Shown here: piece after piece, positions 1-64,000 of the stretch
Position numbering within the stretch: the first letter of the stretch is position 1
How the letters are laid out: every line of letters starts with the position of its first letter
From: Hydrogenophaga sp.
GTDB lineage: Bacteria; Pseudomonadota; Gammaproteobacteria; Burkholderiales; Burkholderiaceae_C
Direction of reading: 5' to 3'
Length of the DNA: 64,000 bases
NCBI GenBank assembly: GCA_030653975.1
Contig: JAURYH010000028.1
Span: forward strand, 62,001 to 126,000
Made by a program: the position numbers and the translations under genes
Notes under the pieces: generated by a model
The model's input: the letters and a program-made list of their open reading frames with translations, nothing else
Databases searched by the model: none
What the model was told of the DNA's origin: nothing

Positions 1-104
1 GTCGCCCGACCAAACGCGACCGACGCCACATCGAAGGCCTGCGCGACGAGGGCAAGGCCCCGGGCTGGAATGAACGCTGGAGCGCCTCGATGGACGATGA
101 CTGA
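1..104 (+). CDS. RNA-binding S4-domain protein (Hsp15-like), C-terminal end only
   Basis: The open frame enters from the left edge and stops with TGA at 102-104. The visible tail contains RPTKRDRRHIEGLR followed by an acidic end. That basic RPTKRDRR segment is the characteristic C-terminal tail of Hsp15/HslR-type S4-domain proteins, which bind stalled 50S subunits carrying peptidyl-tRNA. The S4 fold itself lies outside the window, so the assignment rests on the tail alone. The gene converges on the permease that follows. Confidence 0.5.
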   Translation, partial: RPTKRDRRHIEGLRDEGKAPGWNERWSASMDDD

Positions 105-119
105 TCGTCGAGCGGCCAG

Positions 120-1031
120 TCAATTTTTTCGAGTGCCCAGCCACACCACCGTGGCCACCACCAGCAGGCCACCGGCCACCTGCACCGGGGCGATGCTCTG
201 ACCCAGGATCGCCCAGGCCAGCATCAGCGCAAAAATGGGTTCGATGTTCATGATCGCCGAGTTGCCCACCACGCCCAGGCGCGGCAACACGGTGAACATG
301 ATGGTGAAGGCCGTGCCATACAGGACCGTGAGTCCGAGCAGGCCCCACCAGCCCGCGGCAGCCACCGGCAGGTGGAACCCGCCCTGTGTCGCCACCCCGG
401 CCAGGGCCAGCACCGCCACGATGCCCATGGTGCTCGCGGTGCGCAGGCGGCCATCCAGATCGGCCGTCTCGTGCTGGGTCAAGACCAGCGCCAGGCCAAA
501 CGTCGCGGCGGCGGTGAGCGCGAAGGCCACGCCCACGCCAATCTGCGCCCAATGCCCCGAAGCGCCCAGGCCCGAGGCGGCACCGGACACATCCAGCGCC
601 AGAGCCAGACCGAGCAACATCACCGGCATGGCGCGCACCATGCGGGCCTCGGGCCGGTGGCCATAGACCACACGCGCCCAAAGCGCAGTCCACAGCGGGT
701 AGGTGTTGAACGCCAGCAGCGCCAGCGCCACCGGCAGGCGGGCCACCGACGAATACAGGCACAGACTCTGAACACCGACCAGCAGGCCAATCGCAGGCAG
801 CGCCCTGCGGTGCCGCGGCCCGAGCCGTACCGGCACACGGAACCAGTGCAGCAGAAACGCAACCGCCAGCGCCGTGACACCGCTGCGAAAGACCACCGCG
901 GTGGCAACATCGACGCCGTTGTCGAACGCCATGCGCGCCGCCACGTGGTTGGCCCCCATCATGAAGGCGATCAGCAGCAGGGTGGCAAAGGCAGCGCGCG
1001 ACAGCGCGGCTGGTGTTGGGGAAGAAGACAT
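120..1031 (-). CDS. EamA/DMT-family transporter
   Basis: This 303-residue protein is almost entirely hydrophobic and fits the ten-helix, two-EamA-repeat layout of the drug/metabolite transporter superfamily. The first half shows the family feature GANHVAARMAF near the N terminus, and the second half carries VVGNSAIMNIEPIFALMLAW, typical of the second repeat. It should sit in the inner membrane; the substrate cannot be predicted. ATG at 1031 is preferred because AAGGAC lies upstream; a TTG seven codons earlier would extend it. It is convergent with the S4-protein gene and sits downstream of the tRNA-Ser terminator, so it probably has its own promoter. Confidence 0.85.
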   Translation of the reverse strand: MSSSPTPAALSRAAFATLLLIAFMMGANHVAARMAFDNGVDVATAVVFRSGVTALAVAFLLHWFRVPVRLGPRHRRALPAIGLLVGVQSLCLYSSVARLPVALALLAFNTYPLWTALWARVVYGHRPEARMVRAMPVMLLGLALALDVSGAASGLGASGHWAQIGVGVAFALTAAATFGLALVLTQHETADLDGRLRTASTMGIVAVLALAGVATQGGFHLPVAAAGWWGLLGLTVLYGTAFTIMFTVLPRLGVVGNSAIMNIEPIFALMLAWAILGQSIAPVQVAGGLLVVATVVWLGTRKN

Positions 1032-1060
1032 GCGGGAATTGTCCTTGAGCAAGCAGCCCC

Positions 1061-1098
1061 AAGAAAAAACCCGTTCCAGCTTGCGCTGAAACGGGTTT
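1061..1098 (-). terminator. Rho-independent terminator of tRNA-Ser
   Basis: On the minus strand the arms 1085-1098 and 1067-1080 form a 14-bp stem with one G-T wobble and a four-base loop, followed directly by a run of T. It starts eight bases after the tRNA 3' end, as expected for a monocistronic tRNA transcript. Confidence 0.85.
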
Positions 1099-1105
1099 CT
1101 CTGAT

Positions 1106-1198
1106 TGGCGGAGCGAGAGGGATTCGAACCCTCGATGAGGCTCTACACCCCATACTCCCTTAGCAGGGGAGCACCTTCGGCCACTCGGTCATCGCTCC
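1106..1198 (-). tRNA. tRNA-Ser (anticodon GCU)
   Basis: Read on the minus strand, GGAGCGA pairs with TCGCTCC in the acceptor stem, followed by discriminator G and an encoded CCA. The anticodon stem GGGAG/CTCCC encloses the loop CTGCTAA, giving anticodon GCU. A long variable arm and the T-loop GGTTCGAATCC are present. At 93 nt it is the class II size expected of serine tRNA. A strong terminator follows. Confidence 0.96.
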
Positions 1199-1208
1199 GG
1201 AGCCTCAT

Positions 1209-1214
1209 ATTATG
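1209..1214 (-). promoter_or_regulatory. Possible -10 element for tRNA-Ser
   Basis: The minus-strand hexamer CATAAT ends about ten bases before the tRNA 5' end, a suitable place for a -10 box with a short leader. No convincing -35 is visible, so this is a weak call. Confidence 0.3.
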
Positions 1215-1264
1215 CCTCAAGTTGCCAGCCTCTCGCGAGGGAGCAAGGGCTGTCGCTGCCGGAT

Positions 1265-2545
1265 TCAGCCGGCGATGCTGTCCTCGGTGCGGTCCAGGTC
1301 GAACTCGCGGTGCAGTGCGCGCACAGCCAGCTCCATGTACTTCTCGTCGATCACGACAGAAGTCTTGATTTCCGAGGTGGAGATCATCTGGATGTTGATG
1401 CCCTCGTCGCTCAGGCACTTGAACATGCGGCTGGCCACGCCCACGTGGCTGCGCATGCCGATACCGACGATGCTGACCTTGCAGATGCGCGCGTCACCCA
1501 CCACGTCGGCCGCACCCAGCTCCGGCACGACCTTGCTCTTGAGCAGGTCCATGGCCTTCTGGAAATCGTTGCGGTGCACCGTGAAGCTGAAGTCGGTCTT
1601 GCCGTCCTTGCTCAGGTTCTGGATGATCACGTCGACCTCGATGTTGGCCTCGGCCACCGCGCCCAGGATCTGGTAGGCAATGCCGGGTTTGTCGGGCACG
1701 CCCAGCACGGAGATCTTGGCCTCATCGCGGTTGAAGGCAATGCCGGAAACGACGGCTTGTTCCATTTGTTCGTCTTCCTCAAAAGTGATCAGGGTGCCGG
1801 AGGCGGCTTCTTCATTCAGGTCGATGTCCCAGGGCGTGAAGCTCGAAAGCACGCGCAGGGGCACCTTGTACTTGCCGGCGAATTCCACCGACCGGATCTG
1901 CAGCACCTTGCTGCCCATGCTGGCCATTTCCAGCATTTCTTCAAAGCTCACGCGCAACAGGCGGCGCGCCTCGGGCACCACGCGCGGGTCCGTCGTGTAG
2001 ACGCCGTCCACGTCGGTGTAGATCAGGCATTCGGCCGCCTTCAGCGCCGCGGCCACGGCCACGGCCGAGGTGTCGCTGCCGCCGCGGCCCAGGGTGGTGA
2101 TGTTGCCGTCCGGGTCCACACCCTGAAAGCCGGTCACGATCACCACCTTGCGGGCATCCAGGTCGGCGCGCACGCGCTGGTCGTCGATCGATTCGATGCG
2201 CGCCTTGGTGTAGGCACTGTTGGTCTTGATCGGCACCTGCCAGCCGGCGTAGCTCACCGACGCCATGCCTTCGGCCTGCAGCGCAATCGCCAGCAGGGCC
2301 GAAGAGGCCTGTTCGCCCGTGGCGGCCAGCATGTCGAGTTCGCGGCCGTAGGCGCTGCCGGTCTTGCTCGGGGCCAGCTCCTTGGCCAGGCCCAGCAGGC
2401 GGTTGGTCTCGCCGCTCATGGCGCTGGGCACCACCACCATCTGGTGACCGGCCCTGTGCCACTTGGCCACGCGCCGGGCGACGTTGCGGATGCGCTCGGT
2501 CGACCCCATGGAGGTGCCGCCGTACTTGTGAACAATCAAAGCCAT
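1265..2545 (-). CDS. lysC: Aspartate kinase
   Basis: Aspartokinase phosphorylates L-aspartate, the first step toward lysine, threonine, methionine and diaminopimelate. The 426-residue protein starts with MALIVHKYGGTSMGS, the kinase signature with the catalytic lysine, has the amino-acid-kinase fold through about residue 250, and ends with two ACT domains containing GIGMRSHVGVASRMF, the lysine/threonine feedback module. The start is the ATG at 2545, where the family N terminus begins. It lies about 100 bases downstream of tilS on the same strand, and a perfect TATAAT overlapping the tilS stop suggests a promoter of its own. Length and domain order are normal for the monofunctional alpha/beta type. 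Confidence 0.96.
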   Translation of the reverse strand: MALIVHKYGGTSMGSTERIRNVARRVAKWHRAGHQMVVVPSAMSGETNRLLGLAKELAPSKTGSAYGRELDMLAATGEQASSALLAIALQAEGMASVSYAGWQVPIKTNSAYTKARIESIDDQRVRADLDARKVVIVTGFQGVDPDGNITTLGRGGSDTSAVAVAAALKAAECLIYTDVDGVYTTDPRVVPEARRLLRVSFEEMLEMASMGSKVLQIRSVEFAGKYKVPLRVLSSFTPWDIDLNEEAASGTLITFEEDEQMEQAVVSGIAFNRDEAKISVLGVPDKPGIAYQILGAVAEANIEVDVIIQNLSKDGKTDFSFTVHRNDFQKAMDLLKSKVVPELGAADVVGDARICKVSIVGIGMRSHVGVASRMFKCLSDEGINIQMISTSEIKTSVVIDEKYMELAVRALHREFDLDRTEDSIAG

Positions 2546-2645
2546 CGGGTTGGATTGGGTTGGAAAGATCGTTGAAACAGGGGCCGCGACGCCGGGCGTT
2601 GCGGTCGACCTGTGTGGCGCGAAACGCGCTGGACAAAGCCTTGGA

Positions 2646-2651
2646 ATTATA
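2646..2651 (-). promoter_or_regulatory. Candidate -10 box of lysC
   Basis: The minus strand carries a perfect TATAAT whose TAA is also the tilS stop codon. It would start a transcript with a leader of about 95 bases before the lysC ATG. The -35 region (GAGCCC at the right spacing) is poor, so activity is uncertain. Confidence 0.4.
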
Positions 2652-3657
2652 TCGGTGAGGTGCCGGCCGGGCTCGCGAAGGCCAGATGCCCGCCATCGCG
2701 CGTCACGAAACCGCTGGCCACCTTGATGCGGATCCGGTGACCCCGCGTGCGGCAATCGGCCACCTGGTCCAGCAGCTCGTCCAGCTGGGCCGTGCTCGCG
2801 GCCACGCCAGCGCTGCATCGCAACCAGTGGCGCAGCGCATTGGCCTGGCGATCGCGACCGAGCGACTGCAGGCCCGTGATGGAAGGCGGCATGCCGGTCT
2901 GTGCCAGATCGATCCGGGCCAGATCGTCCAGCAGGGTTTGCGCCTGCGCCGCGTGACCCGCACTGCGCGCGAGCAAAGGGCGAAAGCCGGGAAAGCAGGC
3001 CTCCCAGGCCGGCATCAGGATCGCCCGGATGCGGTTGCGGGTGTAGCGCAGGTCGGTGTTGGACGGATCGTCCACAAAGGCATGCCCCGCGGCCCCCAGC
3101 CATGCGCGCAAAACCCGGGACGGCAAGCCCAGCAATGGACGGCCAAACACCACACCGTGCCGCTGAAACCGGTCGGGCATGGCTGCCAGACCGGGCAGTC
3201 CCGCACCGCGGCTGAGCGCGAGCAGCAGGGTTTCGGCCTGGTCGTCGGCGTGCTGCCCGAGCAGCACCACGGACGCACCCATCTGCTGAGCCATACCGGC
3301 AAGCGTGGTGTAGCGCACGTCCCGCGCAGCATCTTCGGGACTCTGCCCTGGGGCGTGCGCCGCCTGCACGTGCTCCACACGCAGGCTGATGCCGTGGAGC
3401 GCGCAGAAATCGCGGGCGTGTGCCTCGAACCCGTCAGCTGCCGCCTGCAGCCCGTGGTGAACATGCAGCGCCAGCACGCGGTCGGGCCAGCGTTGTTTCG
3501 CCGCCATCAACAAGGCCGTGGAATCGGCACCGGCGCTGTAGGCCACCGCCACCGGCTTCAAGGAGGTGTGAGCGGCCCCGCTGGCAGACAGCCAGTGCGC
3601 GCACCACGCCGCCAACGCCTGCTCGCAGGGGTTGGCGGGCGCAGGCAAGGCGCTCAC
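2647..3657 (-). CDS. tilS: tRNA(Ile)-lysidine synthetase
   Basis: TilS uses ATP and lysine to convert C34 of the AUA-reading tRNA-Ile to lysidine. The 336-residue protein has the PP-loop AYSAGADSTALL near residue 40; the canonical loop is SGGxDS, so SAG here is a mild variant. It also has GQHADDQAETLLLALSRGAGL, the second conserved TilS segment, and DDPSNTDLRYTRNRIR. The GTG at 3657 was chosen because it lies one base after the accA stop behind a GAGG-like site and gives the usual N-terminal length. Longer readings run inside accA. It belongs to the accA transcript. The short C-terminal region is typical of betaproteobacterial TilS. Confidence 0.92.
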   Translation of the reverse strand: MSALPAPANPCEQALAAWCAHWLSASGAAHTSLKPVAVAYSAGADSTALLMAAKQRWPDRVLALHVHHGLQAAADGFEAHARDFCALHGISLRVEHVQAAHAPGQSPEDAARDVRYTTLAGMAQQMGASVVLLGQHADDQAETLLLALSRGAGLPGLAAMPDRFQRHGVVFGRPLLGLPSRVLRAWLGAAGHAFVDDPSNTDLRYTRNRIRAILMPAWEACFPGFRPLLARSAGHAAQAQTLLDDLARIDLAQTGMPPSITGLQSLGRDRQANALRHWLRCSAGVAASTAQLDELLDQVADCRTRGHRIRIKVASGFVTRDGGHLAFASPAGTSPI

Positions 3658-3658
3658 C

Positions 3659-4648
3659 TCAGCGCTTGTCCGACTTGCTCTCGGCCTTGGTGTCGGTGTA
3701 GCGACCGTAGCTGTTGAGGCGCGCGTAGCGGCGGTCCACCAGCTCCTTGACCTTGAGGTCGGCCACCTGGCGCCACGCATCGGTCAGTGCGCGCTTGAGG
3801 AACGCGGCCATCTGCCGGTGGTCGCGGTGCGCGCCACCCACCGGCTCGTTGACGATCTTGTCCACCAGTCCGAGCGCCTTGAGGCGGTGCGCGGTGATGC
3901 CCAGGGCATCGGCGGCATCGCTGGCGCGGTCGCTGGTCTTCCAGAGAATGGAGGCACAACCCTCGGGGCTGATCACCGAATACACCGAATATTGCAACAT
4001 CAGCACCTGGTCGGCCACCGAGATGGCCAGCGCACCGCCCGAGCCACCTTCTCCGATGATGGTGGAGATGATCGGCACTTCCAGTTGCGCCATCTCGAAG
4101 ATGTTGCGGCCAATGGCTTCGGACTGGCCACGTTCCTCGGCGTCGATGCCGGGATAGGCGCCCGGGGTGTCCACGAAGGTGAACACCGGCAGCCTGAACT
4201 TCTCGGCCAGCTTCATCAGGCGCAGCGCCTTGCGGTAGCCCTCGGGCTTGGTCATGCCGAAGTTGCGCAGGCCACGCTCCTTGGTGTCGCGCCCTTTCTG
4301 GTGACCCAGCACCATGCAGGGCTGCCCGTTGAAGCGGGCCAGGCCGCCAACGATGCTCAGGTCGTCGGAGAAGTGGCGATCACCGTGCAGTTCCTGGAAG
4401 TGCGTGAAGATGTCGCGCACATAGTCCAGCGTATAAGGCCGATCGGCGTGGCGCGCGATCTTGGTGATCTGCCAGGGCGTGAGGTTGCTGTAGATGTCTT
4501 TGGTGAGCTGCAGGCTTTTGCCTGACAGCTGTTCGATCTCGGCGGAGATGTCGACCGCCGATTCGGTCTGGACGTAGCGCAGTTCTTCGATTTTGGTTTC
4601 GAGATCGGCAATCGGTTGTTCGAAATCGAGAAAGTTCTTTTTGGCCAA
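3659..4648 (-). CDS. accA: Acetyl-CoA carboxylase carboxyltransferase subunit alpha
   Basis: AccA forms the carboxyltransferase with AccD and moves carboxyl from biotin on AccB to acetyl-CoA, the committed step of fatty-acid synthesis. The 329-residue protein opens with [19 protein letters not shown] and contains [13 protein letters not shown] and [11 protein letters not shown], the crotonase-fold oxyanion and CoA-binding segments. Translation most likely begins at the TTG at 4648: AGGAG lies eight bases upstream and the family N terminus starts exactly there. A TTG start is unusual and may limit expression. It lies between the alkA-like gene and tilS on one strand. Confidence 0.96.
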
Positions 4649-4758
4649 GGTGTGACTCCTGTGGTCTTGTGACGACCCTTCCGCGGTCCGCACGCATGCG
4701 GCTCGCGGTTCCGTGTCCTGAAGTGATCAGGACGGTGTTTCAACGACGTCTTTTTGTA

Positions 4759-5406
4759 TCAATAGGCCACGGGGGCCGGGTCCAGCGAGCGCCAAATATA
4801 CCAAGTCGCCACACTGCAGAACGGCGCCCAGGAAGCGGCCACTTCGCGTATCTCGCTGCGGCTCACCGGTTCGCCCGAAAAATAGCAGCGGCTGATGCCG
4901 TTCTGCAAGCCCACGTCGTCCAGCGGCAGCACGTTGGGCCGCATCAGGTGGAAGATCAGGAACATCTCGGCGGTCCAGCGACCGATGCCGCGGATCGCCA
5001 CCAGCTCGGCGATGATGGCCTCGTCGTCCATGTCGGCCCAGGCATTCACATGCACCTGGTCGTTGGCGAAGTGCAGGGCCAGGTCCACCAGGTACTCGAC
5101 CTTGCGGGCCGACAGGCCGGCCGCGCGCATGTCGTCCACCTTGAGCTTGAGCACCTGGGCGGGCAACATCTTCTTGGGCAACACGGCAAACCGGTCCCAG
5201 ACCGATTGCGCCGCCTTGACCGAAATCTGCTGGCCCACAATGCTGCGCGCCAGTGTGACGAAGGCATCTCCCCGAGACTGCAGGCTCACGCCGCTGTGCA
5301 GGGGAATGAGCTTTTTCATCACCCGGTCGCGCTTCATCAAGTGGCGGCAGGCCTCCTGCCAGTACACCGGGGCCTCGAGTCCCACGTCGGGCAGCACAGA
5401 CGCCAT
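4759..5406 (-). CDS. DNA-3-methyladenine glycosylase II (AlkA-type, HhH-GPD)
   Basis: This 215-residue protein belongs to the helix-hairpin-helix base-excision glycosylases, which remove alkylated purines. The hairpin is AIRGIGRWTAEMFLIF and the catalytic aspartate follows in LPLDDVG, the GPD loop. SIVGQQISVKAA near residue 55 is also conserved. It lacks the extra N-terminal domain of E. coli AlkA, matching the shorter AlkA forms common in this group. Its ATG shares one base with the cysS stop, so the two are translationally coupled. There is no sign of Ada-type regulation. Confidence 0.9.
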   Translation of the reverse strand: MASVLPDVGLEAPVYWQEACRHLMKRDRVMKKLIPLHSGVSLQSRGDAFVTLARSIVGQQISVKAAQSVWDRFAVLPKKMLPAQVLKLKVDDMRAAGLSARKVEYLVDLALHFANDQVHVNAWADMDDEAIIAELVAIRGIGRWTAEMFLIFHLMRPNVLPLDDVGLQNGISRCYFSGEPVSRSEIREVAASWAPFCSVATWYIWRSLDPAPVAY

Positions 5407-6794
5407 CAGCTGCGCTCCCAGGTGGTGCCCTGGGCACTGTCCTTCAGCACCACACCCTGCGCCAGCAGGTCCTGGCGTATGCGGTCGGCTTCGGCAAAAT
5501 TCTTCGCCTGCTTGGCAACGGCACGGTCCACGATCAGCGCCTGAATCGCCGCCTCGTCCAGCCCACCTGCCGCGCCACCACCGCCCTGCAAGAAGGCCGC
5601 CGGCTCAACCTGCAGCAGTCCCAGCGTGCCGCCGAGGGCACGCAACAGCCCGGCCAGCGCCGCATCCTTGCTGCGATTGACTTCGCTCGCGAGATCAAAC
5701 AGCACGGCCACCGCTTCGGGCGTGCCAAAGTCCTCGTCCATCGCGGCGCGGAAGCGCTGGGCAAACGGATGCGACCAGTCGATGGTGGCCACCGGTTCGG
5801 CAGACACCAGCGACAAGGCGGTGTAGAGGCGCTTGAGCGCGGCGCGGGCATCGTCCAGATGCGCATCGCTGTAGTTGAGCGGGCTGCGGTAATGGGTGCG
5901 GACGATGAAGAAACGCACCGTCTCGGCGTCGTACTTGGCCAGCACCTCGCGGATGGTGAAAAAATTGCCCAGGCTCTTGGACATCTTTTCGTTGTCCACC
6001 CGGACAAAACCGTTGTGCATCCAGAAGCGCGCCAGCGGCTTTCCGCTCGCACCCTCAGACTGGGCGATTTCGTTTTCGTGGTGCGGAAACTGCAGGTCGG
6101 CCCCGCCGCCGTGGATATCGAAGGTCTCACCCAGCAGCGCGCAACTCATGGCAGAACACTCGATGTGCCATCCCGGCCGTCCTGGCCCATAGGGTCCTTC
6201 CCATCGGGCTTCTGCCGGCTCATCGGGCTTGGCGGACTTCCAGAGCACAAAATCCAGCGGGTCGTTCTTGTCAATGGCCACCGCCACGCGCTCGCCGGCA
6301 CGCAGGTCGTCCAGCGACTTGCCCGACAACTTGCCGTAGCCGGGAAACCGGCGCACCGCGAAATTCACGTCACCATCCTGAGCGCGGTAGGCCAGGCCTT
6401 TGGCTTCGAGCTGCCCGATCAGCGACAGCATCTGCGGCACGTAGGCGGTTGCGCGCGGCTCGAAACTGGGCGCCTCGATGCCCAGCGCAGCGATGTCCTG
6501 GTGCATGGCCAGCGTCATTTCGTCGGTCAGTGAACGAAGGGTGATGCCTCTGGTGAGCGCCCGCTGGATGATCTTGTCGTCGATGTCCGTGATGTTGCGG
6601 ACGTAGGTCACGCGGTAGCCACTGACCTTGAGCCAGCGTTGCACCACATCAAACGCCATCATCATCCGGGCGTGGCCGATGTGGCACAGGTCGTAGATGG
6701 TCATGCCGCAGACATACATGCGCACATGACCCGACTCCAGGGGTTCGAACGGCTCCGGCCGACGGGACAGGGTATTGAAAATGCTCAGGGTCAT
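5406..6794 (-). CDS. cysS: Cysteinyl-tRNA synthetase
   Basis: CysRS charges tRNA-Cys. The 462-residue protein has the class I signatures [10 protein letters not shown] (HIGH) near residue 37 and KMSKSLGN (KMSKS). Zinc ligands fit the CGMTIYD cysteine, the cysteine in WHIECSAM and the His/Glu in [11 protein letters not shown]. The ATG at 6794 gives the standard [11 protein letters not shown] start; the frame is open upstream but without family similarity. It heads the minus-strand group cysS-alkA-accA-tilS and is divergent from the TPR gene, across a 287-base gap in which no convincing promoter pair was found. Confidence 0.96.
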
Positions 6795-7081
6795 GGGAAC
6801 AGGATTCGGGGGGCGAACGGAAGCGGCGGCCGAACACAGCGCCTTCCGTTCACACCTGCCAGCAGATGCGAAGCGGAACAAAAGGTCGGAACAGTGGGTG
6901 CGAGCGGGCCGAATGTCACGCCCGACCGGCATCAGGAAGCCATTGGACTTACACCCTCAGATACAATCTGTCAGTATAGCCAGCTTGGTCTTGGGCAAGC
7001 GCACTCGGACAGGCGCTATATTCATGTTCACAGGCCCGCCCGCGGTCTTCGGTCTGCCCGCATTCGCTCTTCTGAGGTCCC

Positions 7082-8128
7082 ATGCATCACCCCGCCAAAC
7101 CTTTGCCCATGCTGTCTGCTTCAAGTCGCGGCGGCTCCTCCGCCCTGGTCACTTCCCGGCTGCGCCTGCTGGCGCTTTCGGTGGCTGTTTCGGCCGCGCT
7201 GGGGGTTTCTGTGGTGATGGCCCAGACCGACGACTACGCCGAGGTCAACCGCCTCATGCGGGCCGGGCAACTGAGCGAGGCCTTGAGCAAGGTGGACCTG
7301 TACATCGCCAGCAAGCCTCGCGATCCCCAGATGCGCTTCCTCAAAGGCGTGATCCAGACCGAAGGCGGCAAACACAGCGATGCCATTGCCACCTTTTCCA
7401 AGCTGACCGAAGAATTTCCCGAACTGCCCGAGCCCTACAACAACCTGGCCGTGCTTTACGCCGGACAGAGCCAGTTTGACAAGGCGCGCGCAGCCCTCGA
7501 AATGGCCATCCGCACCAACCCCAGCTACGCCACCGCCCATGAAAACCTGGGTGACGTGTACGCCAAGCTGGCCAGCCAGTCGTACAGCAAGGCACTTCAA
7601 CTGGATTCCGGCAACACCGCCGTGGCCCCCAAGCTCAGCCTGATCCGCACCCTGTTCGGCGCAGATGGCAAGGGTGCCCGCACCGGCACCACCCCTCCCT
7701 CCGCGGGACCCGCCCCTGTGGCTGCAGCGACGCCTGTGGCGACGGTCAACCCTGTTGCGCCAGCTCCGGTGCCCGCCGCCTCTGGCAAAGCCGAGGCAGA
7801 CGTGGAAGCCGCCGTGGCTTCCTGGGCCAAGGCCTGGTCCAGCAAGAACATGCAGGCTTACCTGGGCGCCTACGCTGGCAATTTCACCCCTCCCGGCGGT
7901 CAGGCCCGCAGGGCATGGGAAGCAGACCGCAAGGCCCGCATCGTGCCGCGCTCGCACATTGGCGTGGCCATCAGCGAACTGTCGGTGTCGGCTGATGGTG
8001 ATCGCGCATCGGCCAGCTTCAAGCAGGACTACAGTTCCGACACGCTCAATGTCACCAGCCGCAAGAAACTTGATTTCGTCAAGAGTGGCAACCGCTGGTT
8101 GATCGTGCGCGAAACCACGGGTTCCTGA
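7082..8128 (+). CDS. TPR protein with C-terminal NTF2-like domain
   Basis: The 348-residue protein has an N-terminal hydrophobic signal or anchor (about residues 18-45, ending VVMAQTDDY), three or four tetratricopeptide repeats (residues 45-180, for example EPYNNLAVLYAGQSQFDKARAAL split over two helices), an Ala/Pro linker, and a C-terminal NTF2/SnoaL-like domain (about 235-348). It is likely periplasmic. Its stop overlaps the start of the L,D-transpeptidase, which has a similar C-terminal domain, suggesting a partner role in cell-envelope assembly. That role is inferred; no enzymatic motif is present. Confidence 0.8.
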   Translation: MHHPAKPLPMLSASSRGGSSALVTSRLRLLALSVAVSAALGVSVVMAQTDDYAEVNRLMRAGQLSEALSKVDLYIASKPRDPQMRFLKGVIQTEGGKHSDAIATFSKLTEEFPELPEPYNNLAVLYAGQSQFDKARAALEMAIRTNPSYATAHENLGDVYAKLASQSYSKALQLDSGNTAVAPKLSLIRTLFGADGKGARTGTTPPSAGPAPVAAATPVATVNPVAPAPVPAASGKAEADVEAAVASWAKAWSSKNMQAYLGAYAGNFTPPGGQARRAWEADRKARIVPRSHIGVAISELSVSADGDRASASFKQDYSSDTLNVTSRKKLDFVKSGNRWLIVRETTGS

Positions 8129-9633
8129 TGGCCGGTCGGCGGTACTTCCAGCATGGCCACGCCAGCATCACAACCGCCAACCTGAGTTCGGGCATTGGCA
8201 GCCTGCTGCGTCCCGCCACTGTACTGGCCGCTCTGGCTGCGATGGCGCTGGCCCTCGGTTTGATCAGCTCCTGCGTGGGTCCGTCCGCCCCGACCGGTGG
8301 CCTGCTGAACCGGATGGCCTCCGTGGTAACCGCCGATGATCCCGCCGGAGCGCCTTCGGCTCCTTCCATGCTCGACAACGCGCTGAGCAGGGTCCAGGAC
8401 GCAGCACAGTTGCTTGGGGCGCCAGAAGTAGCGTCCGGGCTACAGTCCAGCCCGCTCTCCGGTGAAGCCCTGCAGCAGGTGATGCCTCTGATGGGCCAAG
8501 CCGAGGCCCAGCTGATTGAGATCTACCAACTGATCAGCCAGGGCCTGGCGCGCGAAGCGCTGACCAAGGCCGACACCTTGGTGCGCGATCATCCGAACTT
8601 TCACCTGGCGCACCTGGTGCATGGTGACTTGCTGAGCCTGCAAACGCGCCCGATCCGCCAGCTCGGCGATGTGCCTGACACCAAGGCGCTTGCTGCTTTC
8701 GAGCAACTCAAGACCTTGCGTGAAGAATCGCGCCGCCGTCTGCGGGCCCTGATGGAGCGACCACCCGCCGGGAGCATCCCCGCACAGTTCCTCGCCCTGT
8801 CATCCCAGAGCCGGCATGCGATTGCCATCGATGCTTCGCGCTCGCGCCTGTACCTGTTCGAGAACCAGACTCCCTCCGCATCGGGCAACCTGATTGCTCA
8901 GCCGCCCCGATTGCGCCTGGTGGGTGATTTCTACATTTCCGTTGGCCTGTCCGGCATCGAGAAGACCGTTGAGGGCGACAAGCGCACACCGCTGGGCGTT
9001 TACTACATCACCAGCAACCTCAACCCGGACAACCTGCCCGACCTGTACGGTGTGGGTGCACTGCCCATCAACTACCCCAACCCGCTTGACGTGCAGCGCG
9101 GCAAGACCGGCAGCGGTATCTGGCTGCATGGCACGCCAAGGGAGCAATTTGTGCGCGCGCCCCAGGCATCCGATGGCTGCGTGGTCCTGTCCAACCCCGA
9201 CCTGGAGCGGCTGCTCAAGACCGTGCAGATCCGCACCACGCCAGTCGTGATCGCGCCCGAACTCCAATGGGTGCGGCCCGAGGCACTTGACACCGAGCGT
9301 CAGGCCTTTGAGGCGGCGCTGGAAGCCTGGCGCGTCGCCAAAAGCGAGGGCAATCTCGGGCAGCTCAAGGGGTTTTACTCCAGCCGTTTCCAGAACCAGG
9401 GCCGCGACTTGGGCCAATGGTGGCCACAGGTCGAGAGCGAGCTGAGCCCCGCGAAAGGCTCCCGGGAGCTGCAGCTCAAGGAGCTCTCCCTGCTTCGCTG
9501 GCGCGACGCCCAGGACACCATGGTGGTGACCTTTGGCGAGGTCCCTCTGGGCCAATCCCGCGGCGTCACACGCCGGCAGTACTGGGCGCTGGAACGCGAC
9601 CAGTGGAAAATATTCTCAGAAGGTACCCTTTGA
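8128..9633 (+). CDS. L,D-transpeptidase (YkuD family) with NTF2-like tail
   Basis: YkuD enzymes form 3-3 peptidoglycan cross-links or attach proteins to peptidoglycan using a catalytic cysteine. The 501-residue protein has an N-terminal membrane or lipoprotein-type segment with LISSC near residue 48, a helical region, then the YkuD core: AIDASRSRLYLFEN, KTVEGDKRTPLGVYYI, and the active-site run HGTP followed by SDGCVVLSN with the nucleophilic cysteine. The last about 110 residues resemble the NTF2-like tail of the preceding TPR protein. The ATG overlaps the upstream stop by one base and its stop overlaps ppiA. Confidence 0.9.
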   Translation: MAGRRYFQHGHASITTANLSSGIGSLLRPATVLAALAAMALALGLISSCVGPSAPTGGLLNRMASVVTADDPAGAPSAPSMLDNALSRVQDAAQLLGAPEVASGLQSSPLSGEALQQVMPLMGQAEAQLIEIYQLISQGLAREALTKADTLVRDHPNFHLAHLVHGDLLSLQTRPIRQLGDVPDTKALAAFEQLKTLREESRRRLRALMERPPAGSIPAQFLALSSQSRHAIAIDASRSRLYLFENQTPSASGNLIAQPPRLRLVGDFYISVGLSGIEKTVEGDKRTPLGVYYITSNLNPDNLPDLYGVGALPINYPNPLDVQRGKTGSGIWLHGTPREQFVRAPQASDGCVVLSNPDLERLLKTVQIRTTPVVIAPELQWVRPEALDTERQAFEAALEAWRVAKSEGNLGQLKGFYSSRFQNQGRDLGQWWPQVESELSPAKGSRELQLKELSLLRWRDAQDTMVVTFGEVPLGQSRGVTRRQYWALERDQWKIFSEGTL

Positions 9634-10250
9634 TGCAAAACACCCCTTTCAAGCAGCGCCCTTTGCGCCGTCATCTGACCTCCCTGCTCGTCGCCAGTGC
9701 TGCAGCAGTCCTGCTTCCGGTGGCCGCATGGGCTCAGGGCACGCCGGTCGCCGAGACGCCCAAGGTGCGCCTGAGCACCTCCATGGGTGACATCGTGCTG
9801 GAGCTGTATCCCGACAAGAGTCCGAAAACGGTCGAGAACTTTCTGCAATACGTGCGTGACAAGCACTACGACGGCACGGTGTTCCACCGCGTGATCAACA
9901 ACTTCATGATCCAGGGCGGCGGTTTCAACGCCGACTTCCAGCAAAAAGCAACCCGCGCGGCCATTCCGCTGGAAGCCAGCAATGGGCTGAAAAACGACCG
10001 TGGCACGATCGCCATGGCCCGAACACAAAATCCCAACTCCGCCACGGCACAGTTCTTCATCAACGTGGTCGACAACGCTGCCTTGAACGCCCCCAACCCC
10101 GACGGATACGGCTACACCGTTTTTGGCAAGGTCACCGCGGGCATGGATGTGGTGGACAAGATCAAGCTCGTTCCAGTCGGCAACCAGGGCATGCACCAGA
10201 ACGTGCCCAAGACACCCCTCACCATCCTTAAAGCCACCCTGGAGAAATGA
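9633..10250 (+). CDS. ppiA: Periplasmic peptidyl-prolyl cis-trans isomerase (cyclophilin)
   Basis: This cyclophilin catalyses proline isomerisation during folding of exported proteins. The 205-residue precursor has a Sec signal peptide ending in VAAWAQG around residue 33, then the core with [14 protein letters not shown] and [10 protein letters not shown], the usual active-site segments (Arg in FHRV, Gln/Gly in QGGG). The ATG overlaps the stop of the L,D-transpeptidase. The next gene is a closely related cytoplasmic cyclophilin, so the pair probably arose by duplication, with the signal peptide separating their sites of action. Confidence 0.92.
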
Positions 10251-10252
10251 AC

Positions 10253-10759
10253 ATGGCCAATCCCCAAGTCGAACTGCACATCGCCAACTTTGGCGTCGTC
10301 ACGCTGGAACTGGACGCCGAAAAAGCGCCCCTGTCCACCGCCAACTTCCTGTCGTACGTGAACAAGGGTCACTACAACAACACGGTGTTTCACCGCGTCA
10401 TCCCCGGCTTCATGGTGCAGGGTGGCGGCTTTGAGCCGGGCATGAACCAGAAGCCCGCCGACGCCCCCATCAACAACGAAGCCAACAACGGCCTGAAAAA
10501 CGAGCTCTACACCGTGGCCATGGCGCGCACCAGCGACCCGCACTCGGCCAGCGCCCAGTTCTTCATCAACGTGGCCAACAACGGTTTCCTCAACCACACC
10601 GCACCCAGCGCCCAGGGCTGGGGCTACGCCGTGTTCGGCAAGGTGGTTTCCGGATCGGACATCGTGAAGAAGATCGAGGGCGTTGCCACCGGCCGCAAAG
10701 GCTTCCATGACGACGTGCCCAAGGAAGACGTCGTCATCGAAAAAGCCGTCGCCCTTTGA
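10253..10759 (+). CDS. ppiB: Cytoplasmic peptidyl-prolyl cis-trans isomerase (cyclophilin B)
   Basis: The 168-residue protein is a single cyclophilin domain without a signal peptide. It contains [14 protein letters not shown] and [10 protein letters not shown], and starts with [16 protein letters not shown] as in PpiB. The ATG at 10253 is preferred over the ATG at 10247 because GGAG then sits eight bases upstream. It lies two bases after ppiA and its stop overlaps lpxH, so it belongs to the same transcript. Confidence 0.93.
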
Positions 10760-11598
10760 TGACAGGGGCTCCTTGCCCCTCCCCCATGCCAGACACGACC
10801 TCCGACCGCTTCGCCACCCTGCGCGCACCCGCGCACTGGCAAGCGGTCGATTTCATTTCCGACCTGCATTTGCAGGCGTCGGAACCCGCCACGCTGGCCC
10901 TCTGGCAACACTACCTGCAGCAGGCCCCGGCCCTGCGGGCCGATGCCCTGTTCATCCTGGGCGATCTCTTTGAAGTCTGGATCGGCGACGACGTGCTCGC
11001 GCCCCAGACGTCCGACACCCCGTCCTTCTGGCACACCTGCGCCCAGCTGCTGCGGGAGCACAGCCGCCACACCCCGGTGTATTTCATGCACGGCAACCGG
11101 GATTTCCTGCTCGGTGCCCAGGCACTGGCCGCCTGCGGGATGGTCGGGCTGAACGATCCGACGGTGCTGGAGTTTCACGGCCAACACTGGCTGCTCAGCC
11201 ATGGCGACGCCCTGTGCCTGGCCGATACCGACTACCAGCGTTTCCGCGCCGCGGTGCGTTCTGCCGACTGGCAGCGCGATTTCCTGGCCAGGCCGCTGAG
11301 CGAGCGTGAGGCGATTGCACGCGGGCTGCGCGAGCAAAGCGAAGCCCGCAAGCGCGACAGCGCACACGATCACACCCTCTGGGCCGACGTCGATGCGGAT
11401 GCGGCCAGACAGTGGCTGCAGGCGGCTGGCTCACAGACCCTGATCCACGGCCACACCCACCGCCCGGATCAGCACGACCTGGGTCAGGGCCTGCGGCGCG
11501 TGGTGCTCAGCGACTGGGATCCGACCGCCCGGCCGCCGCGGGCCGAAGTGCTGCGCCTCAGCCCGCAGGACGGGTTGCAGCGATTGCCCCTGTGTTGA
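10759..11598 (+). CDS. lpxH: UDP-2,3-diacylglucosamine diphosphatase
   Basis: LpxH cleaves UDP-2,3-diacylglucosamine to lipid X and UMP in lipid A synthesis. The 279-residue protein is a calcineurin-like phosphoesterase with all metal motifs: DFISDLHL, GDLFEVWIGDD, HGNRDFLLG, LSHGDALCL and HGHTHRP. The ATG at 10759 overlaps the ppiB stop; a second ATG at 10786 is possible and would remove a poorly conserved leader. It is peripheral to the inner membrane in the family. The coupled ppiB-lpxH order is common in Burkholderiales. Confidence 0.94.
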   Translation: MTGAPCPSPMPDTTSDRFATLRAPAHWQAVDFISDLHLQASEPATLALWQHYLQQAPALRADALFILGDLFEVWIGDDVLAPQTSDTPSFWHTCAQLLREHSRHTPVYFMHGNRDFLLGAQALAACGMVGLNDPTVLEFHGQHWLLSHGDALCLADTDYQRFRAAVRSADWQRDFLARPLSEREAIARGLREQSEARKRDSAHDHTLWADVDADAARQWLQAAGSQTLIHGHTHRPDQHDLGQGLRRVVLSDWDPTARPPRAEVLRLSPQDGLQRLPLC

Positions 11599-12455
11599 AG
11601 CCGGTGGTCCGTCTGCTGCAACGCTGGCTGCCCAGACGCTGGCGCAACCCGCAGCCGCTGCCCGCAGCGCTGTGGCGCGAAACGCTGGCACAACACCCCT
11701 TCCTGGCCGAACTCACCGCAACGGAACAAAGCCACCTGCAGCAACTGTGCAGCCATTTCCTGCTGGAGAAGGAGTTCCACGGCGCCCACGGCCTGAAGAT
11801 CACCGACACCATGGCGTTGAGCATCGCGGCGCAGGCCTGCCTGCCGCTGCTGCACATCGCCGGACCGGCGGACCGGGATCACCAGAGCCCGATGGACGCG
11901 CTGGACTGGTACGACGATTTCGTCGGCATTGTGGTGCAGCCGGGTGCTGCGGTGGCCGTGAGGGAAACGGCCGACGCCGCGGGTGTGGTGCACCGCTACC
12001 GCGAGGTCCTCGCGGGCGAAGCCATGGACCGTGGCCCCGTGATGCTGAGCTGGGAGGAAGTCGCACAAGCCGGCCAGACCGCGACCAGCGGAAACAACGT
12101 GGTGATCCACGAATTCGTGCACAAGATGGACATGCGCGGCATGCAAGCCGGCGAAACCCCGGATGGCGCACCCGTGCTGCCCCGAGGTTTGTGGGGCGCG
12201 ACCCGCCCGGCCCAGGCGAGGAAACACTGGCGCGACACCATGTCCATCGCCTTCACCCAGTTTCGCGAAACGCTGAGTCTGGCCGAACGCTTCGGCGGCG
12301 AACGGCCCTGGCTGGACAGCTATGCCGCCAAGGACCCCGCCGAGTTTTTTGCAGTGACCTGCGAGGCCTACTTTGTCAACCGCGAGCGCTTCGCTCTCGA
12401 ATTCCCGACCCTGCTGTCGCTGTATGACGGGTTTTTTCGGGCTGACCAAGCATAG
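11592..12455 (+). CDS. mtfA: MtfA-type zinc peptidase (M90)
   Basis: MtfA (YeeI) is a cytosolic zinc aminopeptidase; in E. coli it binds the repressor Mlc and affects glucose PTS control. The protein of about 287 residues contains the gluzincin motif HEFVH followed by KMDM, a downstream conserved region with AAKDPAEFFAV supplying the third ligand, and EKEFHGAHGLKITD in the N-terminal half. There is no ATG near the expected start, so translation begins at GTG 11592 or TTG 11595, both overlapping the lpxH stop. Regulation of Mlc is not implied here. Confidence 0.88.
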   Translation: MLKPVVRLLQRWLPRRWRNPQPLPAALWRETLAQHPFLAELTATEQSHLQQLCSHFLLEKEFHGAHGLKITDTMALSIAAQACLPLLHIAGPADRDHQSPMDALDWYDDFVGIVVQPGAAVAVRETADAAGVVHRYREVLAGEAMDRGPVMLSWEEVAQAGQTATSGNNVVIHEFVHKMDMRGMQAGETPDGAPVLPRGLWGATRPAQARKHWRDTMSIAFTQFRETLSLAERFGGERPWLDSYAAKDPAEFFAVTCEAYFVNRERFALEFPTLLSLYDGFFRADQA

Positions 12456-12498
12456 TTGTCGGTAACCCGCCAATGGCAGGCAGGCCACCGACGCCCGC

Positions 12499-15261
12499 TC
12501 AGCGCTTGAGCAGGACCTTGAGCGTGTTCTGCAAGCGCCGCGCAGCGCCTGCATCGTAAACACCAGCCAGCACACGCGACACATCCTGAGCCCAGGTGTC
12601 GACCGGCGCAGCTTCGTGGCGGCGTGTGAGCAACTGCAGCTGCAGCATGCGGCGGGCATCCAGCAGTTCAGCCGGCGTCGGAACTTCAGCCGCCATTTCC
12701 AGCCGCAACAAGGCGTCGGCAGGCACCGCGGCGGGCGCCCCCCCGTTCAGGCTTTGCGACCACGCGCTGCGGGTCGCCGCGTTGACCCGCGACCCCAGCG
12801 CCTGCGCGGTCGGCAGCTGCGACGCATCGCGCTGCTCCCAGGCGGTCAGCAACTGGGTCAACACCTCACCATGCGCTTGGGCTGCGAGCTTGCGCAACGC
12901 CGCTTCGGCGTGTTCGATGGCCTGGCGCTGGGCGCGGAAAGCGGCGTCCCCCAGGCGCGGACCCCGCGGCTCGCGATCAAAGCGGTCACCCCCTCGCCCA
13001 TCGCGACCATCCCGCGCATCACCGCGAGCGCCAAAACCACCCCGTGCATCGCGGCTGTCGCGGCCCGGGGGGCCACGGCGGTCGTCTCGCCCGGCGGGTT
13101 CTGTCTTTTTCATGCCCGGACGGTCATCGCCACGCACCGCCACGATCTTCTTCGGCGGGGCGGCTGGTTTGGCGGGCACGGCGGCGTCCACCGCGGGAGC
13201 TTCGCCTTCACCTTCGGCATCGGCCGGCGCAGACCCCTCCGCAGCCGGCGCCAGGGGTTGGTCCTCTGCCATCGCCTCCGCGGGCCCGACCCCGGCCTGC
13301 GGCGCAACGGCCTTCACCGTGCCGCTGGCCGGTTCGTCTGCGGCCGCGGCCTGGCCGCGCAAGGCGGCCTCCAGCGCCGCCATGGCGGCGCGGATCTGCT
13401 GGGCGTCGCCGCTGGCGCTGGCGGCATCCACCGCCTGCGACGCCTCCAGCACACGCTGGTCGTGGGCGTTGAGTGCCGTGGATGCTTTCTCGCGTTCGCT
13501 GCTCTTGCGGGCAAAAGCCTCGTCAATGGGCTGGCGGAAGGCCTCCCACAGTTTCTGTTCCTGCTTGCGCTCCAGTGGCACCGCGTGCGCCTCGGACTGC
13601 CAGCGCTGCTGCAGCGCCTTGACCGCGTCGATGCGCAATTGGGGCGCATCGCCCATGGTCCTGGCTTCGTCGATCAGGGCACGGCGGCGTTCGACGCTCT
13701 GTGCCTGTGCGGCTTCGAGACCGGCGTGCGCGGCGTGCATGGCGGTTTTCCAGAGCGGCTGCATTTCGGCAAACGCCTTCTCGCTCAGGTGGCCCGCTTC
13801 CCGCCAGCGCTCGGAGAACGCGTGCAGTTCACGCACCTGGGCCTTCCAGTCGGTGCTCTCCGCGTGCGCAGCCGTCCAGGCCTTGAGTTCTTCAATGATG
13901 GCCATGCGCTGGGACTTGTGGGCCTCCGCCTGCTGGCGGACCTGGGTCAGCCAGGCCTCAACGCCTTTGTGGGCCTGGGTGCAGGCTTCGTCGAAACGCT
14001 TCCACAACGCGTGGTTGGGCTGGCCGCCCTGGTCGGTCGCCTTCCATTGATCGCGCAGGCTGCGCAGGGTCTCCTGCATCTTGCGCCCGCCGAGTCGCTG
14101 GCCCTCGGGCGGCTGCAACAGGGCTTCGGCCTTTTTCACCAGCTCTTCGCGCAGCTGATCGGCGCGCCAGCGTTGCCAGTCTTCCAGGTCACCGGCCTGG
14201 GTCAGCGCCGCGTGGGCGCGGGCCTCCAGCTCGGGGCCGATGAGGCGGGCGTGTGACTTCAGCACAGCGCGCACGTCGGCCGCGGCCTTCGGCGTGGCTT
14301 TGCCATGCCCCTCGGCCAGCTCGCGCTCCAGCACACCCAGGGCACGGTCCAGCTCGGCCAGCACCTTGGCCCGGCGCTCCTGGGCGGCCTGGGTATCGTG
14401 AGCGGCTTTTTCACCTGGCACGGCGGCGTCGCCACCACGCGCGGCACGCAATTCATCCGCCCACACCGGCACGGCCGGCAGCGGTGCCTGCGGGTTCGCA
14501 TCGGCCGCAACCGCCTGGGCCAGGGCCGCTTCGAAAGCCTCCCACACCAGTTGCAGCTGACTGCGGGAAGCCTGGAGCATAGGGGGAAACTTGGGCTCGA
14601 CGCTGGGCCACTGGGCGTCGTCGGCCAGGGTGCTGGCCTGCTGCTGCCACTGAGCCACGTCGGCGCGCAGCGCTTCGGCACTTTGCAGGGCTTCGCGCCA
14701 CGGCTTGGTCGACATCACTTCGATGCGCTGGGCCATCAGCACCGCCGACTCGCGCTCCACCTGAACGCGGTGCTGCACATCCTCGATCGCCTTGACCCGT
14801 TCGGCCAGGGCTTGCTTCAGACCCGCCAGGGGTTCGCGCGACAACGGCGCGCCGGCACGCGCGGCATCGCGCTGCCAGGCCATGGCATCGGCCAGGTTCA
14901 AACGGGACTGCCCGATGAGGGCCTCGGCCTTGACGGCCCACTCGGCAGCAATCTGTTCCTGGGCCTTCAAACGCTTGTGTTCGTCCAGCTTTTCTTTCAG
15001 TGGCTTGGCCGCGCCACGGTCGCGCTGCGACAGTTCCTTGAACACCTCCGTCATCTGCTCAAGCCCCGGTTCGCTGGCCAGCCATTCGCGGATGCGGGAC
15101 GCACGCTCGCCCGAGGTGGGCGCAGAAAACGCGCCACCGGTGAGGGCATCCAGAGGGTGGGTGGCGCTGGCAGCGGCTGGCTTGGAACTGGCGGGCGTGT
15201 TCACGGCAGATTCAGGGGCATTGGACTGGGGGGGGCTTTTTCGCAGGGAGAACAGCGACAT
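12499..15261 (-). CDS. Large DUF349-repeat protein with RG-rich segment
   Basis: The 920-residue protein is mostly alpha-helical and Ala/Glu/Lys/Arg rich, with several copies of the DUF349 helical repeat, for example LRDQWKATDQGG and LQQRWQSEAHAVPLERKQEQ, each with the W-K-x-x-G/P-type core. After about residue 640 comes a low-complexity Ala/Pro/Glu linker. Residues about 715-765 are an Arg/Gly/Asp-rich tract with repeated RDG and RGG units, and a conserved helical C terminus follows. The RG tract suggests RNA binding or condensation, but this is inference. It converges with mtfA and is transcribed alone. Confidence 0.82.
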   Translation of the reverse strand: MSLFSLRKSPPQSNAPESAVNTPASSKPAAASATHPLDALTGGAFSAPTSGERASRIREWLASEPGLEQMTEVFKELSQRDRGAAKPLKEKLDEHKRLKAQEQIAAEWAVKAEALIGQSRLNLADAMAWQRDAARAGAPLSREPLAGLKQALAERVKAIEDVQHRVQVERESAVLMAQRIEVMSTKPWREALQSAEALRADVAQWQQQASTLADDAQWPSVEPKFPPMLQASRSQLQLVWEAFEAALAQAVAADANPQAPLPAVPVWADELRAARGGDAAVPGEKAAHDTQAAQERRAKVLAELDRALGVLERELAEGHGKATPKAAADVRAVLKSHARLIGPELEARAHAALTQAGDLEDWQRWRADQLREELVKKAEALLQPPEGQRLGGRKMQETLRSLRDQWKATDQGGQPNHALWKRFDEACTQAHKGVEAWLTQVRQQAEAHKSQRMAIIEELKAWTAAHAESTDWKAQVRELHAFSERWREAGHLSEKAFAEMQPLWKTAMHAAHAGLEAAQAQSVERRRALIDEARTMGDAPQLRIDAVKALQQRWQSEAHAVPLERKQEQKLWEAFRQPIDEAFARKSSEREKASTALNAHDQRVLEASQAVDAASASGDAQQIRAAMAALEAALRGQAAAADEPASGTVKAVAPQAGVGPAEAMAEDQPLAPAAEGSAPADAEGEGEAPAVDAAVPAKPAAPPKKIVAVRGDDRPGMKKTEPAGRDDRRGPPGRDSRDARGGFGARGDARDGRDGRGGDRFDREPRGPRLGDAAFRAQRQAIEHAEAALRKLAAQAHGEVLTQLLTAWEQRDASQLPTAQALGSRVNAATRSAWSQSLNGGAPAAVPADALLRLEMAAEVPTPAELLDARRMLQLQLLTRRHEAAPVDTWAQDVSRVLAGVYDAGAARRLQNTLKVLLKR

Positions 15262-15360
15262 ACGGGGATCGTTCTAGATATAGGGGCCGGCACGTCAAAG
15301 CGCCTGGCGAAGCCCGTATTGTCGCTGCTGTTGCTTCCGATGCCGATCACGCACGTCCAA

Positions 15361-15397
15361 AAACAAGAAACCCCGGTGAGCAGAACCCACCGGGGTT
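15361..15397 (-). terminator. Intrinsic terminator-like hairpin upstream of the DUF349 gene
   Basis: Bases 15369-15378 and 15388-15397 form a perfect 10-bp GC-rich stem; on the minus strand it is followed by TTTCTTGTTTTT. The orientation means it ends a minus-strand transcript arising to its right, where no protein gene is visible. Confidence 0.7.
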
Positions 15398-15640
15398 GAC
15401 GGCGGGCAACTTGCACTTGCCGTCAGTTTTGGCGGAGGGAGTCGGATGTCTCTCCAGCCTGGAAGCAACAGATTGCTCCCGTTTGGAACCGGTTGGCGGA
15501 TGCTCCGCGTCGCCGGTTTGATGCCCATCAACGACGGGCAACTGCAGGTTAACCGGGTTCCGCATCGGGTTCAAGGTGTTGACCTGAACAAGGTCATGGA
15601 AATTTTCAATCGCGATGCGAGCGTGATGCAAGCCACCCGG
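15398..15640 (-). ncRNA. Candidate structured non-coding RNA
   Basis: No credible gene is seen here, yet the stretch is rich in self-complementarity: TGACGGC (15397-15403) with GCCGTCA (15419-15425), GGAACCGGTT (15485-15494) with AACCGGGTTCC (15551-15561), a CGGA/TCCG hairpin inside that stem, and GTTCAAGGT (15569-15577) with ACCTGAAC (15582-15589). A terminator follows in the minus direction. This would fit a small RNA of about 200-250 nt, in the size range of 6S RNA, but I cannot match it to a family. The strand is chosen only from the terminator. Confidence 0.35.
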
Positions 15641-15812
15641 TCAGCAGCCGCAACAACCACCCGCCCCCACCCGAATCGACCAACGGCACCCCGATCGCTG
15701 ACCGGCGAGCAGCGCCGGGCCGGGCTGGCATCCGTGCTAGCACGAGACACAAAGAGGGGCCAAAATCACCATTTAATATACTTTTAAGTAGTTAGAATTT
15801 AATTCTTAAACA
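15641..15812. other. Intergenic region without a recognised gene
   Basis: This stretch joins the candidate RNA to the transglycosylase promoter. The last 60 bases (from about 15765) are clearly AT-rich compared with everything around them. No open frame with protein-like composition and no tRNA-like fold is seen. Confidence 0.6.
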
Positions 15813-15841
15813 TTGACTTGATATTAAACCTCCCCTAACAT
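15813..15841 (+). promoter_or_regulatory. Sigma-70-type promoter of the lytic transglycosylase gene
   Basis: TTGACT at 15813-15818 and TAACAT at 15836-15841 are separated by exactly 17 bases and lie in a locally AT-rich island. The implied transcript has a leader of about 140 bases before the ATG at 15989. Confidence 0.6.
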
Positions 15842-15988
15842 TCGCCGGTTTTGCCCATTCAGGGTAAACCCGAGCCGCTGACCCAGCAGGGTCCATCGAC
15901 CGCAAGGCTCACAAAGCCCGCCTCGATGAGGTGCCCAGCCAGCCGCACCGACCCATCCGGTCACCGCGGCACCGACAGGAGAGACCAC

Positions 15989-16891
15989 ATGAACGATACC
16001 CACCGCCCCCACAAGAGCACCTCAGGTGCCACGGCATCCCTCAAGACCACCCTGAGCGACGCCTACCAGGGCTTTGTCGCCATCACCCACAATGGCCTGG
16101 CCCTGATGGGCATGGCCCTCGCGCTGGGCCTGATCACCCTCGCTGCACGCAGCGACCTGCGCCAGGACGCCGAGCAACACCTGCTCGGCTGGCTGCAGCA
16201 ACGCCAGGAGGCCAGCGAACCGGTGCTCGCGTTCGAGCCCGACCCCGATGCCGTGCAACGGGTGACCGCCGTGCTGCCCCACCACCTGCCCAAACAGCAG
16301 GCCAACGTGGCCTTCTGGCTGAGCCGCAAGTACCGGGTCGCGCCCGAACCACTGGGCGTGCTGGTGGCCGAAGCCTTCGAGGTCGGCGAAAAGGCGCGCA
16401 TGGACCCGACCCTGATCCTCGCCGTCATGGCCGTGGAGTCGCGCTTCAACCCGTTTGCCCAGAGCCCCGTAGGCGCTCAAGGCTTGATGCAGGTGCTCAC
16501 ACGCGTGCACACTGAAAAATACGAAGACTTCGGTGGCCAGCTGGCGGCGTTCGATCCCGTGTCCAACCTGCGGGTGGGTGCACGGGTGCTGCAGGAATGC
16601 ATCAAACGGGCGGGCTCCATCGAAGGCGGTCTGCGCCTGTACGTCGGCGCGGTCACCACCGATGGCAGCGGCTACATCAACAAGGTGATGGCCGAACACC
16701 TGCGCATCCAGAGCGTGGCGCTGGGCAAGCCCATGCCCACCCGCTTCCCGGTCTACAGAAGGGCCACGACGGTCGTCGCACCCGCGGATACCGAGGCCTT
16801 GCCAGCGTCCGACGCGCCCGAACTGGAAGCCGCCGATGCGACGCCCCCCGCTGCGGAAACCATGAAACCCCTGCTGCCGGTCCGTTCGTGA
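15989..16891 (+). CDS. Membrane-anchored lytic transglycosylase (SLT domain)
   Basis: The 300-residue protein has an N-terminal cytoplasmic stub, one transmembrane helix (about residues 33-50, LMGMALALGLITLAA) and a periplasmic SLT domain. The catalytic glutamate is in AVMAVESRFNPFAQS, followed by GAQGLMQVL, the GLMQ motif, and the later NLRVGARVLQ segment. Such enzymes cleave the MurNAc-GlcNAc bond to form anhydro-muropeptides. The ATG at 15989 is chosen because AGGAGA lies eight bases upstream. It is a single-gene unit under the promoter at 15813. Confidence 0.9.
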   Translation: MNDTHRPHKSTSGATASLKTTLSDAYQGFVAITHNGLALMGMALALGLITLAARSDLRQDAEQHLLGWLQQRQEASEPVLAFEPDPDAVQRVTAVLPHHLPKQQANVAFWLSRKYRVAPEPLGVLVAEAFEVGEKARMDPTLILAVMAVESRFNPFAQSPVGAQGLMQVLTRVHTEKYEDFGGQLAAFDPVSNLRVGARVLQECIKRAGSIEGGLRLYVGAVTTDGSGYINKVMAEHLRIQSVALGKPMPTRFPVYRRATTVVAPADTEALPASDAPELEAADATPPAAETMKPLLPVRS

Positions 16892-16957
16892 CCGGCTCGG
16901 GCCTGGGGATATCGCCCACCCGGGCAGTTGGCCGCCCTGCTCGGCTAAACTAGGCCC

Positions 16958-17116
16958 CGCACGCAACTGGCGATAGGCACCCCAGGCGCAGGGCTCGCTG
17001 CCCGACCTTCGGTGCTGACGTGGCCCCCCTGCCCCCACCCGGGACCGCAGGGACAACCACTGGGAAGCGTGCCGCCTGGCTGCCAAGCCAGGTGATCAGC
17101 CGTTCGCCTGGGCAGC
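16958..17116 (+). promoter_or_regulatory. Candidate ZTP (pfl-type) riboswitch in the glyA leader
   Basis: The leader contains ACTGGCGATA at 16966-16975, matching the conserved 5' internal loop of ZTP riboswitches. It is flanked by CACG/CGTG (16960-16963 with 17019-17022) and GCACC/GGTGC (16977-16981 with 17011-17015). Near the 3' end CGCCTGGGCA (17105-17114) matches the conserved CCGCCUGGGCA element, whose CGCC could pair with the upstream GGCG. The otherwise conserved GGGGAGC on the 3' side of the second stem is not evident, so the call is tentative. A ZTP sensor ahead of one-carbon gene glyA would make biological sense. Confidence 0.4.
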
Positions 17117-17176
17117 CCCTGCCGTCGTCACCCCGCTGACGCGCGCCGGGATCCACGTTTCCCAAGACTGCCAACC

Positions 17177-18421
<1,245 letters not shown>

Positions 18422-18452
18422 GCCGCCACCGCAGCAAGGTGCCATTGAAACC

Positions 18453-18902
18453 ATGAAATGCCCTTTCTGCGGTCATCTGGAGACCCAGGTCGTCGAGACC
18501 CGGATCTCCGAAGACGCCGACTTCATCCGCCGCCGCCGCCAGTGCGGCCATTGCCAAAAGCGCTTCACCACCTATGAAAGGCCGGAAGTCAGCTTCCCGG
18601 CCGTGGTGAAGAAAGATGGCCGGCGCGTCGACTACGTGCCGGCCAAGCTGCGGGCCTCGTTCGCGCTGGCGCTGCGCAAACGCCCGGTCAGCACCGAGCA
18701 GGTCGACGCAGCCATCGAGCGCATCGAAGAAAAACTGCTCAACCTCGGCGCCCGCGAAGTCCCGGCCACCCGGCTGGGCGAGATGGTGATGCGCGAACTC
18801 AAGAAGCTCGACAAGGTCGCGTATATCCGCTTTGCCAGCGTCTACCGCAGCTTTGAGGACATCGACGAGTTCCGGGCGCTGGTGGACGAAGTGAGAAAAT
18901 AA
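18453..18902 (+). CDS. nrdR: Transcriptional repressor of ribonucleotide reductase genes
   Basis: NrdR senses ATP/dATP and represses nrd operons through NrdR boxes. The 149-residue protein has the N-terminal zinc ribbon with CPFCG and CGHCQKRF, the linker TTYERPE, and an ATP-cone (about residues 49-139) with KKDGRRVDY. Length is standard. It lies directly after glyA and probably shares its transcript. Confidence 0.96.
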
Positions 18903-18977
18903 ACGCCCGTTTCTGCGACCAACGCAGGAAGCCCGTGAACCTGGCAGAAAGACCAGGCCGCCGCCGGCACCTTGTCA

Positions 18978-19526
18978 TCACGGACAAGACGGCCGCATGA
19001 CCCTGATGGTCCTCGGTCGTCCCGCACTGTTGATCACGATGCGAGTAGATTCAGCGTTCACGGTCATTTTTCGGCAAATGGTGATGGTTCCCGCCTGAAA
19101 AGCACCGTTCACCAGATGACTGGATCCTGCGCCCGAGTAAGAGACAAACCTGGCCACGGGCGCATTGCCTGAAACCAGCCAACGGTCAGGCATCGCCGCC
19201 TCCCTCATCAACAATGGCTCGTCCGCATCGCGTTGCGCATTGTTGTTCGGATCAGAAAACACCATCCAGCCCTGCGACCAATCCCCATCGGACGCGCACG
19301 ATGCCCCATCGTTGGATTTGCAGAGTGTCACCCGAGAATTCCGCTTGATGGCCTCGCTTCTGGCCAAGAACACAGAGGCCAAAAATTTGTTCGAATACGC
19401 CGAGAGACGGGCTCCGTGTCCGAACCCGGACAAATCGGGCATGACCATCATCAACAATATGCCCATGATCGCCACAACAAACATGAATTCAATCAAAGTG
19501 AAACCTGCACATTGACGCTTCTTCAT
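18978..19526 (-). CDS. GspH/FimT-family pseudopilin, divergent from the pilin operon
   Basis: The 182-residue prepilin begins MKKRQCAG then FTLIEF, the PilD peptidase site with the +5 glutamate, followed by the hydrophobic N-helix. Downstream it has SEAIKRNSRVTLCKS and WSQGWMVF, features of FimT/FimU minor pilins, and a paired-cysteine C-terminal domain. The ATG at 19526 is preceded by GGAGGG. It faces away from pilE and resembles the FimT-like gene at 20331, so it is a second copy of that role. The local base composition is lower in GC than its neighbours. Confidence 0.85.
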   Translation of the reverse strand: MKKRQCAGFTLIEFMFVVAIMGILLMMVMPDLSGFGHGARLSAYSNKFLASVFLARSEAIKRNSRVTLCKSNDGASCASDGDWSQGWMVFSDPNNNAQRDADEPLLMREAAMPDRWLVSGNAPVARFVSYSGAGSSHLVNGAFQAGTITICRKMTVNAESTRIVINSAGRPRTIRVMRPSCP

Positions 19527-19926
19527 ACCCCCTCCCTGGTTTTGCACCCCTGAACACCACCATCCACTCAAAAAAACAATGTCGCAAATCATTGGGTATT
19601 TTTTTGCACACCTCATTTCCAGGAATTGAAAACGGTGGCGCAGATGCCGGAGGCTCTGCGCCTGCAATGACCATTCACCGGCGAATTGTGCAATCGAAAT
19701 GGCCCAAGGGATTTCGGGAGGCACGCACACTTCCCACTGATGGGGTATGAGGCAGCGATGCTCGAACAAGCACGCCATCACGCGTGCCACACCCCCGGTC
19801 AACCCAACATCCAGGAACGGGTCCCGCGATCACCGTTGAGTCAGGTGCAAAAACCGCTGGTCAGCAAGGCCCACCTTTCGTTCTGCTTTGAACGCTAGGA
19901 TGCCGCACAGCCAACGCAACACCCCC
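19527..19926. other. Divergent intergenic region between pseudopilin and pilE
   Basis: About 400 bases separate the two divergent pilin genes. The left part (19555-19640) is AT-rich with runs of A and T. No protein-like frame, sigma-54 GG-N10-GC element or convincing sigma-70 pair was identified, although both flanking genes need promoters here. Confidence 0.5.
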
Positions 19927-20340
19927 ATGAACAGTCATTACAACAACCAGCACCGCGGCTTCACCCTGATTGAACTGATGATCACGGTGGCGGTCATTGG
20001 CATCCTGGCGGCTATTGCCTTACCCAGCTACCAGGATTACGTGCGCAAGGGCCGGCGTGCCGATGCGCAAGCCTTCATGTACGAAGTCGCCGCGCGGCAG
20101 CAACACTTTCTGGTGGACCGGCGCATGTATGCGACCACATTGGCCGCATTGGGCCTGGCGACCCCCAGCAGCGTCAGTCCGCACTACGTCATCACATTGC
20201 CCAGCGTGGTCAACGATGCTCAACCCATGGGCTTCACCCTGCAGGCGGCACCCAAAGACGGTCAAACCAGCGACGCCTGCGGAACCTTGACCCTGAATGC
20301 GCAGGGCGTCAAAGGCGCAGACAAAGGGGGATGCTGGTGA
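19927..20340 (+). CDS. pilE: Type IV pilin PilE
   Basis: The 137-residue prepilin has the leader [11 protein letters not shown], cleaved before [19 protein letters not shown], and then the conserved [15 protein letters not shown] helix of PilE-type pilins. The C-terminal pair of cysteines (DACGTL and GGCW) would close the D-region loop. The ATG at 19927 gives a short normal leader; an upstream frame extension has no family similarity. It is small for a major pilin and leads the minor-pilin operon, so it may be a minor PilE. Its end overlaps fimT by ten bases. Confidence 0.88.
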
Positions 20341-20819
20341 ACACAGGGTCAACCAGCGGCCGCGCTGCCGGCCATCCAAAAGAAACCGGCTTCACGCTCA
20401 TTGAAGCCATGGTGGTCATAGCCATTCTGGGCATCTTGGTGGCGCTGGCAGCCCCCAGTTTCAGCAACACCATCGCGACCATGCGGATCAAATCCATTTC
20501 ATTTGATCTGGTCAATGATCTGAACACCGCCCGATCGGAAGCCATCAAGCGGAATGCTGATGTGGTGATTTCAGCGGTCGGCGGTGAGTGGAAGCAGGGG
20601 TGGAGCATCACGACCGGTGCCACCACCCTGAAAAGCCACGAGCCCCTCAGCGAATCCATCGCCGTCGAATCCGCCGTGACAGCGATCAACTTCCAGGGCA
20701 ACGGCAGACCCACCGCCGAAACCGCCCTCACGATCACCTCCACGCTGACCGGTGTATCCCCCCGCTGCGTCAAGCTGCAGGCGAGCGGATCGGCCCAGTC
20801 GGAGGCTTGCCCATCATGA
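20331..20819 (+). CDS. fimT: GspH/FimT-family minor pilin
   Basis: The 162-residue protein has a 23-residue leader ending PKETG, then [20 protein letters not shown], the prepilin peptidase site and N-helix. The [13 protein letters not shown] and WKQGWSI segments are typical of FimT/FimU, which take part in priming type IV pilus assembly. The C terminus has two cysteines. It overlaps pilE and pilV, showing a coupled operon. ATG 20331 is used; an in-frame GTG two codons on is possible. Confidence 0.85.
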
Positions 20820-21397
20820 TCTCGCGCCCACGCCGCAACCACCCGCCCGCAGCGCAACACGGTTTCCTGCTGATCGAAATCCTGGTGTCACTGGTCATCA
20901 TCGCCTTCGGGCTGCTGGCCCTGGCCGGTTTCGTCACCAAGGCCACCACCCTGGCCGTCGACACCGTCCAGCGCACACGGGCGTCCGCCCTGCTCAGCGA
21001 CATGTCGGGGCGCCTCGTCACGAACAAGAAACTTGCCGTGGCCGGCGATTACGTGGCCGCGACACAACCCGCCACCGGCTATGGCACGCCCGGAGCCACC
21101 AGCACGGTGTGCCCTGGCGCCGGCGTGGCGGGTGCGGATCTCTGCAACTGGCACAACCTGCTGCTCGGCGCCAACGACGCCCAGACCGACGGCAATGCCG
21201 CCGCGCTGGGCTACCGGGGCTGCCTGTCCCGGGATGTGGCGGCGCCCATCTTCACCATCACGGTGGCCTGGGGCGGAACCACCCCCGGCGAACCCGGCGC
21301 GAGTCCGAACAGCGACTGCGGTGAAGACCAGTTTGGCGACGATGCCTACCGGCGCGTCCTGCGCACGACGGTGCGAATTCCTGACCTCGAGAACTGA
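20816..21397 (+). CDS. pilV: Type IV pilus modification protein PilV
   Basis: The 193-residue minor pilin has the leader ending AAQHG, then FLLIEILVSLVIIAFGLLALAG, the PilV variant of the prepilin motif (FLLIE rather than FTLIE). The body has paired cysteines such as SDCGEDQ. PilV joins FimU, PilW and PilX in the minor-pilin tip complex. The ATG overlaps the fimT stop by four bases, and its stop shares a base with the pilW start. Confidence 0.87.
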   Translation: MISRPRRNHPPAAQHGFLLIEILVSLVIIAFGLLALAGFVTKATTLAVDTVQRTRASALLSDMSGRLVTNKKLAVAGDYVAATQPATGYGTPGATSTVCPGAGVAGADLCNWHNLLLGANDAQTDGNAAALGYRGCLSRDVAAPIFTITVAWGGTTPGEPGASPNSDCGEDQFGDDAYRRVLRTTVRIPDLEN

Positions 21398-22446
21398 TGC
21401 GCACGATGAGACCCCACCAAATCCATCGCGCCGGGCGCTCCAGCCGCATGCGCGGCTTCACCCTCATCGAACTGATGATCGGCATCACCATCGGCCTGAT
21501 CGTGCTGCTCGGGCTGGTGGTCTTTTTCTCCTACAACTCGCGCAACCAGCACGATCTGGAACGCAGCATCGTGCGACTGGAAAATTCACGGTTTGCGCTG
21601 GACACCCTGACCGAGGACCTGCTGCACGCGGGCTACTACGCCCAGCATGTACCGGACAGCGGCGCCTCCTACAACGCCATCGTTCCCTGTCCTGCTGACA
21701 TCTTGCCTGCTGACATCTTGAAACTGGGCTGGAGCGAGGACGCGACCCAAATGCCACCGGCCGTGCAGGGGCTTCCGGCCGACCCGACCGATGCCGCGCA
21801 AAGCTGCCTCACGGGCCTGCGCGCCGGCACCGACGTGATCACCGTGACCCACGCCGAAACCGGAGACTCCCAGACGCCGGCCAGCACGGACGTTTCCAAC
21901 CTCTACATCCAGACCACCAGTTGCGCCACCGACACGGACCGGGTCAAAGTCAACACCGGCGGCCCGGCCGTCAACTTCCCGCTGAAAACCCAGGAGTGCG
22001 ACGCCACCAAGCCCAACCCCGTGCACCGCCTGATGCAGCGCACCTATTTCCTTTCCGATTGCAACAACTGCACCAGCAACGACGGCATTCCCTCGCTCAA
22101 GCGGGGCGAGCTCATCGGCAACAGCTTTGTGGTCAACACCGTGGCCGAAGGGGTTGAACAACTCCAGTTTGAATACGGCGTGGACACCGACAGCGACGGT
22201 CAGGTGGACGAGTGGCTGGCTTTCGCGGGCATCACCGGTGCGGCGTCCTACGAATGGCGCAATGTCGTGGCCGTGCGGGTGCACATGCTGACACGCTCCA
22301 GCCAGCGCGATCCGGGCCAGGTCGAACAACGCACTTTCCAGATGGGGCCGCTCACCCTTGAACCGGCCGATTTGCCCGCCGGCTACAGACGCACCCTGCT
22401 CACCACCACCGTGCCGCTGACCAACGTAGGGAGCCGGAGAGAATGA
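21397..22446 (+). CDS. pilW: Type IV pilus assembly protein PilW
   Basis: The 349-residue prepilin has the leader ending SRMRG, then [22 protein letters not shown] and the SRNQHDLERSIVRLENSRFALDTL helix typical of PilW. The globular domain is larger than in other minor pilins, as expected, and contains several cysteines. An exact 15-bp tandem duplication at 21691-21720 repeats the residues PADIL. It is coupled to pilV and pilX by stop/start overlaps. Confidence 0.88.
   Translation: MRTMRPHQIHRAGRSSRMRGFTLIELMIGITIGLIVLLGLVVFFSYNSRNQHDLERSIVRLENSRFALDTLTEDLLHAGYYAQHVPDSGASYNAIVPCPADILPADILKLGWSEDATQMPPAVQGLPADPTDAAQSCLTGLRAGTDVITVTHAETGDSQTPASTDVSNLYIQTTSCATDTDRVKVNTGGPAVNFPLKTQECDATKPNPVHRLMQRTYFLSDCNNCTSNDGIPSLKRGELIGNSFVVNTVAEGVEQLQFEYGVDTDSDGQVDEWLAFAGITGAASYEWRNVVAVRVHMLTRSSQRDPGQVEQRTFQMGPLTLEPADLPAGYRRTLLTTTVPLTNVGSRRE
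21691..21720 (+). repeat. Perfect 15-bp tandem duplication inside pilW
   Basis: The unit CCTGCTGACATCTTG occurs twice head to tail and keeps the frame, giving PADILPADIL. Identity of the copies suggests a recent duplication; unit loss would also be in frame. Confidence 0.95.
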
Positions 22447-23009
22447 TGAACCCATGCCCTCAACAGCGGCCCGGCCAGCAACAAGGTTCGGTGCTGCTGG
22501 TCACCATGGTCTTCCTGCTGCTGTTCGCCATCGTTGCAACCGCGGTGTTCCGTGGCTCCCAGACCAGCGTCCAGGCGGTAGGCAACATGCAGTGGCGCAC
22601 CGAGGCCATCAATGCGACCAACGAAGTGGTGGCCAACATCCTCAGCGACTACGCCGGTTTCATCCAGCCCGCACTGACCCACGGCATGAATGGCCCGGGT
22701 GCCCCGAGTGGCGCGTTTTCGTCCGACGTCAATGGCGATGGCAATCCCGACATCTCGGTCAACGTGACGAACCTTAAGTGCAACTATGTGGCCCCGGTCA
22801 AGTGGGAAGATCTCGACGAGGAAAATCCGGAAGACCAACAATGTTTCGGCAGCAGCGCCAACCAGATGGGCGAACCCCCTGCGGTTTGCTCGGAAGTCCA
22901 GTTCGGCGTGACGCTCACCGCCACCGACACGGTCAGCGAGGCCAACGTCCAGATTGAGCAGGGTGTGGGCGTGCGGGTGAACAGCGTTGCCGATGTCTGC
23001 AATTTCTGA
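22443..23009 (+). CDS. pilX: Pilus assembly protein PilX
   Basis: The 188-residue protein has the PilX N-terminal segment QQGSVLLVTMVFLLLFAIVATAVFRGS, which replaces the classic FTLIE site, followed by the helix with the invariant E-N/T region TEAINATNEVVANI. It is a minor pilin that works with PilW and PilY1. The ATG at 22443 overlaps the pilW stop; a second in-frame ATG follows directly. Several cysteines occur in the C-terminal half. Confidence 0.84.
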   Translation: MMNPCPQQRPGQQQGSVLLVTMVFLLLFAIVATAVFRGSQTSVQAVGNMQWRTEAINATNEVVANILSDYAGFIQPALTHGMNGPGAPSGAFSSDVNGDGNPDISVNVTNLKCNYVAPVKWEDLDEENPEDQQCFGSSANQMGEPPAVCSEVQFGVTLTATDTVSEANVQIEQGVGVRVNSVADVCNF

Positions 23010-23074
23010 TCCCCAAGCCGCTTCTGCGCCCCGCCACACCCTCCGTTGACCCGCCTGCGGGAAAGGACCCAGCC

Positions 23075-26000
23075 ATGACCACCAGCCAGACACTCCCCCC
23101 ACGCACCCGGCGCCCGGTACGCCTGCTCCACGGCGGCGCCGTGCTGTTCTCGCTCACCGCCGTGGCCACGGTCTGGGCGGCAGACACCGACATCTACGGG
23201 CCGTCATCCAGCGCCTCCCTCGCCCCCAATGTGCTGATCCACTTCGACAACACGTCGAACTGGTCGGCCCAGAGCAATGCGTGGCAGCCCGGCAGCGTGT
23301 ACAACAAATGCAAGGCGGCGGACACCGGTGGGGAAACCCCCTGTCGGGATGCCATCTTGGCGGTTTTCGGCCCCAACAAGACCACCCAACTCCTCTGGCC
23401 GTGGGAGACGGGCTTTAAAGAATGGAGCAGCAGCAACGCACCCACCCAGGGGCAGGTGCAGTTGCGAGCCCTCAAATACGTGCTCAACAGCATGGTGTGC
23501 GCGGTGACCGAACCCAAGGTCGGGATCAACGTCGGCCTGTCGATATTCAACAGCACCAAAGGCTCGGTGCTCAGTTCCAGTGAAGGCACTGCGGTCATCT
23601 ACCACGCGGTCCAGCCCCTGGTGAAAAGCTCAACCGCCGACACGTGCATGGCGCTGATAGACAAGATTGACACCCTCGATCAGAACATCAACACACCAGC
23701 GTACAAGGCACCGGCGGATGCCAACTACGGCTCGGCGGTGTACGAAGCCTTCAAGTACTTCGGTGGCTACACCAACCCCAACCTGGTCGCCTCCGACACG
23801 GCGGGCAGCCCGGTGAGCCGCTCGGCGTATGGCCCCGGCCGGTTCGGCGCCACAAAGACCTCTCTCGATGACCCGGCGGCCTTCACCAGCGACACCCACA
23901 CGACATACCGACCGCCCGAATCCCAATGCAACAGCAACTACCTGCTGCTGGTGGGCAATGGCTACCCCAACGAAGAGACCAAAACGGGGCCCCTGTCGTT
24001 CAACGGTCTGGGCTACACGCCGCCCACCCTGTCGGCGACCAATTCCGACACCAGCCGCCTGGCCGACGAATGGGCCTACTTCGCGGCCAACACCGATGTC
24101 AACGCGGCGTCGGGTGTGCAGCCCCTCTACACGTACACCGTGAACGTGTACAACGCGGCCATTGATCTCAAACAGACCAAGCTGCTGAAATCCATGGCTT
24201 CGGTGGGCAGCCCGGACAATGTCTACGTGGAGGTCGGCGGCGACCTGCTGAAGCTCATTTCCGAATTCGAAGACGCGTTCCTCAAGGTAGCGACCGTGGA
24301 CAGCGTGTTTGCGTCCACGGCGCTGCCGGTGGCCACGAACGCCCAGGGCACCTTCCTGAACCAGGTGTACGTGGGCATGTTCCGCCCGGACGGCAGCTTC
24401 CGCCCGCGCTGGATCGGCAACATGCGCCAGTACCAGATCGGCATCGACAACGGCGCGCTCACCCTGATGGACGCGAACAACAAAGTCGCCACGTCCGGCG
24501 GCTTCTTCGCCGCCACGGCCAAAAGCTTCTGGACCGAGGACAGCGTGTTCTTCGACCTGAACCCCATGGGAACGCCCGCGAGCAGCAGCGACAGCCCCGA
24601 CGGTGCGGTCACCGAAAAAGGCGGCGCTGCCCAGATGCTGCGCCAAGCCAACCTGCAAGGTGCCAGCCAGCGCAAGGTCTACACCCTGCCGACCACCCCC
24701 GCCGGCAACGCGCTCCTGTCCAACACGCCCTTCGATACGACGAACACCGGGCTGGCTGCGGACCTGGTCGCCTGGGCCCGCGGTGAAAACAACCTGCTGG
24801 ACCAGCCCACCCACCTCGGCACAGAGGTCTTCAACGGCTCCTACAAAAACGGGACCACCGTGACCCCGCTGGGCAACACCGGCGCGCGCCACAGCATTCA
24901 CGGCGACGTGCTGCACGCCACGCCCACGGCCATCAACTACGGTGGCACCGATGTGGTGGTCTACTACGGCACCAACGACGGCCACTTCCACGCCATCGAC
25001 GGCCGCAAGAGCGGCACCGGCGCGGGCTCGGAACTCTGGTCCTTCGTCCCGCGGGAGCACTACGGCCTGCAAACGCGCCTGCGCGCGGGAGAGCCGCTAC
25101 TGCAACTTCCCGAAAACAATGACAAGGGTGAACTCATCACACCGACCACCGGGCAGGCTCCGAGAAGTTATGGCATGGACGGCCCCATCGGCAGCTACAC
25201 CCGCTACGACGCCAGTGGAGCGCTGCAGGAAGCCATCGTTTACCCGGCCATGCGCCGCGGGGGGCGCACGGTGTACGCGCTGGACGTCACAACGAAGGAC
25301 GCCCCCCGGTTCAAGTGGAAGATCAGCGGTGGCGCCGGCGGCGATTTTGACAAACTGGCGCAGACCTGGTCCATGCCGCGCACCATCCCCGTGAGCACCG
25401 GCACGACACCCGACCTGCTCACCGTGCTGGGTGGTGGTTACGACCCCGCCGAGGACAGCAACACCTCCGACGGCATCGGCAAGGCGGTGTTCATCGTCAA
25501 CGGGCGCACGGGGGCGCTGGTCAAGCGCATCGATACCGAGTTTTCGGTGCCGAGCGAGATCACACTGGTCGACACCAATCGGGACGGCCGGCCCGACCGG
25601 CTGTACTTCGCCGATGTGCGCGGCAACCTGTACCGCATCACGGTGCCCGCCACCGGTGACCTGCTGACGTCCGCCGCCTGGAACGGCGTCGAGGCCACGA
25701 AGATCGCCGTGCTGGAGGGCAAGGTGTTTTACCGTCCCGACGTGGTGATGACCAAAAGCTTCGCGGCGATCCTGGTTGGCACCGGCGACCGGGAAAAGCC
25801 CACGCTCAAGGTCACCAGCGACCGTTTCTTCCTGATCAAGGATCCACTGGCGGCCCCGATCACCACGGCGCTGAGTCTCACCGACATCACCAAGATCGCC
25901 ACCGTCAACAACACCACCATGGTGCCGGAGCCCACAGGCACCACGGTCAGTGCAAACGGCTGTTACATCCAGCTCGCCACCAACGGCGAGAAGGTCATCA

Positions 26001-26353
26001 ACGCCCCGTTGACGGCGTCGGGTGTCACCTATTTCGGCACCAACCGACCCGCTCCGGACAGCTCCAACACCTGCGTGGGCAACCTCGGTCAGGGCTTTGC
26101 CTACCAGTTCCCGCTGTTCTGCGGTGTGCCACTCAAGCCCACCACCATCCTGGGCGGCGGCATGATTCCCTCGCCGGTGACCGGCGTGGTCTTGCTGGAA
26201 ACCCAGGGCGAAGACGGGACCACCACCACCACCAAGCAGCAATTTCTGATTGGTGGCGCAGGCCCCTCACCCCTGACGGTGACCGATCCCACGCCGCTGG
26301 TGTCACCCAAGCGCCGCCCCCTCTACTGGCGCATCAACAACAACAACCGCTGA
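23075..26353 (+). CDS. pilY1: Type IV pilus tip adhesin/assembly factor PilY1
   Basis: PilY1 primes pilus extension with the minor pilins, counteracts retraction and acts as an adhesin. The 1092-residue precursor has a Sec signal ending VATVWAAD. Its N-terminal half is like a degenerate von Willebrand A domain (PNVLIHFDNTSNW, lacking the classic DxSxS MIDAS). The C-terminal half is a PilY1 beta-propeller with VVYYGTNDGHFHAIDGR and a calcium loop DTNRDGRPDRLYFADVRG at about residues 833-850. GGAAAGGA precedes the ATG. It is the last gene of the minor-pilin operon. Confidence 0.92.
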   Translation: MTTSQTLPPRTRRPVRLLHGGAVLFSLTAVATVWAADTDIYGPSSSASLAPNVLIHFDNTSNWSAQSNAWQPGSVYNKCKAADTGGETPCRDAILAVFGPNKTTQLLWPWETGFKEWSSSNAPTQGQVQLRALKYVLNSMVCAVTEPKVGINVGLSIFNSTKGSVLSSSEGTAVIYHAVQPLVKSSTADTCMALIDKIDTLDQNINTPAYKAPADANYGSAVYEAFKYFGGYTNPNLVASDTAGSPVSRSAYGPGRFGATKTSLDDPAAFTSDTHTTYRPPESQCNSNYLLLVGNGYPNEETKTGPLSFNGLGYTPPTLSATNSDTSRLADEWAYFAANTDVNAASGVQPLYTYTVNVYNAAIDLKQTKLLKSMASVGSPDNVYVEVGGDLLKLISEFEDAFLKVATVDSVFASTALPVATNAQGTFLNQVYVGMFRPDGSFRPRWIGNMRQYQIGIDNGALTLMDANNKVATSGGFFAATAKSFWTEDSVFFDLNPMGTPASSSDSPDGAVTEKGGAAQMLRQANLQGASQRKVYTLPTTPAGNALLSNTPFDTTNTGLAADLVAWARGENNLLDQPTHLGTEVFNGSYKNGTTVTPLGNTGARHSIHGDVLHATPTAINYGGTDVVVYYGTNDGHFHAIDGRKSGTGAGSELWSFVPREHYGLQTRLRAGEPLLQLPENNDKGELITPTTGQAPRSYGMDGPIGSYTRYDASGALQEAIVYPAMRRGGRTVYALDVTTKDAPRFKWKISGGAGGDFDKLAQTWSMPRTIPVSTGTTPDLLTVLGGGYDPAEDSNTSDGIGKAVFIVNGRTGALVKRIDTEFSVPSEITLVDTNRDGRPDRLYFADVRGNLYRITVPATGDLLTSAAWNGVEATKIAVLEGKVFYRPDVVMTKSFAAILVGTGDREKPTLKVTSDRFFLIKDPLAAPITTALSLTDITKIATVNNTTMVPEPTGTTVSANGCYIQLATNGEKVINAPLTASGVTYFGTNRPAPDSSNTCVGNLGQGFAYQFPLFCGVPLKPTTILGGGMIPSPVTGVVLLETQGEDGTTTTTKQQFLIGGAGPSPLTVTDPTPLVSPKRRPLYWRINNNNR

Positions 26354-26426
26354 GACCGCGGGCGGCGCCTGGCACAAACCGGGCGCGGCCGGGCCGGTGC
26401 CTTCCACGGTGGAGCGCAAGGAACCC

Positions 26427-27557
26427 ATGCAAGCCATGACAAGCTTGAGCCGGATCGCGGAAAACGCCGTGGGCCTGTCTGAGCCGAATCCGCGCGTCGC
26501 CTGTCGAATTGAAACCGCCGATGGCCGGACCTTCAGCGGCTTCACCCAGCAAGCAGGCGGTCCGCATGCCGAAGTCATGGCCCTGCGCGCGGCTGAGGCA
26601 GGCGGTGCGGATCTCCGGGGTGCCACGGTCCATGTCACGCTCGAACCCTGCTCCCACCACGGCCGCACGCCACCTTGCTGCGACGCGCTGATCGCCGCGC
26701 AGGTGGGCAAGGTGGTGGTGGCCACGAGCGATCCCAATCCGCTGGTGGCTGGTCGCGGCCTGGAGCGCCTTCGTGCGGCGGGTATCGCGGTGGAGCTGCT
26801 GCCGCCCGACAGCGAAGCCGCCCGTGCCTCGCGCGAACTCAACATCGGCTTCTTCAGCCGCATGATCCGGAAAACGCCCTGGGTGCGATTGAAGGTCGCC
26901 GCCTCGCTGGACGGCAGCACGGCGCTGGGCAACGGGGCGAGCCAGTGGATCACCGGCGAAGCCGCGCGCACCGATGGCCATGCCTGGCGCGCCCGCGCCT
27001 GCGCGGTGCTGACCGGCATCGGCACCGTGCTCGAGGACGATCCGATGCTGGATGTTCGGCTCGTGGACACGCCACGCCAGCCGCACCTGGTGATCGTTGA
27101 CAGCCGGCTGGAAACACCACTGACCGCGCGCCTGTTCGGTGCGCCTGCTCATGGACTGGCGCGCAAGATCCTCATCTATTGCGCCGCCGCAGAACCACAA
27201 AAGCAGGCGGCGCTGGAAACCCTGGGTGCCACGGTGCTCTGCCTGCCCGGCCCCCGGGGCAAGGTGGACCTGGCGGCGATGCTGCGCGATCTGGGCCAGC
27301 GCGAAGTCAACGAGCTGCATCTGGAAGCGGGCCACAAACTCAATGGCTCGTTCATCCGCGAAGGCCTGGTGGACGAACTGCTGCTCTACCTGGCCCCGCT
27401 GCTGCTGGGCACGGGGGGCCACGGCATGGCCGGCTTCGGCCCACTGCAGGCGCTGGATGAGGGCCTGAAGCTGGCTTTTCATGCCATCGACCCGGTGGGT
27501 GAAGACCTCAGGATCGTGGCCCGGGTGCGCGGCCGCGACGCCTTTCTGCGCGCCTGA
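26427..27557 (+). CDS. ribD: Bifunctional riboflavin deaminase/reductase RibD
   Basis: RibD deaminates the pyrimidine product of GTP cyclohydrolase II and then reduces its ribosyl side chain. The 376-residue protein has the zinc deaminase motifs GGPHAEVMAL and EPCSHHGRTPPC in the N-terminal domain and the reductase domain from about residue 150 (KVAASLDGSTAL, SQWITGEAAR, ELHLEAGHKLNGSF). The start is set at ATG 26427 with AAGGAA just upstream; the N-terminal region before NPRVACRIE is somewhat short and atypical. It begins the rib gene group. No FMN riboswitch was seen upstream. Confidence 0.93.
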   Translation: MQAMTSLSRIAENAVGLSEPNPRVACRIETADGRTFSGFTQQAGGPHAEVMALRAAEAGGADLRGATVHVTLEPCSHHGRTPPCCDALIAAQVGKVVVATSDPNPLVAGRGLERLRAAGIAVELLPPDSEAARASRELNIGFFSRMIRKTPWVRLKVAASLDGSTALGNGASQWITGEAARTDGHAWRARACAVLTGIGTVLEDDPMLDVRLVDTPRQPHLVIVDSRLETPLTARLFGAPAHGLARKILIYCAAAEPQKQAALETLGATVLCLPGPRGKVDLAAMLRDLGQREVNELHLEAGHKLNGSFIREGLVDELLLYLAPLLLGTGGHGMAGFGPLQALDEGLKLAFHAIDPVGEDLRIVARVRGRDAFLRA

Positions 27558-27671
27558 GCACCGCGTCTGCCCTGGGCGGGCACCCCTTTGGCGCCCGGCC
27601 GCCGGGCATTTCTGCCTTTCCGGTGACCCTCGGCCGGAAAGCGCGCGCAAACCCTGCGAAAATACGCGCCT

Positions 27672-28319
27672 ATGTTTACCGGCATCATCACCGGCGTGGG
27701 GCGTATCGCCGACCTCCACGCTCTGGGCAGCTCTTTGAACCACGGCAAGCGACTCACGATCGAGGCGCCGCCGGGCTACCTCGACGACGTGGGTCTGGGC
27801 GACAGCATCGCGCACAACGGGGCCTGCATGACCGTGACCACGCTGGACGCCCCCAACCACCGCTACACCATCGACGTGTCGGCCGAATCGCTGGCCTGCA
27901 CCGCGGGCCTGGACACGGTGGGCAACCGGGTCAACCTCGAAAAAGCCTTGCGTGGCAACGACCGGCTGGGCGGCCACATCGTTTCCGGCCATGTGGACGG
28001 CATCGGCACCGTGACCCGATTCGCCCGCGTCGGCGAGAGCTGGGAACTGCGCGTGATGGCGCCGCCCGAGCTGGGCAAATACCTCGCCTACAAGGGTTCC
28101 ATCACCGTCAACGGCGTGAGCCTGACAGTGAACCAGATCCAGGACAGCGCCGCGGGCTGCGAGTTCAGCATCAACCTCATTCCCCACACGGTGGAAAACA
28201 CCTCGCTCGGCCAGCTAAGCGATGGCAGCCAGGTCAACCTCGAAATCGACACCGTGGCGCGTTACGTGGAGCGCATGCTCAGCGCCACCGGCACCCAACC
28301 CAAGGACCCTTCAGCATGA
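27672..28319 (+). CDS. ribE: Riboflavin synthase alpha chain
   Basis: Riboflavin synthase dismutates two 6,7-dimethyl-8-ribityllumazine molecules to riboflavin. The 215-residue protein starts [10 protein letters not shown] and contains two lumazine-binding repeats, each with the [10 protein letters not shown]-type loop or its counterpart and the SLTVNQI/CMTVTT motifs. Length is standard for the trimeric enzyme. It lies 114 bases after ribD and overlaps ribBA by four bases. Confidence 0.95.
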
Positions 28320-29446
28320 ACGCCCCCGAAACCCTGGCGCCCGTGGTCATCTCCCCGGTGGAAGACATCGTCGCCGACATGCGCGCCGGTCGCATCGTGA
28401 TCCTCGTCGACGAGGAAGACCGTGAAAACGAAGGCGACCTGGTGCTCGCCGCCGACCACGTGACGCCCGAAGCGATCAACTTCATGGCGCGTTTCGGGCG
28501 TGGCCTGATCTGCCTCACGCTCACGCGCGAGCGCTGCGAACAGCTCAAGCTCCCGCCCATGGTCGTTCGCAACGGCGACAAGAAGGGCACGGCCTTCACG
28601 GTGTCGATCGAAGCCGCCGAGGGCGTGACCACCGGCATTTCGGCGGCCGACCGCGCGCGCACCGTGCAGGCCGCCGTGGCCCCGAAGGCCCAGGCCGACG
28701 ATCTGGTGCAACCCGGCCACATCTTTCCGCTGCAGGCGGTTGAAGGCGGTGTGCTCATGCGCGCCGGCCACACCGAAGCCGGCTGTGACCTCGCCGCCAT
28801 GGCCGGCTGTTCGCCCGCTTCCGTGATCTGCGAGATCATGAAAGACGACGGCACCATGGCCCGCCTGCCCGACCTGCAGCTGTTCGCCGCCGAACACGGC
28901 CTGAAGATCGGAACCATCGCCGACCTGATCGAACACCGCAGCCGCACCGAAAGCCTGGTGCAGAAGCTCGGCACGCGCAGCCTCAACACCGCTTTCGGCG
29001 AATTCACCGCCCACGCCTTCCGCGACGGCCCCAGCGGTGCCCTGCACCTGGCCCTGGTCAAGGGCCAGTGGACACCCGACCAGAGCGTGGCCGTGCGCGT
29101 GCACGAACCGCTGTCGGTGCTGGACGCGCTCGAAGTCGGCCGCTCCATGCACAGCTGGAGCTTGGAGGCCAGCCTGCGCCACATCGCCGAAGCCGGCGCG
29201 GGCGTGGCCGTGCTGCTCAACTGCGGCGAAACCGCCGGGCAGCTGCTGGCGCAGTTCGAAGGCACGGCCCGCTCGGCGCAGGCGCCCGAACGCGGCCGCA
29301 TGGACCTGCGCACCTACGGCGTGGGCGCGCAGATCCTGCGCGAATGTGGCGTGCACAAGATGCAGCTCATGGGCAACCCGCGCCGCATGCCCAGCATGAC
29401 CGGCTACGGCCTCGAAATCACCGGATACCTCAGTCGCACCGCCTGA
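28316..29446 (+). CDS. ribBA: 3,4-dihydroxy-2-butanone-4-phosphate synthase with degenerate GTP cyclohydrolase II domain
   Basis: The 376-residue protein has a complete RibB domain (residues 1 to about 205) with [12 protein letters not shown] and [14 protein letters not shown], the metal/substrate loops for ribulose-5-phosphate conversion. The RibA-like domain follows, but the zinc-binding SECLTGD...RCDCG region is replaced by [17 protein letters not shown], without cysteines. GTP cyclohydrolase II activity is therefore unlikely, as in RibBX-type proteins known from other Proteobacteria. A separate ribA elsewhere would be needed. It overlaps ribE and is followed by ribH. Confidence 0.92.
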
Positions 29447-29478
29447 ACCTCCTCACACATAACCAGAAAGAAAACCCC

Positions 29479-29943
29479 ATGTTCGGCGCAGACAAAGGCA
29501 CCCCCAACCCGCTCGATGGCAAGAAGCTCGCCATCGGCATCGTGCAGGCCCGCTTCAACGAAGGCATCACCGATGCGCTCTTCAACGCCTGCCACGCCGA
29601 GCTGCTGGCGCTGGGCGTGCAGGAAAAAAACATCACCCATGTGAAGGTCCCCGGCGCGCTCGAAGTGCCGGTGGCCCTGCAGGCCCTGGCCGAGCGCGAC
29701 GACTTCGACGCCCTGATCGCCCTGGGCTGCATCATCCGCGGCGAGACCTACCACTTCGAGCTGGTCGCCAACGAATCCGGCGCCGCGGTCACCCGGCTGG
29801 CGCTGGACTACCAGGTGCCGATCGCCAACGCCATCCTCACCACCGAGAACCTGGAGCAGGCGGTCGCCCGCCAGGAAGAAAAAGGCCGTGACGCGGCACG
29901 CGTGGCCATCGAAATGGCCCACCTGCTGGAAGACATCGGCTGA
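29479..29943 (+). CDS. ribH: 6,7-dimethyl-8-ribityllumazine synthase
   Basis: RibH condenses the RibB and RibD products to the lumazine precursor of riboflavin and assembles into an icosahedral or decameric shell. The 154-residue protein has [11 protein letters not shown] near the N terminus, [12 protein letters not shown], and the catalytic histidine in [14 protein letters not shown]. The ATG at 29479 gives the normal length. It lies 32 bases after ribBA and one base before nusB. Confidence 0.96.
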
Positions 29944-29944
29944 C

Positions 29945-30481
29945 ATGAACGACACCACCACCCCAACCAGTGCACCCAAGGCGCGCAAGGCCGCCGACAA
30001 ATCGGCCCGCACGCGCGCCCGAGAATTCGCGCTGCAGGCGCTCTACCAGCACATGGTGGGCCGCAACGACACCGGTGACATCGACGCCTTCACGCGCGAC
30101 CTCTCCGGCTTCCACAAGGCCGACAGCGTGCACTACGATGCCCTGCTGCACGGCTGCGTGGCCCAGGCCGGCACGCTCGACGCGCTGATCACGCCCTTGC
30201 TCGATCGCCCGCTGGTCGAACTCTCGCCGATCGAGCGCGGCGTGCTCTGGATCGGCGCCTACGAGTTTCAGAACTGCCTCGACGTGCCCTGGCGCGTGGT
30301 CATCAACGAGTGCATTGAGCTGGCCAAGTCGTTCGGCGGCACCGACGGCCACAAATACGTCAACGGCGTGCTGCACCAGCTCGCCGCCCAGCTGCGACCG
30401 GCCGAGATCGCCGCTGCACCGAGCAAGGCGCCGGCGAGCAAGCCTTCGGGCCCGCGCAGCGATGGTGCCGACGAAGTCTGA
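29945..30481 (+). CDS. nusB: Transcription antitermination factor NusB
   Basis: NusB binds boxA RNA with NusE (S10) and supports rRNA antitermination. The 178-residue protein has a basic, Ala-rich N-terminal extension, then [16 protein letters not shown], the typical start of the NusB fold, and [28 protein letters not shown], the conserved C-terminal region (given in part). An extra 25-residue Ala/Pro/Lys tail follows. The ribH-nusB pairing is widespread in Proteobacteria. Confidence 0.95.
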
Positions 30482-30502
30482 GACCGGAACACCAGCCACA
30501 GC

Positions 30503-31719
30503 ATGCGGATTTCCCAACGTGCCCAGCGGGTCGAGCCTTTTTATGTGATGGAGCTGGCCAAGGCCGCGGCCGATCTGGCGGTCCAAGCCCAGCCCGGCGA
30601 CCGCCCGATGATCACGCTCAACATCGGTGAACCCGACTTCACCGCGCCGCCCCTGGTGCAGCAGGCCGCCGAACGTGCCATCCACGATGGCCGCAGCCAG
30701 TACACGCCGGCCACCGGCCTGCCCGCCCTGCGCCGCGCCATCAGCGGCTGGTACGCATCGCGCTTCGGGCTGGACATCGATCCCGGCCGCATCGTGATCA
30801 CCGCAGGCGCCTCGGCGGCGCTGCAACTGGCCTGCCTGGCGCTCATCGAGGCCGGTGACGAAGTGTTGATGCCCGATCCGAGCTACCCCTGCAACCGCCA
30901 GTTCGTGCAGGCGGCCGAAGGCAAGGCCGTGCTCATTCCCTCCGGCCCGACCGAGCGCTTCCAGCTCAGCGCGGCCCACGTCGAAGCGGCCTGGACACCG
31001 GCCACCCGCGGCGTGCTGCTCGCCTCGCCGTCCAACCCCACCGGCACCAGCATCGCGCGCGAGGAGCTGGAACGCATCGCCCGCTACGTGCGCGAGCGCG
31101 GTGGCGTGACGCTGGTCGACGAGATCTACCTCGGCCTCAGCTTTGATGCCGACTACGGCCACAGCGCACTCGGCCTGCCCGACGGCCTGGGCGATGAAAT
31201 CATCAGCGTCAACAGCTTCTCCAAATACTTCAACATGACCGGCTGGCGCCTGGGCTGGCTGGTGCTGCCGCCCGCGCTGGTGCCGGTGGTCGAACGGCTG
31301 GCGCAAAACCTGTTCATCTGCGCCAGCACCATCGCGCAACACGCGGCGCTGGCCTGCTTCGAGCCGGAGAGCCTGGCGGAATACGAGCGCCGCCGCGCCG
31401 AATTCAAGGCCCGGCGCGACTTCTTCATCCCCGAACTCAACCGCCTCGGCCTGACCGTGCCGGTCATGCCCGACGGTGCGTTCTACGCCTGGGCCGACGT
31501 GAGCGGCCTGTGCGAACGCTGGGGCATCCCGCCGCAGGGCGCGCGGCCCGACGAAGGCGGCAGCTGGACGCTGGCTTTTGAGTTGATGAAACGCTGCCAG
31601 CTCGCCACCACGCCCGGTCGCGATTTCGGCAACGCCGACCCCGGGCGTTACCTGCGTTTTTCCACCGCCAATTCGATGGCGCAGCTGCGCGAAGCGGTGG
31701 CCCGGCTGGAGGCGGCCCT

Positions 31720-31723
<4 letters not shown>
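30503..31723 (+). CDS. Class I/II pyridoxal-phosphate aminotransferase
   Basis: The 406-residue protein is a fold-type I aminotransferase. It has NIGEPDFTAPPLV, SQYTPATGLPALRRAI, SPSNPTGT, and the PLP lysine in NSFSKYFNMTGWRLGW. The exact amino acid substrate cannot be read from sequence; aspartate- or valine-type activity is possible. It lies 21 bases after nusB and overlaps ybgC by four bases, so it shares the rib-nusB-tol transcript. Confidence 0.9.
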
Positions 31724-32169
<446 letters not shown>

Positions 32170-32199
32170 ACCTTTCCCCCTCCAACCACTCCGAACGAC

Positions 32200-32892
32200 A
32201 TGACCCAAGATCTTTCCATCGTCCAGTTGCTGCTCAACGCCAGCTGGGTGGTCCAGGCCGTGGTGCTGCTGCTGGTGGTGGTGTCCATCGTCAGCTGGGC
32301 CGCCATCTTCCGCAAGGTCTTCGCGCTCAAGCGTGTGAACGCGCACAACGAGGTTTTTGAACGCGAGTTCTGGTCGGGCGCCAACCTCAACGACCTCTAC
32401 GCCGCAGCCGCCCAGAGCGCGCGCCACGGCGGCCCGCTGGAACGCATCTTTGCCAGCGGCATGCGCGAATACCAGAAACTGCGCGAACGCCACATCAGCG
32501 ACAACGGCACCCTGCTCGACGGCGCACGCCGCGCCATGCGCGCGAGCTTCCAGCGCGAGCTCGACGTGATGGAAGCCAACCTCTCCTTCCTCGGCACGGT
32601 CGGCTCGGTGGCGCCCTATGTCGGCCTGTTCGGCACCGTCTGGGGCATCATGCACGCCTTCACCGGCCTGGCCGCGCTCGCCCAGGTGACGCTGGCCAGC
32701 GTGGCGCCCGGCATCGCCGAAGCCCTGGTGGCCACCGCCATCGGCCTCTTCGCCGCCATCCCCGCCGTGGTCGCCTACAACCGCTTCGCCCACGACATCG
32801 ACCGCGTAGCCAACCGCATGGAAACCTTCATGGAAGAGTTCTCCAACATCCTGCAGCGCAACCTGGGCCACCAGTCGGCTTCGGGTCACTGA
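32200..32892 (+). CDS. tolQ: Tol-Pal system proton channel subunit TolQ
   Basis: TolQ with TolR forms the proton-driven motor that energises TolA during cell division and outer-membrane constriction. The 230-residue protein has three membrane helices in the MotA/ExbB arrangement: one near residues 12-35, and two in the C-terminal half with GSVAPYVGLFGTVWGIMHAF and TAIGLFAAIPAVVAYN. The large cytoplasmic loop lies between helices one and two. It is two bases from tolR. Confidence 0.95.
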   Translation: MTQDLSIVQLLLNASWVVQAVVLLLVVVSIVSWAAIFRKVFALKRVNAHNEVFEREFWSGANLNDLYAAAAQSARHGGPLERIFASGMREYQKLRERHISDNGTLLDGARRAMRASFQRELDVMEANLSFLGTVGSVAPYVGLFGTVWGIMHAFTGLAALAQVTLASVAPGIAEALVATAIGLFAAIPAVVAYNRFAHDIDRVANRMETFMEEFSNILQRNLGHQSASGH

Positions 32893-32893
32893 C

Positions 32894-33334
<441 letters not shown>

Positions 33335-33345
33335 CCCCCCCGCCA

Positions 33346-34257
33346 ATGCAGATCACCGCCGACACCCACGACCTCAAACCGCCACGCCCGGGCCGCTGGC
33401 TGGGGCCCGTGGGTCTTGCGCTGGTGGCCCATGCCCTGCTCATGGGCGCGCTGACCTGGGGTGTGCACTGGCAGAAGGACGAACCGCTGGTGTCGTTCGA
33501 AGCCGAACTCTGGTCGAGCGTGCCGCGTGAAGCCGCCCCACGCGCGGTGCAGCCGCCCCCACCCCCTCCACCGCCGCCCGAACCCGAGGCGCGGCCCGAA
33601 CCCAAACCCGAACCGCGCCCGGCACCGCCGCCACCGCCGGCGGTGAAACAGGCCGATATCGCCACCGCTCAGGCCAAGAAGAAGGCCGATGCCGAGAAGC
33701 GGGAACTGGCGGAGAAAGCCGCGGCCAAACGCAAGGCCGAGGCACTGGAAAAAGAAAAAGAGGCCAAGAAGAAAGCCGCTGAAAAACTCGCTGCCGACAA
33801 AAAGGCCCGAGAGGAGAAGCTGGCTGATCAGAAAGCGGAGAAAGCGGAGAAGGCCGAAAGGGCCAGAGAAGTCGCAGAAGAGAAGTTGCGCGACCAGCTT
33901 CGGCGCGAACAGGTTGCCCGCATGATGGGGCAGGTCGGCGCCAGCGGCAGCCCGGACGCTCGCGGCTCTGCTGCCCAATCAAGCGCCCCGTCGTCGGGCT
34001 ATGGCAACCGTGTTCGCGAGCGCATCCGCCCCAACATCCGCTACTCGGAAGAGCTTCCCCGGAATCTGCTGACCGAGATTGAAGTTCGGACCTTGGCCGA
34101 CGGCACCATCTCCTCGCGCCGTGTGGTGAAAAGCAGCGGCAATGCAGCCTGGGACGACGCAGCCCTGCGCGCCATCGACCGCACCGGCAGCCTGCCGCGC
34201 GACACCGACGGGCGCGTGCCATCGCCGATGATCGTGGAGATGCGCCCGCTCGACTGA
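33346..34257 (+). CDS. tolA: Cell envelope integrity protein TolA
   Basis: TolA spans the periplasm and contacts Pal/TolB at the outer membrane. The 303-residue protein has an N-terminal membrane helix (about residues 20-38), a Pro-rich segment with nine consecutive prolines, a long Ala/Lys/Glu helix (about residues 105-190), and a TonB-like C-terminal domain from GYGNRVRERIRPNI to the end. This order is the TolA domain I-II-III plan. Unusually, tolB and pal do not follow; the next gene is on the other strand. Confidence 0.92.
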   Translation: MQITADTHDLKPPRPGRWLGPVGLALVAHALLMGALTWGVHWQKDEPLVSFEAELWSSVPREAAPRAVQPPPPPPPPPEPEARPEPKPEPRPAPPPPPAVKQADIATAQAKKKADAEKRELAEKAAAKRKAEALEKEKEAKKKAAEKLAADKKAREEKLADQKAEKAEKAERAREVAEEKLRDQLRREQVARMMGQVGASGSPDARGSAAQSSAPSSGYGNRVRERIRPNIRYSEELPRNLLTEIEVRTLADGTISSRRVVKSSGNAAWDDAALRAIDRTGSLPRDTDGRVPSPMIVEMRPLD

Positions 34258-34303
34258 CCCGCACTGCCCAGCCCAGCCCCGCACCGGGGCCCGGCTCGGC
34301 CGC

Positions 34304-35167
34304 TCAGCGCAGCAGCAGCGTCGGAATGCGCGCCGAACGCAGCAGGTCGGTTGTCCGGCTGCCCACGAACAGGCTGCGCAGGGGTGAGTGGGTGTAGGCG
34401 CCCATCACCAGCAGGTCGATGCCCTTGGACTGGATGGCCTGCGCGATCGTGGTTTCGGGGTCGCCCGGCACGATCTCCCCCACCACGCCATAGCCGGCAC
34501 TTTCCAGCGTCTCCGTCGCCCAGGCCATTTGTTTGGGGCCGTCCTGGCTGGCCTTGCCCGACATCAGCACGTGCACCGGCAGTCCCTGGAACAAGGGGCT
34601 GGCCGCCACCATCTCGACACCCCGGCGCGTGATGCTGCTGCCGTCGAAAGCGATCAGCACGCGCTCGGGCGCCTTGAAGCCTTCGGTGACGGTCAGGATG
34701 GGGCGGTCCAGCGCGCGCACCACCCGCTCCACGTTGCGCCCCAGGTCGCGCTGCGTGTTGTTGGCCGACTCACCGCGGCGGCCCAGCACGAAGAGGCGCA
34801 CACCGGCCTGCTGTTCGTGCAGGGTCTCGTCGAGATGGCCCATGCGCTGGCGCACGTCCACGGTCATCACGCCGGCGGCCAGCGCGCGCTCACGCAAGCG
34901 GTTGAGAAACAGGCGCCCCTGTTCGCGCGCGGCCTTCGTACGCGCTTCGTCGGCCTCGGCGAGTTCGCCCAGCAGGTGCTCCTGGGCGTTCGGCGTGAGC
35001 GAGCCGCTGTGGTCCTGGCTCCGGCTGGTTTCCGGGTGGCGATCGATCACGTGCAGCAACTCCAGCGGCGCGGCCATGCGCTGTGCCGCCCAGGCGGCGT
35101 AGTCGGTCACATGGTCGGCATAGGCGGACTGGTCCACACAGGCGAGAACTTTGTTGTCGATGGTCAT
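34304..35167 (-). CDS. Tandem-domain universal stress protein
   Basis: The 287-residue protein has two UspA domains. The first begins NKVLACVDQSAYADHV and includes RLFVLGRRGESAN; the second begins ERVLIAFDGSSITRRG and ends with the ATP-binding loop VMGAYTHSPLRSLFVGSRT, the G-2x-G-9x-G(S/T) pattern. Such proteins bind ATP or ADP and modulate stress survival. It lies 10 bases downstream of the SulP transporter on the same strand, and the two are often linked, suggesting bicarbonate, sulfate or stress coupling. It is convergent with tolA. Confidence 0.93.
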   Translation of the reverse strand: MTIDNKVLACVDQSAYADHVTDYAAWAAQRMAAPLELLHVIDRHPETSRSQDHSGSLTPNAQEHLLGELAEADEARTKAAREQGRLFLNRLRERALAAGVMTVDVRQRMGHLDETLHEQQAGVRLFVLGRRGESANNTQRDLGRNVERVVRALDRPILTVTEGFKAPERVLIAFDGSSITRRGVEMVAASPLFQGLPVHVLMSGKASQDGPKQMAWATETLESAGYGVVGEIVPGDPETTIAQAIQSKGIDLLVMGAYTHSPLRSLFVGSRTTDLLRSARIPTLLLR

Positions 35168-35177
35168 GTTGTGTCTT

Positions 35178-36656
35178 TCAGTGGCCCATGAGCATGTCTT
35201 CGGCGCCGTCCTTGTCGTGCACGCCGAACTTGTCCACCATCGTGGCGCTGGCCTGGTTCAAACCGATGATCTCGACCTCGGTGCCCTCGCGCCGGAACTT
35301 CAGCACCACCTTGTCGAGCGCGCTCACGGCGGTGATGTCCCAGAAGTGGGCGCGGCCCACGTCGATGCGCACGCGCTCGATCACTTCCTTGAAGTCGAAG
35401 GCGTTGTTGAAGCGGTCGGCGGTGGCGAAAAACACCTGGCCGGTGACGGTGTAGGTGCGCAGGCGACCTTCATCCTCGGCCAGTGACCGGATGCGCAGGA
35501 TCTGCCCCACCTTGTGGGCAAAGAAGAAGCCGGAGAGCAGCACGCCCGTGAGCACGCCCTTGGCCAGATCGTGCGTGGCCACGGTGACCACCACGGTCGC
35601 CACCATCACCACGCTGGAGCTGGCCGGGTGTTCGCGCAGGCTTTTGATCGACCCCCAGCTGAAGGTGCCGATCGAGACCATGATCATCACGGCCACCAGC
35701 GCGGCCATGGGGATCTGCTGGACCCACTCGCCCAGGAACACCACCAGAATCAGCAGCACCACGCCGGCCACCAGGGTGGACAGGCGCCCGCGCCCGCCCG
35801 ACTTCACGTTGATCACGCTCTGGCCGATCATGGCGCAGCCGGCCATGCCACCGATGAAGCCGCTGGCGATGTTGGCCACACCCTGGCCCACACACTCGCG
35901 GTTCTTGTCGCTCTTGGTGTCGGTCAGGTCGTCGACGATGGTCGCGGTCATCAGCGATTCGAGCAGGCCCACCACCATCAGCGTGAGCGAATACGGGAAG
36001 ATGATCTTCAGCGTCTCGAAGTTGAACGGGATGTCGGGGATCAGGAACACCGGCAGGCTGTCGGGCAGTTCGCCCATGTCGCCCACGGTGCGGATGTCCA
36101 GGTCGAGGAACATGTAGACCCCCGTGAGCACGACGATGGTGACCAGCGGCGAAGGCACCGCCCTGGTGATGTAGGGGAAGCCGTAGATGATGGCCAGACC
36201 GGCGGCGGTCATGGCGTAGACATGCCAGGTGACGTTGGTCAGCTCGGGCAGCTGTGCCATGAAGATCAGGATGGCCAGCGCGTTGACGAAGCCGGTGACC
36301 ACCGAACGCGACACAAAGCGCATCAGCGCACCGAGGTTGATCCAGCCCGCGACGATCTGGAGCACACCCGTCAGCACCGTGGCCGCCAGCAGGTATTGCA
36401 GGCCGTGGTCTTTCACCAGCGTGACCATGAGCAGCGCCATGGCACCGGTGGCGGCAGAGATCATGCCCGGGCGCCCGCCCACAAACGCGATCACCACCGC
36501 GATACAGAACGAGGCGTAAAGGCCGACCTTGGGGTCCACCCCGGCGATGATGGAAAACGCGATGGCTTCGGGAATCAGTGCCAGCGCCACGACCAGGCCG
36601 GCCAGCACATCGTTGCGGACGTTGGACATCCAGTCCTGTTGGAAATTCTTGAACAA
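35178..36656 (-). CDS. SulP-family anion transporter with STAS domain
   Basis: The 492-residue protein is an inner-membrane SulP transporter with about 10-14 helices, the N-terminal [24 protein letters not shown] segment (shown by its [12 protein letters not shown] core), and a C-terminal STAS domain ending the protein ([15 protein letters not shown]). Substrates of the family include sulfate and bicarbonate; STAS usually binds regulators such as ACP. TTG 36656 is preferred because GGAG lies eight bases upstream and family similarity begins there; the upstream frame extension looks non-coding. It precedes the universal stress gene. Confidence 0.9.
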
Positions 36657-37004
36657 AACAGACACTCCAGTGACAAAGCGGACAAGCCGCCGCCGCACAA
36701 AACGACACAGGGGAATAAAGGACAACCGACCCGTCGGGCGCCAGCACAACGGTCAACCGGAGGCACACCGGCCATGAAAATCCCAGCAAGTTTTGATCCA
36801 GTCCCCGACCTGCGCCTCACCCGGCCTGCGCACAAGCGCGCGCGGGGCCGGGTACAGCCGTGGACGAGAGGATCGCTGGAACTTACAAGGGTGACTCCGG
36901 AAACGGGACCGAGCCGGGTGGGTGACGCCATGCAGCGCAGCCCGGTGGTCATGAAAGCTTTTGATTCTAACGGGAAGCTTCGGCAGTGCCCGGCCCGCTG
37001 GCGA
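36657..37004. other. Intergenic region upstream of the SulP gene
   Basis: These 348 bases separate the SulP start from the response-regulator remnant. No supported gene or strong promoter pair was identified. The region should contain the SulP promoter and the end of the dnaE transcript. Confidence 0.5.
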
Positions 37005-37226
37005 TCAGGGTGCCACTCGGTCCCCGGTCGACGAGGTCTCGGCGCCAGCGAGCACGTCTTGCCGCACGCGCTGGAGTTCGGCCGCATCCACCGGCTTGTG
37101 CAGCACGGCGGCAAACAGCGACTGCAGCAGCTCGGGCGCGACCTCGTTCGCATGCCCGCTCATCAGCACGATGGGTGGGGGTGAGGTGGTGGCGCGGATG
37201 CGATGCGCGAGACCCACGCCATCGGG
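37005..37226 (-). pseudogene. C-terminal fragment of a response-regulator receiver domain
   Basis: On the minus strand the frame reads PDGVGLAHRIRA, then PPPIVLMSGHANE, and LFAAVLHKPVDAAEL. These are helix 3, strand 4 with the conserved serine, and strand 5 with the conserved Lys-Pro of CheY-like receivers. The N-terminal half with the acidic pocket and phospho-aspartate is absent: similarity stops near 37226, only 95 bases from the dnaE stop, and the sequence before it is unlike a receiver. An internal GTG at 37217 could allow a 70-residue product, but a decayed remnant is more likely. Confidence 0.65.
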
Positions 37227-37321
37227 CCGGGGTTGAGGTGCGAAAGCCCCGGCGGGGTGACGCAGTTGGCATTGAGCCCGCTTCTGGCACCCGGTCGGAA
37301 GGACGGCAGGGCGCGCAACCG

Positions 37322-40300
37322 TCAGTCGAACACGATTTCGGCGCGCCGATCGTGCGCCTGCGCCATCCAGCTCGCGAGCGCCGCGTCGGTCGGGAAGAAC
37401 AGCGCGCGGTCGTCCAGCTGCAGCTCACACTGCGCGCCCGCGCGGTGCAGCGCCAGCCGCACCGGCAGGCCACGCACCAGCTCACCCTGTTCGGTGGCTT
37501 CGCGCTTGGGCGGAAACGCCTTCACCAGATCGGCCACCGCCGGTGCATGGCCGTTGACCGCCACGCGCAGGTATTTGCCAAAACGGCAGCGCGCCGCGGC
37601 CAGGTCCCAGATCTGCTGGATCTTCAGCCGCAGGCCACCCGAAAAACGGTCGGGCTGGGCCACGGCCTGCACGACGATGAGTTCGTCGTCTTTCAGCAGG
37701 TTGCGGTGCAGGTTGATCAGGTTCTCGTCGGCGCTGACTTCGAGCACGGCGGTCTTGTCGTCGATCTTGAACAGCGCGAGCTTGCCGCGCTGGCCGTTGA
37801 TGATGCGGAAGTCGGTCACGATGCCGGCCAGGATCACCGGGTCGCGGCTCTCTTTCACATCGGCCAGCTCGGTGCGGGCAAAGCGCCGCACCTCGCGCTG
37901 CACCTCGTCGAACAGATGGCCGGAGAAGTAGAAACCGATGGCGGTCTTCTCCAGCGTGAGCTGCTCTTTCACGCCCCAGGGCGTGGTGGGCACCAGGTCG
38001 GGCTCCTGCGTGCTGGATCCGTGGTCGTCCTCACCCATCATGTCGAACAGACCGCCCTGGTTGGCATTGGCCACGCTGGCGGCAGCGAAGTCGAAGGCCC
38101 GCTCCACCGAGGCCAGCACCTCGGCGCGGTTCAGGTGCAGCGAGTCGAAGGCACCGGCCTTGATGAGCGCCTCCACGGTGCGCTTGTTCAGGCGCTGGCG
38201 GTCCACCCGGCGGCAGAAATCGAACAGGCTCCTGAACGGGCCGGACTCTGCGCCGTTGGGGCCTTCGCCGCGGCCTTCACGCGCCGCCACGATGGCGTCG
38301 ATCGCCTGCTGGCCGGTGCCCTTGATGGCGCCCAGGCCGTAGCGGATGGACTTGTCGGTGATGGGCTCGAAGCGGTGGAAGCCGCGGTTCACGTCGGGCG
38401 CCTCGAAGGCGATGCCCATCTTCTTCGCGTCTTCCCACAACACCCTGAGCTTGTCGGTGTCGTCCATTTCCACCGTCATGTTGGCGCAGAAGAACTCGGC
38501 CGTGTAGTGCACCTTGAGCCAGCCGGTGTGGTAAGCCAGCAGCGAGTAGGCGGCGGCGTGCGACTTGTTGAAGCCGTAGCCAGCGAACTTCTCCATCAGG
38601 TCAAAAACCTCGTCGGCCTTTTCTTCGCTGATGTTGTTCTTGGCCGCACCGGCGCGGAAGATCGCGCGGTGTTCGGCCATCTCCTCGGCCTTTTTCTTGC
38701 CCATCGCGCGGCGCAGCATGTCGGCGCCGCCGAGCGAATAACCGCCCAGGATCTGCGCGGTCTGCATCACCTGCTCCTGGTAGACCATGATGCCGTAGGT
38801 CTCGGAGAGCATTTCGGCCACCAGCGGGTGCGGGTACTCGATCACCTCGCGCCCGTGCTTGCGCGCCACGAAGCTGGGGATCAGGTCCATGGGCCCCGGA
38901 CGGTACAGCGCGTTCAGGGCGATCAGGTCTTCCAGGCGGCTCGGTTTGGCGTCTTTCAGCATGCCCTGCATGCCGCGGCTTTCAAACTGGAACACGGCTT
39001 CGGTCTGGCCACGCGAGAACAGCGCATACACGCGCTGGTCGTCCAGCGGAATGTCTTCGAAGCGGAAGTTTTCCTGCCCCTTGTGGCGCTTCATGATGAA
39101 CTCGCGCGCGATCTCCAGGATGGTCAGCGTGGCCAGCCCCAAAAAGTCGAACTTCACCAGGCCGATGGCCTCCACGTCATCCTTGTCGTACTGGCTCACC
39201 GCCGAGTTGCTGCCGGGCTGCATGTAGAGGGGGCAGAAGTCGGTGAGCTTGCCCGGCGCGATCAGCACACCACCGGCGTGCATGCCGATGTTGCGTGTCA
39301 TGCCTTCGAGCTTCTGCGCCAGCTCGATCAGGGTCTTGACGTCGTCTTCCTTCTGGATGCGCTCGGCCAGCACCGGCTCCATCTCGATCGCGTAGTTGTT
39401 CTTGTCGCCCTCCGGTTTCGGGTTGGGCGGGTACTGCAGCGTGACCGACATGCCCGGCTTGTTCGGGATCAGCTTGGAAATACCGTCGCAGAAGCCGTAG
39501 GAAAAATCGAGCACGCGGCCGACGTCGCGGATCGCCGCGCGCGCGGCCATGGTGCCGAAGGTGGCGATCTGGCTCACGGCGTCCTTGCCGTAGCGGTCCT
39601 TCACATAGTCGATCACGCGGTCGCGATTCGACTGGCAGAAATCGATGTCGAAGTCGGGCATCGAGACGCGTTCCGGGTTCAGGAAACGCTCGAACAGCAG
39701 GTTGTACTGCAGCGGATCGAGGTCGGTGATCAGCAGCGCATACGCCACCAGCGAACCGGCGCCGGAGCCCCGGCCCGGGCCCACCGGGCAGCCGTTTTCC
39801 TTCGCCCACTTGATGAAGTCCGACACGATGAGGAAGTAGCCCGGGAAGCCCATCTTGAGGATGGTGTTGAGCTCGAACTCCAGCCGCTCCACGTAGCGCG
39901 CACGAACCTCTTCGCGCTTGGCCTCGTTCGGGAACAGGTGGCGCAACCGCCCTTCCAGCCCCTCGTAAGAGACGTGGCGGAAATAGTCCTCCACGGACAT
40001 GACCACGCCGTTCACCGGCGGGATCGGGAAGTTGGGCAGTTGCGGTTTGCCCAGCACCAGCGTGAGGCTGCAGCGTTTGGCGATCTCCAGCGTGTTGGCC
40101 ACGGCGCTCGGGATGTCGGCGAACAGCGCCTCCATCTGCGCCGCGCTCTTGAAATACTGCTCACGCGTGAAGCGGCGCACACGCCGGTTGTTGCCCAGGA
40201 TCTCGCCGTCGGAAATGCAGACCCGCGCTTCATGCGCCTCGTAGTCGTCGGGTTCCAGGAACTGCACCGGGTGTGTGGCCACCACCGGCAGGTGCAGCCG

Positions 40301-40888
40301 GGCCGCCAGTTGCACGGCAGCCGTCACATGGCGTTCGTCGTCCACGCGGCCGGCGCGCTGCAGCTCGATGTAGAAGCGGTGGGTAAACAGACCGGCGAGC
40401 TTCAGGGCCACGTCGGCGGCGCGGTTCGCATCGCCCTGGATCAGCGCCTGCCCGACCGGCCCGGCCTGCGCGCCCGACAACATCAGCAGACCGCCATTGA
40501 GTTCTTCCAGCCACTCGCGCTGCACCAGCGCCCCGCCCCGGCCGTCGCTGCGCGTCCAGGCGCGCGCCAGCAGCTCGCTCAGGTTCAGGTAACCCTGCTT
40601 GTCCTGCACCAGCAGGATCACGCGCGGCGCGGCCGGCTGGTGGCTGCCGGGCATGGCGTTCGGCGTTTCCTCGGTGAAACCCTGCAGCATCACTTCGGCA
40701 CCCAGCAAGGGCTTCACGCCCTCGCCGCGAGCGGCCTTGTAGAACTTGACCGCGCCAAACAGGTTGCTCAGGTCTGTGATCGCCAGCGCGGGCTGGCCAT
40801 CGGCCGCCGCGGCGGCCACCACCTCGTCGATGCGGTTGGTGCCGTCAACGACGGAGAACTCGGTGTGTAGGCGCAGGTGGATGAACAT
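37322..40888 (-). CDS. dnaE: DNA polymerase III subunit alpha
   Basis: DnaE is the replicative polymerase. The 1188-residue protein starts FIHLRLHTEFSVVDG (PHP domain), has the palm with GPGRGSGAGSLVAYAL and the catalytic acidic motif PDFDIDFCQSNRD, followed by the finger region GYGFNKSHAAAYSLLAY, a helix-hairpin-helix and an OB fold (AGIVTDFRIINGQRGK). Order and length match DnaE1. The minus-strand ATG is at 40888. It is not visibly in an operon; the COG4648 gene lies 57 bases upstream on the same strand. Confidence 0.97.
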   Translation of the reverse strand: MFIHLRLHTEFSVVDGTNRIDEVVAAAAADGQPALAITDLSNLFGAVKFYKAARGEGVKPLLGAEVMLQGFTEETPNAMPGSHQPAAPRVILLVQDKQGYLNLSELLARAWTRSDGRGGALVQREWLEELNGGLLMLSGAQAGPVGQALIQGDANRAADVALKLAGLFTHRFYIELQRAGRVDDERHVTAAVQLAARLHLPVVATHPVQFLEPDDYEAHEARVCISDGEILGNNRRVRRFTREQYFKSAAQMEALFADIPSAVANTLEIAKRCSLTLVLGKPQLPNFPIPPVNGVVMSVEDYFRHVSYEGLEGRLRHLFPNEAKREEVRARYVERLEFELNTILKMGFPGYFLIVSDFIKWAKENGCPVGPGRGSGAGSLVAYALLITDLDPLQYNLLFERFLNPERVSMPDFDIDFCQSNRDRVIDYVKDRYGKDAVSQIATFGTMAARAAIRDVGRVLDFSYGFCDGISKLIPNKPGMSVTLQYPPNPKPEGDKNNYAIEMEPVLAERIQKEDDVKTLIELAQKLEGMTRNIGMHAGGVLIAPGKLTDFCPLYMQPGSNSAVSQYDKDDVEAIGLVKFDFLGLATLTILEIAREFIMKRHKGQENFRFEDIPLDDQRVYALFSRGQTEAVFQFESRGMQGMLKDAKPSRLEDLIALNALYRPGPMDLIPSFVARKHGREVIEYPHPLVAEMLSETYGIMVYQEQVMQTAQILGGYSLGGADMLRRAMGKKKAEEMAEHRAIFRAGAAKNNISEEKADEVFDLMEKFAGYGFNKSHAAAYSLLAYHTGWLKVHYTAEFFCANMTVEMDDTDKLRVLWEDAKKMGIAFEAPDVNRGFHRFEPITDKSIRYGLGAIKGTGQQAIDAIVAAREGRGEGPNGAESGPFRSLFDFCRRVDRQRLNKRTVEALIKAGAFDSLHLNRAEVLASVERAFDFAAASVANANQGGLFDMMGEDDHGSSTQEPDLVPTTPWGVKEQLTLEKTAIGFYFSGHLFDEVQREVRRFARTELADVKESRDPVILAGIVTDFRIINGQRGKLALFKIDDKTAVLEVSADENLINLHRNLLKDDELIVVQAVAQPDRFSGGLRLKIQQIWDLAAARCRFGKYLRVAVNGHAPAVADLVKAFPPKREATEQGELVRGLPVRLALHRAGAQCELQLDDRALFFPTDAALASWMAQAHDRRAEIVFD

Positions 40889-40945
40889 CGGTCGGTTTTG
40901 TCTCGGGAGGGGTCTGCGGGCAGGCGTGAAAGGCGCTCAGCGCCT

Positions 40946-41689
40946 TCAGGGTGCCTTGTTTGAGCGCTGGGCTTTCCAGGCGCGCACGGCTTCGGCCATC
41001 GTGGCCGGTTTTTCTTCGGGCAAGGCGCGGCGGCGCCACAGGTATTCGCCCACGAACATGAGCGCGATCAGCGGCCCGCCCAGCAAGTTGGCGAAGGTCG
41101 ACCAGACAACGACCGGTGCCAGCAGGAACAGCAGCGTGGACATCAGCGCCATGCCGGCAAAAAACAGGCTCCAGGCCAGGGTGACCCGGCGCGTGTAAGC
41201 CGCCTGAGCGGGCGAGAGCACGCCCCCGTGCACGCTGCGGGCCATGCGCGTCACCAGCGACTCCTCCGGCCCGAACAGGGTGCGGCCAAAAAACGCCGAC
41301 AACAGGATGTAAACGCCCAGGTGCTCCAGGTAGTAGAGCAACGCCACCTGGCCCTTAAGGAAGGGCCAGAAGCCCACCAGACCCGCCGCCACCGCCAGGC
41401 CGATCAGGGCGCCCAGCCAGCGGACGGGCAAACGCCAGAGTCCCAGCGCCAGCGCCGTGGTCATCGGGGTCAGGGCCAGCGCCGCGCCCCAGCCCGAGGA
41501 CTCGTTGCCCGCGCTGGTGAAATGGGCCGTCAGGGCCCAGGCCACACCGAGCAAGGCAATGCCCAGCCCGCGCAGGACGGGCCACAGCGTCGACTTGCCG
41601 GTTTTTTCCACCGGGCAGTCCGACCCGAGTCCCGTGCCGATCGGCTCGGGCAGCAGGACTTCAACGGCGTCGGGCAAATGGGGTGGCAT
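40946..41689 (-). CDS. COG4648-type membrane protein of aryl-polyene clusters (ApeG-like)
   Basis: The 247-residue protein has about six predicted membrane helices (LGIALLGVAWALTAH, TALALGLWRLPVRWLGAL, LAVAAGLVGFWPF and others) and the conserved KGQVALLYYLEHLGV and LFGPEESLVTRMAR segments of COG4648 proteins. These are encoded in aryl-polyene and related pigment clusters, where their biochemical role is unknown. ATG 41689 is chosen because conserved sequence starts soon after; the frame upstream looks non-coding. It is divergent from the first ketosynthase and marks the left limit of the cluster. Confidence 0.75.
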   Translation of the reverse strand: MPPHLPDAVEVLLPEPIGTGLGSDCPVEKTGKSTLWPVLRGLGIALLGVAWALTAHFTSAGNESSGWGAALALTPMTTALALGLWRLPVRWLGALIGLAVAAGLVGFWPFLKGQVALLYYLEHLGVYILLSAFFGRTLFGPEESLVTRMARSVHGGVLSPAQAAYTRRVTLAWSLFFAGMALMSTLLFLLAPVVVWSTFANLLGGPLIALMFVGEYLWRRRALPEEKPATMAEAVRAWKAQRSNKAP

Positions 41690-41867
41690 CGTGGGGGCGT
41701 TTCGAGTGGGGGGGCGGAGCGGCCGACCCGATGGCGGGCACGCTGTGTGTAGAAGCCGGGCGGTGCTCGACGGAGCCAAGGCAAGCCGGTGGTCAAGAAC
41801 CGCAATTTTAACGAGTCCCCTAGCCGGCACGGCCTATTGAGCGTCCCTACAATGCAGAGGCGCCATC

Positions 41868-43130
41868 TTGCCGACCTTCGCCCCGCCGAGCCCCGCCGTG
41901 ACGTCCCGACTCAGCCCCGTTCGTGTCAGCGCCTACACCGCCGTTTCCGCCCTGGGAGCGGGAAAAACAGCCCATCTCGATGCCGTGGTCCATGGCCGCA
42001 GCGGCCTGACGCCTTTGGGAGCGCACGACTTCGGCATCGCCCCGATGGCCCAGATGCTGGACACCTGGGTCGGCCGCGTGCCGGGCCTCGAAGTGCCTTT
42101 GCCCAAGCCGTGGGCGCATTGGGACTGCCGCAACAACCGCCTGGCCTGGCTGGGCCTGCAGAACGATGGCTTCATGTGTGCCGTGCGACATGCCGCAGAA
42201 CAACACGGTGCGCACCGGGTGGCGCTGGTGCTGGGCTCCTCCACCGCCAGCATCGGGGCCACCGAGGACGGCTACAAAATGCTCGCCCAGTGCGGCGAAT
42301 TCCCGCCTCAGCCCGCCAACCCGGCGTTGCACACCTTGCATTCACTCACCGGTTTTGTACAGGAGGCGCTGGGTCTGCGCGGGCCGGCCCAGACCATTTC
42401 CACCGCCTGCTCGTCCAGCGCCAAGGCCTTTGCCTCAGCCGAACGGCTGATTCGCCTCGGCCTGGCCGACGCCGCCGTGGTGGGCGGGGTGGACAGCCTC
42501 TGCGGCAGCGTCATGTTCGGCTTTCACGCGCTGCAACTGGTCTCGCCCGAGCCCTGCCGCCCGTTCGACACCCGGCGCCAGGGCATCAACATCGGTGAAG
42601 CCGCGGCCTTTGCCCTGCTCGAACGCGGCGCGGGCGGCCTGCAGCTGCTGGGCTGCGGCGAATCCAGCGACGCCCACCACCTTTCGGCACCCGACCCGAA
42701 AGGCCAGGGGGCGGAGGCCGCACTCGACCAGGCGCTGTCCCGGGCCGGCCTGCCCGCCAGCGCCATCGGCTACATCCACCTGCACGGCACCGCCACCCCA
42801 AAAAACGACGACGTGGAAGCCCAGTTGATCGTGCGGCGGTTCGCGCCCGGCACACCGGCCAGCTCCACCAAAGGCATGACGGGTCACACGCTGGGCGCCG
42901 CCGGGGCGCTGGGCGCGGTGTTCAGCCTGCTGGCGCTGGAGTCCGGCGTCCTGCCGGGCACGGTCAACACCGCTTCGGTGGAGCCGGGCATGGTGCCCTT
43001 CCTGCGCGTCGGACCGACACCGGCACGGGTGCGCCATGTGGTGAGCAACGCCTTCGCGTTCGGCGGCAGCAACAGCGTGCTGCTGTTCGGCCAGGCCTCC
43101 GGTCAGGGTCCGGGAGACCGCGACGCATGA
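41868..43130 (+). CDS. Aryl-polyene-type beta-ketoacyl synthase (first KS)
   Basis: The ketosynthase of about 420 residues has the full Cys-His-His triad: STACSSSAKAF (Cys181), LHGTATPKND (His306) and KGMTGHTLGAAGA (His340). WDCRNNRL and GESSDAHH are features shared with the KS at 54122 and typical of APE ketosynthases. It should extend the ACP-bound chain with malonyl units. The start is TTG 41868, with GAGG seven bases upstream, or GTG 41898. Its stop overlaps the next gene, a chain-length-factor-like partner. It leads the plus-strand arm. Confidence 0.88.
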   Translation: MPTFAPPSPAVTSRLSPVRVSAYTAVSALGAGKTAHLDAVVHGRSGLTPLGAHDFGIAPMAQMLDTWVGRVPGLEVPLPKPWAHWDCRNNRLAWLGLQNDGFMCAVRHAAEQHGAHRVALVLGSSTASIGATEDGYKMLAQCGEFPPQPANPALHTLHSLTGFVQEALGLRGPAQTISTACSSSAKAFASAERLIRLGLADAAVVGGVDSLCGSVMFGFHALQLVSPEPCRPFDTRRQGINIGEAAAFALLERGAGGLQLLGCGESSDAHHLSAPDPKGQGAEAALDQALSRAGLPASAIGYIHLHGTATPKNDDVEAQLIVRRFAPGTPASSTKGMTGHTLGAAGALGAVFSLLALESGVLPGTVNTASVEPGMVPFLRVGPTPARVRHVVSNAFAFGGSNSVLLFGQASGQGPGDRDA

Positions 43131-43978
43131 GCGTTTTCACCACGCACATCGAAGGCATCGGACTCTGGGCGCCCAGCCTGCCGGGCTGGCCCACGGCACG
43201 CGCCGTCTTTCGCGGCGAGGCTGCTGCGCAACATCCGCCGCTGCCGGTTCCCTCGCCGCTGATGCTGTCGCCGGCCGAGCGCCGCCGCGCTCCACAGACG
43301 GTGGCGCTGGCGCTGGCCGCCAGCGAAGAGGCCATCCGCGCATCGGGCCAGGATGCCAGCGGCTTGCTCGCCGTCTTCTGCTCGGCGCACGGCGACCTGC
43401 CGGTCATCGACCACCTCTGCAGCACGCTGGTGGACACACCCCTGCTGCTGTCGCCCACCCGGTTCCTGCACGCCATCCACAACGCGCCGGTGGGCCTCTG
43501 GAGCATGCTCAACCACAACACCCACGCCAACACCGCGGTCAGCGGCGCCGCTCACAGCTTCGCCTGCGGCCTGCTGGAAGCGCTGGTGTTGTGCGAGGCC
43601 GAGCGCTGCCCGGTGCTGCTCACCGCCTACGACACGGCGGCCGTGGGGGCCCTCCAGCACACCACCCGCAGCGCAGGCGCGCTGGCCGTGGCACTGGTGC
43701 TGAGCCCCGGTTGCAACGGTCGCACGCAGGCCGTCTGGCGCTGGCGGCTGACGCCGGACCGGGTCGCTGAACCGGCCCTGCGCAGCGGCGCGGCGCGCGC
43801 ACTGTCCGGCAATGGCATGTCGGGCGCGCTGCCGGTGTTCGAAGCGCTGGCGCGCGGCGAGCAGACCACCATCGCGTTGCCGCTCTCGGCCCACCAAGCC
43901 CTGCACATCGACTGGGCTTCGGGGCCACCAGAAGCCCCGGAGCCCGTCCTCGCCGCTGCCACTGGCTGCACCACCTGA
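43127..43978 (+). CDS. KS chain-length-factor-like protein (ApeC-type)
   Basis: The 283-residue protein resembles the N-terminal half of a ketosynthase (Ketoacyl-synt_2 type). The nucleophilic cysteine position reads VSGAAHSFACG instead of TACSSSA, and no catalytic histidine half is present, so it cannot condense alone. In the E. coli APE system the ApeC-type subunit pairs with a ketosynthase as a heterodimer; the coupled upstream KS is the natural partner here. The paralogue at 53322 shows the same reduced form. Confidence 0.82.
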   Translation: MSVFTTHIEGIGLWAPSLPGWPTARAVFRGEAAAQHPPLPVPSPLMLSPAERRRAPQTVALALAASEEAIRASGQDASGLLAVFCSAHGDLPVIDHLCSTLVDTPLLLSPTRFLHAIHNAPVGLWSMLNHNTHANTAVSGAAHSFACGLLEALVLCEAERCPVLLTAYDTAAVGALQHTTRSAGALAVALVLSPGCNGRTQAVWRWRLTPDRVAEPALRSGAARALSGNGMSGALPVFEALARGEQTTIALPLSAHQALHIDWASGPPEAPEPVLAAATGCTT

Positions 43979-44018
43979 ACCCGGACAGCCCAGCCAGCGT
44001 TTGAGGCGATACTTCCCC

Positions 44019-45656
44019 ATGGACCACACATCCCCTCTTCACGACGTCGTCATCCTCGGCGGCGGCCTCGCCGGTCTCACCCTGGCCTTGCAGCTGAAGA
44101 AACGCGATCCCGGTATCGACATCCTGGTGCTGGAGCGGCGCGCCCACCCGGCCCCCGAGGCCATCCACAAGATCGGCGAGTCGTCCGTCGAGATCGGTGC
44201 GCACTACTTCGACAAGGTGCTCGGCCTCGGCGAACACCTCAGGGACAAACAACTGCGCAAGTTTGGCTTCCGCTTCTTTTTCTCCGAGGGCCGGCGCGAC
44301 ATTCACCAGGTCACCGAGATCGGGGCCAGCCGCCACCTGTCGGTGCCCAGCTACCAGATCGATCGCGGCATTTTCGAGAACTTCCTCGCGATCGAAGCCC
44401 AAAACCGGGGCATCCGTTTTGTCGAGACCGCCATGGTGCGGCAGGTTGAGCTGACCGACGGGGAACCGGGTTCCCATGCGACGCACCAGGTGGTTTATCA
44501 ACACCAGGGCGCATCCCACACCGTCAACGCGCGCTGGGTGGTGGACGCCTGTGGCCGCGCCGGCCTGCTCAAGCGCAAACTGAACCTGGCCGAACTCAAC
44601 GACCACCCGGCCCATGCGGTCTGGTTCCGCATCAAGGACCGCATCCACATCGACGGCTGGAGCGACAACACCGCCTGGCGCGAGCGCTGCGACCCGCAGG
44701 CACGCTGGCTCTCCACCAACCACCTGGTGGGCGCCGGCTACTGGGTCTGGCTCATCCCGCTGTCGTCCGGCTCCCACTCGGTCGGCATCGTGGCCGACCC
44801 GGCGATCCACCCCCTCGCCACCATGGACACCTTCGACAAGGCCATGACCTGGCTGGAGCAGTACCAGCCGCTGCTGTTCGACGAACTGGACCCCAAGCGG
44901 CACCTGCTGCAGGACTTTGCCTTCTTCAAGCGCTTCTCCTATGGGTGCAAACAGGTGTTTTCGGCCGACCGCTGGGCCCTCACCGGCGAGGCCGGCCTGT
45001 TCCTCGACCCCTTCTATTCACCGGGCAGCGACTTCATCGCCATCAGCAACACCTACATCACCGAGCTGATCGCCATGGACCGGCGCGGCGAGCGGCTGGG
45101 CGCGCGCGCGCAGATCTTCGACCAGTTGTTCCATTCCTTCTATGACAGCACCATGGTGCTGTACCAGGACCAGTACCCGCTGTTTGGCGATCCGGAAGTG
45201 CTGCCGGTCAAGGTGATCTGGGACTACACCTACTACTGGGGCGTGCTGGCCCAGTTTTTCTTCCACCAGCGCCTGACCGATCTCTCGTCACTCGCGGCTT
45301 TGCGCAGCGAGCTGGCCGAATGCCAGCAACTCAACGGGCAGGTGCAGGCGTTCCTGCGCCGGTGGTCGCTGGTGAGCCAGAAGCGCAATCCGGCGGTGAT
45401 GCTGGACCAGGCCGGGATGCCCTGGTTCGCGGAACTCAACCGCAGCCTGAACGACGATCTGGACACCGAAGCGTTCCTGGTGCGCATCCGCGAATCCCAT
45501 GCCCGCCTGAAACAGCTGGCTGGCGAGATCCTCCAGCGGGCCCGGGATGACCATCCGGACCTCCAGGCTGACGAACTGGCCGCGTTGCTGCCAGCGACCG
45601 CTGACGCGCCGTCGCGTTCGAACGGCGCCCGCATGCTGCCCGAAACGGTTTTCTGA
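44019..45656 (+). CDS. FAD-dependent halogenase-like protein (first of two)
   Basis: The 545-residue flavoprotein has the Rossmann motif VVILGGGLAGL (residues 10-20), the GES motif at 53-55 (HKIGESSVE), a lysine at 81 in RKFGFRF, and WVWLIP at residues 242-247, matching the WxWxIP signature of flavin-dependent halogenases. EAGLFLDPFYSPGSDF is the FAD/product-side loop. Halogenases use FADH2 and a lysine chloramine or hypohalite to halogenate aromatic rings. Xanthomonadins, related aryl polyenes, are brominated, so ring halogenation is plausible. Oxidoreductase function without halide is the main alternative. It follows the KS-CLF pair by 40 bases. Confidence 0.75.
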   Translation: MDHTSPLHDVVILGGGLAGLTLALQLKKRDPGIDILVLERRAHPAPEAIHKIGESSVEIGAHYFDKVLGLGEHLRDKQLRKFGFRFFFSEGRRDIHQVTEIGASRHLSVPSYQIDRGIFENFLAIEAQNRGIRFVETAMVRQVELTDGEPGSHATHQVVYQHQGASHTVNARWVVDACGRAGLLKRKLNLAELNDHPAHAVWFRIKDRIHIDGWSDNTAWRERCDPQARWLSTNHLVGAGYWVWLIPLSSGSHSVGIVADPAIHPLATMDTFDKAMTWLEQYQPLLFDELDPKRHLLQDFAFFKRFSYGCKQVFSADRWALTGEAGLFLDPFYSPGSDFIAISNTYITELIAMDRRGERLGARAQIFDQLFHSFYDSTMVLYQDQYPLFGDPEVLPVKVIWDYTYYWGVLAQFFFHQRLTDLSSLAALRSELAECQQLNGQVQAFLRRWSLVSQKRNPAVMLDQAGMPWFAELNRSLNDDLDTEAFLVRIRESHARLKQLAGEILQRARDDHPDLQADELAALLPATADAPSRSNGARMLPETVF

Positions 45657-45789
45657 AGACCCGGACCACCCACCGTCCTGCCGGTGGCACGGCCTCATGG
45701 CGCTGCATCCGCCGCAAGCTTTCGATCCGGGCGGAGAGACTATCATTCGGGGCTTCCAGCCGCCCATCGGCATTCCAGAGTCCCATCCC

Positions 45790-47124
45790 ATGAATCCAAA
45801 GGCCCAGGGGGAACCAGGCCCAACCTGCGACGTGCTCGTGATCGGCGGCGGCCCGGCCGGCTCGACCGTGGCCAGCCTGCTGGCCGAGAAGGGGCACCAC
45901 GTGGTGGTGCTCGAAAAAGCCCACCACCCCCGCTTCCACATCGGTGAATCCCTGCTGCCGGCCAACCTGCCGCTGTTCGAAAAAATGGGCATCGCCGACC
46001 AGATCAGGGCCATCGGCATGCACAAGCCCGGCGCCGAGTTCGTGTCGCCCGATCACGAAATGGCACAGACGTTTCACTTTGCGGACGCCTGGGACAAGTC
46101 CATGCCCGGCGCCTACCAGGTCCGGCGCGCCGACTTTGACGAGATCCTGTTCCGCCACGCCGCCGGCAAGGGTGCCGTGACGCACGAAGGCGTCAAGGTC
46201 ACGCAAGTGGATTTTCTGGCCGCAGGCGGTGCCGACGTCAGCGCGCGCGGCGACGACGGCCACGAGATGCAATGGCGCGCGCGTTTCGTGATCGACGCCT
46301 CGGGACGCGACACCTTTCTCGCCAACCGCTTCAAGATCAAGCAGCGCAACCCGCGCCACAACAGCTCGGCGGTGTACGCGCACTTTGACGGCGCACGGCG
46401 GCGTGAAGGCGCCGACGAGGGCAACATCACCATCTTCTGGTTTGCCCACGGCTGGTTCTGGTTCATCCCGCTCACCAACGGCACCACCAGCATCGGCATG
46501 GTGACCTGGCCGTACCACATGAAGACACGCGGGCAGCGCAGCCTGCAGCAGTTCATGATGGACAACATCGCCACCTGCGCGCCGCTCGTCGAACGCCTCA
46601 AGGACGCCCGCCAGGTCAGCCCGGCGGAGGCCACCGGCAATTTTTCCTACGTTTCGCAGAGCAACCACGGCCCCAGCTACCTGATGCTGGGTGATGCCTA
46701 CGCCTTCATCGACCCGGTGTTCTCGTCCGGTGTCTGGCTGGCCATGCACAGCGCGGTGGTGGGCGCCGACACCGTCGACACCTGCCTGCGCGAACCGCGG
46801 CGGGCCGGCGCAGCGCTCAAACGCTTCGACCGCGTCATGCGCCACGGACCACGCGAGTTTTCCTGGTTCATCTACCGCGTCACCAACCCCATCATGCGCG
46901 ACTTCCTGATGGGTCCGAGGAACATCCTGCGGGTCAAGGAAGCGATCCTGTCGGTGCTCGCGGGCGACGTGTTCGGCAAGACGCCGATCTGGCGCTCCAT
47001 CCTGGTGTTCAAGGCGATGTATTACACCGCCAACATCCTGCAGCCCAAGCGCGCGTTCATGGCCTGGCAACAGCGCCGCTTCAACATCCGCAAGGTGGAC
47101 GACCCCGCCCTGTACAACGCATGA
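45790..47124 (+). CDS. FAD-dependent halogenase-like protein (second of two)
   Basis: The 444-residue protein has VLVIGGGPAGS (residues 15-25), FHIGESLLPANLPLFEKMGI with GES at 53-55, lysine 79 in GMHKPGAEF, and GWFWFIPLTNG with WxWxIP at 222-227. GESLLP together with the K-P-G-A-E-F context is typical of phenol/pyrrole-type halogenases. It is distinct from the preceding 545-residue protein, so the pair is not a simple tandem copy. The ATG at 45790 sets the start; a 133-base gap precedes it. A flavin reductase would be needed and is not seen in the window. Confidence 0.77.
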   Translation: MNPKAQGEPGPTCDVLVIGGGPAGSTVASLLAEKGHHVVVLEKAHHPRFHIGESLLPANLPLFEKMGIADQIRAIGMHKPGAEFVSPDHEMAQTFHFADAWDKSMPGAYQVRRADFDEILFRHAAGKGAVTHEGVKVTQVDFLAAGGADVSARGDDGHEMQWRARFVIDASGRDTFLANRFKIKQRNPRHNSSAVYAHFDGARRREGADEGNITIFWFAHGWFWFIPLTNGTTSIGMVTWPYHMKTRGQRSLQQFMMDNIATCAPLVERLKDARQVSPAEATGNFSYVSQSNHGPSYLMLGDAYAFIDPVFSSGVWLAMHSAVVGADTVDTCLREPRRAGAALKRFDRVMRHGPREFSWFIYRVTNPIMRDFLMGPRNILRVKEAILSVLAGDVFGKTPIWRSILVFKAMYYTANILQPKRAFMAWQQRRFNIRKVDDPALYNA

Positions 47125-47990
47125 CACCCACGCACAGCCGCCATCCGGCACGGCATCACTTCCAGCGGCTCGCCGCCTGTGCCTTGCTGCTGTGCAGCGC
47201 TGGCCAGGCCGCACACGCCGCCGAAGAAAAGCCCCTGTGGGAAGCCGGCATCGGCGTGGCCACGGTCAGTTTCCCGGCCTATCGGGGATCGGACCAGCGC
47301 CACAACTTTCTCCTGCCCACGCCCTACTTCGTCTACCGTGGCGAGTTCTTCAAGGCCGATCGGGATGGCGTGCGCGCACAGTTGTTCGACTCGGATCGTG
47401 TGGAACTGACCTTTTCGGCCGCGCTCTCGCCGCCGGCCTCCAGCGATGACATCCGCGCGCGCGCCGGCATGCCGGACCTGAAGGCCAACTTCGAACTCGG
47501 GCCGCAACTGAACCTGACCCTCTGGCGCACCGATGATCGCGCCCGCCAGCTCAAACTGCTGCTGCCCCTGCGCGCGGCCTTCACGCTGGAAAAACAGTCC
47601 CGGAGCCTGGGCTGGGTGGTGCACCCCAAGCTCAACCTGGACATCAGCGACCTGTCCGGCTTCCCCGGCTGGAACCTGGGGCTGCAGTTCGGCCCCCTGT
47701 TCGGCGACCGCAAGCAGCACGGCTACTTCTACGGCGTCGACACCGCCTACGCCACCAGCGACCGGCCGGCCTACGCCGCCGGTGGCGGCTTCGCGGGCAT
47801 GCAGGCCATCGTGGGCGTGTCCAAGCGCTATTCCAAACACTGGCTCGGCGCCTTCCTGCGCTACGACAACCTGAGCGGCGCCCGTTTCGTGGACAGCCCC
47901 CTGGTGCGCACCCGGAACTACGTCGCCGCCGGTGTGGCGGTGTCCTGGATCCTGGGTGAATCGACGACGCGCGTCCTGATTGATGAGTGA
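47121..47990 (+). CDS. MipA/OmpV-family outer-membrane protein
   Basis: The 289-residue precursor has a signal peptide ending AGQAAHAAEE and a body of alternating beta strands. It shows WEAGIGVATVSFPAYRGSDQ, the MipA/OmpV start motif, and ends with a strand containing the terminal-region aromatic and hydrophobic pattern (AAGVAVSWILGES). The family forms outer-membrane barrels, including scaffold and porin-like members. Its ATG overlaps the second halogenase-like gene by four bases. A role in positioning or exporting the pigment is inferred only from context. Confidence 0.8.
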   Translation: MTPTHSRHPARHHFQRLAACALLLCSAGQAAHAAEEKPLWEAGIGVATVSFPAYRGSDQRHNFLLPTPYFVYRGEFFKADRDGVRAQLFDSDRVELTFSAALSPPASSDDIRARAGMPDLKANFELGPQLNLTLWRTDDRARQLKLLLPLRAAFTLEKQSRSLGWVVHPKLNLDISDLSGFPGWNLGLQFGPLFGDRKQHGYFYGVDTAYATSDRPAYAAGGGFAGMQAIVGVSKRYSKHWLGAFLRYDNLSGARFVDSPLVRTRNYVAAGVAVSWILGESTTRVLIDE

Positions 47991-48759
47991 GCACCACCCG
48001 CCGAACGGTCCGCTGTGGACGCTGTACGAGCATGTCGCCATGCTCATCGGACTGGGCAGCCTGGCCGCGCTGTGCCTGGCCTGGCTGCCGTTTGCCATGC
48101 TGCTGCACCCGCTGCTGCCACGCACGATCGGCCAGCGCCTGGGTCGCCAGGTCATCATGGGAGGTTTCCGCGCCTACCTGCGCCTGCTCGGCGCCTTGTG
48201 CTCGTGCCGTTTTGACCTGAGCGAACTGGACACGCTGCGCGACCAGGGGCCGCTGATCATCGCCGCCAACCACCCCTCCCTGCTCGACGCGGTGCTGATC
48301 ATCTCGCGGCTGCCCAACGTGGTCTGCGTCATGAAAGCGGTCCTGATGCGGCATCCCTTGTTCGGTTCGGCGGCGCGACTGGCGCGCTACATCCGCAACG
48401 ACGGCATGTTGCAGATCGTCCAGCAAAGCCGTGAAGCGCTGCAGACCGGCGCACAGGTGCTGATGTTTCCCGAAGGCACGCGCACCAGGGCCTTTCCCCT
48501 GGACCCGCTGACGCCGACACTGGGCCTGATCACCCGGCGCTCGGGCGCCCCGGTGCAGACCGTGATCCTGGAGTTTTCGACCCCCTACCTCGGCAAGGCC
48601 TGGCCCCTGTTCCGCAAGCCAACGCTGCCGCTGCACTGCCGCGCCCGCCTGGGTCGCCGCTTCGACGCGCCCACCGACCACCATGCGTTCACCCGGGAAC
48701 TGGAAGCCTATTTCCGGCAGGAAATGACCCCGCCCGCCCAAGCCGTCCAAGATGCCTGA
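47983..48759 (+). CDS. 1-acyl-glycerol-3-phosphate acyltransferase-like (PlsC) protein
   Basis: The 258-residue protein has one or two N-terminal membrane segments and the acyltransferase motifs NHPSLLD (HX4D) and MFPEGTRTR. In E. coli APE clusters an acyltransferase domain is fused to a glycosyltransferase (ApeJ). Here the acyltransferase and the next gene, a family 2 glycosyltransferase, are separate but overlap by eight bases. It may transfer the polyene acyl chain to a lipid or glycan carrier, by inference. ATG 47983 lies inside the end of the OmpV-like gene. Confidence 0.85.
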   Translation: MSEHHPPNGPLWTLYEHVAMLIGLGSLAALCLAWLPFAMLLHPLLPRTIGQRLGRQVIMGGFRAYLRLLGALCSCRFDLSELDTLRDQGPLIIAANHPSLLDAVLIISRLPNVVCVMKAVLMRHPLFGSAARLARYIRNDGMLQIVQQSREALQTGAQVLMFPEGTRTRAFPLDPLTPTLGLITRRSGAPVQTVILEFSTPYLGKAWPLFRKPTLPLHCRARLGRRFDAPTDHHAFTRELEAYFRQEMTPPAQAVQDA

Positions 48760-49519
48760 AACCACCACCGCCCCTTCAACCACCCACCTGGTGTTGATCC
48801 CCAGCTACAACCCCGGCCCCGGGGTGCTGGAAACGGTGCGCCAGGCGCGCGCGCAATGGACACCCGTCTGGGTCGTCGTTGACGGCAGCACCGATGGCAC
48901 CGGCACCAGCCTCCAGGCCATGGCCCAGGGCGACCCCGGACTGCGGGTGATCGTGCTGCCGGAAAACCGCGGCAAAGGTTCGGCCGTGCTCGAAGGCATC
49001 GACCACGCGGCCCGCGCCGGCTTCACCCACGCGCTCACCATGGACTCCGACGGCCAGCACCCGGCGGACCTGATCCCCACCTTCATGGCCGCTTCGTTGA
49101 AGGCGCCCCAGGCCATGGTGCTGGGCAAGCCGGTGTTCGGCCCCGAAGCCCCCGCCCTTCGCGTCAACGGCCGCAAGGTGTCGAACGGCTGGGCGAACCT
49201 GGAAACGCTGTGGATGGGCATCGGCGACTCGCTCTACGGTTTCCGTGTCTACCCCATCGCACCGCTGGCCCGGATCATGCGGGCCAACCCCTTCATGCGG
49301 CGTTTCGACTTCGACCCCGAAGCGGTGGTGCGGCTGTGCTGGGCCGGCGTGCGGCCGCTCAACATCGACGCGCCGGTGCGCTACCTCAGCGCCGAAGAAG
49401 GCGGCGTCTCGCATTTCAAATACCTGCGCGACAACGCCCTGCTCACCTGGATGCACACCCGGCTCTTCCTCGGTTTCGTGCTGCGACTGCCCCTGCTGAT
49501 CTGGCGCAGATTGAAATGA
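48752..49519 (+). CDS. Family 2 glycosyltransferase
   Basis: The 255-residue protein has the GT-A fold: LVLIPSYNPGPGVLETV at the start, VVVDGSTDGTG, and TMDSDGQHPADLIP with the DxD metal motif. The C-terminal region has a hydrophobic, possibly membrane-associated stretch (RLFLGFVLRLPLLIWRR). It corresponds to the glycosyltransferase half of ApeJ. It would add a sugar to the aryl polyene or its lipid carrier. It overlaps the acyltransferase gene and is followed by a dispersed repeat. Confidence 0.87.
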   Translation: MPETTTAPSTTHLVLIPSYNPGPGVLETVRQARAQWTPVWVVVDGSTDGTGTSLQAMAQGDPGLRVIVLPENRGKGSAVLEGIDHAARAGFTHALTMDSDGQHPADLIPTFMAASLKAPQAMVLGKPVFGPEAPALRVNGRKVSNGWANLETLWMGIGDSLYGFRVYPIAPLARIMRANPFMRRFDFDPEAVVRLCWAGVRPLNIDAPVRYLSAEEGGVSHFKYLRDNALLTWMHTRLFLGFVLRLPLLIWRRLK

Positions 49520-49594
49520 CCCCCTGCGCCGCTTCGCGTCTTCCCCCCCGGAAGGGGGGACCCCACCTGTGGCCCGGCAAAGCCGGTTCCACGG
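49520..49594 (+). repeat. Dispersed intergenic repeat, copy A
   Basis: The block starts CCCCTGCGCCGCTTCGCGTC, continues through C- and G-runs able to form a hairpin (CCCCCC with GGGGGG), and ends CCTGTGGCCCGGC...GCCGGTTCCACG. A closely similar copy lies inverted at 60522-60600, so this is a mobile or amplified short element rather than coding sequence. Confidence 0.85.
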
Positions 49595-49661
49595 TGTGTG
49601 CTGGACGGCACCGCTTCCATCCAGGCACCTCGGCAGACGCGTCGCACTATAGAAAGCTGAT

Positions 49662-50420
49662 ATGACCGAACCCCAAGAACGCACCGGCGCGCTGAAGTCC
49701 GACCCGCGCATGAAACACTATTTCGCCAGCGAGGACGAACGCCGCCGCATGACGCAGACCCTGTTCGACGAAGCCGCGCCGGGCTACGACAAGGCCGAAG
49801 CGCTGACCGGTCTGGGCAGCGGCGCCTGGTACCGGCGCGAGGTGCTGCAGCGCAACGGCCTGAAGCCCGGCATGGCCCTGCTGGACGTGGCCGCGGGCAC
49901 CGGTCTGGTCACCGTGCCCGGTGTCGAACTGGTCGGGCCGCAAGGGCGCGTGTGGGCGCTTGACCCATCGCCGGGCATGCTCGCCGAGCTGCGCAAGAAG
50001 GTGGACGTGGAGACCATCGTCGCCTACGCCGAGGCCATTCCGCTGCCCGATGCCCAGGTTGACTTTGTGTCCATGGGCTACGCGCTGCGCCACGTGGGCG
50101 ACCTGAACCTGGCGTTCGCCGAATACCTGCGCGTGCTGCGACCGGGTGGCCGCGTCTGCATCATGGAGATCAGCCGCCCCCGCAACCGGCTGCTGCGCGG
50201 CCTGCTGCACTTTCACATCGCCGTGGTCGTGCCGGTGCTCGCGCGCCTCACGCGCCGCCACGCCGATGTCCAGCGCCTGTGGGAATACTACGGCGACACC
50301 ATCGAATCGGCGCTGGAGCCCGAGCTCATCCTCGATGCGCTGCGGCGCGCCGGTTTTGCCGATGTGCACTGCTCGGTCACCCTGGGTGTTTTCCGCGAGT
50401 ACACCGGGCGCCGCCCGTGA
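49662..50420 (+). CDS. SAM-dependent methyltransferase (UbiE/COQ5-like)
   Basis: The 252-residue protein has the class I SAM-binding motif LLDVAAGTG near residue 70, WALDPSPGMLAELRKK (motif II region), and LRPGGRVCIMEISRP. Ubiquinone-type C-methyltransferases are the nearest pattern. In aryl-polyene clusters methyltransferases modify the aryl head. Here it follows copy A of the repeat and overlaps the antiporter gene by four bases, so it belongs to the plus-strand arm. The substrate is inferred. Confidence 0.85.
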   Translation: MTEPQERTGALKSDPRMKHYFASEDERRRMTQTLFDEAAPGYDKAEALTGLGSGAWYRREVLQRNGLKPGMALLDVAAGTGLVTVPGVELVGPQGRVWALDPSPGMLAELRKKVDVETIVAYAEAIPLPDAQVDFVSMGYALRHVGDLNLAFAEYLRVLRPGGRVCIMEISRPRNRLLRGLLHFHIAVVVPVLARLTRRHADVQRLWEYYGDTIESALEPELILDALRRAGFADVHCSVTLGVFREYTGRRP

Positions 50421-51625
50421 ACACCACCGAGATCTTCCTGATCGCGATGCTGATCATCTTCAGCATCCCCTGGCTGGTCTGGCGGCTCTTCAAGACCGAC
50501 TATTTCGCCCCGCTGGTGGTGGTGCAGATCGTCATGGGCATCGTGCTCGGCCCGGGCGTGCTGGGCCACTGGTTCCCGGCCTACTACGAATTCGTCTTCA
50601 CGCCCACGGTGGTGCATTCGCTCAACGGCATCGCCTGGTGGGCGGTGATGCTGTTCGTGATGATCGCGGGCGTCGAGCTTGACCTGGGCAAGGCCTGGCA
50701 ACACCGGCGTGAGAGCGGCATCACGGCCGGCCTGGCGCTGGGCGCGCCCCTGCTGCTGGGCTGTGGCGCGGCCGCCGTGCTGCTGGGTTTTGATGGCTGG
50801 ATGGGCCCCAAGGCGCAGACCTGGCAGTTCGTGGTGGGCATCGGCATGGCCTGCGCCGTCACCGCCCTGCCGATCCTGATCCTGCTGATGGAGAAACTCG
50901 ACATCCTGCGCCAGCCGCTGGGCCAGCGCATCCTGCGCTACGCCAGCCTGGACGACATCGCGATCTGGGGCGTGCTGGCGCTGATCCTGATGGACTGGAG
51001 CCGCATCGGCAAACAGCTCGCCTTCCTGATCGCCTTCGTGGTGCTGGGCCTGGCATTTCGCCGCCTCATGGCCTGGCTGGACGAGGCGGACCGCTGGTAC
51101 GTGGCGCCGATCTGGCTGGCCCTGTGCGGCCTGGGTGCCGACTGGGCGGGCCTGCATTTCATGGTGGGCGCCTTCCTCGCTGGCGCCATCATGGACGGTC
51201 ACTGGTTCAACCAGGAAAAACTCGACCTGCTGCGCCACCACGTGCTGCTGGTGATGATGCCGGTGTTTTTCCTCTCCACCGGCCTGCGCACCAACTGGGC
51301 CGTGGGCGGCACCGAGGTGTTTGCCGCCGCCGCGCTGCTGCTCGTGGCCTCGGTGGCCGGCAAGCTGATCGGCGTGCGCATCGCCGCCAGGGTGCTGCGC
51401 TGGGCGCCGGGTGATGCGTCGATCATCGGCTGGCTGCTGCAGACCAAGGCGCTGATCATGATCATCTTCGCCAACATCCTGCTCGACAAACAGGTGATCA
51501 CCAGCGAAGCCTTCACCGCCCTGCTGCTGATGGCGGTGGCCAGCACCATGCTGACGGTGCCGATGGTGGAGCCACAGATGCGCCGCTCTCGCGCGCTGGC
51601 GGGTTCAGCCGCTAGAAACAGCTGA
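50417..51625 (+). CDS. CPA2-type cation/proton antiporter
   Basis: The 402-residue protein has about 12 membrane helices of the Na+/H+ exchanger (Kef/CPA2) fold. MIAGVELDLGKAW, LDDIAIWGVLAL with the transport aspartates, and VGAFLAGAIMDG are visible. The C-terminal RCK/TrkA nucleotide-binding domain of Kef proteins is absent. It starts at GTG 50417 overlapping the methyltransferase stop. Its link to the pigment cluster is not obvious; proton-coupled export or pH control is possible. Confidence 0.83.
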   Translation: MNTTEIFLIAMLIIFSIPWLVWRLFKTDYFAPLVVVQIVMGIVLGPGVLGHWFPAYYEFVFTPTVVHSLNGIAWWAVMLFVMIAGVELDLGKAWQHRRESGITAGLALGAPLLLGCGAAAVLLGFDGWMGPKAQTWQFVVGIGMACAVTALPILILLMEKLDILRQPLGQRILRYASLDDIAIWGVLALILMDWSRIGKQLAFLIAFVVLGLAFRRLMAWLDEADRWYVAPIWLALCGLGADWAGLHFMVGAFLAGAIMDGHWFNQEKLDLLRHHVLLVMMPVFFLSTGLRTNWAVGGTEVFAAAALLLVASVAGKLIGVRIAARVLRWAPGDASIIGWLLQTKALIMIIFANILLDKQVITSEAFTALLLMAVASTMLTVPMVEPQMRRSRALAGSAARNS

Positions 51626-51636
51626 AGCCGCGCGGA

Positions 51637-52119
51637 TCAGGAGCTGGTGCAGCCGACGCGCTCGACCTTGATCGAGCCCATCACCGACACGCCTTTGGCA
51701 GCGTTTTCGCCGCTCATGACCGTGGTGCCGCTGCTGGCCGAGGCCAGGCGGGCGCCGCAGTGCAGCTTGATGTCCATGCCGCCCATGACGTTGACCGCCG
51801 CGCGCAGGCAGTACCAGCCGTTGGGGTTGAGCAGCTCGATTTCCGAGCCACCCATGACGTTCACGCCCGGGTTCACCATGATCAGGCTCGGGCCCGGCGT
51901 GACCTCGCGGTCCGCCGTGCCCTGGCCGATGCCGAACACCTTGACCGAGGTGGCCAGGGTCCTGTAGGCGGGGTTGGGGCCGAAGGGATGTTCGCCCCAG
52001 GCCTTCAGGCAGGCCTGCAGCGCGCCGCTTTCGTTGTCCTGGGCCCGTGCCAGACCGGTGGCGCCACCCAGGATCAGACCGGCGATCAGGACGCTGCGAG
52101 TGAAGGTGTGGTGTTTCAT
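51637..52119 (-). CDS. Secreted protein with repeated V-x-V-M-G-G motifs, unknown function
   Basis: The 160-residue precursor has a signal peptide ending GLARAQDNE. Its mature part repeats a short unit: NPGVNVMGGSEIELLN, RAAVNVMGGMDIKLHC, GTTVMSGEN and GVSVMGSIKVERVGC. This looks like stacked beta strands as in a small beta-helix. Four cysteines (one in LQACLKAW, then WYCLR, LHCGA, VGCTSS) may pair. I do not recognise the family. It lies 11 bases from the convergent antiporter and 40 bases downstream of the ketoreductase, so it is probably the last gene of the minus-strand arm. Confidence 0.75.
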   Translation of the reverse strand: MKHHTFTRSVLIAGLILGGATGLARAQDNESGALQACLKAWGEHPFGPNPAYRTLATSVKVFGIGQGTADREVTPGPSLIMVNPGVNVMGGSEIELLNPNGWYCLRAAVNVMGGMDIKLHCGARLASASSGTTVMSGENAAKGVSVMGSIKVERVGCTSS

Positions 52120-52159
52120 GCTGCTGGGTCTCCTTGGCACGCGGTCACGGCCGATGTGA

Positions 52160-52897
52160 TCAGATCATCGCGCCGTTGATGGAAATCACCTGTCCGGAAA
52201 TGTAGCCCGCCTGGTCGGAGGCCAGGAAGGCCACCAGATCGGCCACCTCCTGGGGCTGACCGACGCGCTGCATCGGCACCAGGCGCTTGACCATATCGGC
52301 GTCGAAGGCGCCTTCGATCATGCTGGTGGCGATGAGCCCCGGCGCGACCGCGTTGACGGTCACGCCGCGGCTGGCCAGTTCCAGCGCCAGCGACTTGCTA
52401 GCGGCGTGCAAGGCGCCCTTGGCGGCGGAGTAGTTCACCTGCCCGCGGTTACCCGCGACGGCCGCCACCGACGAGATGCTGACGATGCGGCCCCAGCGCG
52501 TGCGCATCATGGGCATGGTCAGCGGCTGGGTGACGTTGAAGAAGCCGCCCAGCGACACGTCGAGCACGCGGTCCCACTGCGCACCGCTCATGCCCGGGAA
52601 CACCGCATCGTCGTGTATGCCGGCGTTGTTCACCAGGATCTGGATCGCCCCGGCCTCGGTCAGCGCCTCCAGCGCGGCAGCCGTCGCGGCCCGGTCGGTG
52701 ATGTCGAAGGCCACGGCTTCGGCGCTGCCGCCCTCGGCCTGGATCTGCGCCACGATGGCCTGCGCTTTCTCCAGGCCCCGGTTGGCGTGCACGATGACGT
52801 GGTGGCCGTCGGCGGCCAGGCGCTGGCAGATCGCGGCGCCGATGCCGCCACTGCCGCCAGTGACCAGGGCGCGACGGGGCTTGGAGGAAGAAGTCAT
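52160..52897 (-). CDS. 3-oxoacyl-ACP reductase, FabG/ApeQ-type
   Basis: The 245-residue short-chain dehydrogenase has the NADPH motif TGGSGGIG near residue 14, NNAGI, and the catalytic YSAAK with the preceding serine in SISSVAAVAG. It would reduce the beta-keto group after each condensation, the ApeQ step. It overlaps the preceding dehydratase gene by four bases and is followed by the secreted-protein gene. Confidence 0.9.
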   Translation of the reverse strand: MTSSSKPRRALVTGGSGGIGAAICQRLAADGHHVIVHANRGLEKAQAIVAQIQAEGGSAEAVAFDITDRAATAAALEALTEAGAIQILVNNAGIHDDAVFPGMSGAQWDRVLDVSLGGFFNVTQPLTMPMMRTRWGRIVSISSVAAVAGNRGQVNYSAAKGALHAASKSLALELASRGVTVNAVAPGLIATSMIEGAFDADMVKRLVPMQRVGQPQEVADLVAFLASDQAGYISGQVISINGAMI

Positions 52898-53328
52898 AGG
52901 GTCTGTGCGTCGAGCACCACCGAAGCCCGGCCTTCGATCAGGCAGCGTTCACCGTGGTGGATGTGGAATTGGTAGAGGATGAGGCGCGAATCGCCCGACA
53001 TTCTCTCGGCGGTCACACGCAAGGGGCCGGCAAGATCGTCCAGCCGGTCCACGTGCAGGCTGAGGCCGCGCACGCTGGTGAGGTAACCCTGGGTGGGTGC
53101 GGCGTCGGACGGTGCGACCAAGGCGCCGTGCACCGCCATCGCCTGTGCGGCGTATTCCACGCCCGTGGCCGCGCCCAGCCGGTCCGCGGCACGCAGGGGG
53201 TTCATGGGGTCGGTGTGGCTCAGCGCTTCGCAGACGATGCGCTGCCCGTTCCACTCGAGCACGTTCTCCAGCAGGCACATGCGGCCCTGGTGGGGAATGT
53301 GCGCGGCGATCCAGGCGTGGTTCAACAC
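52894..53328 (-). CDS. 3-hydroxyacyl-ACP dehydratase, ApeP-like hot-dog
   Basis: The 144-residue hot-dog protein has HIPHQGRMCLLENVLEW near the N terminus, where the histidine in HQGRM matches the catalytic site of FabA/FabZ-like dehydratases, and GVEYAAQAMAVHGAL in the central helix. Its place beside the ketoreductase and the KS-CLF pair matches ApeP of aryl-polyene systems, which forms the conjugated double bonds. The start is GTG 53328 or TTG 53325, both overlapping the CLF stop. A second dehydratase lies at 61518. Confidence 0.83.
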   Translation of the reverse strand: MLNHAWIAAHIPHQGRMCLLENVLEWNGQRIVCEALSHTDPMNPLRAADRLGAATGVEYAAQAMAVHGALVAPSDAAPTQGYLTSVRGLSLHVDRLDDLAGPLRVTAERMSGDSRLILYQFHIHHGERCLIEGRASVVLDAQTL

Positions 53329-54125
53329 GGCTGAAGGTCCACCTGAAGCTGCATGGGCGCAAGGTAGTCGAGCACCACGGGGCCGGCCATGCCGCGCGCC
53401 AGGCGCTGCAGCAGGGGCAAGGAACGCAGGGCCGGGATGTGGCAGCGCAAAGCTTCGAGGGCTGGAACATCCAGCACTTCGGCGGACGCCCGGCTGGGTG
53501 TGACCGTGATCGACGCCAGCGAAGCGCTGCCGCGCTGGGCGCTGAGCAGCAAGGCGACGCCGCCGCAGTCGGGCGTGTCGCGCTTGGCGTGCAGCGGTTC
53601 GGGGTATTCGCTGTCGTAGGCCACCAGCAGCACCGGCTGGCCGTCCAGGGCCACCTGGGCCAGCGCGTCCAGCAGGCCGGCGCCAAAACTGGCGTCGAAC
53701 GCGCCGAGCACCTGGCACGGTGCCATGCTGCGCGTGGCAATGCCCCAGTAGCCGGCGGCGGCGTTGTGCACCGAGTTGTGAAAGCGCGTGGGCGAGATCT
53801 GGCGGTCCTCGCCCGCGAGCTGCTCACACAGCGCATGGCAGTTGTGGCCGTCGGCCCCCGATGCGGCAAACACCGTGGCCAGCGTGGACGCATCGGCACC
53901 CGCCTGGGTCACGGCCTCCTGCCCGACGCCCAGGCTGAGCCGGATGACGCGGCTGGCGCGGCGGCGCTCGGCCGGAGGCAGCAGCAGCGGCACCGGCAAC
54001 ACGCTGGGCGCCGGCACATAGGCCGACTCGCCGCGCAGCACCGCCGCGGCGGTGGCCCAGTCGGGCAGACCGGGTGCGATCAGGCCGATGCCGTTGATCC
54101 AGGCTTGCAAGGGCGCCGCGATCAT
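53322..54125 (-). CDS. KS chain-length-factor-like protein (second copy)
   Basis: The 267-residue protein is a reduced ketosynthase-like subunit. ISPTRFHNSVHNAAAGYWG aligns with LLSPTRFLHAIHNAPVGLWS of the 43127 protein, and the cysteine position reads LGAFDASFGAG, so it is inactive as a condensing enzyme. It is expected to pair with a ketosynthase. It overlaps the KS gene upstream and the dehydratase downstream by a few bases each, indicating coupled translation. Confidence 0.83.
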   Translation of the reverse strand: MIAAPLQAWINGIGLIAPGLPDWATAAAVLRGESAYVPAPSVLPVPLLLPPAERRRASRVIRLSLGVGQEAVTQAGADASTLATVFAASGADGHNCHALCEQLAGEDRQISPTRFHNSVHNAAAGYWGIATRSMAPCQVLGAFDASFGAGLLDALAQVALDGQPVLLVAYDSEYPEPLHAKRDTPDCGGVALLLSAQRGSASLASITVTPSRASAEVLDVPALEALRCHIPALRSLPLLQRLARGMAGPVVLDYLAPMQLQVDLQPC

Positions 54126-55312
54126 GACGTGACCCCTAAAACCAGGCTGCAGTTGCTGCCGCCAAATCCGAACGAATTGCTCAGCGCGTGGCGCAGCGGC
54201 GCGTCGGCGCCGTGGAGCTGGTAACGGATCGGTATGGCCGGGTCCAGCGCGCCGGTGCCGGGGCTGCCGGGCAGGCGGCCATCGGTCAGCGCCATCGCGC
54301 AGATGATCGCTTCGATCGCGCCCGCCGCGCCCAGTGTGTGGCCCATGTAGCCCTTGGTCGAGTTGCCCGGCACGGTGTCACCGAACAGCGCGCTCACCGC
54401 CTGGCCTTCGGCCGAGTCGTTGGCGGGCGTGGCCGTGCCGTGCAGGTTGATGTAATCGATATCGCTGGCGCCCAGACCCGCCGAGCGCAGCGCGGCTTCC
54501 ATGGCCAGGCGCGCGCCCAGGCCCTGCGGGTGCGGCGCCGACATGTGGTACGCGTCGCTGGACTCGCCCACGCCCAGCAGCAGCACCGTGCCCGGCGCCG
54601 GCTGGTCCGGGCGCTCCAGCAGCGCAAAGGCCGCGCCCTCGCCGATGGAGATGCCGTCGCGTGCGGCGTCGTAGGGCCGGCAGGGTTGTGAAGAGGTGAG
54701 CTGCAACGAGGCAAAACCGTACAGCGTGGTCAGGCAGAGCGTATCGACACCGCCCACGATGGCCGCGTCGATCTGGCCCAGCGCGAGCTGGCGCGCGGCC
54801 GCCGCAAACACCTTGGCGCTGGAGGAGCAGGCGGTGGAAATCGCCATCGCCATGCCCTCAAGACCAAAATAGTTGCGCGTGAACTCGGCGAGCGAAAAGG
54901 CGTTGTGGGTGGTGCGGTAATGGAAATCGTCGGGCAAGGCGCCGCTGACCGGATCGCGCCGGCGGTAGGCCAGCTCGGTCTGCAGGATGCCAGCGGTGCT
55001 GGTGCCCAGGAACACACCCACGCGATCGGCGCCGTAGCGCGCGACCGCCTCGCGCACACGCTGCGCAAACCCGTCGGTCTCCAGGCCCATCAGGGTCAGC
55101 CGGTTGTTGCGGCAGTCGTAACGGGCCAGCGCCTCGGGCAGGCGCTGCGCATCGACGCCCGCGACCTCGCCGACCCAGGTGTCGAGCGCCACCGATTCAA
55201 AGGCACAGGGCGCGAGCCCCGAGCGCTCGGCGCGCAAGGCCTCGCGGCTGGTCTCCAGGCCCCGGCCGAGGCAGGTGGTCAATGTGTAGGCGGAAAGCTG
55301 CAGAGGCGTCAC
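54122..55312 (-). CDS. Aryl-polyene-type beta-ketoacyl synthase (second KS)
   Basis: The 396-residue ketosynthase has the triad in STACSSSAKVF (Cys162), LHGTATPAND (His291) and KGYMGHTLGAAGA (His325). YDCRNNRLTLMG and GESSDAYHMSAPHPQG resemble the first KS strongly, so the two are paralogues. It starts at GTG 55312. In the minus-strand arm it is coupled with a CLF-like gene, a dehydratase and a ketoreductase, giving a complete extension cassette. Confidence 0.9.
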   Translation of the reverse strand: MTPLQLSAYTLTTCLGRGLETSREALRAERSGLAPCAFESVALDTWVGEVAGVDAQRLPEALARYDCRNNRLTLMGLETDGFAQRVREAVARYGADRVGVFLGTSTAGILQTELAYRRRDPVSGALPDDFHYRTTHNAFSLAEFTRNYFGLEGMAMAISTACSSSAKVFAAAARQLALGQIDAAIVGGVDTLCLTTLYGFASLQLTSSQPCRPYDAARDGISIGEGAAFALLERPDQPAPGTVLLLGVGESSDAYHMSAPHPQGLGARLAMEAALRSAGLGASDIDYINLHGTATPANDSAEGQAVSALFGDTVPGNSTKGYMGHTLGAAGAIEAIICAMALTDGRLPGSPGTGALDPAIPIRYQLHGADAPLRHALSNSFGFGGSNCSLVLGVTS

Positions 55313-55328
55313 GTCGGGTGGTGGTTCG

Positions 55329-56135
55329 TCAAAACCGCAGTGTAGAGGAAGGCATCGATCCGTCAGGCACCCGGCACACCAGCATCACGTTGGCAAAGGG
55401 CTTGCCTTCGCTCATGGGTTCGGTTTCCACTTCAAAGCCCAGCGCGGACAACAGCGCCTGCCACTCGGCCAGGCTGCGGCAGTACAGACGCGGCGGACGG
55501 CGGCTTCGCGCCAGGGTCACCGCGCGGTCCACCCAGTTCGACACCAGAAAGGGCCAGCCCGCTTCGGCGTCACCGACACGCGTGAGGAACAGGCCGCCGG
55601 GCGGCAGGGCCGCGCGAATGCGTCGCAGCAGGCGCTCTTGCGAGGCGGGGTCCACGTAGTGCAGCGCATCGAGGATGGTGACGGCGTCCACCTGGCCGAC
55701 ATTCACCTGGGTCATGTCGCCCTGCTCCACCTGCACCAGCGTGTGCTGGCCGCCGAACGCCGCCACCGCGCGCTCCACATCGCGCGACATCAGTTCCACA
55801 CCGCGCAGGCTCTGACAACGGGGCGCGGGCGCCCAGCCGGCCGGCCACTGCCCGCGTTCCGACAGGCGCTGCGCCGCCAGCAGCCAGGCGAACAGGCAAC
55901 CCTGTCCGCAACCGAGGTCGAGCAGCCGCCCGCCCCTGGACAACAGGCCGCGCCGCAACAGTTCCCGGAAGATCGGGTCGCCGCCCAGCTTGCCCCAGGC
56001 GTGGAAATGGGCGAAACGGCCTGCGGCCCGGAAGAGACGGCTCGCGTCGGCGCGCAGGATTTTCAGAAACACCCGGGGCGCTGGCCCAGCGCCGCCCTGC
56101 GAGCTCGCTTGGGAACGGCCCGGCGCTTCGCTCAT
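55329..56135 (-). CDS. SAM-dependent methyltransferase (ApeB-like)
   Basis: The 268-residue protein has the SAM motif LLDLGCGQGCLFAW, preceded by RGGR, and VDAVTILDALHYVDP, a class I methyltransferase pattern. Methyltransferases of this kind (ApeB) occur in aryl-polyene clusters and are proposed to methylate the aryl ring. It lies 16 bases upstream of the second KS and overlaps the deacetylase gene by four bases. It is different from the UbiE-like enzyme at 49662. Confidence 0.82.
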   Translation of the reverse strand: MSEAPGRSQASSQGGAGPAPRVFLKILRADASRLFRAAGRFAHFHAWGKLGGDPIFRELLRRGLLSRGGRLLDLGCGQGCLFAWLLAAQRLSERGQWPAGWAPAPRCQSLRGVELMSRDVERAVAAFGGQHTLVQVEQGDMTQVNVGQVDAVTILDALHYVDPASQERLLRRIRAALPPGGLFLTRVGDAEAGWPFLVSNWVDRAVTLARSRRPPRLYCRSLAEWQALLSALGFEVETEPMSEGKPFANVMLVCRVPDGSMPSSTLRF

Positions 56136-56935
56136 GGCCTTAGCGCCTGCTGGAGGGTCACGGCCCGCAAGGACTCCGCGTTCAGGCGGTCAAGCAGCAG
56201 CGGCAAGGTGGCCAGGATGACCGGTTGCCCCGCGGGCGTGAGCGCGGCGTGGCCGTCGTGCATGAGCAGGATGTCGCCCGGCCCCAGGCCGCGCGTCAGG
56301 CGCGCCAGCACCTGCTGCGGCCGGCCGTCGCGTGTGTCGTAGGGCCGACGCGTCCACGCCGCGAGTTGCAGATCCAGACTGGCGAGCACCGGCTCCAGGA
56401 AGGGGTTGCGCAGGCCGGCGGTGGGGCGGAAGAACCGCGGCGCCTGGCCGGTGATGTCGCTCAGGCTGGCCTGGGCCGCCACGATGTCGGCGCGCATGCG
56501 CTTGGGGCCGAAGAGTGAAAACGCGTTCGAATGCGAGTCGCCATGGTTTTCGACCCGGTGACCACGCGCCACGATCTCGCGGCACAGGGCGGGGCTCTGG
56601 CGTGCGCGCCAGCCGATGCAGAAGAAGCTGGCCCTGGCACCCGCCGCGTCCAGCAGATCCAGCACACGCGGCGTGACTTCGGGATCGGGGCCGTCGTCGA
56701 TGGTCAGTGCCAGTTCGCGCCGGGCTTGCGCCGCAGCGGGCAGTCGCGTGAGGTTGGGGCCCAGCAGGCTGGAGCGGGGCAAGAGGCCCGCCACCGTGAT
56801 GACCGCGTGGTTGAGCGCCACCGCCCCCAGGGCCCAGGGCCAGATCGCCGGTGCGGCCATGGTGCCGAGCGCAGCACCCACGTGCAGGGCGGCAGAAGCC
56901 TTGAGCGCGGGCGAGGCGGTCCAGGGGCGGCTCAT
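56132..56935 (-). CDS. Polysaccharide deacetylase (NodB-type)
   Basis: The 267-residue protein has one or two N-terminal hydrophobic segments followed by a NodB domain: LTIDDGPDPEVTPRVLDLL (metal Asp), FFCIGWRARQ, NHGDSHSN (metal histidines) and MHDGHAAL. It may remove an acetyl group from a glycan in the envelope or act on the pigment carrier. It overlaps the neighbouring methyltransferase and hydrolase genes. Its part in the pathway is inferred from position only. Confidence 0.83.
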   Translation of the reverse strand: MSRPWTASPALKASAALHVGAALGTMAAPAIWPWALGAVALNHAVITVAGLLPRSSLLGPNLTRLPAAAQARRELALTIDDGPDPEVTPRVLDLLDAAGARASFFCIGWRARQSPALCREIVARGHRVENHGDSHSNAFSLFGPKRMRADIVAAQASLSDITGQAPRFFRPTAGLRNPFLEPVLASLDLQLAAWTRRPYDTRDGRPQQVLARLTRGLGPGDILLMHDGHAALTPAGQPVILATLPLLLDRLNAESLRAVTLQQALRP

Positions 56936-57573
56936 GGCACAGCGGGAAAGTGGCCCTGGTCGAGGAAATGCTGCCACAGCGGCAACCACGCCGCCCAATC
57001 GTGGCCGCCCGGCAAGGTGACGTGGGTCGCGTCGGGCAGGTTCCGGGCCAGCAGGCGCATGCCATCGGCAAAACGGTCCTGCGCCCCATAACCCATGAAC
57101 ACCGGCACCCGGGGCAGGGGCTGCCTGAGCCACTGCCAGAGGCGCACGTCGGGGTCGGTCTGCTGGTCGGGGCGTGCCTGCCAGGCGTCGAGCCCGCCCG
57201 CGCGATCGATCGCGTTGGTGGTCAGCCGACCGCCCGCGTAGGGGGCGAGCAGGCACAGGCCATGCACCTCGCCCGTTCGCCCGGCGAGGCAGGACAGCGC
57301 CAGCTGACCGCCGCGCGAAATGCCCCCCAGCCACACCCGCTGGTACCGCGCACGCGCCGGCGCCAGCCAGTCTTCTTCCAGGCAGCGCAGCGCCAGCTGG
57401 TTGTCGGCACCCTCGGCGTGCAGGTCGGGCGCGACCAGGTCCAGCGCCAGACCCCGCTGCTGCACCTCGGCAAACAGGCCCGCCTGCACCATGTGCTGCG
57501 GCGTCATGAGGGCTCCTGGCAACATGAACAGCACACTGGCGGCTCCGCAGAGCTGGCTTTCGGTCGGATTCAT
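56932..57573 (-). CDS. Alpha/beta hydrolase
   Basis: The 213-residue protein has the nucleophile elbow GGISRGGQLAL, an acid in GYGAQDRFADG, and the histidine in LPGGHDWAAW, the full triad of a small esterase or thioesterase. No signal peptide is seen. E. coli clusters carry a dedicated thioesterase (ApeK); this hydrolase might fill that role, but that is a guess. It overlaps the MMPL and deacetylase genes. Confidence 0.75.
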   Translation of the reverse strand: MNPTESQLCGAASVLFMLPGALMTPQHMVQAGLFAEVQQRGLALDLVAPDLHAEGADNQLALRCLEEDWLAPARARYQRVWLGGISRGGQLALSCLAGRTGEVHGLCLLAPYAGGRLTTNAIDRAGGLDAWQARPDQQTDPDVRLWQWLRQPLPRVPVFMGYGAQDRFADGMRLLARNLPDATHVTLPGGHDWAAWLPLWQHFLDQGHFPAVP

Positions 57574-59918
57574 CGGTCCGCTGTCGCCTTCGGATACACC
57601 AGCACCGCCGCCAGCAGCAGCGCGATCAGCGCGCCCGGCCCGACGGTGATACCGATGGCGTTGAGCACCGGCACCTTGGATGTCGCCAGGGCACCAAAGC
57701 CGATCGCCGTGGTCACGGTTGCGACCGAGAGGGACATCAGCGTCGGCGCATCCAGCGGCTCACCACCGGCCGCCCTGTCAAAAAACAGCGCGTAGTTGGA
57801 ACCCACGGCCACGGTGAGCAGCATGCCCACCAGGTGCAGCAGATGCAGGCGCTGACCGGACAGGTGAAGCACCGAAATCACCAGCATCACGGTGATGGCC
57901 AACGCCAACAGCACACGCAACAGGCGTCCGGGTGAACGCAAGGCCACCGCCAGCAGCACCACGATGGCCAGGAATCCCGCCAGAGACAGCTGAACCGCCT
58001 CACCCACATAACCACCGTACAGGGTTTCGAACTCGGTCTTGAGGTCGACAAACACCGCACCGGTGCCCTCCAGGGCCGCGCGCAGGCGCTCGACCGGCAG
58101 GTTGGCGTCCGGTGCGCCGGGCGCCGGGCGCAAGGGCATCATCACATTCCAGCCACCGTCCTGACCGGGCATCAGCATCGAATCCACCGCCAGCGCCAGC
58201 GCGCTGCCGTCCAGATCGGCGCGCTGCATCACACCGGCCGCGCGTGCCACCTGCACATCGGCCAAAAACGGGCCAAGTTTGGCGGCCGACAGGGGCGAGT
58301 CGATCAGGGCCGCCTGCAGGCGCGCTTGAAGCACCGAGGCCTCGGGCAGACTGGCCAGTCGCTGTTGTTGCAGCCGGGCGCTGGGCAGGAACCGGGCCGG
58401 GCTGTCGTAGCCGCCGATCACACCCTCTTCCACCAACCGGTCCAGTTGCTGACCAGCCCGTTCAGCCGCCTGCAGTGCCAGCTCCGGGTCTTGCGCGTGG
58501 ATGCTGACCAGGTAGCGGGCGTCGGGGGCCGCCAGGTCGTCGCGCATGCGCGCATCGCTCTCGGCCTCGGCCTGGCTCACGGTCGACAGCGCCGAGAGAT
58601 CGGCGTGCCAGAGGTTGTCGCGCTGCTGCCAGAGGTAAGCCAGCGACAGAACCGCCAGCAAACCCACCACCGCACGCAGCCGCCAGGCCTGCCCCAGCAG
58701 GGCATGCACCCGGTGCACCCAGGCCCCGGGCGCTGGCACCTCGAACGCGGTTCCGGCCAGCACGGGCAGCACGAAACGCGTCACCAGCGCCGCCGTCACC
58801 ACGCCGGTCAGCGCGTACAGACCCAGCTGCGACAGGCCGGGGAAGCCCGAGAACAGCAGGGCGCCGAAGCCCAGCGCCGAGGTCAGCACGCCCAGCCTCA
58901 CCGTGGGCCAGAACTGCTGACGCCAGGCGGACAGGCCCATGCGCCCGGATTGCACAAAAAAGTAGATGGCGTAATCCACCGCTTCGCCGATCAGGGCGGT
59001 GCCAAAGCCGATCGTGATGCCAAACACCGTGCCGTGGACCAGACTCACCACCACCACGCCCGCCAGCGCGCCGCTGACCATGGGCAACAAACCCAGCGCC
59101 AACAGGCGCGGCGAGCGATAGACCCAGAGCAGCACACCAGCAATACCCAGCATGCTGATCAGAAGCAACCTTGAGGTTTCCTGCTTGATGGCCTCGCGGG
59201 ACTGGACCGCGAACTGCCCGGGGCCGGACATCTCCAGCGCCAGACCGGTATGACCGGTGGCCTGCACCGCTTGCGCGAAAGCCACACGCACGCCGTCGAT
59301 CGCGACGGCCTGGCCGTCGGTGTCCGAGCCCAGCGCGCGCGTCTGCAGCAGCAGCATGGCGCGTTCGCCGTTGCGGGAGGCCCAGACACCCGCGCGTGTT
59401 TGCGGCTGCGACGCCAGGTTGAGCTGACCCAGCACGGCCAGCACCTCTCCCGTGGGATCGTTCGCCAGGTTGGGCTTGAGCAGCAGACCGGCCGGCGAGG
59501 AGACCAGGTCGATGGTGTCGGTCACGGCGGACAGCAGCCCCTCTTCGGTGAAGCGCTCGGGAGTCACTGTGGGGCTGAGGCGGTAGCGGTGGCGCAGCAG
59601 CACATCGCGCTCACCGTCCAGTCCGCCCGCTTCACCGTTCTGCACCGAGACATAGGCCGGATCACTGGCCAGGCGCTCGCGCAGCTCGCGCGAGATGGCC
59701 GCGCGCTGCGCGGCATCCCCGCCGCCCACCGAAACCATGAGCAGTCGAGACACCGTGCCGTCCCGCAACTGCCCCACGAGCGCCCGCTGTTCGGCACTCG
59801 GCTTGGACGGCAGGAAAAACGACATGTCGGCCGAAAAACGGCTATTCAAGACCACCGCCACGCCGGCCAGCATCAGCGCCAGCCAGACCAGGAATACCCG
59901 GACCGCGGCCGGCCTCAT
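57570..59918 (-). CDS. MMPL/RND-family lipid exporter (ApeM-like)
   Basis: The 782-residue inner-membrane protein has two repeats, each with one helix followed by a large periplasmic loop and five helices. The first begins VFLVWLALMLAGVAVVLNSRFSADMSFFLP; key family segments are FGTALIGEAVDYAIYFF and AVGSNYALFFDRAAGG. MMPL exporters with a LolA-like partner are conserved in aryl-polyene and xanthomonadin clusters and are presumed to move the lipid-linked pigment. ATG 59918 overlaps the LolA-like stop by four bases. Confidence 0.86.
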   Translation of the reverse strand: MRPAAVRVFLVWLALMLAGVAVVLNSRFSADMSFFLPSKPSAEQRALVGQLRDGTVSRLLMVSVGGGDAAQRAAISRELRERLASDPAYVSVQNGEAGGLDGERDVLLRHRYRLSPTVTPERFTEEGLLSAVTDTIDLVSSPAGLLLKPNLANDPTGEVLAVLGQLNLASQPQTRAGVWASRNGERAMLLLQTRALGSDTDGQAVAIDGVRVAFAQAVQATGHTGLALEMSGPGQFAVQSREAIKQETSRLLLISMLGIAGVLLWVYRSPRLLALGLLPMVSGALAGVVVVSLVHGTVFGITIGFGTALIGEAVDYAIYFFVQSGRMGLSAWRQQFWPTVRLGVLTSALGFGALLFSGFPGLSQLGLYALTGVVTAALVTRFVLPVLAGTAFEVPAPGAWVHRVHALLGQAWRLRAVVGLLAVLSLAYLWQQRDNLWHADLSALSTVSQAEAESDARMRDDLAAPDARYLVSIHAQDPELALQAAERAGQQLDRLVEEGVIGGYDSPARFLPSARLQQQRLASLPEASVLQARLQAALIDSPLSAAKLGPFLADVQVARAAGVMQRADLDGSALALAVDSMLMPGQDGGWNVMMPLRPAPGAPDANLPVERLRAALEGTGAVFVDLKTEFETLYGGYVGEAVQLSLAGFLAIVVLLAVALRSPGRLLRVLLALAITVMLVISVLHLSGQRLHLLHLVGMLLTVAVGSNYALFFDRAAGGEPLDAPTLMSLSVATVTTAIGFGALATSKVPVLNAIGITVGPGALIALLLAAVLVYPKATADR

Positions 59919-60607
59919 GGGGTTTCGATCGGTTCGATGCTGATTTCCGAACGGTCTCCGTCGACCTGCAGGTACTCGATGTGGCGGACCTGACGCTGGC
60001 CACCGCTGACGGTGATGCGCTGGAGCAAGGCTGCGATGGCGGGTTCGCTCGGCACCAGGGTCAACACCCACTGGCTGCTCTCCCCTTGCAGATCAAGCGT
60101 GTAGTTCTGCTCCAGGGATTTGCGGTTGCCCGACAGCGTGCTGCGGATGCTGTCCACAAACGCCAGCGCTTCGGGGCGGCTGGCGAGGCTGATGGAGAGC
60201 TTGCGCTTGTCGCGCTCCATGCTGAGCATGTCCTTGTCCAGCACCAGGGTCTCGGGCTTGGGCAACAGGGTGCGTTTTTCCAGCCGGTCGGGCGGGCTGT
60301 ACACCATCTCGCCGCTGGCCTGCACCGGCTTGTCGAGCAGGGCCATGTGCCGCTTCTCGACAAAACGCGCCCGGCCGCCCTTGTGGCTGGCCAGATCGGT
60401 CATCAACTGTTCGATGTTGTAGGCCGCGTGTGCACCGGCAGACAGGCCCATGCCCAGCACCGCGACGGCAGCACAGCGACAGAACCACGCCAACACGGTG
60501 GAGCGCAACAACCCGGGCAGGCGTGGAACCGGCTCCGCCGGGCCACAGGCTGCGCCCCCCCTCGCAGAAAGGGGGAAGGCGCGAAGCGACGCAGGGGGGT
60601 TGTTCAT
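59915..60607 (-). CDS. LolA-like outer-membrane lipoprotein carrier (ApeL-like)
   Basis: The mature part is a LolA-type fold with FVEKRHMALLDKPVQASGEMVY and LTLVPSEPAIAALLQRI. The signal peptide is the hydrophobic stretch ending LSAGAHAA. It is expected to shuttle hydrophobic product across the periplasm with the MMPL exporter. The ATG at 60607 overlaps the acyltransferase stop, but the codons after it lie in the dispersed repeat (60522-60600) and give an odd 30-residue leader. Translation from TTG 60511 or GTG 60496 would give a normal signal peptide. The start is therefore uncertain. Confidence 0.78.
   Translation of the reverse strand: MNNPPASLRAFPLSARGGAACGPAEPVPRLPGLLRSTVLAWFCRCAAVAVLGMGLSAGAHAAYNIEQLMTDLASHKGGRARFVEKRHMALLDKPVQASGEMVYSPPDRLEKRTLLPKPETLVLDKDMLSMERDKRKLSISLASRPEALAFVDSIRSTLSGNRKSLEQNYTLDLQGESSQWVLTLVPSEPAIAALLQRITVSGGQRQVRHIEYLQVDGDRSEISIEPIETP
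60522..60600 (-). repeat. Dispersed intergenic repeat, copy B
   Basis: On the minus strand this copy reads CCCCCCTGCGTCGCTTCGCG, then a C-run and G-run hairpin, and CCTGTGGCCCGGCGGAGCCGG ending TTCCACG. It is inverted relative to copy A at 49520-49594. It sits at the start of the LolA-like gene. Confidence 0.85.
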
Positions 60608-61521
60608 GATTTCCAGAAGTCGAAGAAGTTGAACCAGTTGTAGGGCGCCAGCCTGCACAGTCGGGCGAGGCTGTCGGCGTAGGCTTGCACCGCAGCCTTG
60701 ATCGCCGCGTCACGCCCACCGCGCTCGATGTTCGAGAAGTCGGCCAGTTGCTCGAAATGCAGCTGGTAGCGGTTGCCCCCCAGGTACAGACCCGCCATGA
60801 GGAACACCGGCCGCTTGAGCATCGCCGCCATGCGCCACGGGCCCAGCGGAAAAGCCGCCTGTTCACCCAGGAACTCGACCGACAGGGTGGTGTCATCGTT
60901 CAGCGAGCGGTCCGCCAGCATGCCCACCAGGTAGCCTTCGTCGAGCTTGTCGCGCACCTCCAGCATCGACTCCAGATGCCCCAGGGAGATGATATCCTGC
61001 ATCGCCCTGGGGTTGATGGCCGCCAGGGTGGCGTTGAGCTTGCGCGCGTTCTGCTCGTACATCAGCATGGCCACGCGCAGGCCTTTCTTGCCGCGCCCCA
61101 TGGCGCGCAGCACCTCGAAGCTGCCCAGGTGGGCCCCCATGAGCAGCGCGCCGGGCTGTTTTTCAATCGCCGCCAGCAGGGCCTGGTCACCCCGGACCTC
61201 GATGTCGAACACGTTGAAACGGTCGTTCAGCAGGTAGATGCGGTCGTGGATGGTGCTGGCGAAACTGAACACGTGGCGGTAGCCGTCGCGCCAGCCCGCG
61301 TAGCGGCCCAGGACACGGTGCAGGTAGGCGCGGCTCGCGCGGCGCGCCGCTGGCGCAAACAGCACGAAATAGACGGCGATGCCGTGCAGCACCAGACGCC
61401 CCACGCGCCGCCCGAACGCCAGCGAGATCCAGACCATCAGGCGCAGGATGGCCAGGTTGCTGCGCTCCTGGCGCCGCATCCATTCGGGTTGTGTGTCGGT
61501 CTGTCCGGTTCCGGTGTTCAT
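60604..61521 (-). CDS. LpxL/HtrB-like lysophospholipid acyltransferase (ApeD-like)
   Basis: The 305-residue protein has an N-terminal membrane anchor and the acyltransferase motif GAHLGSFE (HX4E), with later FPLGPWRMA and NWFNFFDFW. It resembles lipid A late acyltransferases but lies inside the pigment cluster, where this type (ApeD) is conserved and may attach the polyene to a lipid. It overlaps the ApeI-like dehydratase by four bases. Confidence 0.85.
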   Translation of the reverse strand: MNTGTGQTDTQPEWMRRQERSNLAILRLMVWISLAFGRRVGRLVLHGIAVYFVLFAPAARRASRAYLHRVLGRYAGWRDGYRHVFSFASTIHDRIYLLNDRFNVFDIEVRGDQALLAAIEKQPGALLMGAHLGSFEVLRAMGRGKKGLRVAMLMYEQNARKLNATLAAINPRAMQDIISLGHLESMLEVRDKLDEGYLVGMLADRSLNDDTTLSVEFLGEQAAFPLGPWRMAAMLKRPVFLMAGLYLGGNRYQLHFEQLADFSNIERGGRDAAIKAAVQAYADSLARLCRLAPYNWFNFFDFWKS

Positions 61522-61823
61522 GGGGTCCAGGGCTGCAGGCTGCCCGAAGCGACATCGCGGTCGCCACAGCGCACCATGAACGACAGCCCGCTGCGCACTC
61601 CATCCTGCAGCGTGAACACCAGTGCGTCATCCGGCCCGCAGGGGCTGAGGAACTTGGCCTGCGCGACCTGCCAGGCACCACCCGGGAGCCCCCATTGCGC
61701 CTGCGCCAGCAGCAGCGCCCAATCCAGCAGGACCACGCCGGGCACGATGGGATGCCCCGGAAAATGACCGGCAAAGGCCGGGTGGTCGGACGGCACGCGC
61801 CAGGTTTGCTCAAACACGGCCAT
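61518..61823 (-). CDS. 3-hydroxyacyl-ACP dehydratase, ApeI-like hot-dog
   Basis: The 101-residue protein has VPSDHPAFAGHFPGHPIVPGVVLLDWAL (the DHPAFAGHFPG core), the FabA/FabZ-type hot-dog with catalytic histidine and phosphate loop. It lacks long extensions. ApeI-type enzymes make the trans double bonds during aryl-polyene extension. The ATG at 61823 overlaps the ligase gene by 14 bases. Confidence 0.85.
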   Translation of the reverse strand: MAVFEQTWRVPSDHPAFAGHFPGHPIVPGVVLLDWALLLAQAQWGLPGGAWQVAQAKFLSPCGPDDALVFTLQDGVRSGLSFMVRCGDRDVASGSLQPWTP

Positions 61824-63159
61824 GACCCGACCGCTCCTGGTACAGCGCCAGCAAGGCGGTTCGCGGCAGCTTGCCGGTGCTGTTGCGCGGCAGCGCCTCG
61901 ACCAGCACCAGCGGGCGCGGCAGGAAGACCCGGTCGATGCGCTGGCGCAAGGCGCGTTGCAGTGTGTGCACCGACACACCGGGCGCCACCACAAACGCCG
62001 TCAGCCGGGTGATGCCGCCTGCGTCGTCGACGGCGGTATCGGGCAGGAAAAAGGCCCCGTCCTGCACACCATCGATGGCGCACAACTGGTGGTTCAGGTA
62101 GGCCAGCGAGCTGCGCTTGCCGGCGATATTGATCAGGTCGGCATGCCGGCCGTGCAGAAGAAAACGGCCCGCACCCTGGAGTTCGATGATGTCCGACAGC
62201 GGCACCCGGCCCTCCACGTGGCCCTCGCGCGCATAGGTGGTGTCGTTCTCCTGCTCCAGCACGACACCCGGCAGCAGATGCCACACCGGGCCGTCGGTGG
62301 TTCGCCGGCAGGCCAGCTGGCCCGACTCTGTCGAGCCGTAGATTTCGTGCACGGGTGCCCCGCTGCGCTGCTCGGCCCGCGCGGCGAGCTCGGTGCCCAG
62401 GGGCGCGGTGGCGGACAGGCAGATGTCCAGCGCCGGCCAGGCCAGATTCGACGCCAGCAGGGCCGTGAGGTGGTAGGGCGTGGTCACCAGCATGCGCGGC
62501 CGCGGCACGGCTTGCAGCGCGTCCACGACATCCTGCGGGTAGAACGGCTTGCCGCTCCAGAAACTGCAGCCACCGTGCAGCGCGAGCAGAAAGGTGGACT
62601 CAAACCCGTAACTGTGTTGCGCCGGCACGGTGCCCACGAGCACCGGCGGGTGATCCCGCAGCCCGAGCCCATCAGCCTCGGCCTGCCCGTTCTGCACCAG
62701 CCGGCCCCAGGTCTTGGCGTGCGGCTGCGGCAGACCGGTCGAACCCGAGGTGAACAGGATCGCGACCACACGATCGGCATCCACCACCGGCATCTCCTGC
62801 ACCGGTGAGCGCGGCACAACAGCCAGGTCGGGGAAATCGATGCAAGGCAGACCGGCCACGTCGAAGGGACCATCCACCACGCCAAAAGCACCGGGATGGT
62901 CCTGCGCCAGCCGCTGCAGGGTTTCCCCCGAGTGCGAGGCCGGTTGCAGACTGGTCCTGCCCGCGAGCACACAGGCGGCAAACAGCACCGCAAAGTGGTA
63001 CCGGTCTTCGCACAGGTTGAGCACCCCCTGGCCCGCTGGCAAAACGCCGGCCACGGCCCGTGCATCGGCCAGGAAGTCGCGCACCGTCACGGGACCCGAA
63101 GGCCGCCAGGCGAGCACATCGTCCAGTCCGTGACGGCTGATCAGTGGCAGCCCGCTCAC
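61810..63159 (-). CDS. AMP-dependent acyl-ACP/CoA ligase (ApeH-like)
   Basis: The 449-residue adenylate-forming enzyme has FTSGSTGLPQPH (P-loop), YGSTESGQLA, HGRHADLINIAGKRSS, and the C-terminal lysine in LPRNSTGKLPR. It likely adenylates an aryl acid such as 4-hydroxybenzoate and loads it on the ACP to start the polyene chain. GTG 63159 is preferred because AAGGAGG lies eight bases upstream; the frame before it looks non-coding. It lies 115 bases downstream of the ACP gene. Confidence 0.85.
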   Translation of the reverse strand: MSGLPLISRHGLDDVLAWRPSGPVTVRDFLADARAVAGVLPAGQGVLNLCEDRYHFAVLFAACVLAGRTSLQPASHSGETLQRLAQDHPGAFGVVDGPFDVAGLPCIDFPDLAVVPRSPVQEMPVVDADRVVAILFTSGSTGLPQPHAKTWGRLVQNGQAEADGLGLRDHPPVLVGTVPAQHSYGFESTFLLALHGGCSFWSGKPFYPQDVVDALQAVPRPRMLVTTPYHLTALLASNLAWPALDICLSATAPLGTELAARAEQRSGAPVHEIYGSTESGQLACRRTTDGPVWHLLPGVVLEQENDTTYAREGHVEGRVPLSDIIELQGAGRFLLHGRHADLINIAGKRSSLAYLNHQLCAIDGVQDGAFFLPDTAVDDAGGITRLTAFVVAPGVSVHTLQRALRQRIDRVFLPRPLVLVEALPRNSTGKLPRTALLALYQERSGHGRV

Positions 63160-63274
63160 TGGACCACCCTCCTTGCTGCGCACTGCGGGGCTGAGCGCCC
63201 TGGGAACGGTCCGGCGGCGCATGCGCCAGCCACCCGAATCCGCCAACGCCCCCTGGCTCGCAAAACGCCCAAGC

Positions 63275-63559
63275 TCATTTGGTGCGCTGGCTGGCGATAT
63301 GGGTCGTCAGCGCCCGCAGGGACGCGTAAATCTTGTCGTTGTTCTCGTTGTCCGAGCGCAGCTGGAAACCGTAGTGCTTGGAAATGACGAGCGAAATTTC
63401 AAGCATGTCGATCGAGTCGAGGCCCAGCCCCTCACCGTACAGCGGATCGTCGGGCTTCACGTCCTGGGGCTGCACGTCCAGGTTGAGGGCCTCCACGATC
63501 AGCGCAGCCACCTCGCTCATGAGGTCTTCGAACGGAACGTTGGCAAAGTTTTCTGACAT
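63275..63559 (-). CDS. Acyl carrier protein
   Basis: The 94-residue acidic protein has the phosphopantetheine site GLGLDSIDMLEISL with Ser49. It carries the growing chain. E. coli APE clusters encode two ACPs; only this one lies in the window. It is between the ligase and the third KS, 15 bases after the KS stop. Confidence 0.93.
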   Translation of the reverse strand: MSENFANVPFEDLMSEVAALIVEALNLDVQPQDVKPDDPLYGEGLGLDSIDMLEISLVISKHYGFQLRSDNENNDKIYASLRALTTHIASQRTK

Positions 63560-63574
63560 GGGATTCCCTGGTAT

Positions 63575-64000
63575 TCAGTGGGTAGGCGTCGGGGCGGCGG
63601 CAAAAACCAGCACGGCATTGCTGCCACCAAACGCAAAGGAGTTGGACAGGGCAGCACGCAAGGGAATCTGGCGGCGGCCTTGATAGACATGATCCACCCC
63701 TTCGCAGGCCGGATCAAGCCGGCCCTCCAGGTGCGCGGTGGGTGGGATTGCCTGCTCGCGCAGCGCCAGCACGGTGGCCAGCGCCTCGATGGCGCCCGCG
63801 GCGCCCATCAGGTGACCATGCATGGATTTGGTGGCGCTCACGGGCAGCGCGGGCGCCAGATCACCAAAGACCTGGCGCAGGGCCGCGATTTCCACCGGGT
63901 CACCCTCCTGGGTCGCGGTGCCATGGGCGTTGACGTAATCGATATCGGCGGGTGTGAGCACGGCATCCGACAACGCGGCCTGCAAGGCACGGGCCTGGCC
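63575..64000 (-). CDS. Beta-ketoacyl synthase (third KS), C-terminal part
   Basis: The open frame runs past the right edge. Visible are VNAHGTATQEGDP (first catalytic His), SATKSMHGHLMGAAGA (second His) and SNSFAFGGSNAVLVF, the FabF-like C-terminal half. The cysteine half lies outside the window. It differs from the two KS genes at 41868 and 54122 and is placed at the head of the ACP-ligase group, as in the start of aryl-polyene operons. Confidence 0.9.
   Translation of the reverse strand, partial: GQARALQAALSDAVLTPADIDYVNAHGTATQEGDPVEIAALRQVFGDLAPALPVSATKSMHGHLMGAAGAIEALATVLALREQAIPPTAHLEGRLDPACEGVDHVYQGRRQIPLRAALSNSFAFGGSNAVLVFAAAPTPTH

Follow-up and report, generated by a model that had tools for sequence, protein, structure and literature searches.

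A predicted xanthomonadin/arcuflavin-type aryl-polyene cluster with an accessory ketosynthase, chain-length factor and halogenase-like module in a Hydrogenophaga-type genome

Gene content and organization of the locus

In the window, that is, the whole 64,000-nucleotide stretch of DNA analyzed, positions 40946–64000 together with about 2 kb of the same contig beyond the window end hold a xanthomonadin/arcuflavin-type aryl-polyene cluster of a Hydrogenophaga-type genome. The two converging coupled operons reported in a preliminary description of this DNA are present as runs of overlapping genes, one on the plus strand (41868–51625) and one on the minus strand (65091 down to 52160). The span of 40946–64000 given there stands within the window, but the cluster goes on past 64000 with a third ketosynthase (KS), a second ACP and a PAP2 gene that were absent from that account. 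The genes are as follows (arc names refer to the arcuflavin genes of Azoarcus sp. BH72):

40946–41689, minus: arcU-like membrane protein; in 42 of the 80 named loci, as in L115–L119, ACP1 and ligase have a homologue between them
41868–43130 (start 41868 or 41898), plus: KS1, accessory ApeO-type ketosynthase; NCBIfam PRK09185, 458.7 bits; best PDB match 6qsp_A
43127–43978, plus: CLF1, accessory ApeC-type chain-length factor; Ketoacyl-synt_2; best PDB match 6qsp_B
44019–45656, plus: HAL1, accessory-module protein resembling flavin-dependent halogenases; Trp_halogenase, 48.7 bits
45790–47124, plus: HAL2, arcA-type flavin halogenase; Trp_halogenase, 94.6 bits; PDB 5buk, 8zop and 5dbj at E 9e-57 to 1e-54
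47121–47990, plus: MipA/OmpV outer-membrane protein (arcC); PF06629
47983–48759, plus: PlsC-type acyltransferase (arcD); PF01553
48752–49519, plus: GT2 glycosyltransferase (arcE); PF00535
49662–50420, plus: UbiE-type methyltransferase at the arcF position; PF01209
50417–51625, plus: CPA2-type cation:proton antiporter (arcG); PF00999, TIGR00932 under cut-off
52160–52897, minus: ketoreductase KR (arcH); NF004200 over cut-off
52894–53328, minus: DH1, putative hot-dog dehydratase at the arcI position; position and conservation
53322–54125, minus: CLF2, main chain-length factor (arcJ); PF13723; 6qsp_B
54122–55312, minus: KS2, main polyene ketosynthase (arcK); NF006618, 538 bits
55329–56135, minus: MT2, methyltransferase (arcM); PF13489
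56132–56935, minus: polysaccharide-deacetylase-family protein (arcN); PF01522
56932–57573, minus: alpha/beta-hydrolase-like protein at the arcO position; sub-threshold Pfam match, recurs across loci
57570–59918, minus: MMPL exporter (arcP); PF03176
59915–60607, minus: LolA-like carrier (arcQ); PF19574
60604–61521, minus: HtrB-type acyltransferase (arcR); PF03279
61518–61823, minus: DH2, ApeI-like dehydratase (arcS); FabA-like PF07977 over cut-off, ApeI-like just under; best PDB match 6qsr_A
61810–63159, minus: aryl-AMP ligase (arcT); PF00501
63275–63559, minus: ACP1 (arcV); NF006617 over cut-off
63575–64000, minus, gene on to 64840 beyond the window: KS3, FabF-like (L010:9576–10841)
64837–65091, beyond the window, after KS3: ACP2 (L010:10838–11092)
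65263–65994, beyond the window, divergent: PAP2 (L010:11264–11995)

In the PDB search KS1 best matched chain A of 6qsp, CLF1 and CLF2 matched its chain B, and DH2 matched 6qsr, structures that we take to be ApeO:ApeC and ApeI, respectively. Family searches backed most of the preliminary assignments, namely ACP, AMP ligase, KS, CLF, KR, two methyltransferases, two acyltransferases, GT2, LolA, MMPL, MipA/OmpV, the antiporter, the deacetylase and two Trp_halogenase-family proteins. Of the two hot-dog dehydratases proposed, the ApeI/FabZ-like DH2 was recovered, whereas for DH1 Pfam and NCBIfam gave nothing and the PDB gave only chance-level matches; DH1 is assigned from its conservation and from its place, which resembles that of arcI. 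The protein labeled COG4648 likewise matches no Pfam or NCBIfam model; we assign it to the cluster since 42 of the 80 related loci have its homologue between ACP1 and the ligase, whereas here this arcU-like gene stands away from the ACP-ligase pair. The hydrolase call at 56932–57573 draws a sub-threshold Pfam match, at a position occupied in BH72 by the hypothetical gene arcO (PMC3949708 Table 1).

The locus thus has the aryl-polyene complement of an ApeO-type KS with a half-size CLF, aryl-AMP ligase, ACP, KR and dehydratases (DH1 by position only), as well as the delivery set of LolA, MMPL, acyltransferases, GT2 and MipA; comparison with known clusters agrees with the xanthomonadin-type aryl-polyene class assigned earlier. 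Synteny extends across 80 named loci, H. pseudoflava, H. flava and H. palleronii among them: KS2-CLF2-DH1-KR are adjacent in that order in 69 of the 80, and in 49 of the 80 the gene after KR is a GT2 on the opposite strand, the flanks of many loci being incomplete and some of the compared genomes being drafts. This recurrence places the cluster far beyond chance, and we consider it very probable that the locus represents a xanthomonadin/arcuflavin-type aryl-polyene pathway joined by an accessory, exchangeable KS1-CLF1-HAL1 module.

Phyletic distribution and apparent exchange of the KS1-CLF1-HAL1 module

The preliminary description did not distinguish two KS/CLF pairs or an accessory module; the latter (KS1-CLF1-HAL1, 41868–45656) supplies a second pair beside the main KS2-CLF2. 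In a KS tree that retained roughly one third of the KS2 rows from the 80 named loci, KS1 and KS2 fall in separate clades, identifying KS1-CLF1 as an old paralogue of KS2-CLF2, and the KS1 clade (27 rows, SH-aLRT 99) includes all six module copies away from the main cluster. Relatives carry the module at the left end, in mid-cluster or at a separate site, each time in the order KS-CLF-HAL. In five genomes (G531, G706, G735, G770 and G796) KR-DH1-MT2 are contiguous without KS2-CLF2, with the DH1 and MT2 matches 17–98 bp apart, and a module on another contig of the same genome holds the sole matching KS at E 1e-50; its sequence was obtained for two of the five (L158, L159), the other three being read from the spacing of KS and HAL1 matches. 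Of twelve genomes in this family with a single KS, these five show the main cluster minus KS2 and seven do not. Four of the seven (genus g243) are without the chorismatase, and three (G667, G631 and G827) showed part of the cluster only. The module as a free-standing pathway in genomes free of the pigment cluster was also considered, and was dropped for the five because their chorismatase regions show the cluster without KS2-CLF2 (five of eight genomes fetched).

Ten loci keep HAL1 with KS1-CLF1 either absent (nine) or reduced to a scar (G041); for G530, G525 and G534 the absence applies to the fetched stretch. Among the close relatives of our strain, G001, G017 and G021 have no KS1-CLF1 beside HAL1, and G041 bears the scar. 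The HAL1 tree forces at least five state changes in the presence or absence of KS1-CLF1, and HAL1 dN/dS is 0.08–0.22 in the compared pairs involving genomes without KS1-CLF1. Given the five genomes with the module as their only KS and the ten loci without KS1-CLF1, the KS-CLF pairs of these clusters look exchangeable, and replacement and loss would explain the changes. More tentatively, and with less than even confidence, we suggest a discrete cassette, a KS-CLF pair with a halogenase-like flavoenzyme bearing an S-P-G loop, which may sit inside or outside the cluster, replace the resident pair or shrink to HAL1, and which here would make a two-elongator system. The KS-CLF-halogenase adjacency has probably already been drawn for Variovorax, going by the legend of PMC3691225 Figure 5. 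Within the open literature searched, we found no published account of a two-KS-CLF aryl-polyene cluster, and a search on arylpolyene, chain length factor and ketosynthase returned none. Genomes with KS2-CLF2 only, with both pairs, with KS1-CLF1 as the sole pair found, or with HAL1 and no pair constitute a comparison set for two questions, the determinant of chain length and the role of the halogenase-like enzyme.

State of KS1-CLF1 in the window

KS1 retains the catalytic Cys-His-His, and dN/dS between our genome and G048 is well under 1 for both KS1 (0.21) and CLF1 (0.33). These observations would suit a working second elongation pair that sets a second chain length or acts on HAL1-modified intermediates, as would the genomes in which an equivalent pair, being the sole one found, would have to suffice; we hold this reading to be possible rather than probable. 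It has to contend with the four close relatives devoid of an intact KS1-CLF1 and with Leu155 of CLF1, found only in the window and G048, where 19 of 21 CLF1 carry Gln. In the Lysobacter CLF, the Q166A substitution is described as abolishing the pigment (PMC3691225), and since the Gln reported as essential is Leu here, the window copy of CLF1 may, from its sequence, be impaired. However, 6qsp_B also has Leu at this column in the phmmer alignments, and we accordingly rejected Leu155 as proof of inactivation. That the pair is superseded and decaying here, with HAL1 as the retained part, is a reading we would likewise advance only with reserve: the missing or scarred copies in the relatives, the Leu substitution and the higher dN/dS of CLF1 than of CLF2 (0.14) in the same genome pair point toward it, while the open reading frames, the purifying selection on KS1 and again the Leu of 6qsp_B point away.

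The two halogenase-like proteins

In HAL2 the active-site Lys, the WxWxIP motif and the S-x-G loop, which binds halide via backbone NH, are conserved in 26/26 sequences (the window and 25 of 48 HAL2 rows, 23 being left out of the alignment). HAL1 has the Lys and WxWxIP in 63/63 rows and a halide loop reading S-P-G, not SSG, in 63/63, these rows including repeats from overlapping loci and excluding ORF matches that cover <80% of the query; none of the six solved halogenases with alignments examined has Pro in this loop. The predicted structure of HAL1 has a moderate mean pLDDT of 66.8, with the halide loop below 50, and the loop argument is therefore a sequence-based one. This Pro, together with the appearance of the flavoprotein/dehydrogenase 3nix among the top 40 Foldseek matches, would favor HAL1 being a related flavin monooxygenase or dehydrogenase and not a halogenase. 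We regard this as rather unlikely, as the catalytic-type Lys is invariant and the rest of the top 40 are named halogenases, brominases or chlorinases, bar FasV (8zop), itself named a halogenase in the PDB sequence search.

The preliminary description took the product to be a halogenated outer-membrane polyene. In its favor, HAL2 lies near the solved halogenases 5buk and 5dbj, which presumably act on carrier-bound substrates, and both HAL1 and HAL2 have the Lys and WxWxIP. Xanthomonadins, moreover, are reported to be brominated (PMC3691225, PMC3949708), but Azoarcus has arcA and yet its arcuflavin, C41H52O4, is described as halogen-free (PMC3949708), and the HAL1 loop is SPG rather than SSG; halogenation of the pigment is accordingly a possibility that we rate below an even chance. 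Passages of the paper on the halogenase Xcc4156 (PMC7336383) do not mention a pigment.

Proposed pathway and relation to the yellow color

In the pathway that we propose, an unlinked XanB2-like chorismatase would supply hydroxybenzoate, the AMP ligase would load it onto ACP, and KS3, for which we infer the ApeR role, may begin chain synthesis. Elongation to a conjugated polyene would fall to KS2-CLF2, KR and the two dehydratases, the methyltransferases and HAL2 possibly decorating the ring. The acyltransferases, GT2, LolA, MMPL and MipA would then link the acid to a lipid and bring it to the outer membrane, where it would serve as a protective yellow pigment. KS1-CLF1-HAL1 would be an addition to this route: a second, old elongation pair of ApeO/ApeC type, accompanied by a halogenase-like flavoenzyme of its own. 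The chorismatase, a candidate 3-HBA-forming enzyme (XanB2 superfamily; PF21168 over cut-off, TIGR04444 224 bits against its cut-off of 325) lies at G000:C34, unlinked to the cluster. Among 67 genomes of the genus, 39 have both ligase and chorismatase, two the ligase only, one the chorismatase only and 25 neither, one weak ligase match (G063) having been dropped.

The old genus description of Hydrogenophaga reportedly contains a carotenoid statement. A carotenoid was rejected as the pigment of our strain because its genome has no match over cut-off to the phytoene desaturase CrtI. CrtI was found in 24 of the 67 genomes: 12 have both ligase and CrtI (H. flava, G007, among them), 29 the ligase only, 12 CrtI only and 14 neither (p=0.20), and as the two are not exclusive, no general pigment rule emerges for the genus. 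H. pseudoflava and H. palleronii have the cluster and lack CrtI over cut-off. The cluster bears on the source of the yellow color in Hydrogenophaga; literature searches combining the genus with aryl polyene found none, and those with carotenoid or yellow pigment found nothing relevant, one passage concerning another genus.

Comparison with known systems

The flexirubin clusters, suggested earlier for comparison, are not matched: among the proteins scanned, FlxB and LolA2_flexi matches fall under cut-off and no match was listed for other Flx models. The nearest described system is that of Azoarcus sp. BH72, with arcuflavin clusters arcA-L and arcM-V (PMC3949708). From family searches, the locus matches arcA, C, D, E, G–K and M–V (PMC3949708 Table 1) at the level of annotation and position rather than sequence alignment, with arcF, arcL, arcW and arcX outside the match. 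Much of the gene order is shared, as is the presence in the genome of a chorismatase of the XanB2 superfamily (PMC3949708), and the halogenase, polysaccharide deacetylase, MipA and Na/H antiporter, singled out earlier as extra tailoring genes, all occur in the BH72 loci (PMC3949708 Table 1). Our locus differs in being merged into one, in its unlinked chorismatase, in the UbiE-type methyltransferase at the arcF position, in the arcU-like gene at the far end, in the extra KS1-CLF1-HAL1 and in KS3/ACP2/PAP2 at the right end. As this nearest cluster makes a polyene-dialkylresorcinol hybrid (PMC3949708), an arcuflavin-like hybrid was considered here; we rejected it as highly improbable because a single KASIII passes the cut-off in our genome, which is 99.8% complete; beside it stands one weak match, and no second, DarB-like KASIII over cut-off.

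With the aryl-polyene systems of E. coli CFT073 and Xenorhabdus doucetiae the locus shares an ApeO:ApeC pair, an ApeR initiation KS (the role inferred for KS3), two ACPs and two dehydratases; the starter there is 4-HBA, set beside the XanB2-superfamily chorismatase here, and the passages on the E. coli system name no halogenase (PMC8253772). Relative to the flavin halogenases PltA and Mpy16 (5dbj, 5buk), HAL2 is similar in sequence, Lys and WxWxIP, whereas HAL1 is only distantly similar. The xanthomonadin-like clusters of Lysobacter enzymogenes and Xanthomonas likewise combine a KS and a half-size CLF-like partner with KR, two dehydratases, ACP, LolA and exporters (PMC3691225), and, according to a figure legend, a halogenase accompanies the KS-CLF pair at close range, with Lysobacter and Xylella as the exceptions (PMC3691225); one KS-CLF pair is described there, whereas the present locus has two.

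Layout and conservation of the main cluster

The pigment locus lies in a 4.09 Mb Hydrogenophaga genome (G000; 74 contigs, 99.8% complete), of which the window is C41:62001–126000. Gene coordinates and family searches agree on the two converging gene arms of the preliminary description, which meet at ~51.6–52.2 kb of the window. Family searches gave the plus arm the order KS1 (ketosynthase), CLF1 (chain-length factor), HAL1 (halogenase-like flavoprotein), HAL2 (arcA-type flavin halogenase), MipA, PlsC, GT2, UbiE-type methyltransferase and antiporter. Read inward from 65.1 kb, the minus arm codes for ACP2, KS3 (FabF-like), ACP1, the ligase, the dehydratase DH2, an HtrB-type acyltransferase, LolA and MMPL, and then for a hydrolase, a deacetylase, a methyltransferase (MT2), KS2, CLF2, the second dehydratase DH1 and KR. 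KS3, ACP2 and a divergent PAP2 gene span or fall beyond the window end. DH1 gave no meaningful match in Pfam, NCBIfam or PDB searches. The border, left-end and central features are:

37322–40888, dnaE, the left border of the cluster
40946–41689, divergent, membrane protein at the left end, adjoining dnaE
41868–45656, plus arm, KS1-CLF1-HAL1 module
51637–52119, minus strand, between both arms, small, putatively secreted protein with NVMGG repeats

In the 11 Hydrogenophaga loci that show the cluster's left end (L109–L114, L120, L121 and L124–L126), dnaE likewise adjoins it. The NVMGG-repeat protein, which had no Pfam or NCBIfam match, is kept in several Hydrogenophaga loci (72–97% in L109, L110 and L126).

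At its core, the locus is a pigment cluster of an ordinary and well-conserved kind. The window KS2 is 87–89% identical to those of Hydrogenophaga pseudoflava, H. flava and one Hydrogenophaga MAG, and a KS2 scan provided 80 named loci (the best 80 of 583), each of up to 21 kb. In tblastn searches of these best 80 of 583 with 30 window-region proteins, where flanks are often incomplete and counts pool paralogues, we recovered KS2 in 80, CLF2 in 78, DH1 in 74, the deacetylase in 73, KR in 72, MMPL in 71, LolA and HtrB in 64 each, DH2 and the ligase in 59 each, GT2 in 57 and the NVMGG-repeat protein in 3. Within the same best 80 of 583, KS2-CLF2-DH1-KR is contiguous and in the same order in 69 loci, GT2 follows KR on the opposite strand in 49, and a homologue of the left-end membrane protein sits between ACP1 and the ligase in 42. 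The facing arrangement of HAL2-MipA-PlsC-GT2-UbiE-NHA and KR-DH1-CLF2-KS2 recurs in loci such as those of Azonexus (L016), Dechloromonas (L014) and Hydrogenophaga (L013).

Distribution and several positions of the KS1-CLF1-HAL1 module

The KS1-CLF1-HAL1 module is a non-standard addition to the cluster. Among 67 genomes of the genus, a KS1-type ketosynthase (bits >490) occurs in 12 and HAL1 (E 8e-71 or better) in 19, the two together in 11; the remaining KS1 (G026) lacks HAL1 and stops at a contig edge, and the eight genomes with HAL1 alone include two that are 55–64% complete (G031 and G043). In wider samples, which overlap and each count the window's own genome, HAL1 was found in 3/399 genomes of the order and 37/399 of the family (15/141 genera; E 1e-60), and in 8/369 of the class (E 1e-40). 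A tree of 70 ketosynthase rows, built by a quick method and with long branches flagged, separates a clade of 27 KS1 rows (SH-aLRT 99) from a KS2 group of 37 rows (93); outside both fall L169, distant and labelled KS1, and L075 and L166–L168, labelled KS2.

The module lies at the left end beside dnaE in the window, G048, G013 (H. pseudoflava), G014, G007 (H. flava) and G038; beside ACP1 in G059, G020, G058, G051 and L162, with a DH1-like gene intervening in L122; beside the hydrolase gene in L052, L175 and L176; and next to CLF2-KS2 in L172. In L157, L158, L159, L163 and L174 the fetched stretch holds no other main-cluster gene, and in L173 a hydrolase-like gene is the sole cluster-type neighbor. 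The KS-CLF-HAL order is constant at all these sites; L164 is an odd variant with intervening genes, an antiporter and a GT2-like gene lying between its HAL1 and CLF (G1211, locus positions 8917–14502). The separate modules of L158 and L159, from two different genera, are flanked by the same AmpG-like transporter and OmpR-type response regulator, as assigned by eye. In the distant L166, L167 and L168, from other families, a KS-CLF pair has a HAL1-like protein (~40%) for a neighbor, and MipA and genes resembling GT2, HtrB and DH2 lie close by.

Proposed replacement of the main elongation pair

A KS2 search of 25 genomes found a single matching ketosynthase in 12 genomes of the window's family, by position the module's own, and also in the distant G1101 and G1196; the single ketosynthase of G600 and G788 is of KS2 type. 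Eight of the 12 have a chorismatase, and the chorismatase regions of these were fetched. Five (G531, G706, G735, G770 and G796) carry there the main cluster with adjacent KR, DH1 and MT2, the DH1 and MT2 matches lying 17–98 bp apart with no KS2-CLF2 between them; the other three (G667, G631 and G827) have only part of the cluster in that region. The module region was fetched for G531 and G796 (L158 and L159), and for G706, G735 and G770 we infer the module from the positions of the KS and HAL1 matches. KS1-CLF1, on another contig, is thus the only candidate elongation pair found in these five genomes, which is the best evidence that it can perform elongation. The remaining four of the 12, all of the genus g243 (G836, G548, G779 and G645), have HAL1 and one ketosynthase, of module type by position, with the full order seen in one of them, G836 (L174); neither a KS2-type ketosynthase nor a chorismatase was found in them.

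In the window itself, KS1 has the Cys-His-His residues and, in PDB sequence searches, matches 6qsp_A best; the same searches pair CLF1 and CLF2 with 6qsp_B, and DH2 with 6qsr_A. The column of CLF1 Leu155 holds Gln in 81/89 CLF2 and 19/21 CLF1 sequences, the CLF1 exceptions being the window and G048. We provisionally equate this column with Q166 of Lysobacter ORF16, given an identical distance to the conserved Ser (S120-Q166, 46 residues); a Q166A change abolished the Lysobacter pigment (PMC3691225). Against a simple reading as inactivation, phmmer alignments place Leu at this column in 6qsp_B too. Between G000 and G048, dN/dS is 0.21 for KS1, 0.33 for CLF1, 0.14 for CLF2, 0.20 for HAL1 and 0.13 for HAL2. 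On these sequence data, the window's KS1-CLF1 may still function as a second elongator or may be at the start of its loss, neither reading being favored.

HAL1 without its ketosynthase pair

No KS1-CLF1 was found beside HAL1 in G001, G021, G017, G024, G004, G530, G600, G525 or G534; for six genus members and G600 a whole-genome search gave only KS2, and for G530, G525 and G534 the statement covers the fetched stretch. The HAL1 tree has at least five state changes on well-supported branches (minimum six; 10 HAL1-only and 27 module rows, the latter taking in L164, where the order differs, and the distant L166–L169, whose ketosynthases fall outside the KS1 clade). We infer these changes to be losses, and loss is directly visible in one case because G041 retains a scar beside HAL1 (KS1 residues 298–404 and CLF1 residues 208–279). 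HAL1 is under purifying selection, with dN/dS of 0.14–0.22 in the pairs G000-G001, G000-G021, G001-G021, G017-G041 and G041-G048, and 0.08 in G024-G004.

HAL2 matches the solved halogenases 5buk, 8zop and 5dbj (E 9e-57 to 1e-54); HAL1 is a remote relative (best E 5.5e-17). The predicted HAL1 model (mean pLDDT 66.8) first matches CtcP, PltM, PltA, CmlS, CndH and other halogenases, with one flavoprotein/dehydrogenase (3nix) among its top 40 fold matches. The Lys and the WxWxIP motif are kept in 63/63 HAL1 rows (repeats from overlapping loci included) and in 26/26 aligned HAL2 rows, from a total of 49. The loop reads S-P-G in HAL1 versus S-S-G in HAL2 and S-[Q,S,T,Y]-G in six solved halogenases, which puts halide binding by HAL1 in question. 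Nor does a halogenase gene prove a halogenated product, since arcuflavin is given as C41H52O4 with arcA present (PMC3949708).

Starter unit and other pigment genes

A gene of the FkbO/Hyg5/XanB2 chorismatase superfamily lies on a separate contig (G000:C34). Across the 67 genus genomes, ligase and chorismatase are both present in 39, the ligase only in 2, the chorismatase only in 1 and neither in 25 (Fisher p=5e-15, kinship ignored and one weak ligase match, in G063, left out). This co-occurrence supports a single pathway for the putative chorismatase and the cluster ligase although the genes are unlinked. A polyene-DAR hybrid product is not expected because G000 has a single KASIII above the cut-off. 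H. flava (G007) has two CrtI-family genes ~13 kb apart (C13:66616–68076 and C13:81359–82840), which may be a photosynthesis-type carotenoid locus; there, as in several genus members, CrtI genes coexist with the aryl-polyene cluster.

Comparison with known systems

The exchangeable KS1-CLF1-HAL1 module, with its replacement and reduction series, is the new part beside the ordinary core and is worth testing. The open literature searched described neither two KS-CLF pairs nor a replacement series. The adjacency of KS, CLF and halogenase in Variovorax is probably already drawn in Figure 5 of PMC3691225, since, according to the legend, its examples other than Lysobacter and Xylella have halogenase genes alongside the KS-CLF pair.

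For the core, comparison with known clusters bore out the xanthomonadin-type aryl-polyene class. The E. coli APE scheme as presented in PMC8253772, with ApeR for initiation, ApeO:ApeC for elongation, two ACPs and two dehydratases, fits KS3, KS2-CLF2, ACP1/ACP2 and DH1/DH2 of the window, and by this analogy KS3 would take the initiating ApeR role. The arcuflavin genes of Azoarcus BH72, as listed in PMC3949708, are nearly the same set, arcO (a hypothetical protein there) standing at the position of the window's hydrolase, and arcF, arcL, arcW and arcX having no named window counterparts in this correspondence; insertions in arcK (KS) and arcT (ligase) gave a colorless strain. Because Table 1 of that paper lists a halogenase (arcA), MipA (arcC), an antiporter (arcG) and a deacetylase (arcN), most of the genes that the preliminary description took for additions (the halogenase, OmpV, antiporter and deacetylase genes) prove to be standard components of such clusters.
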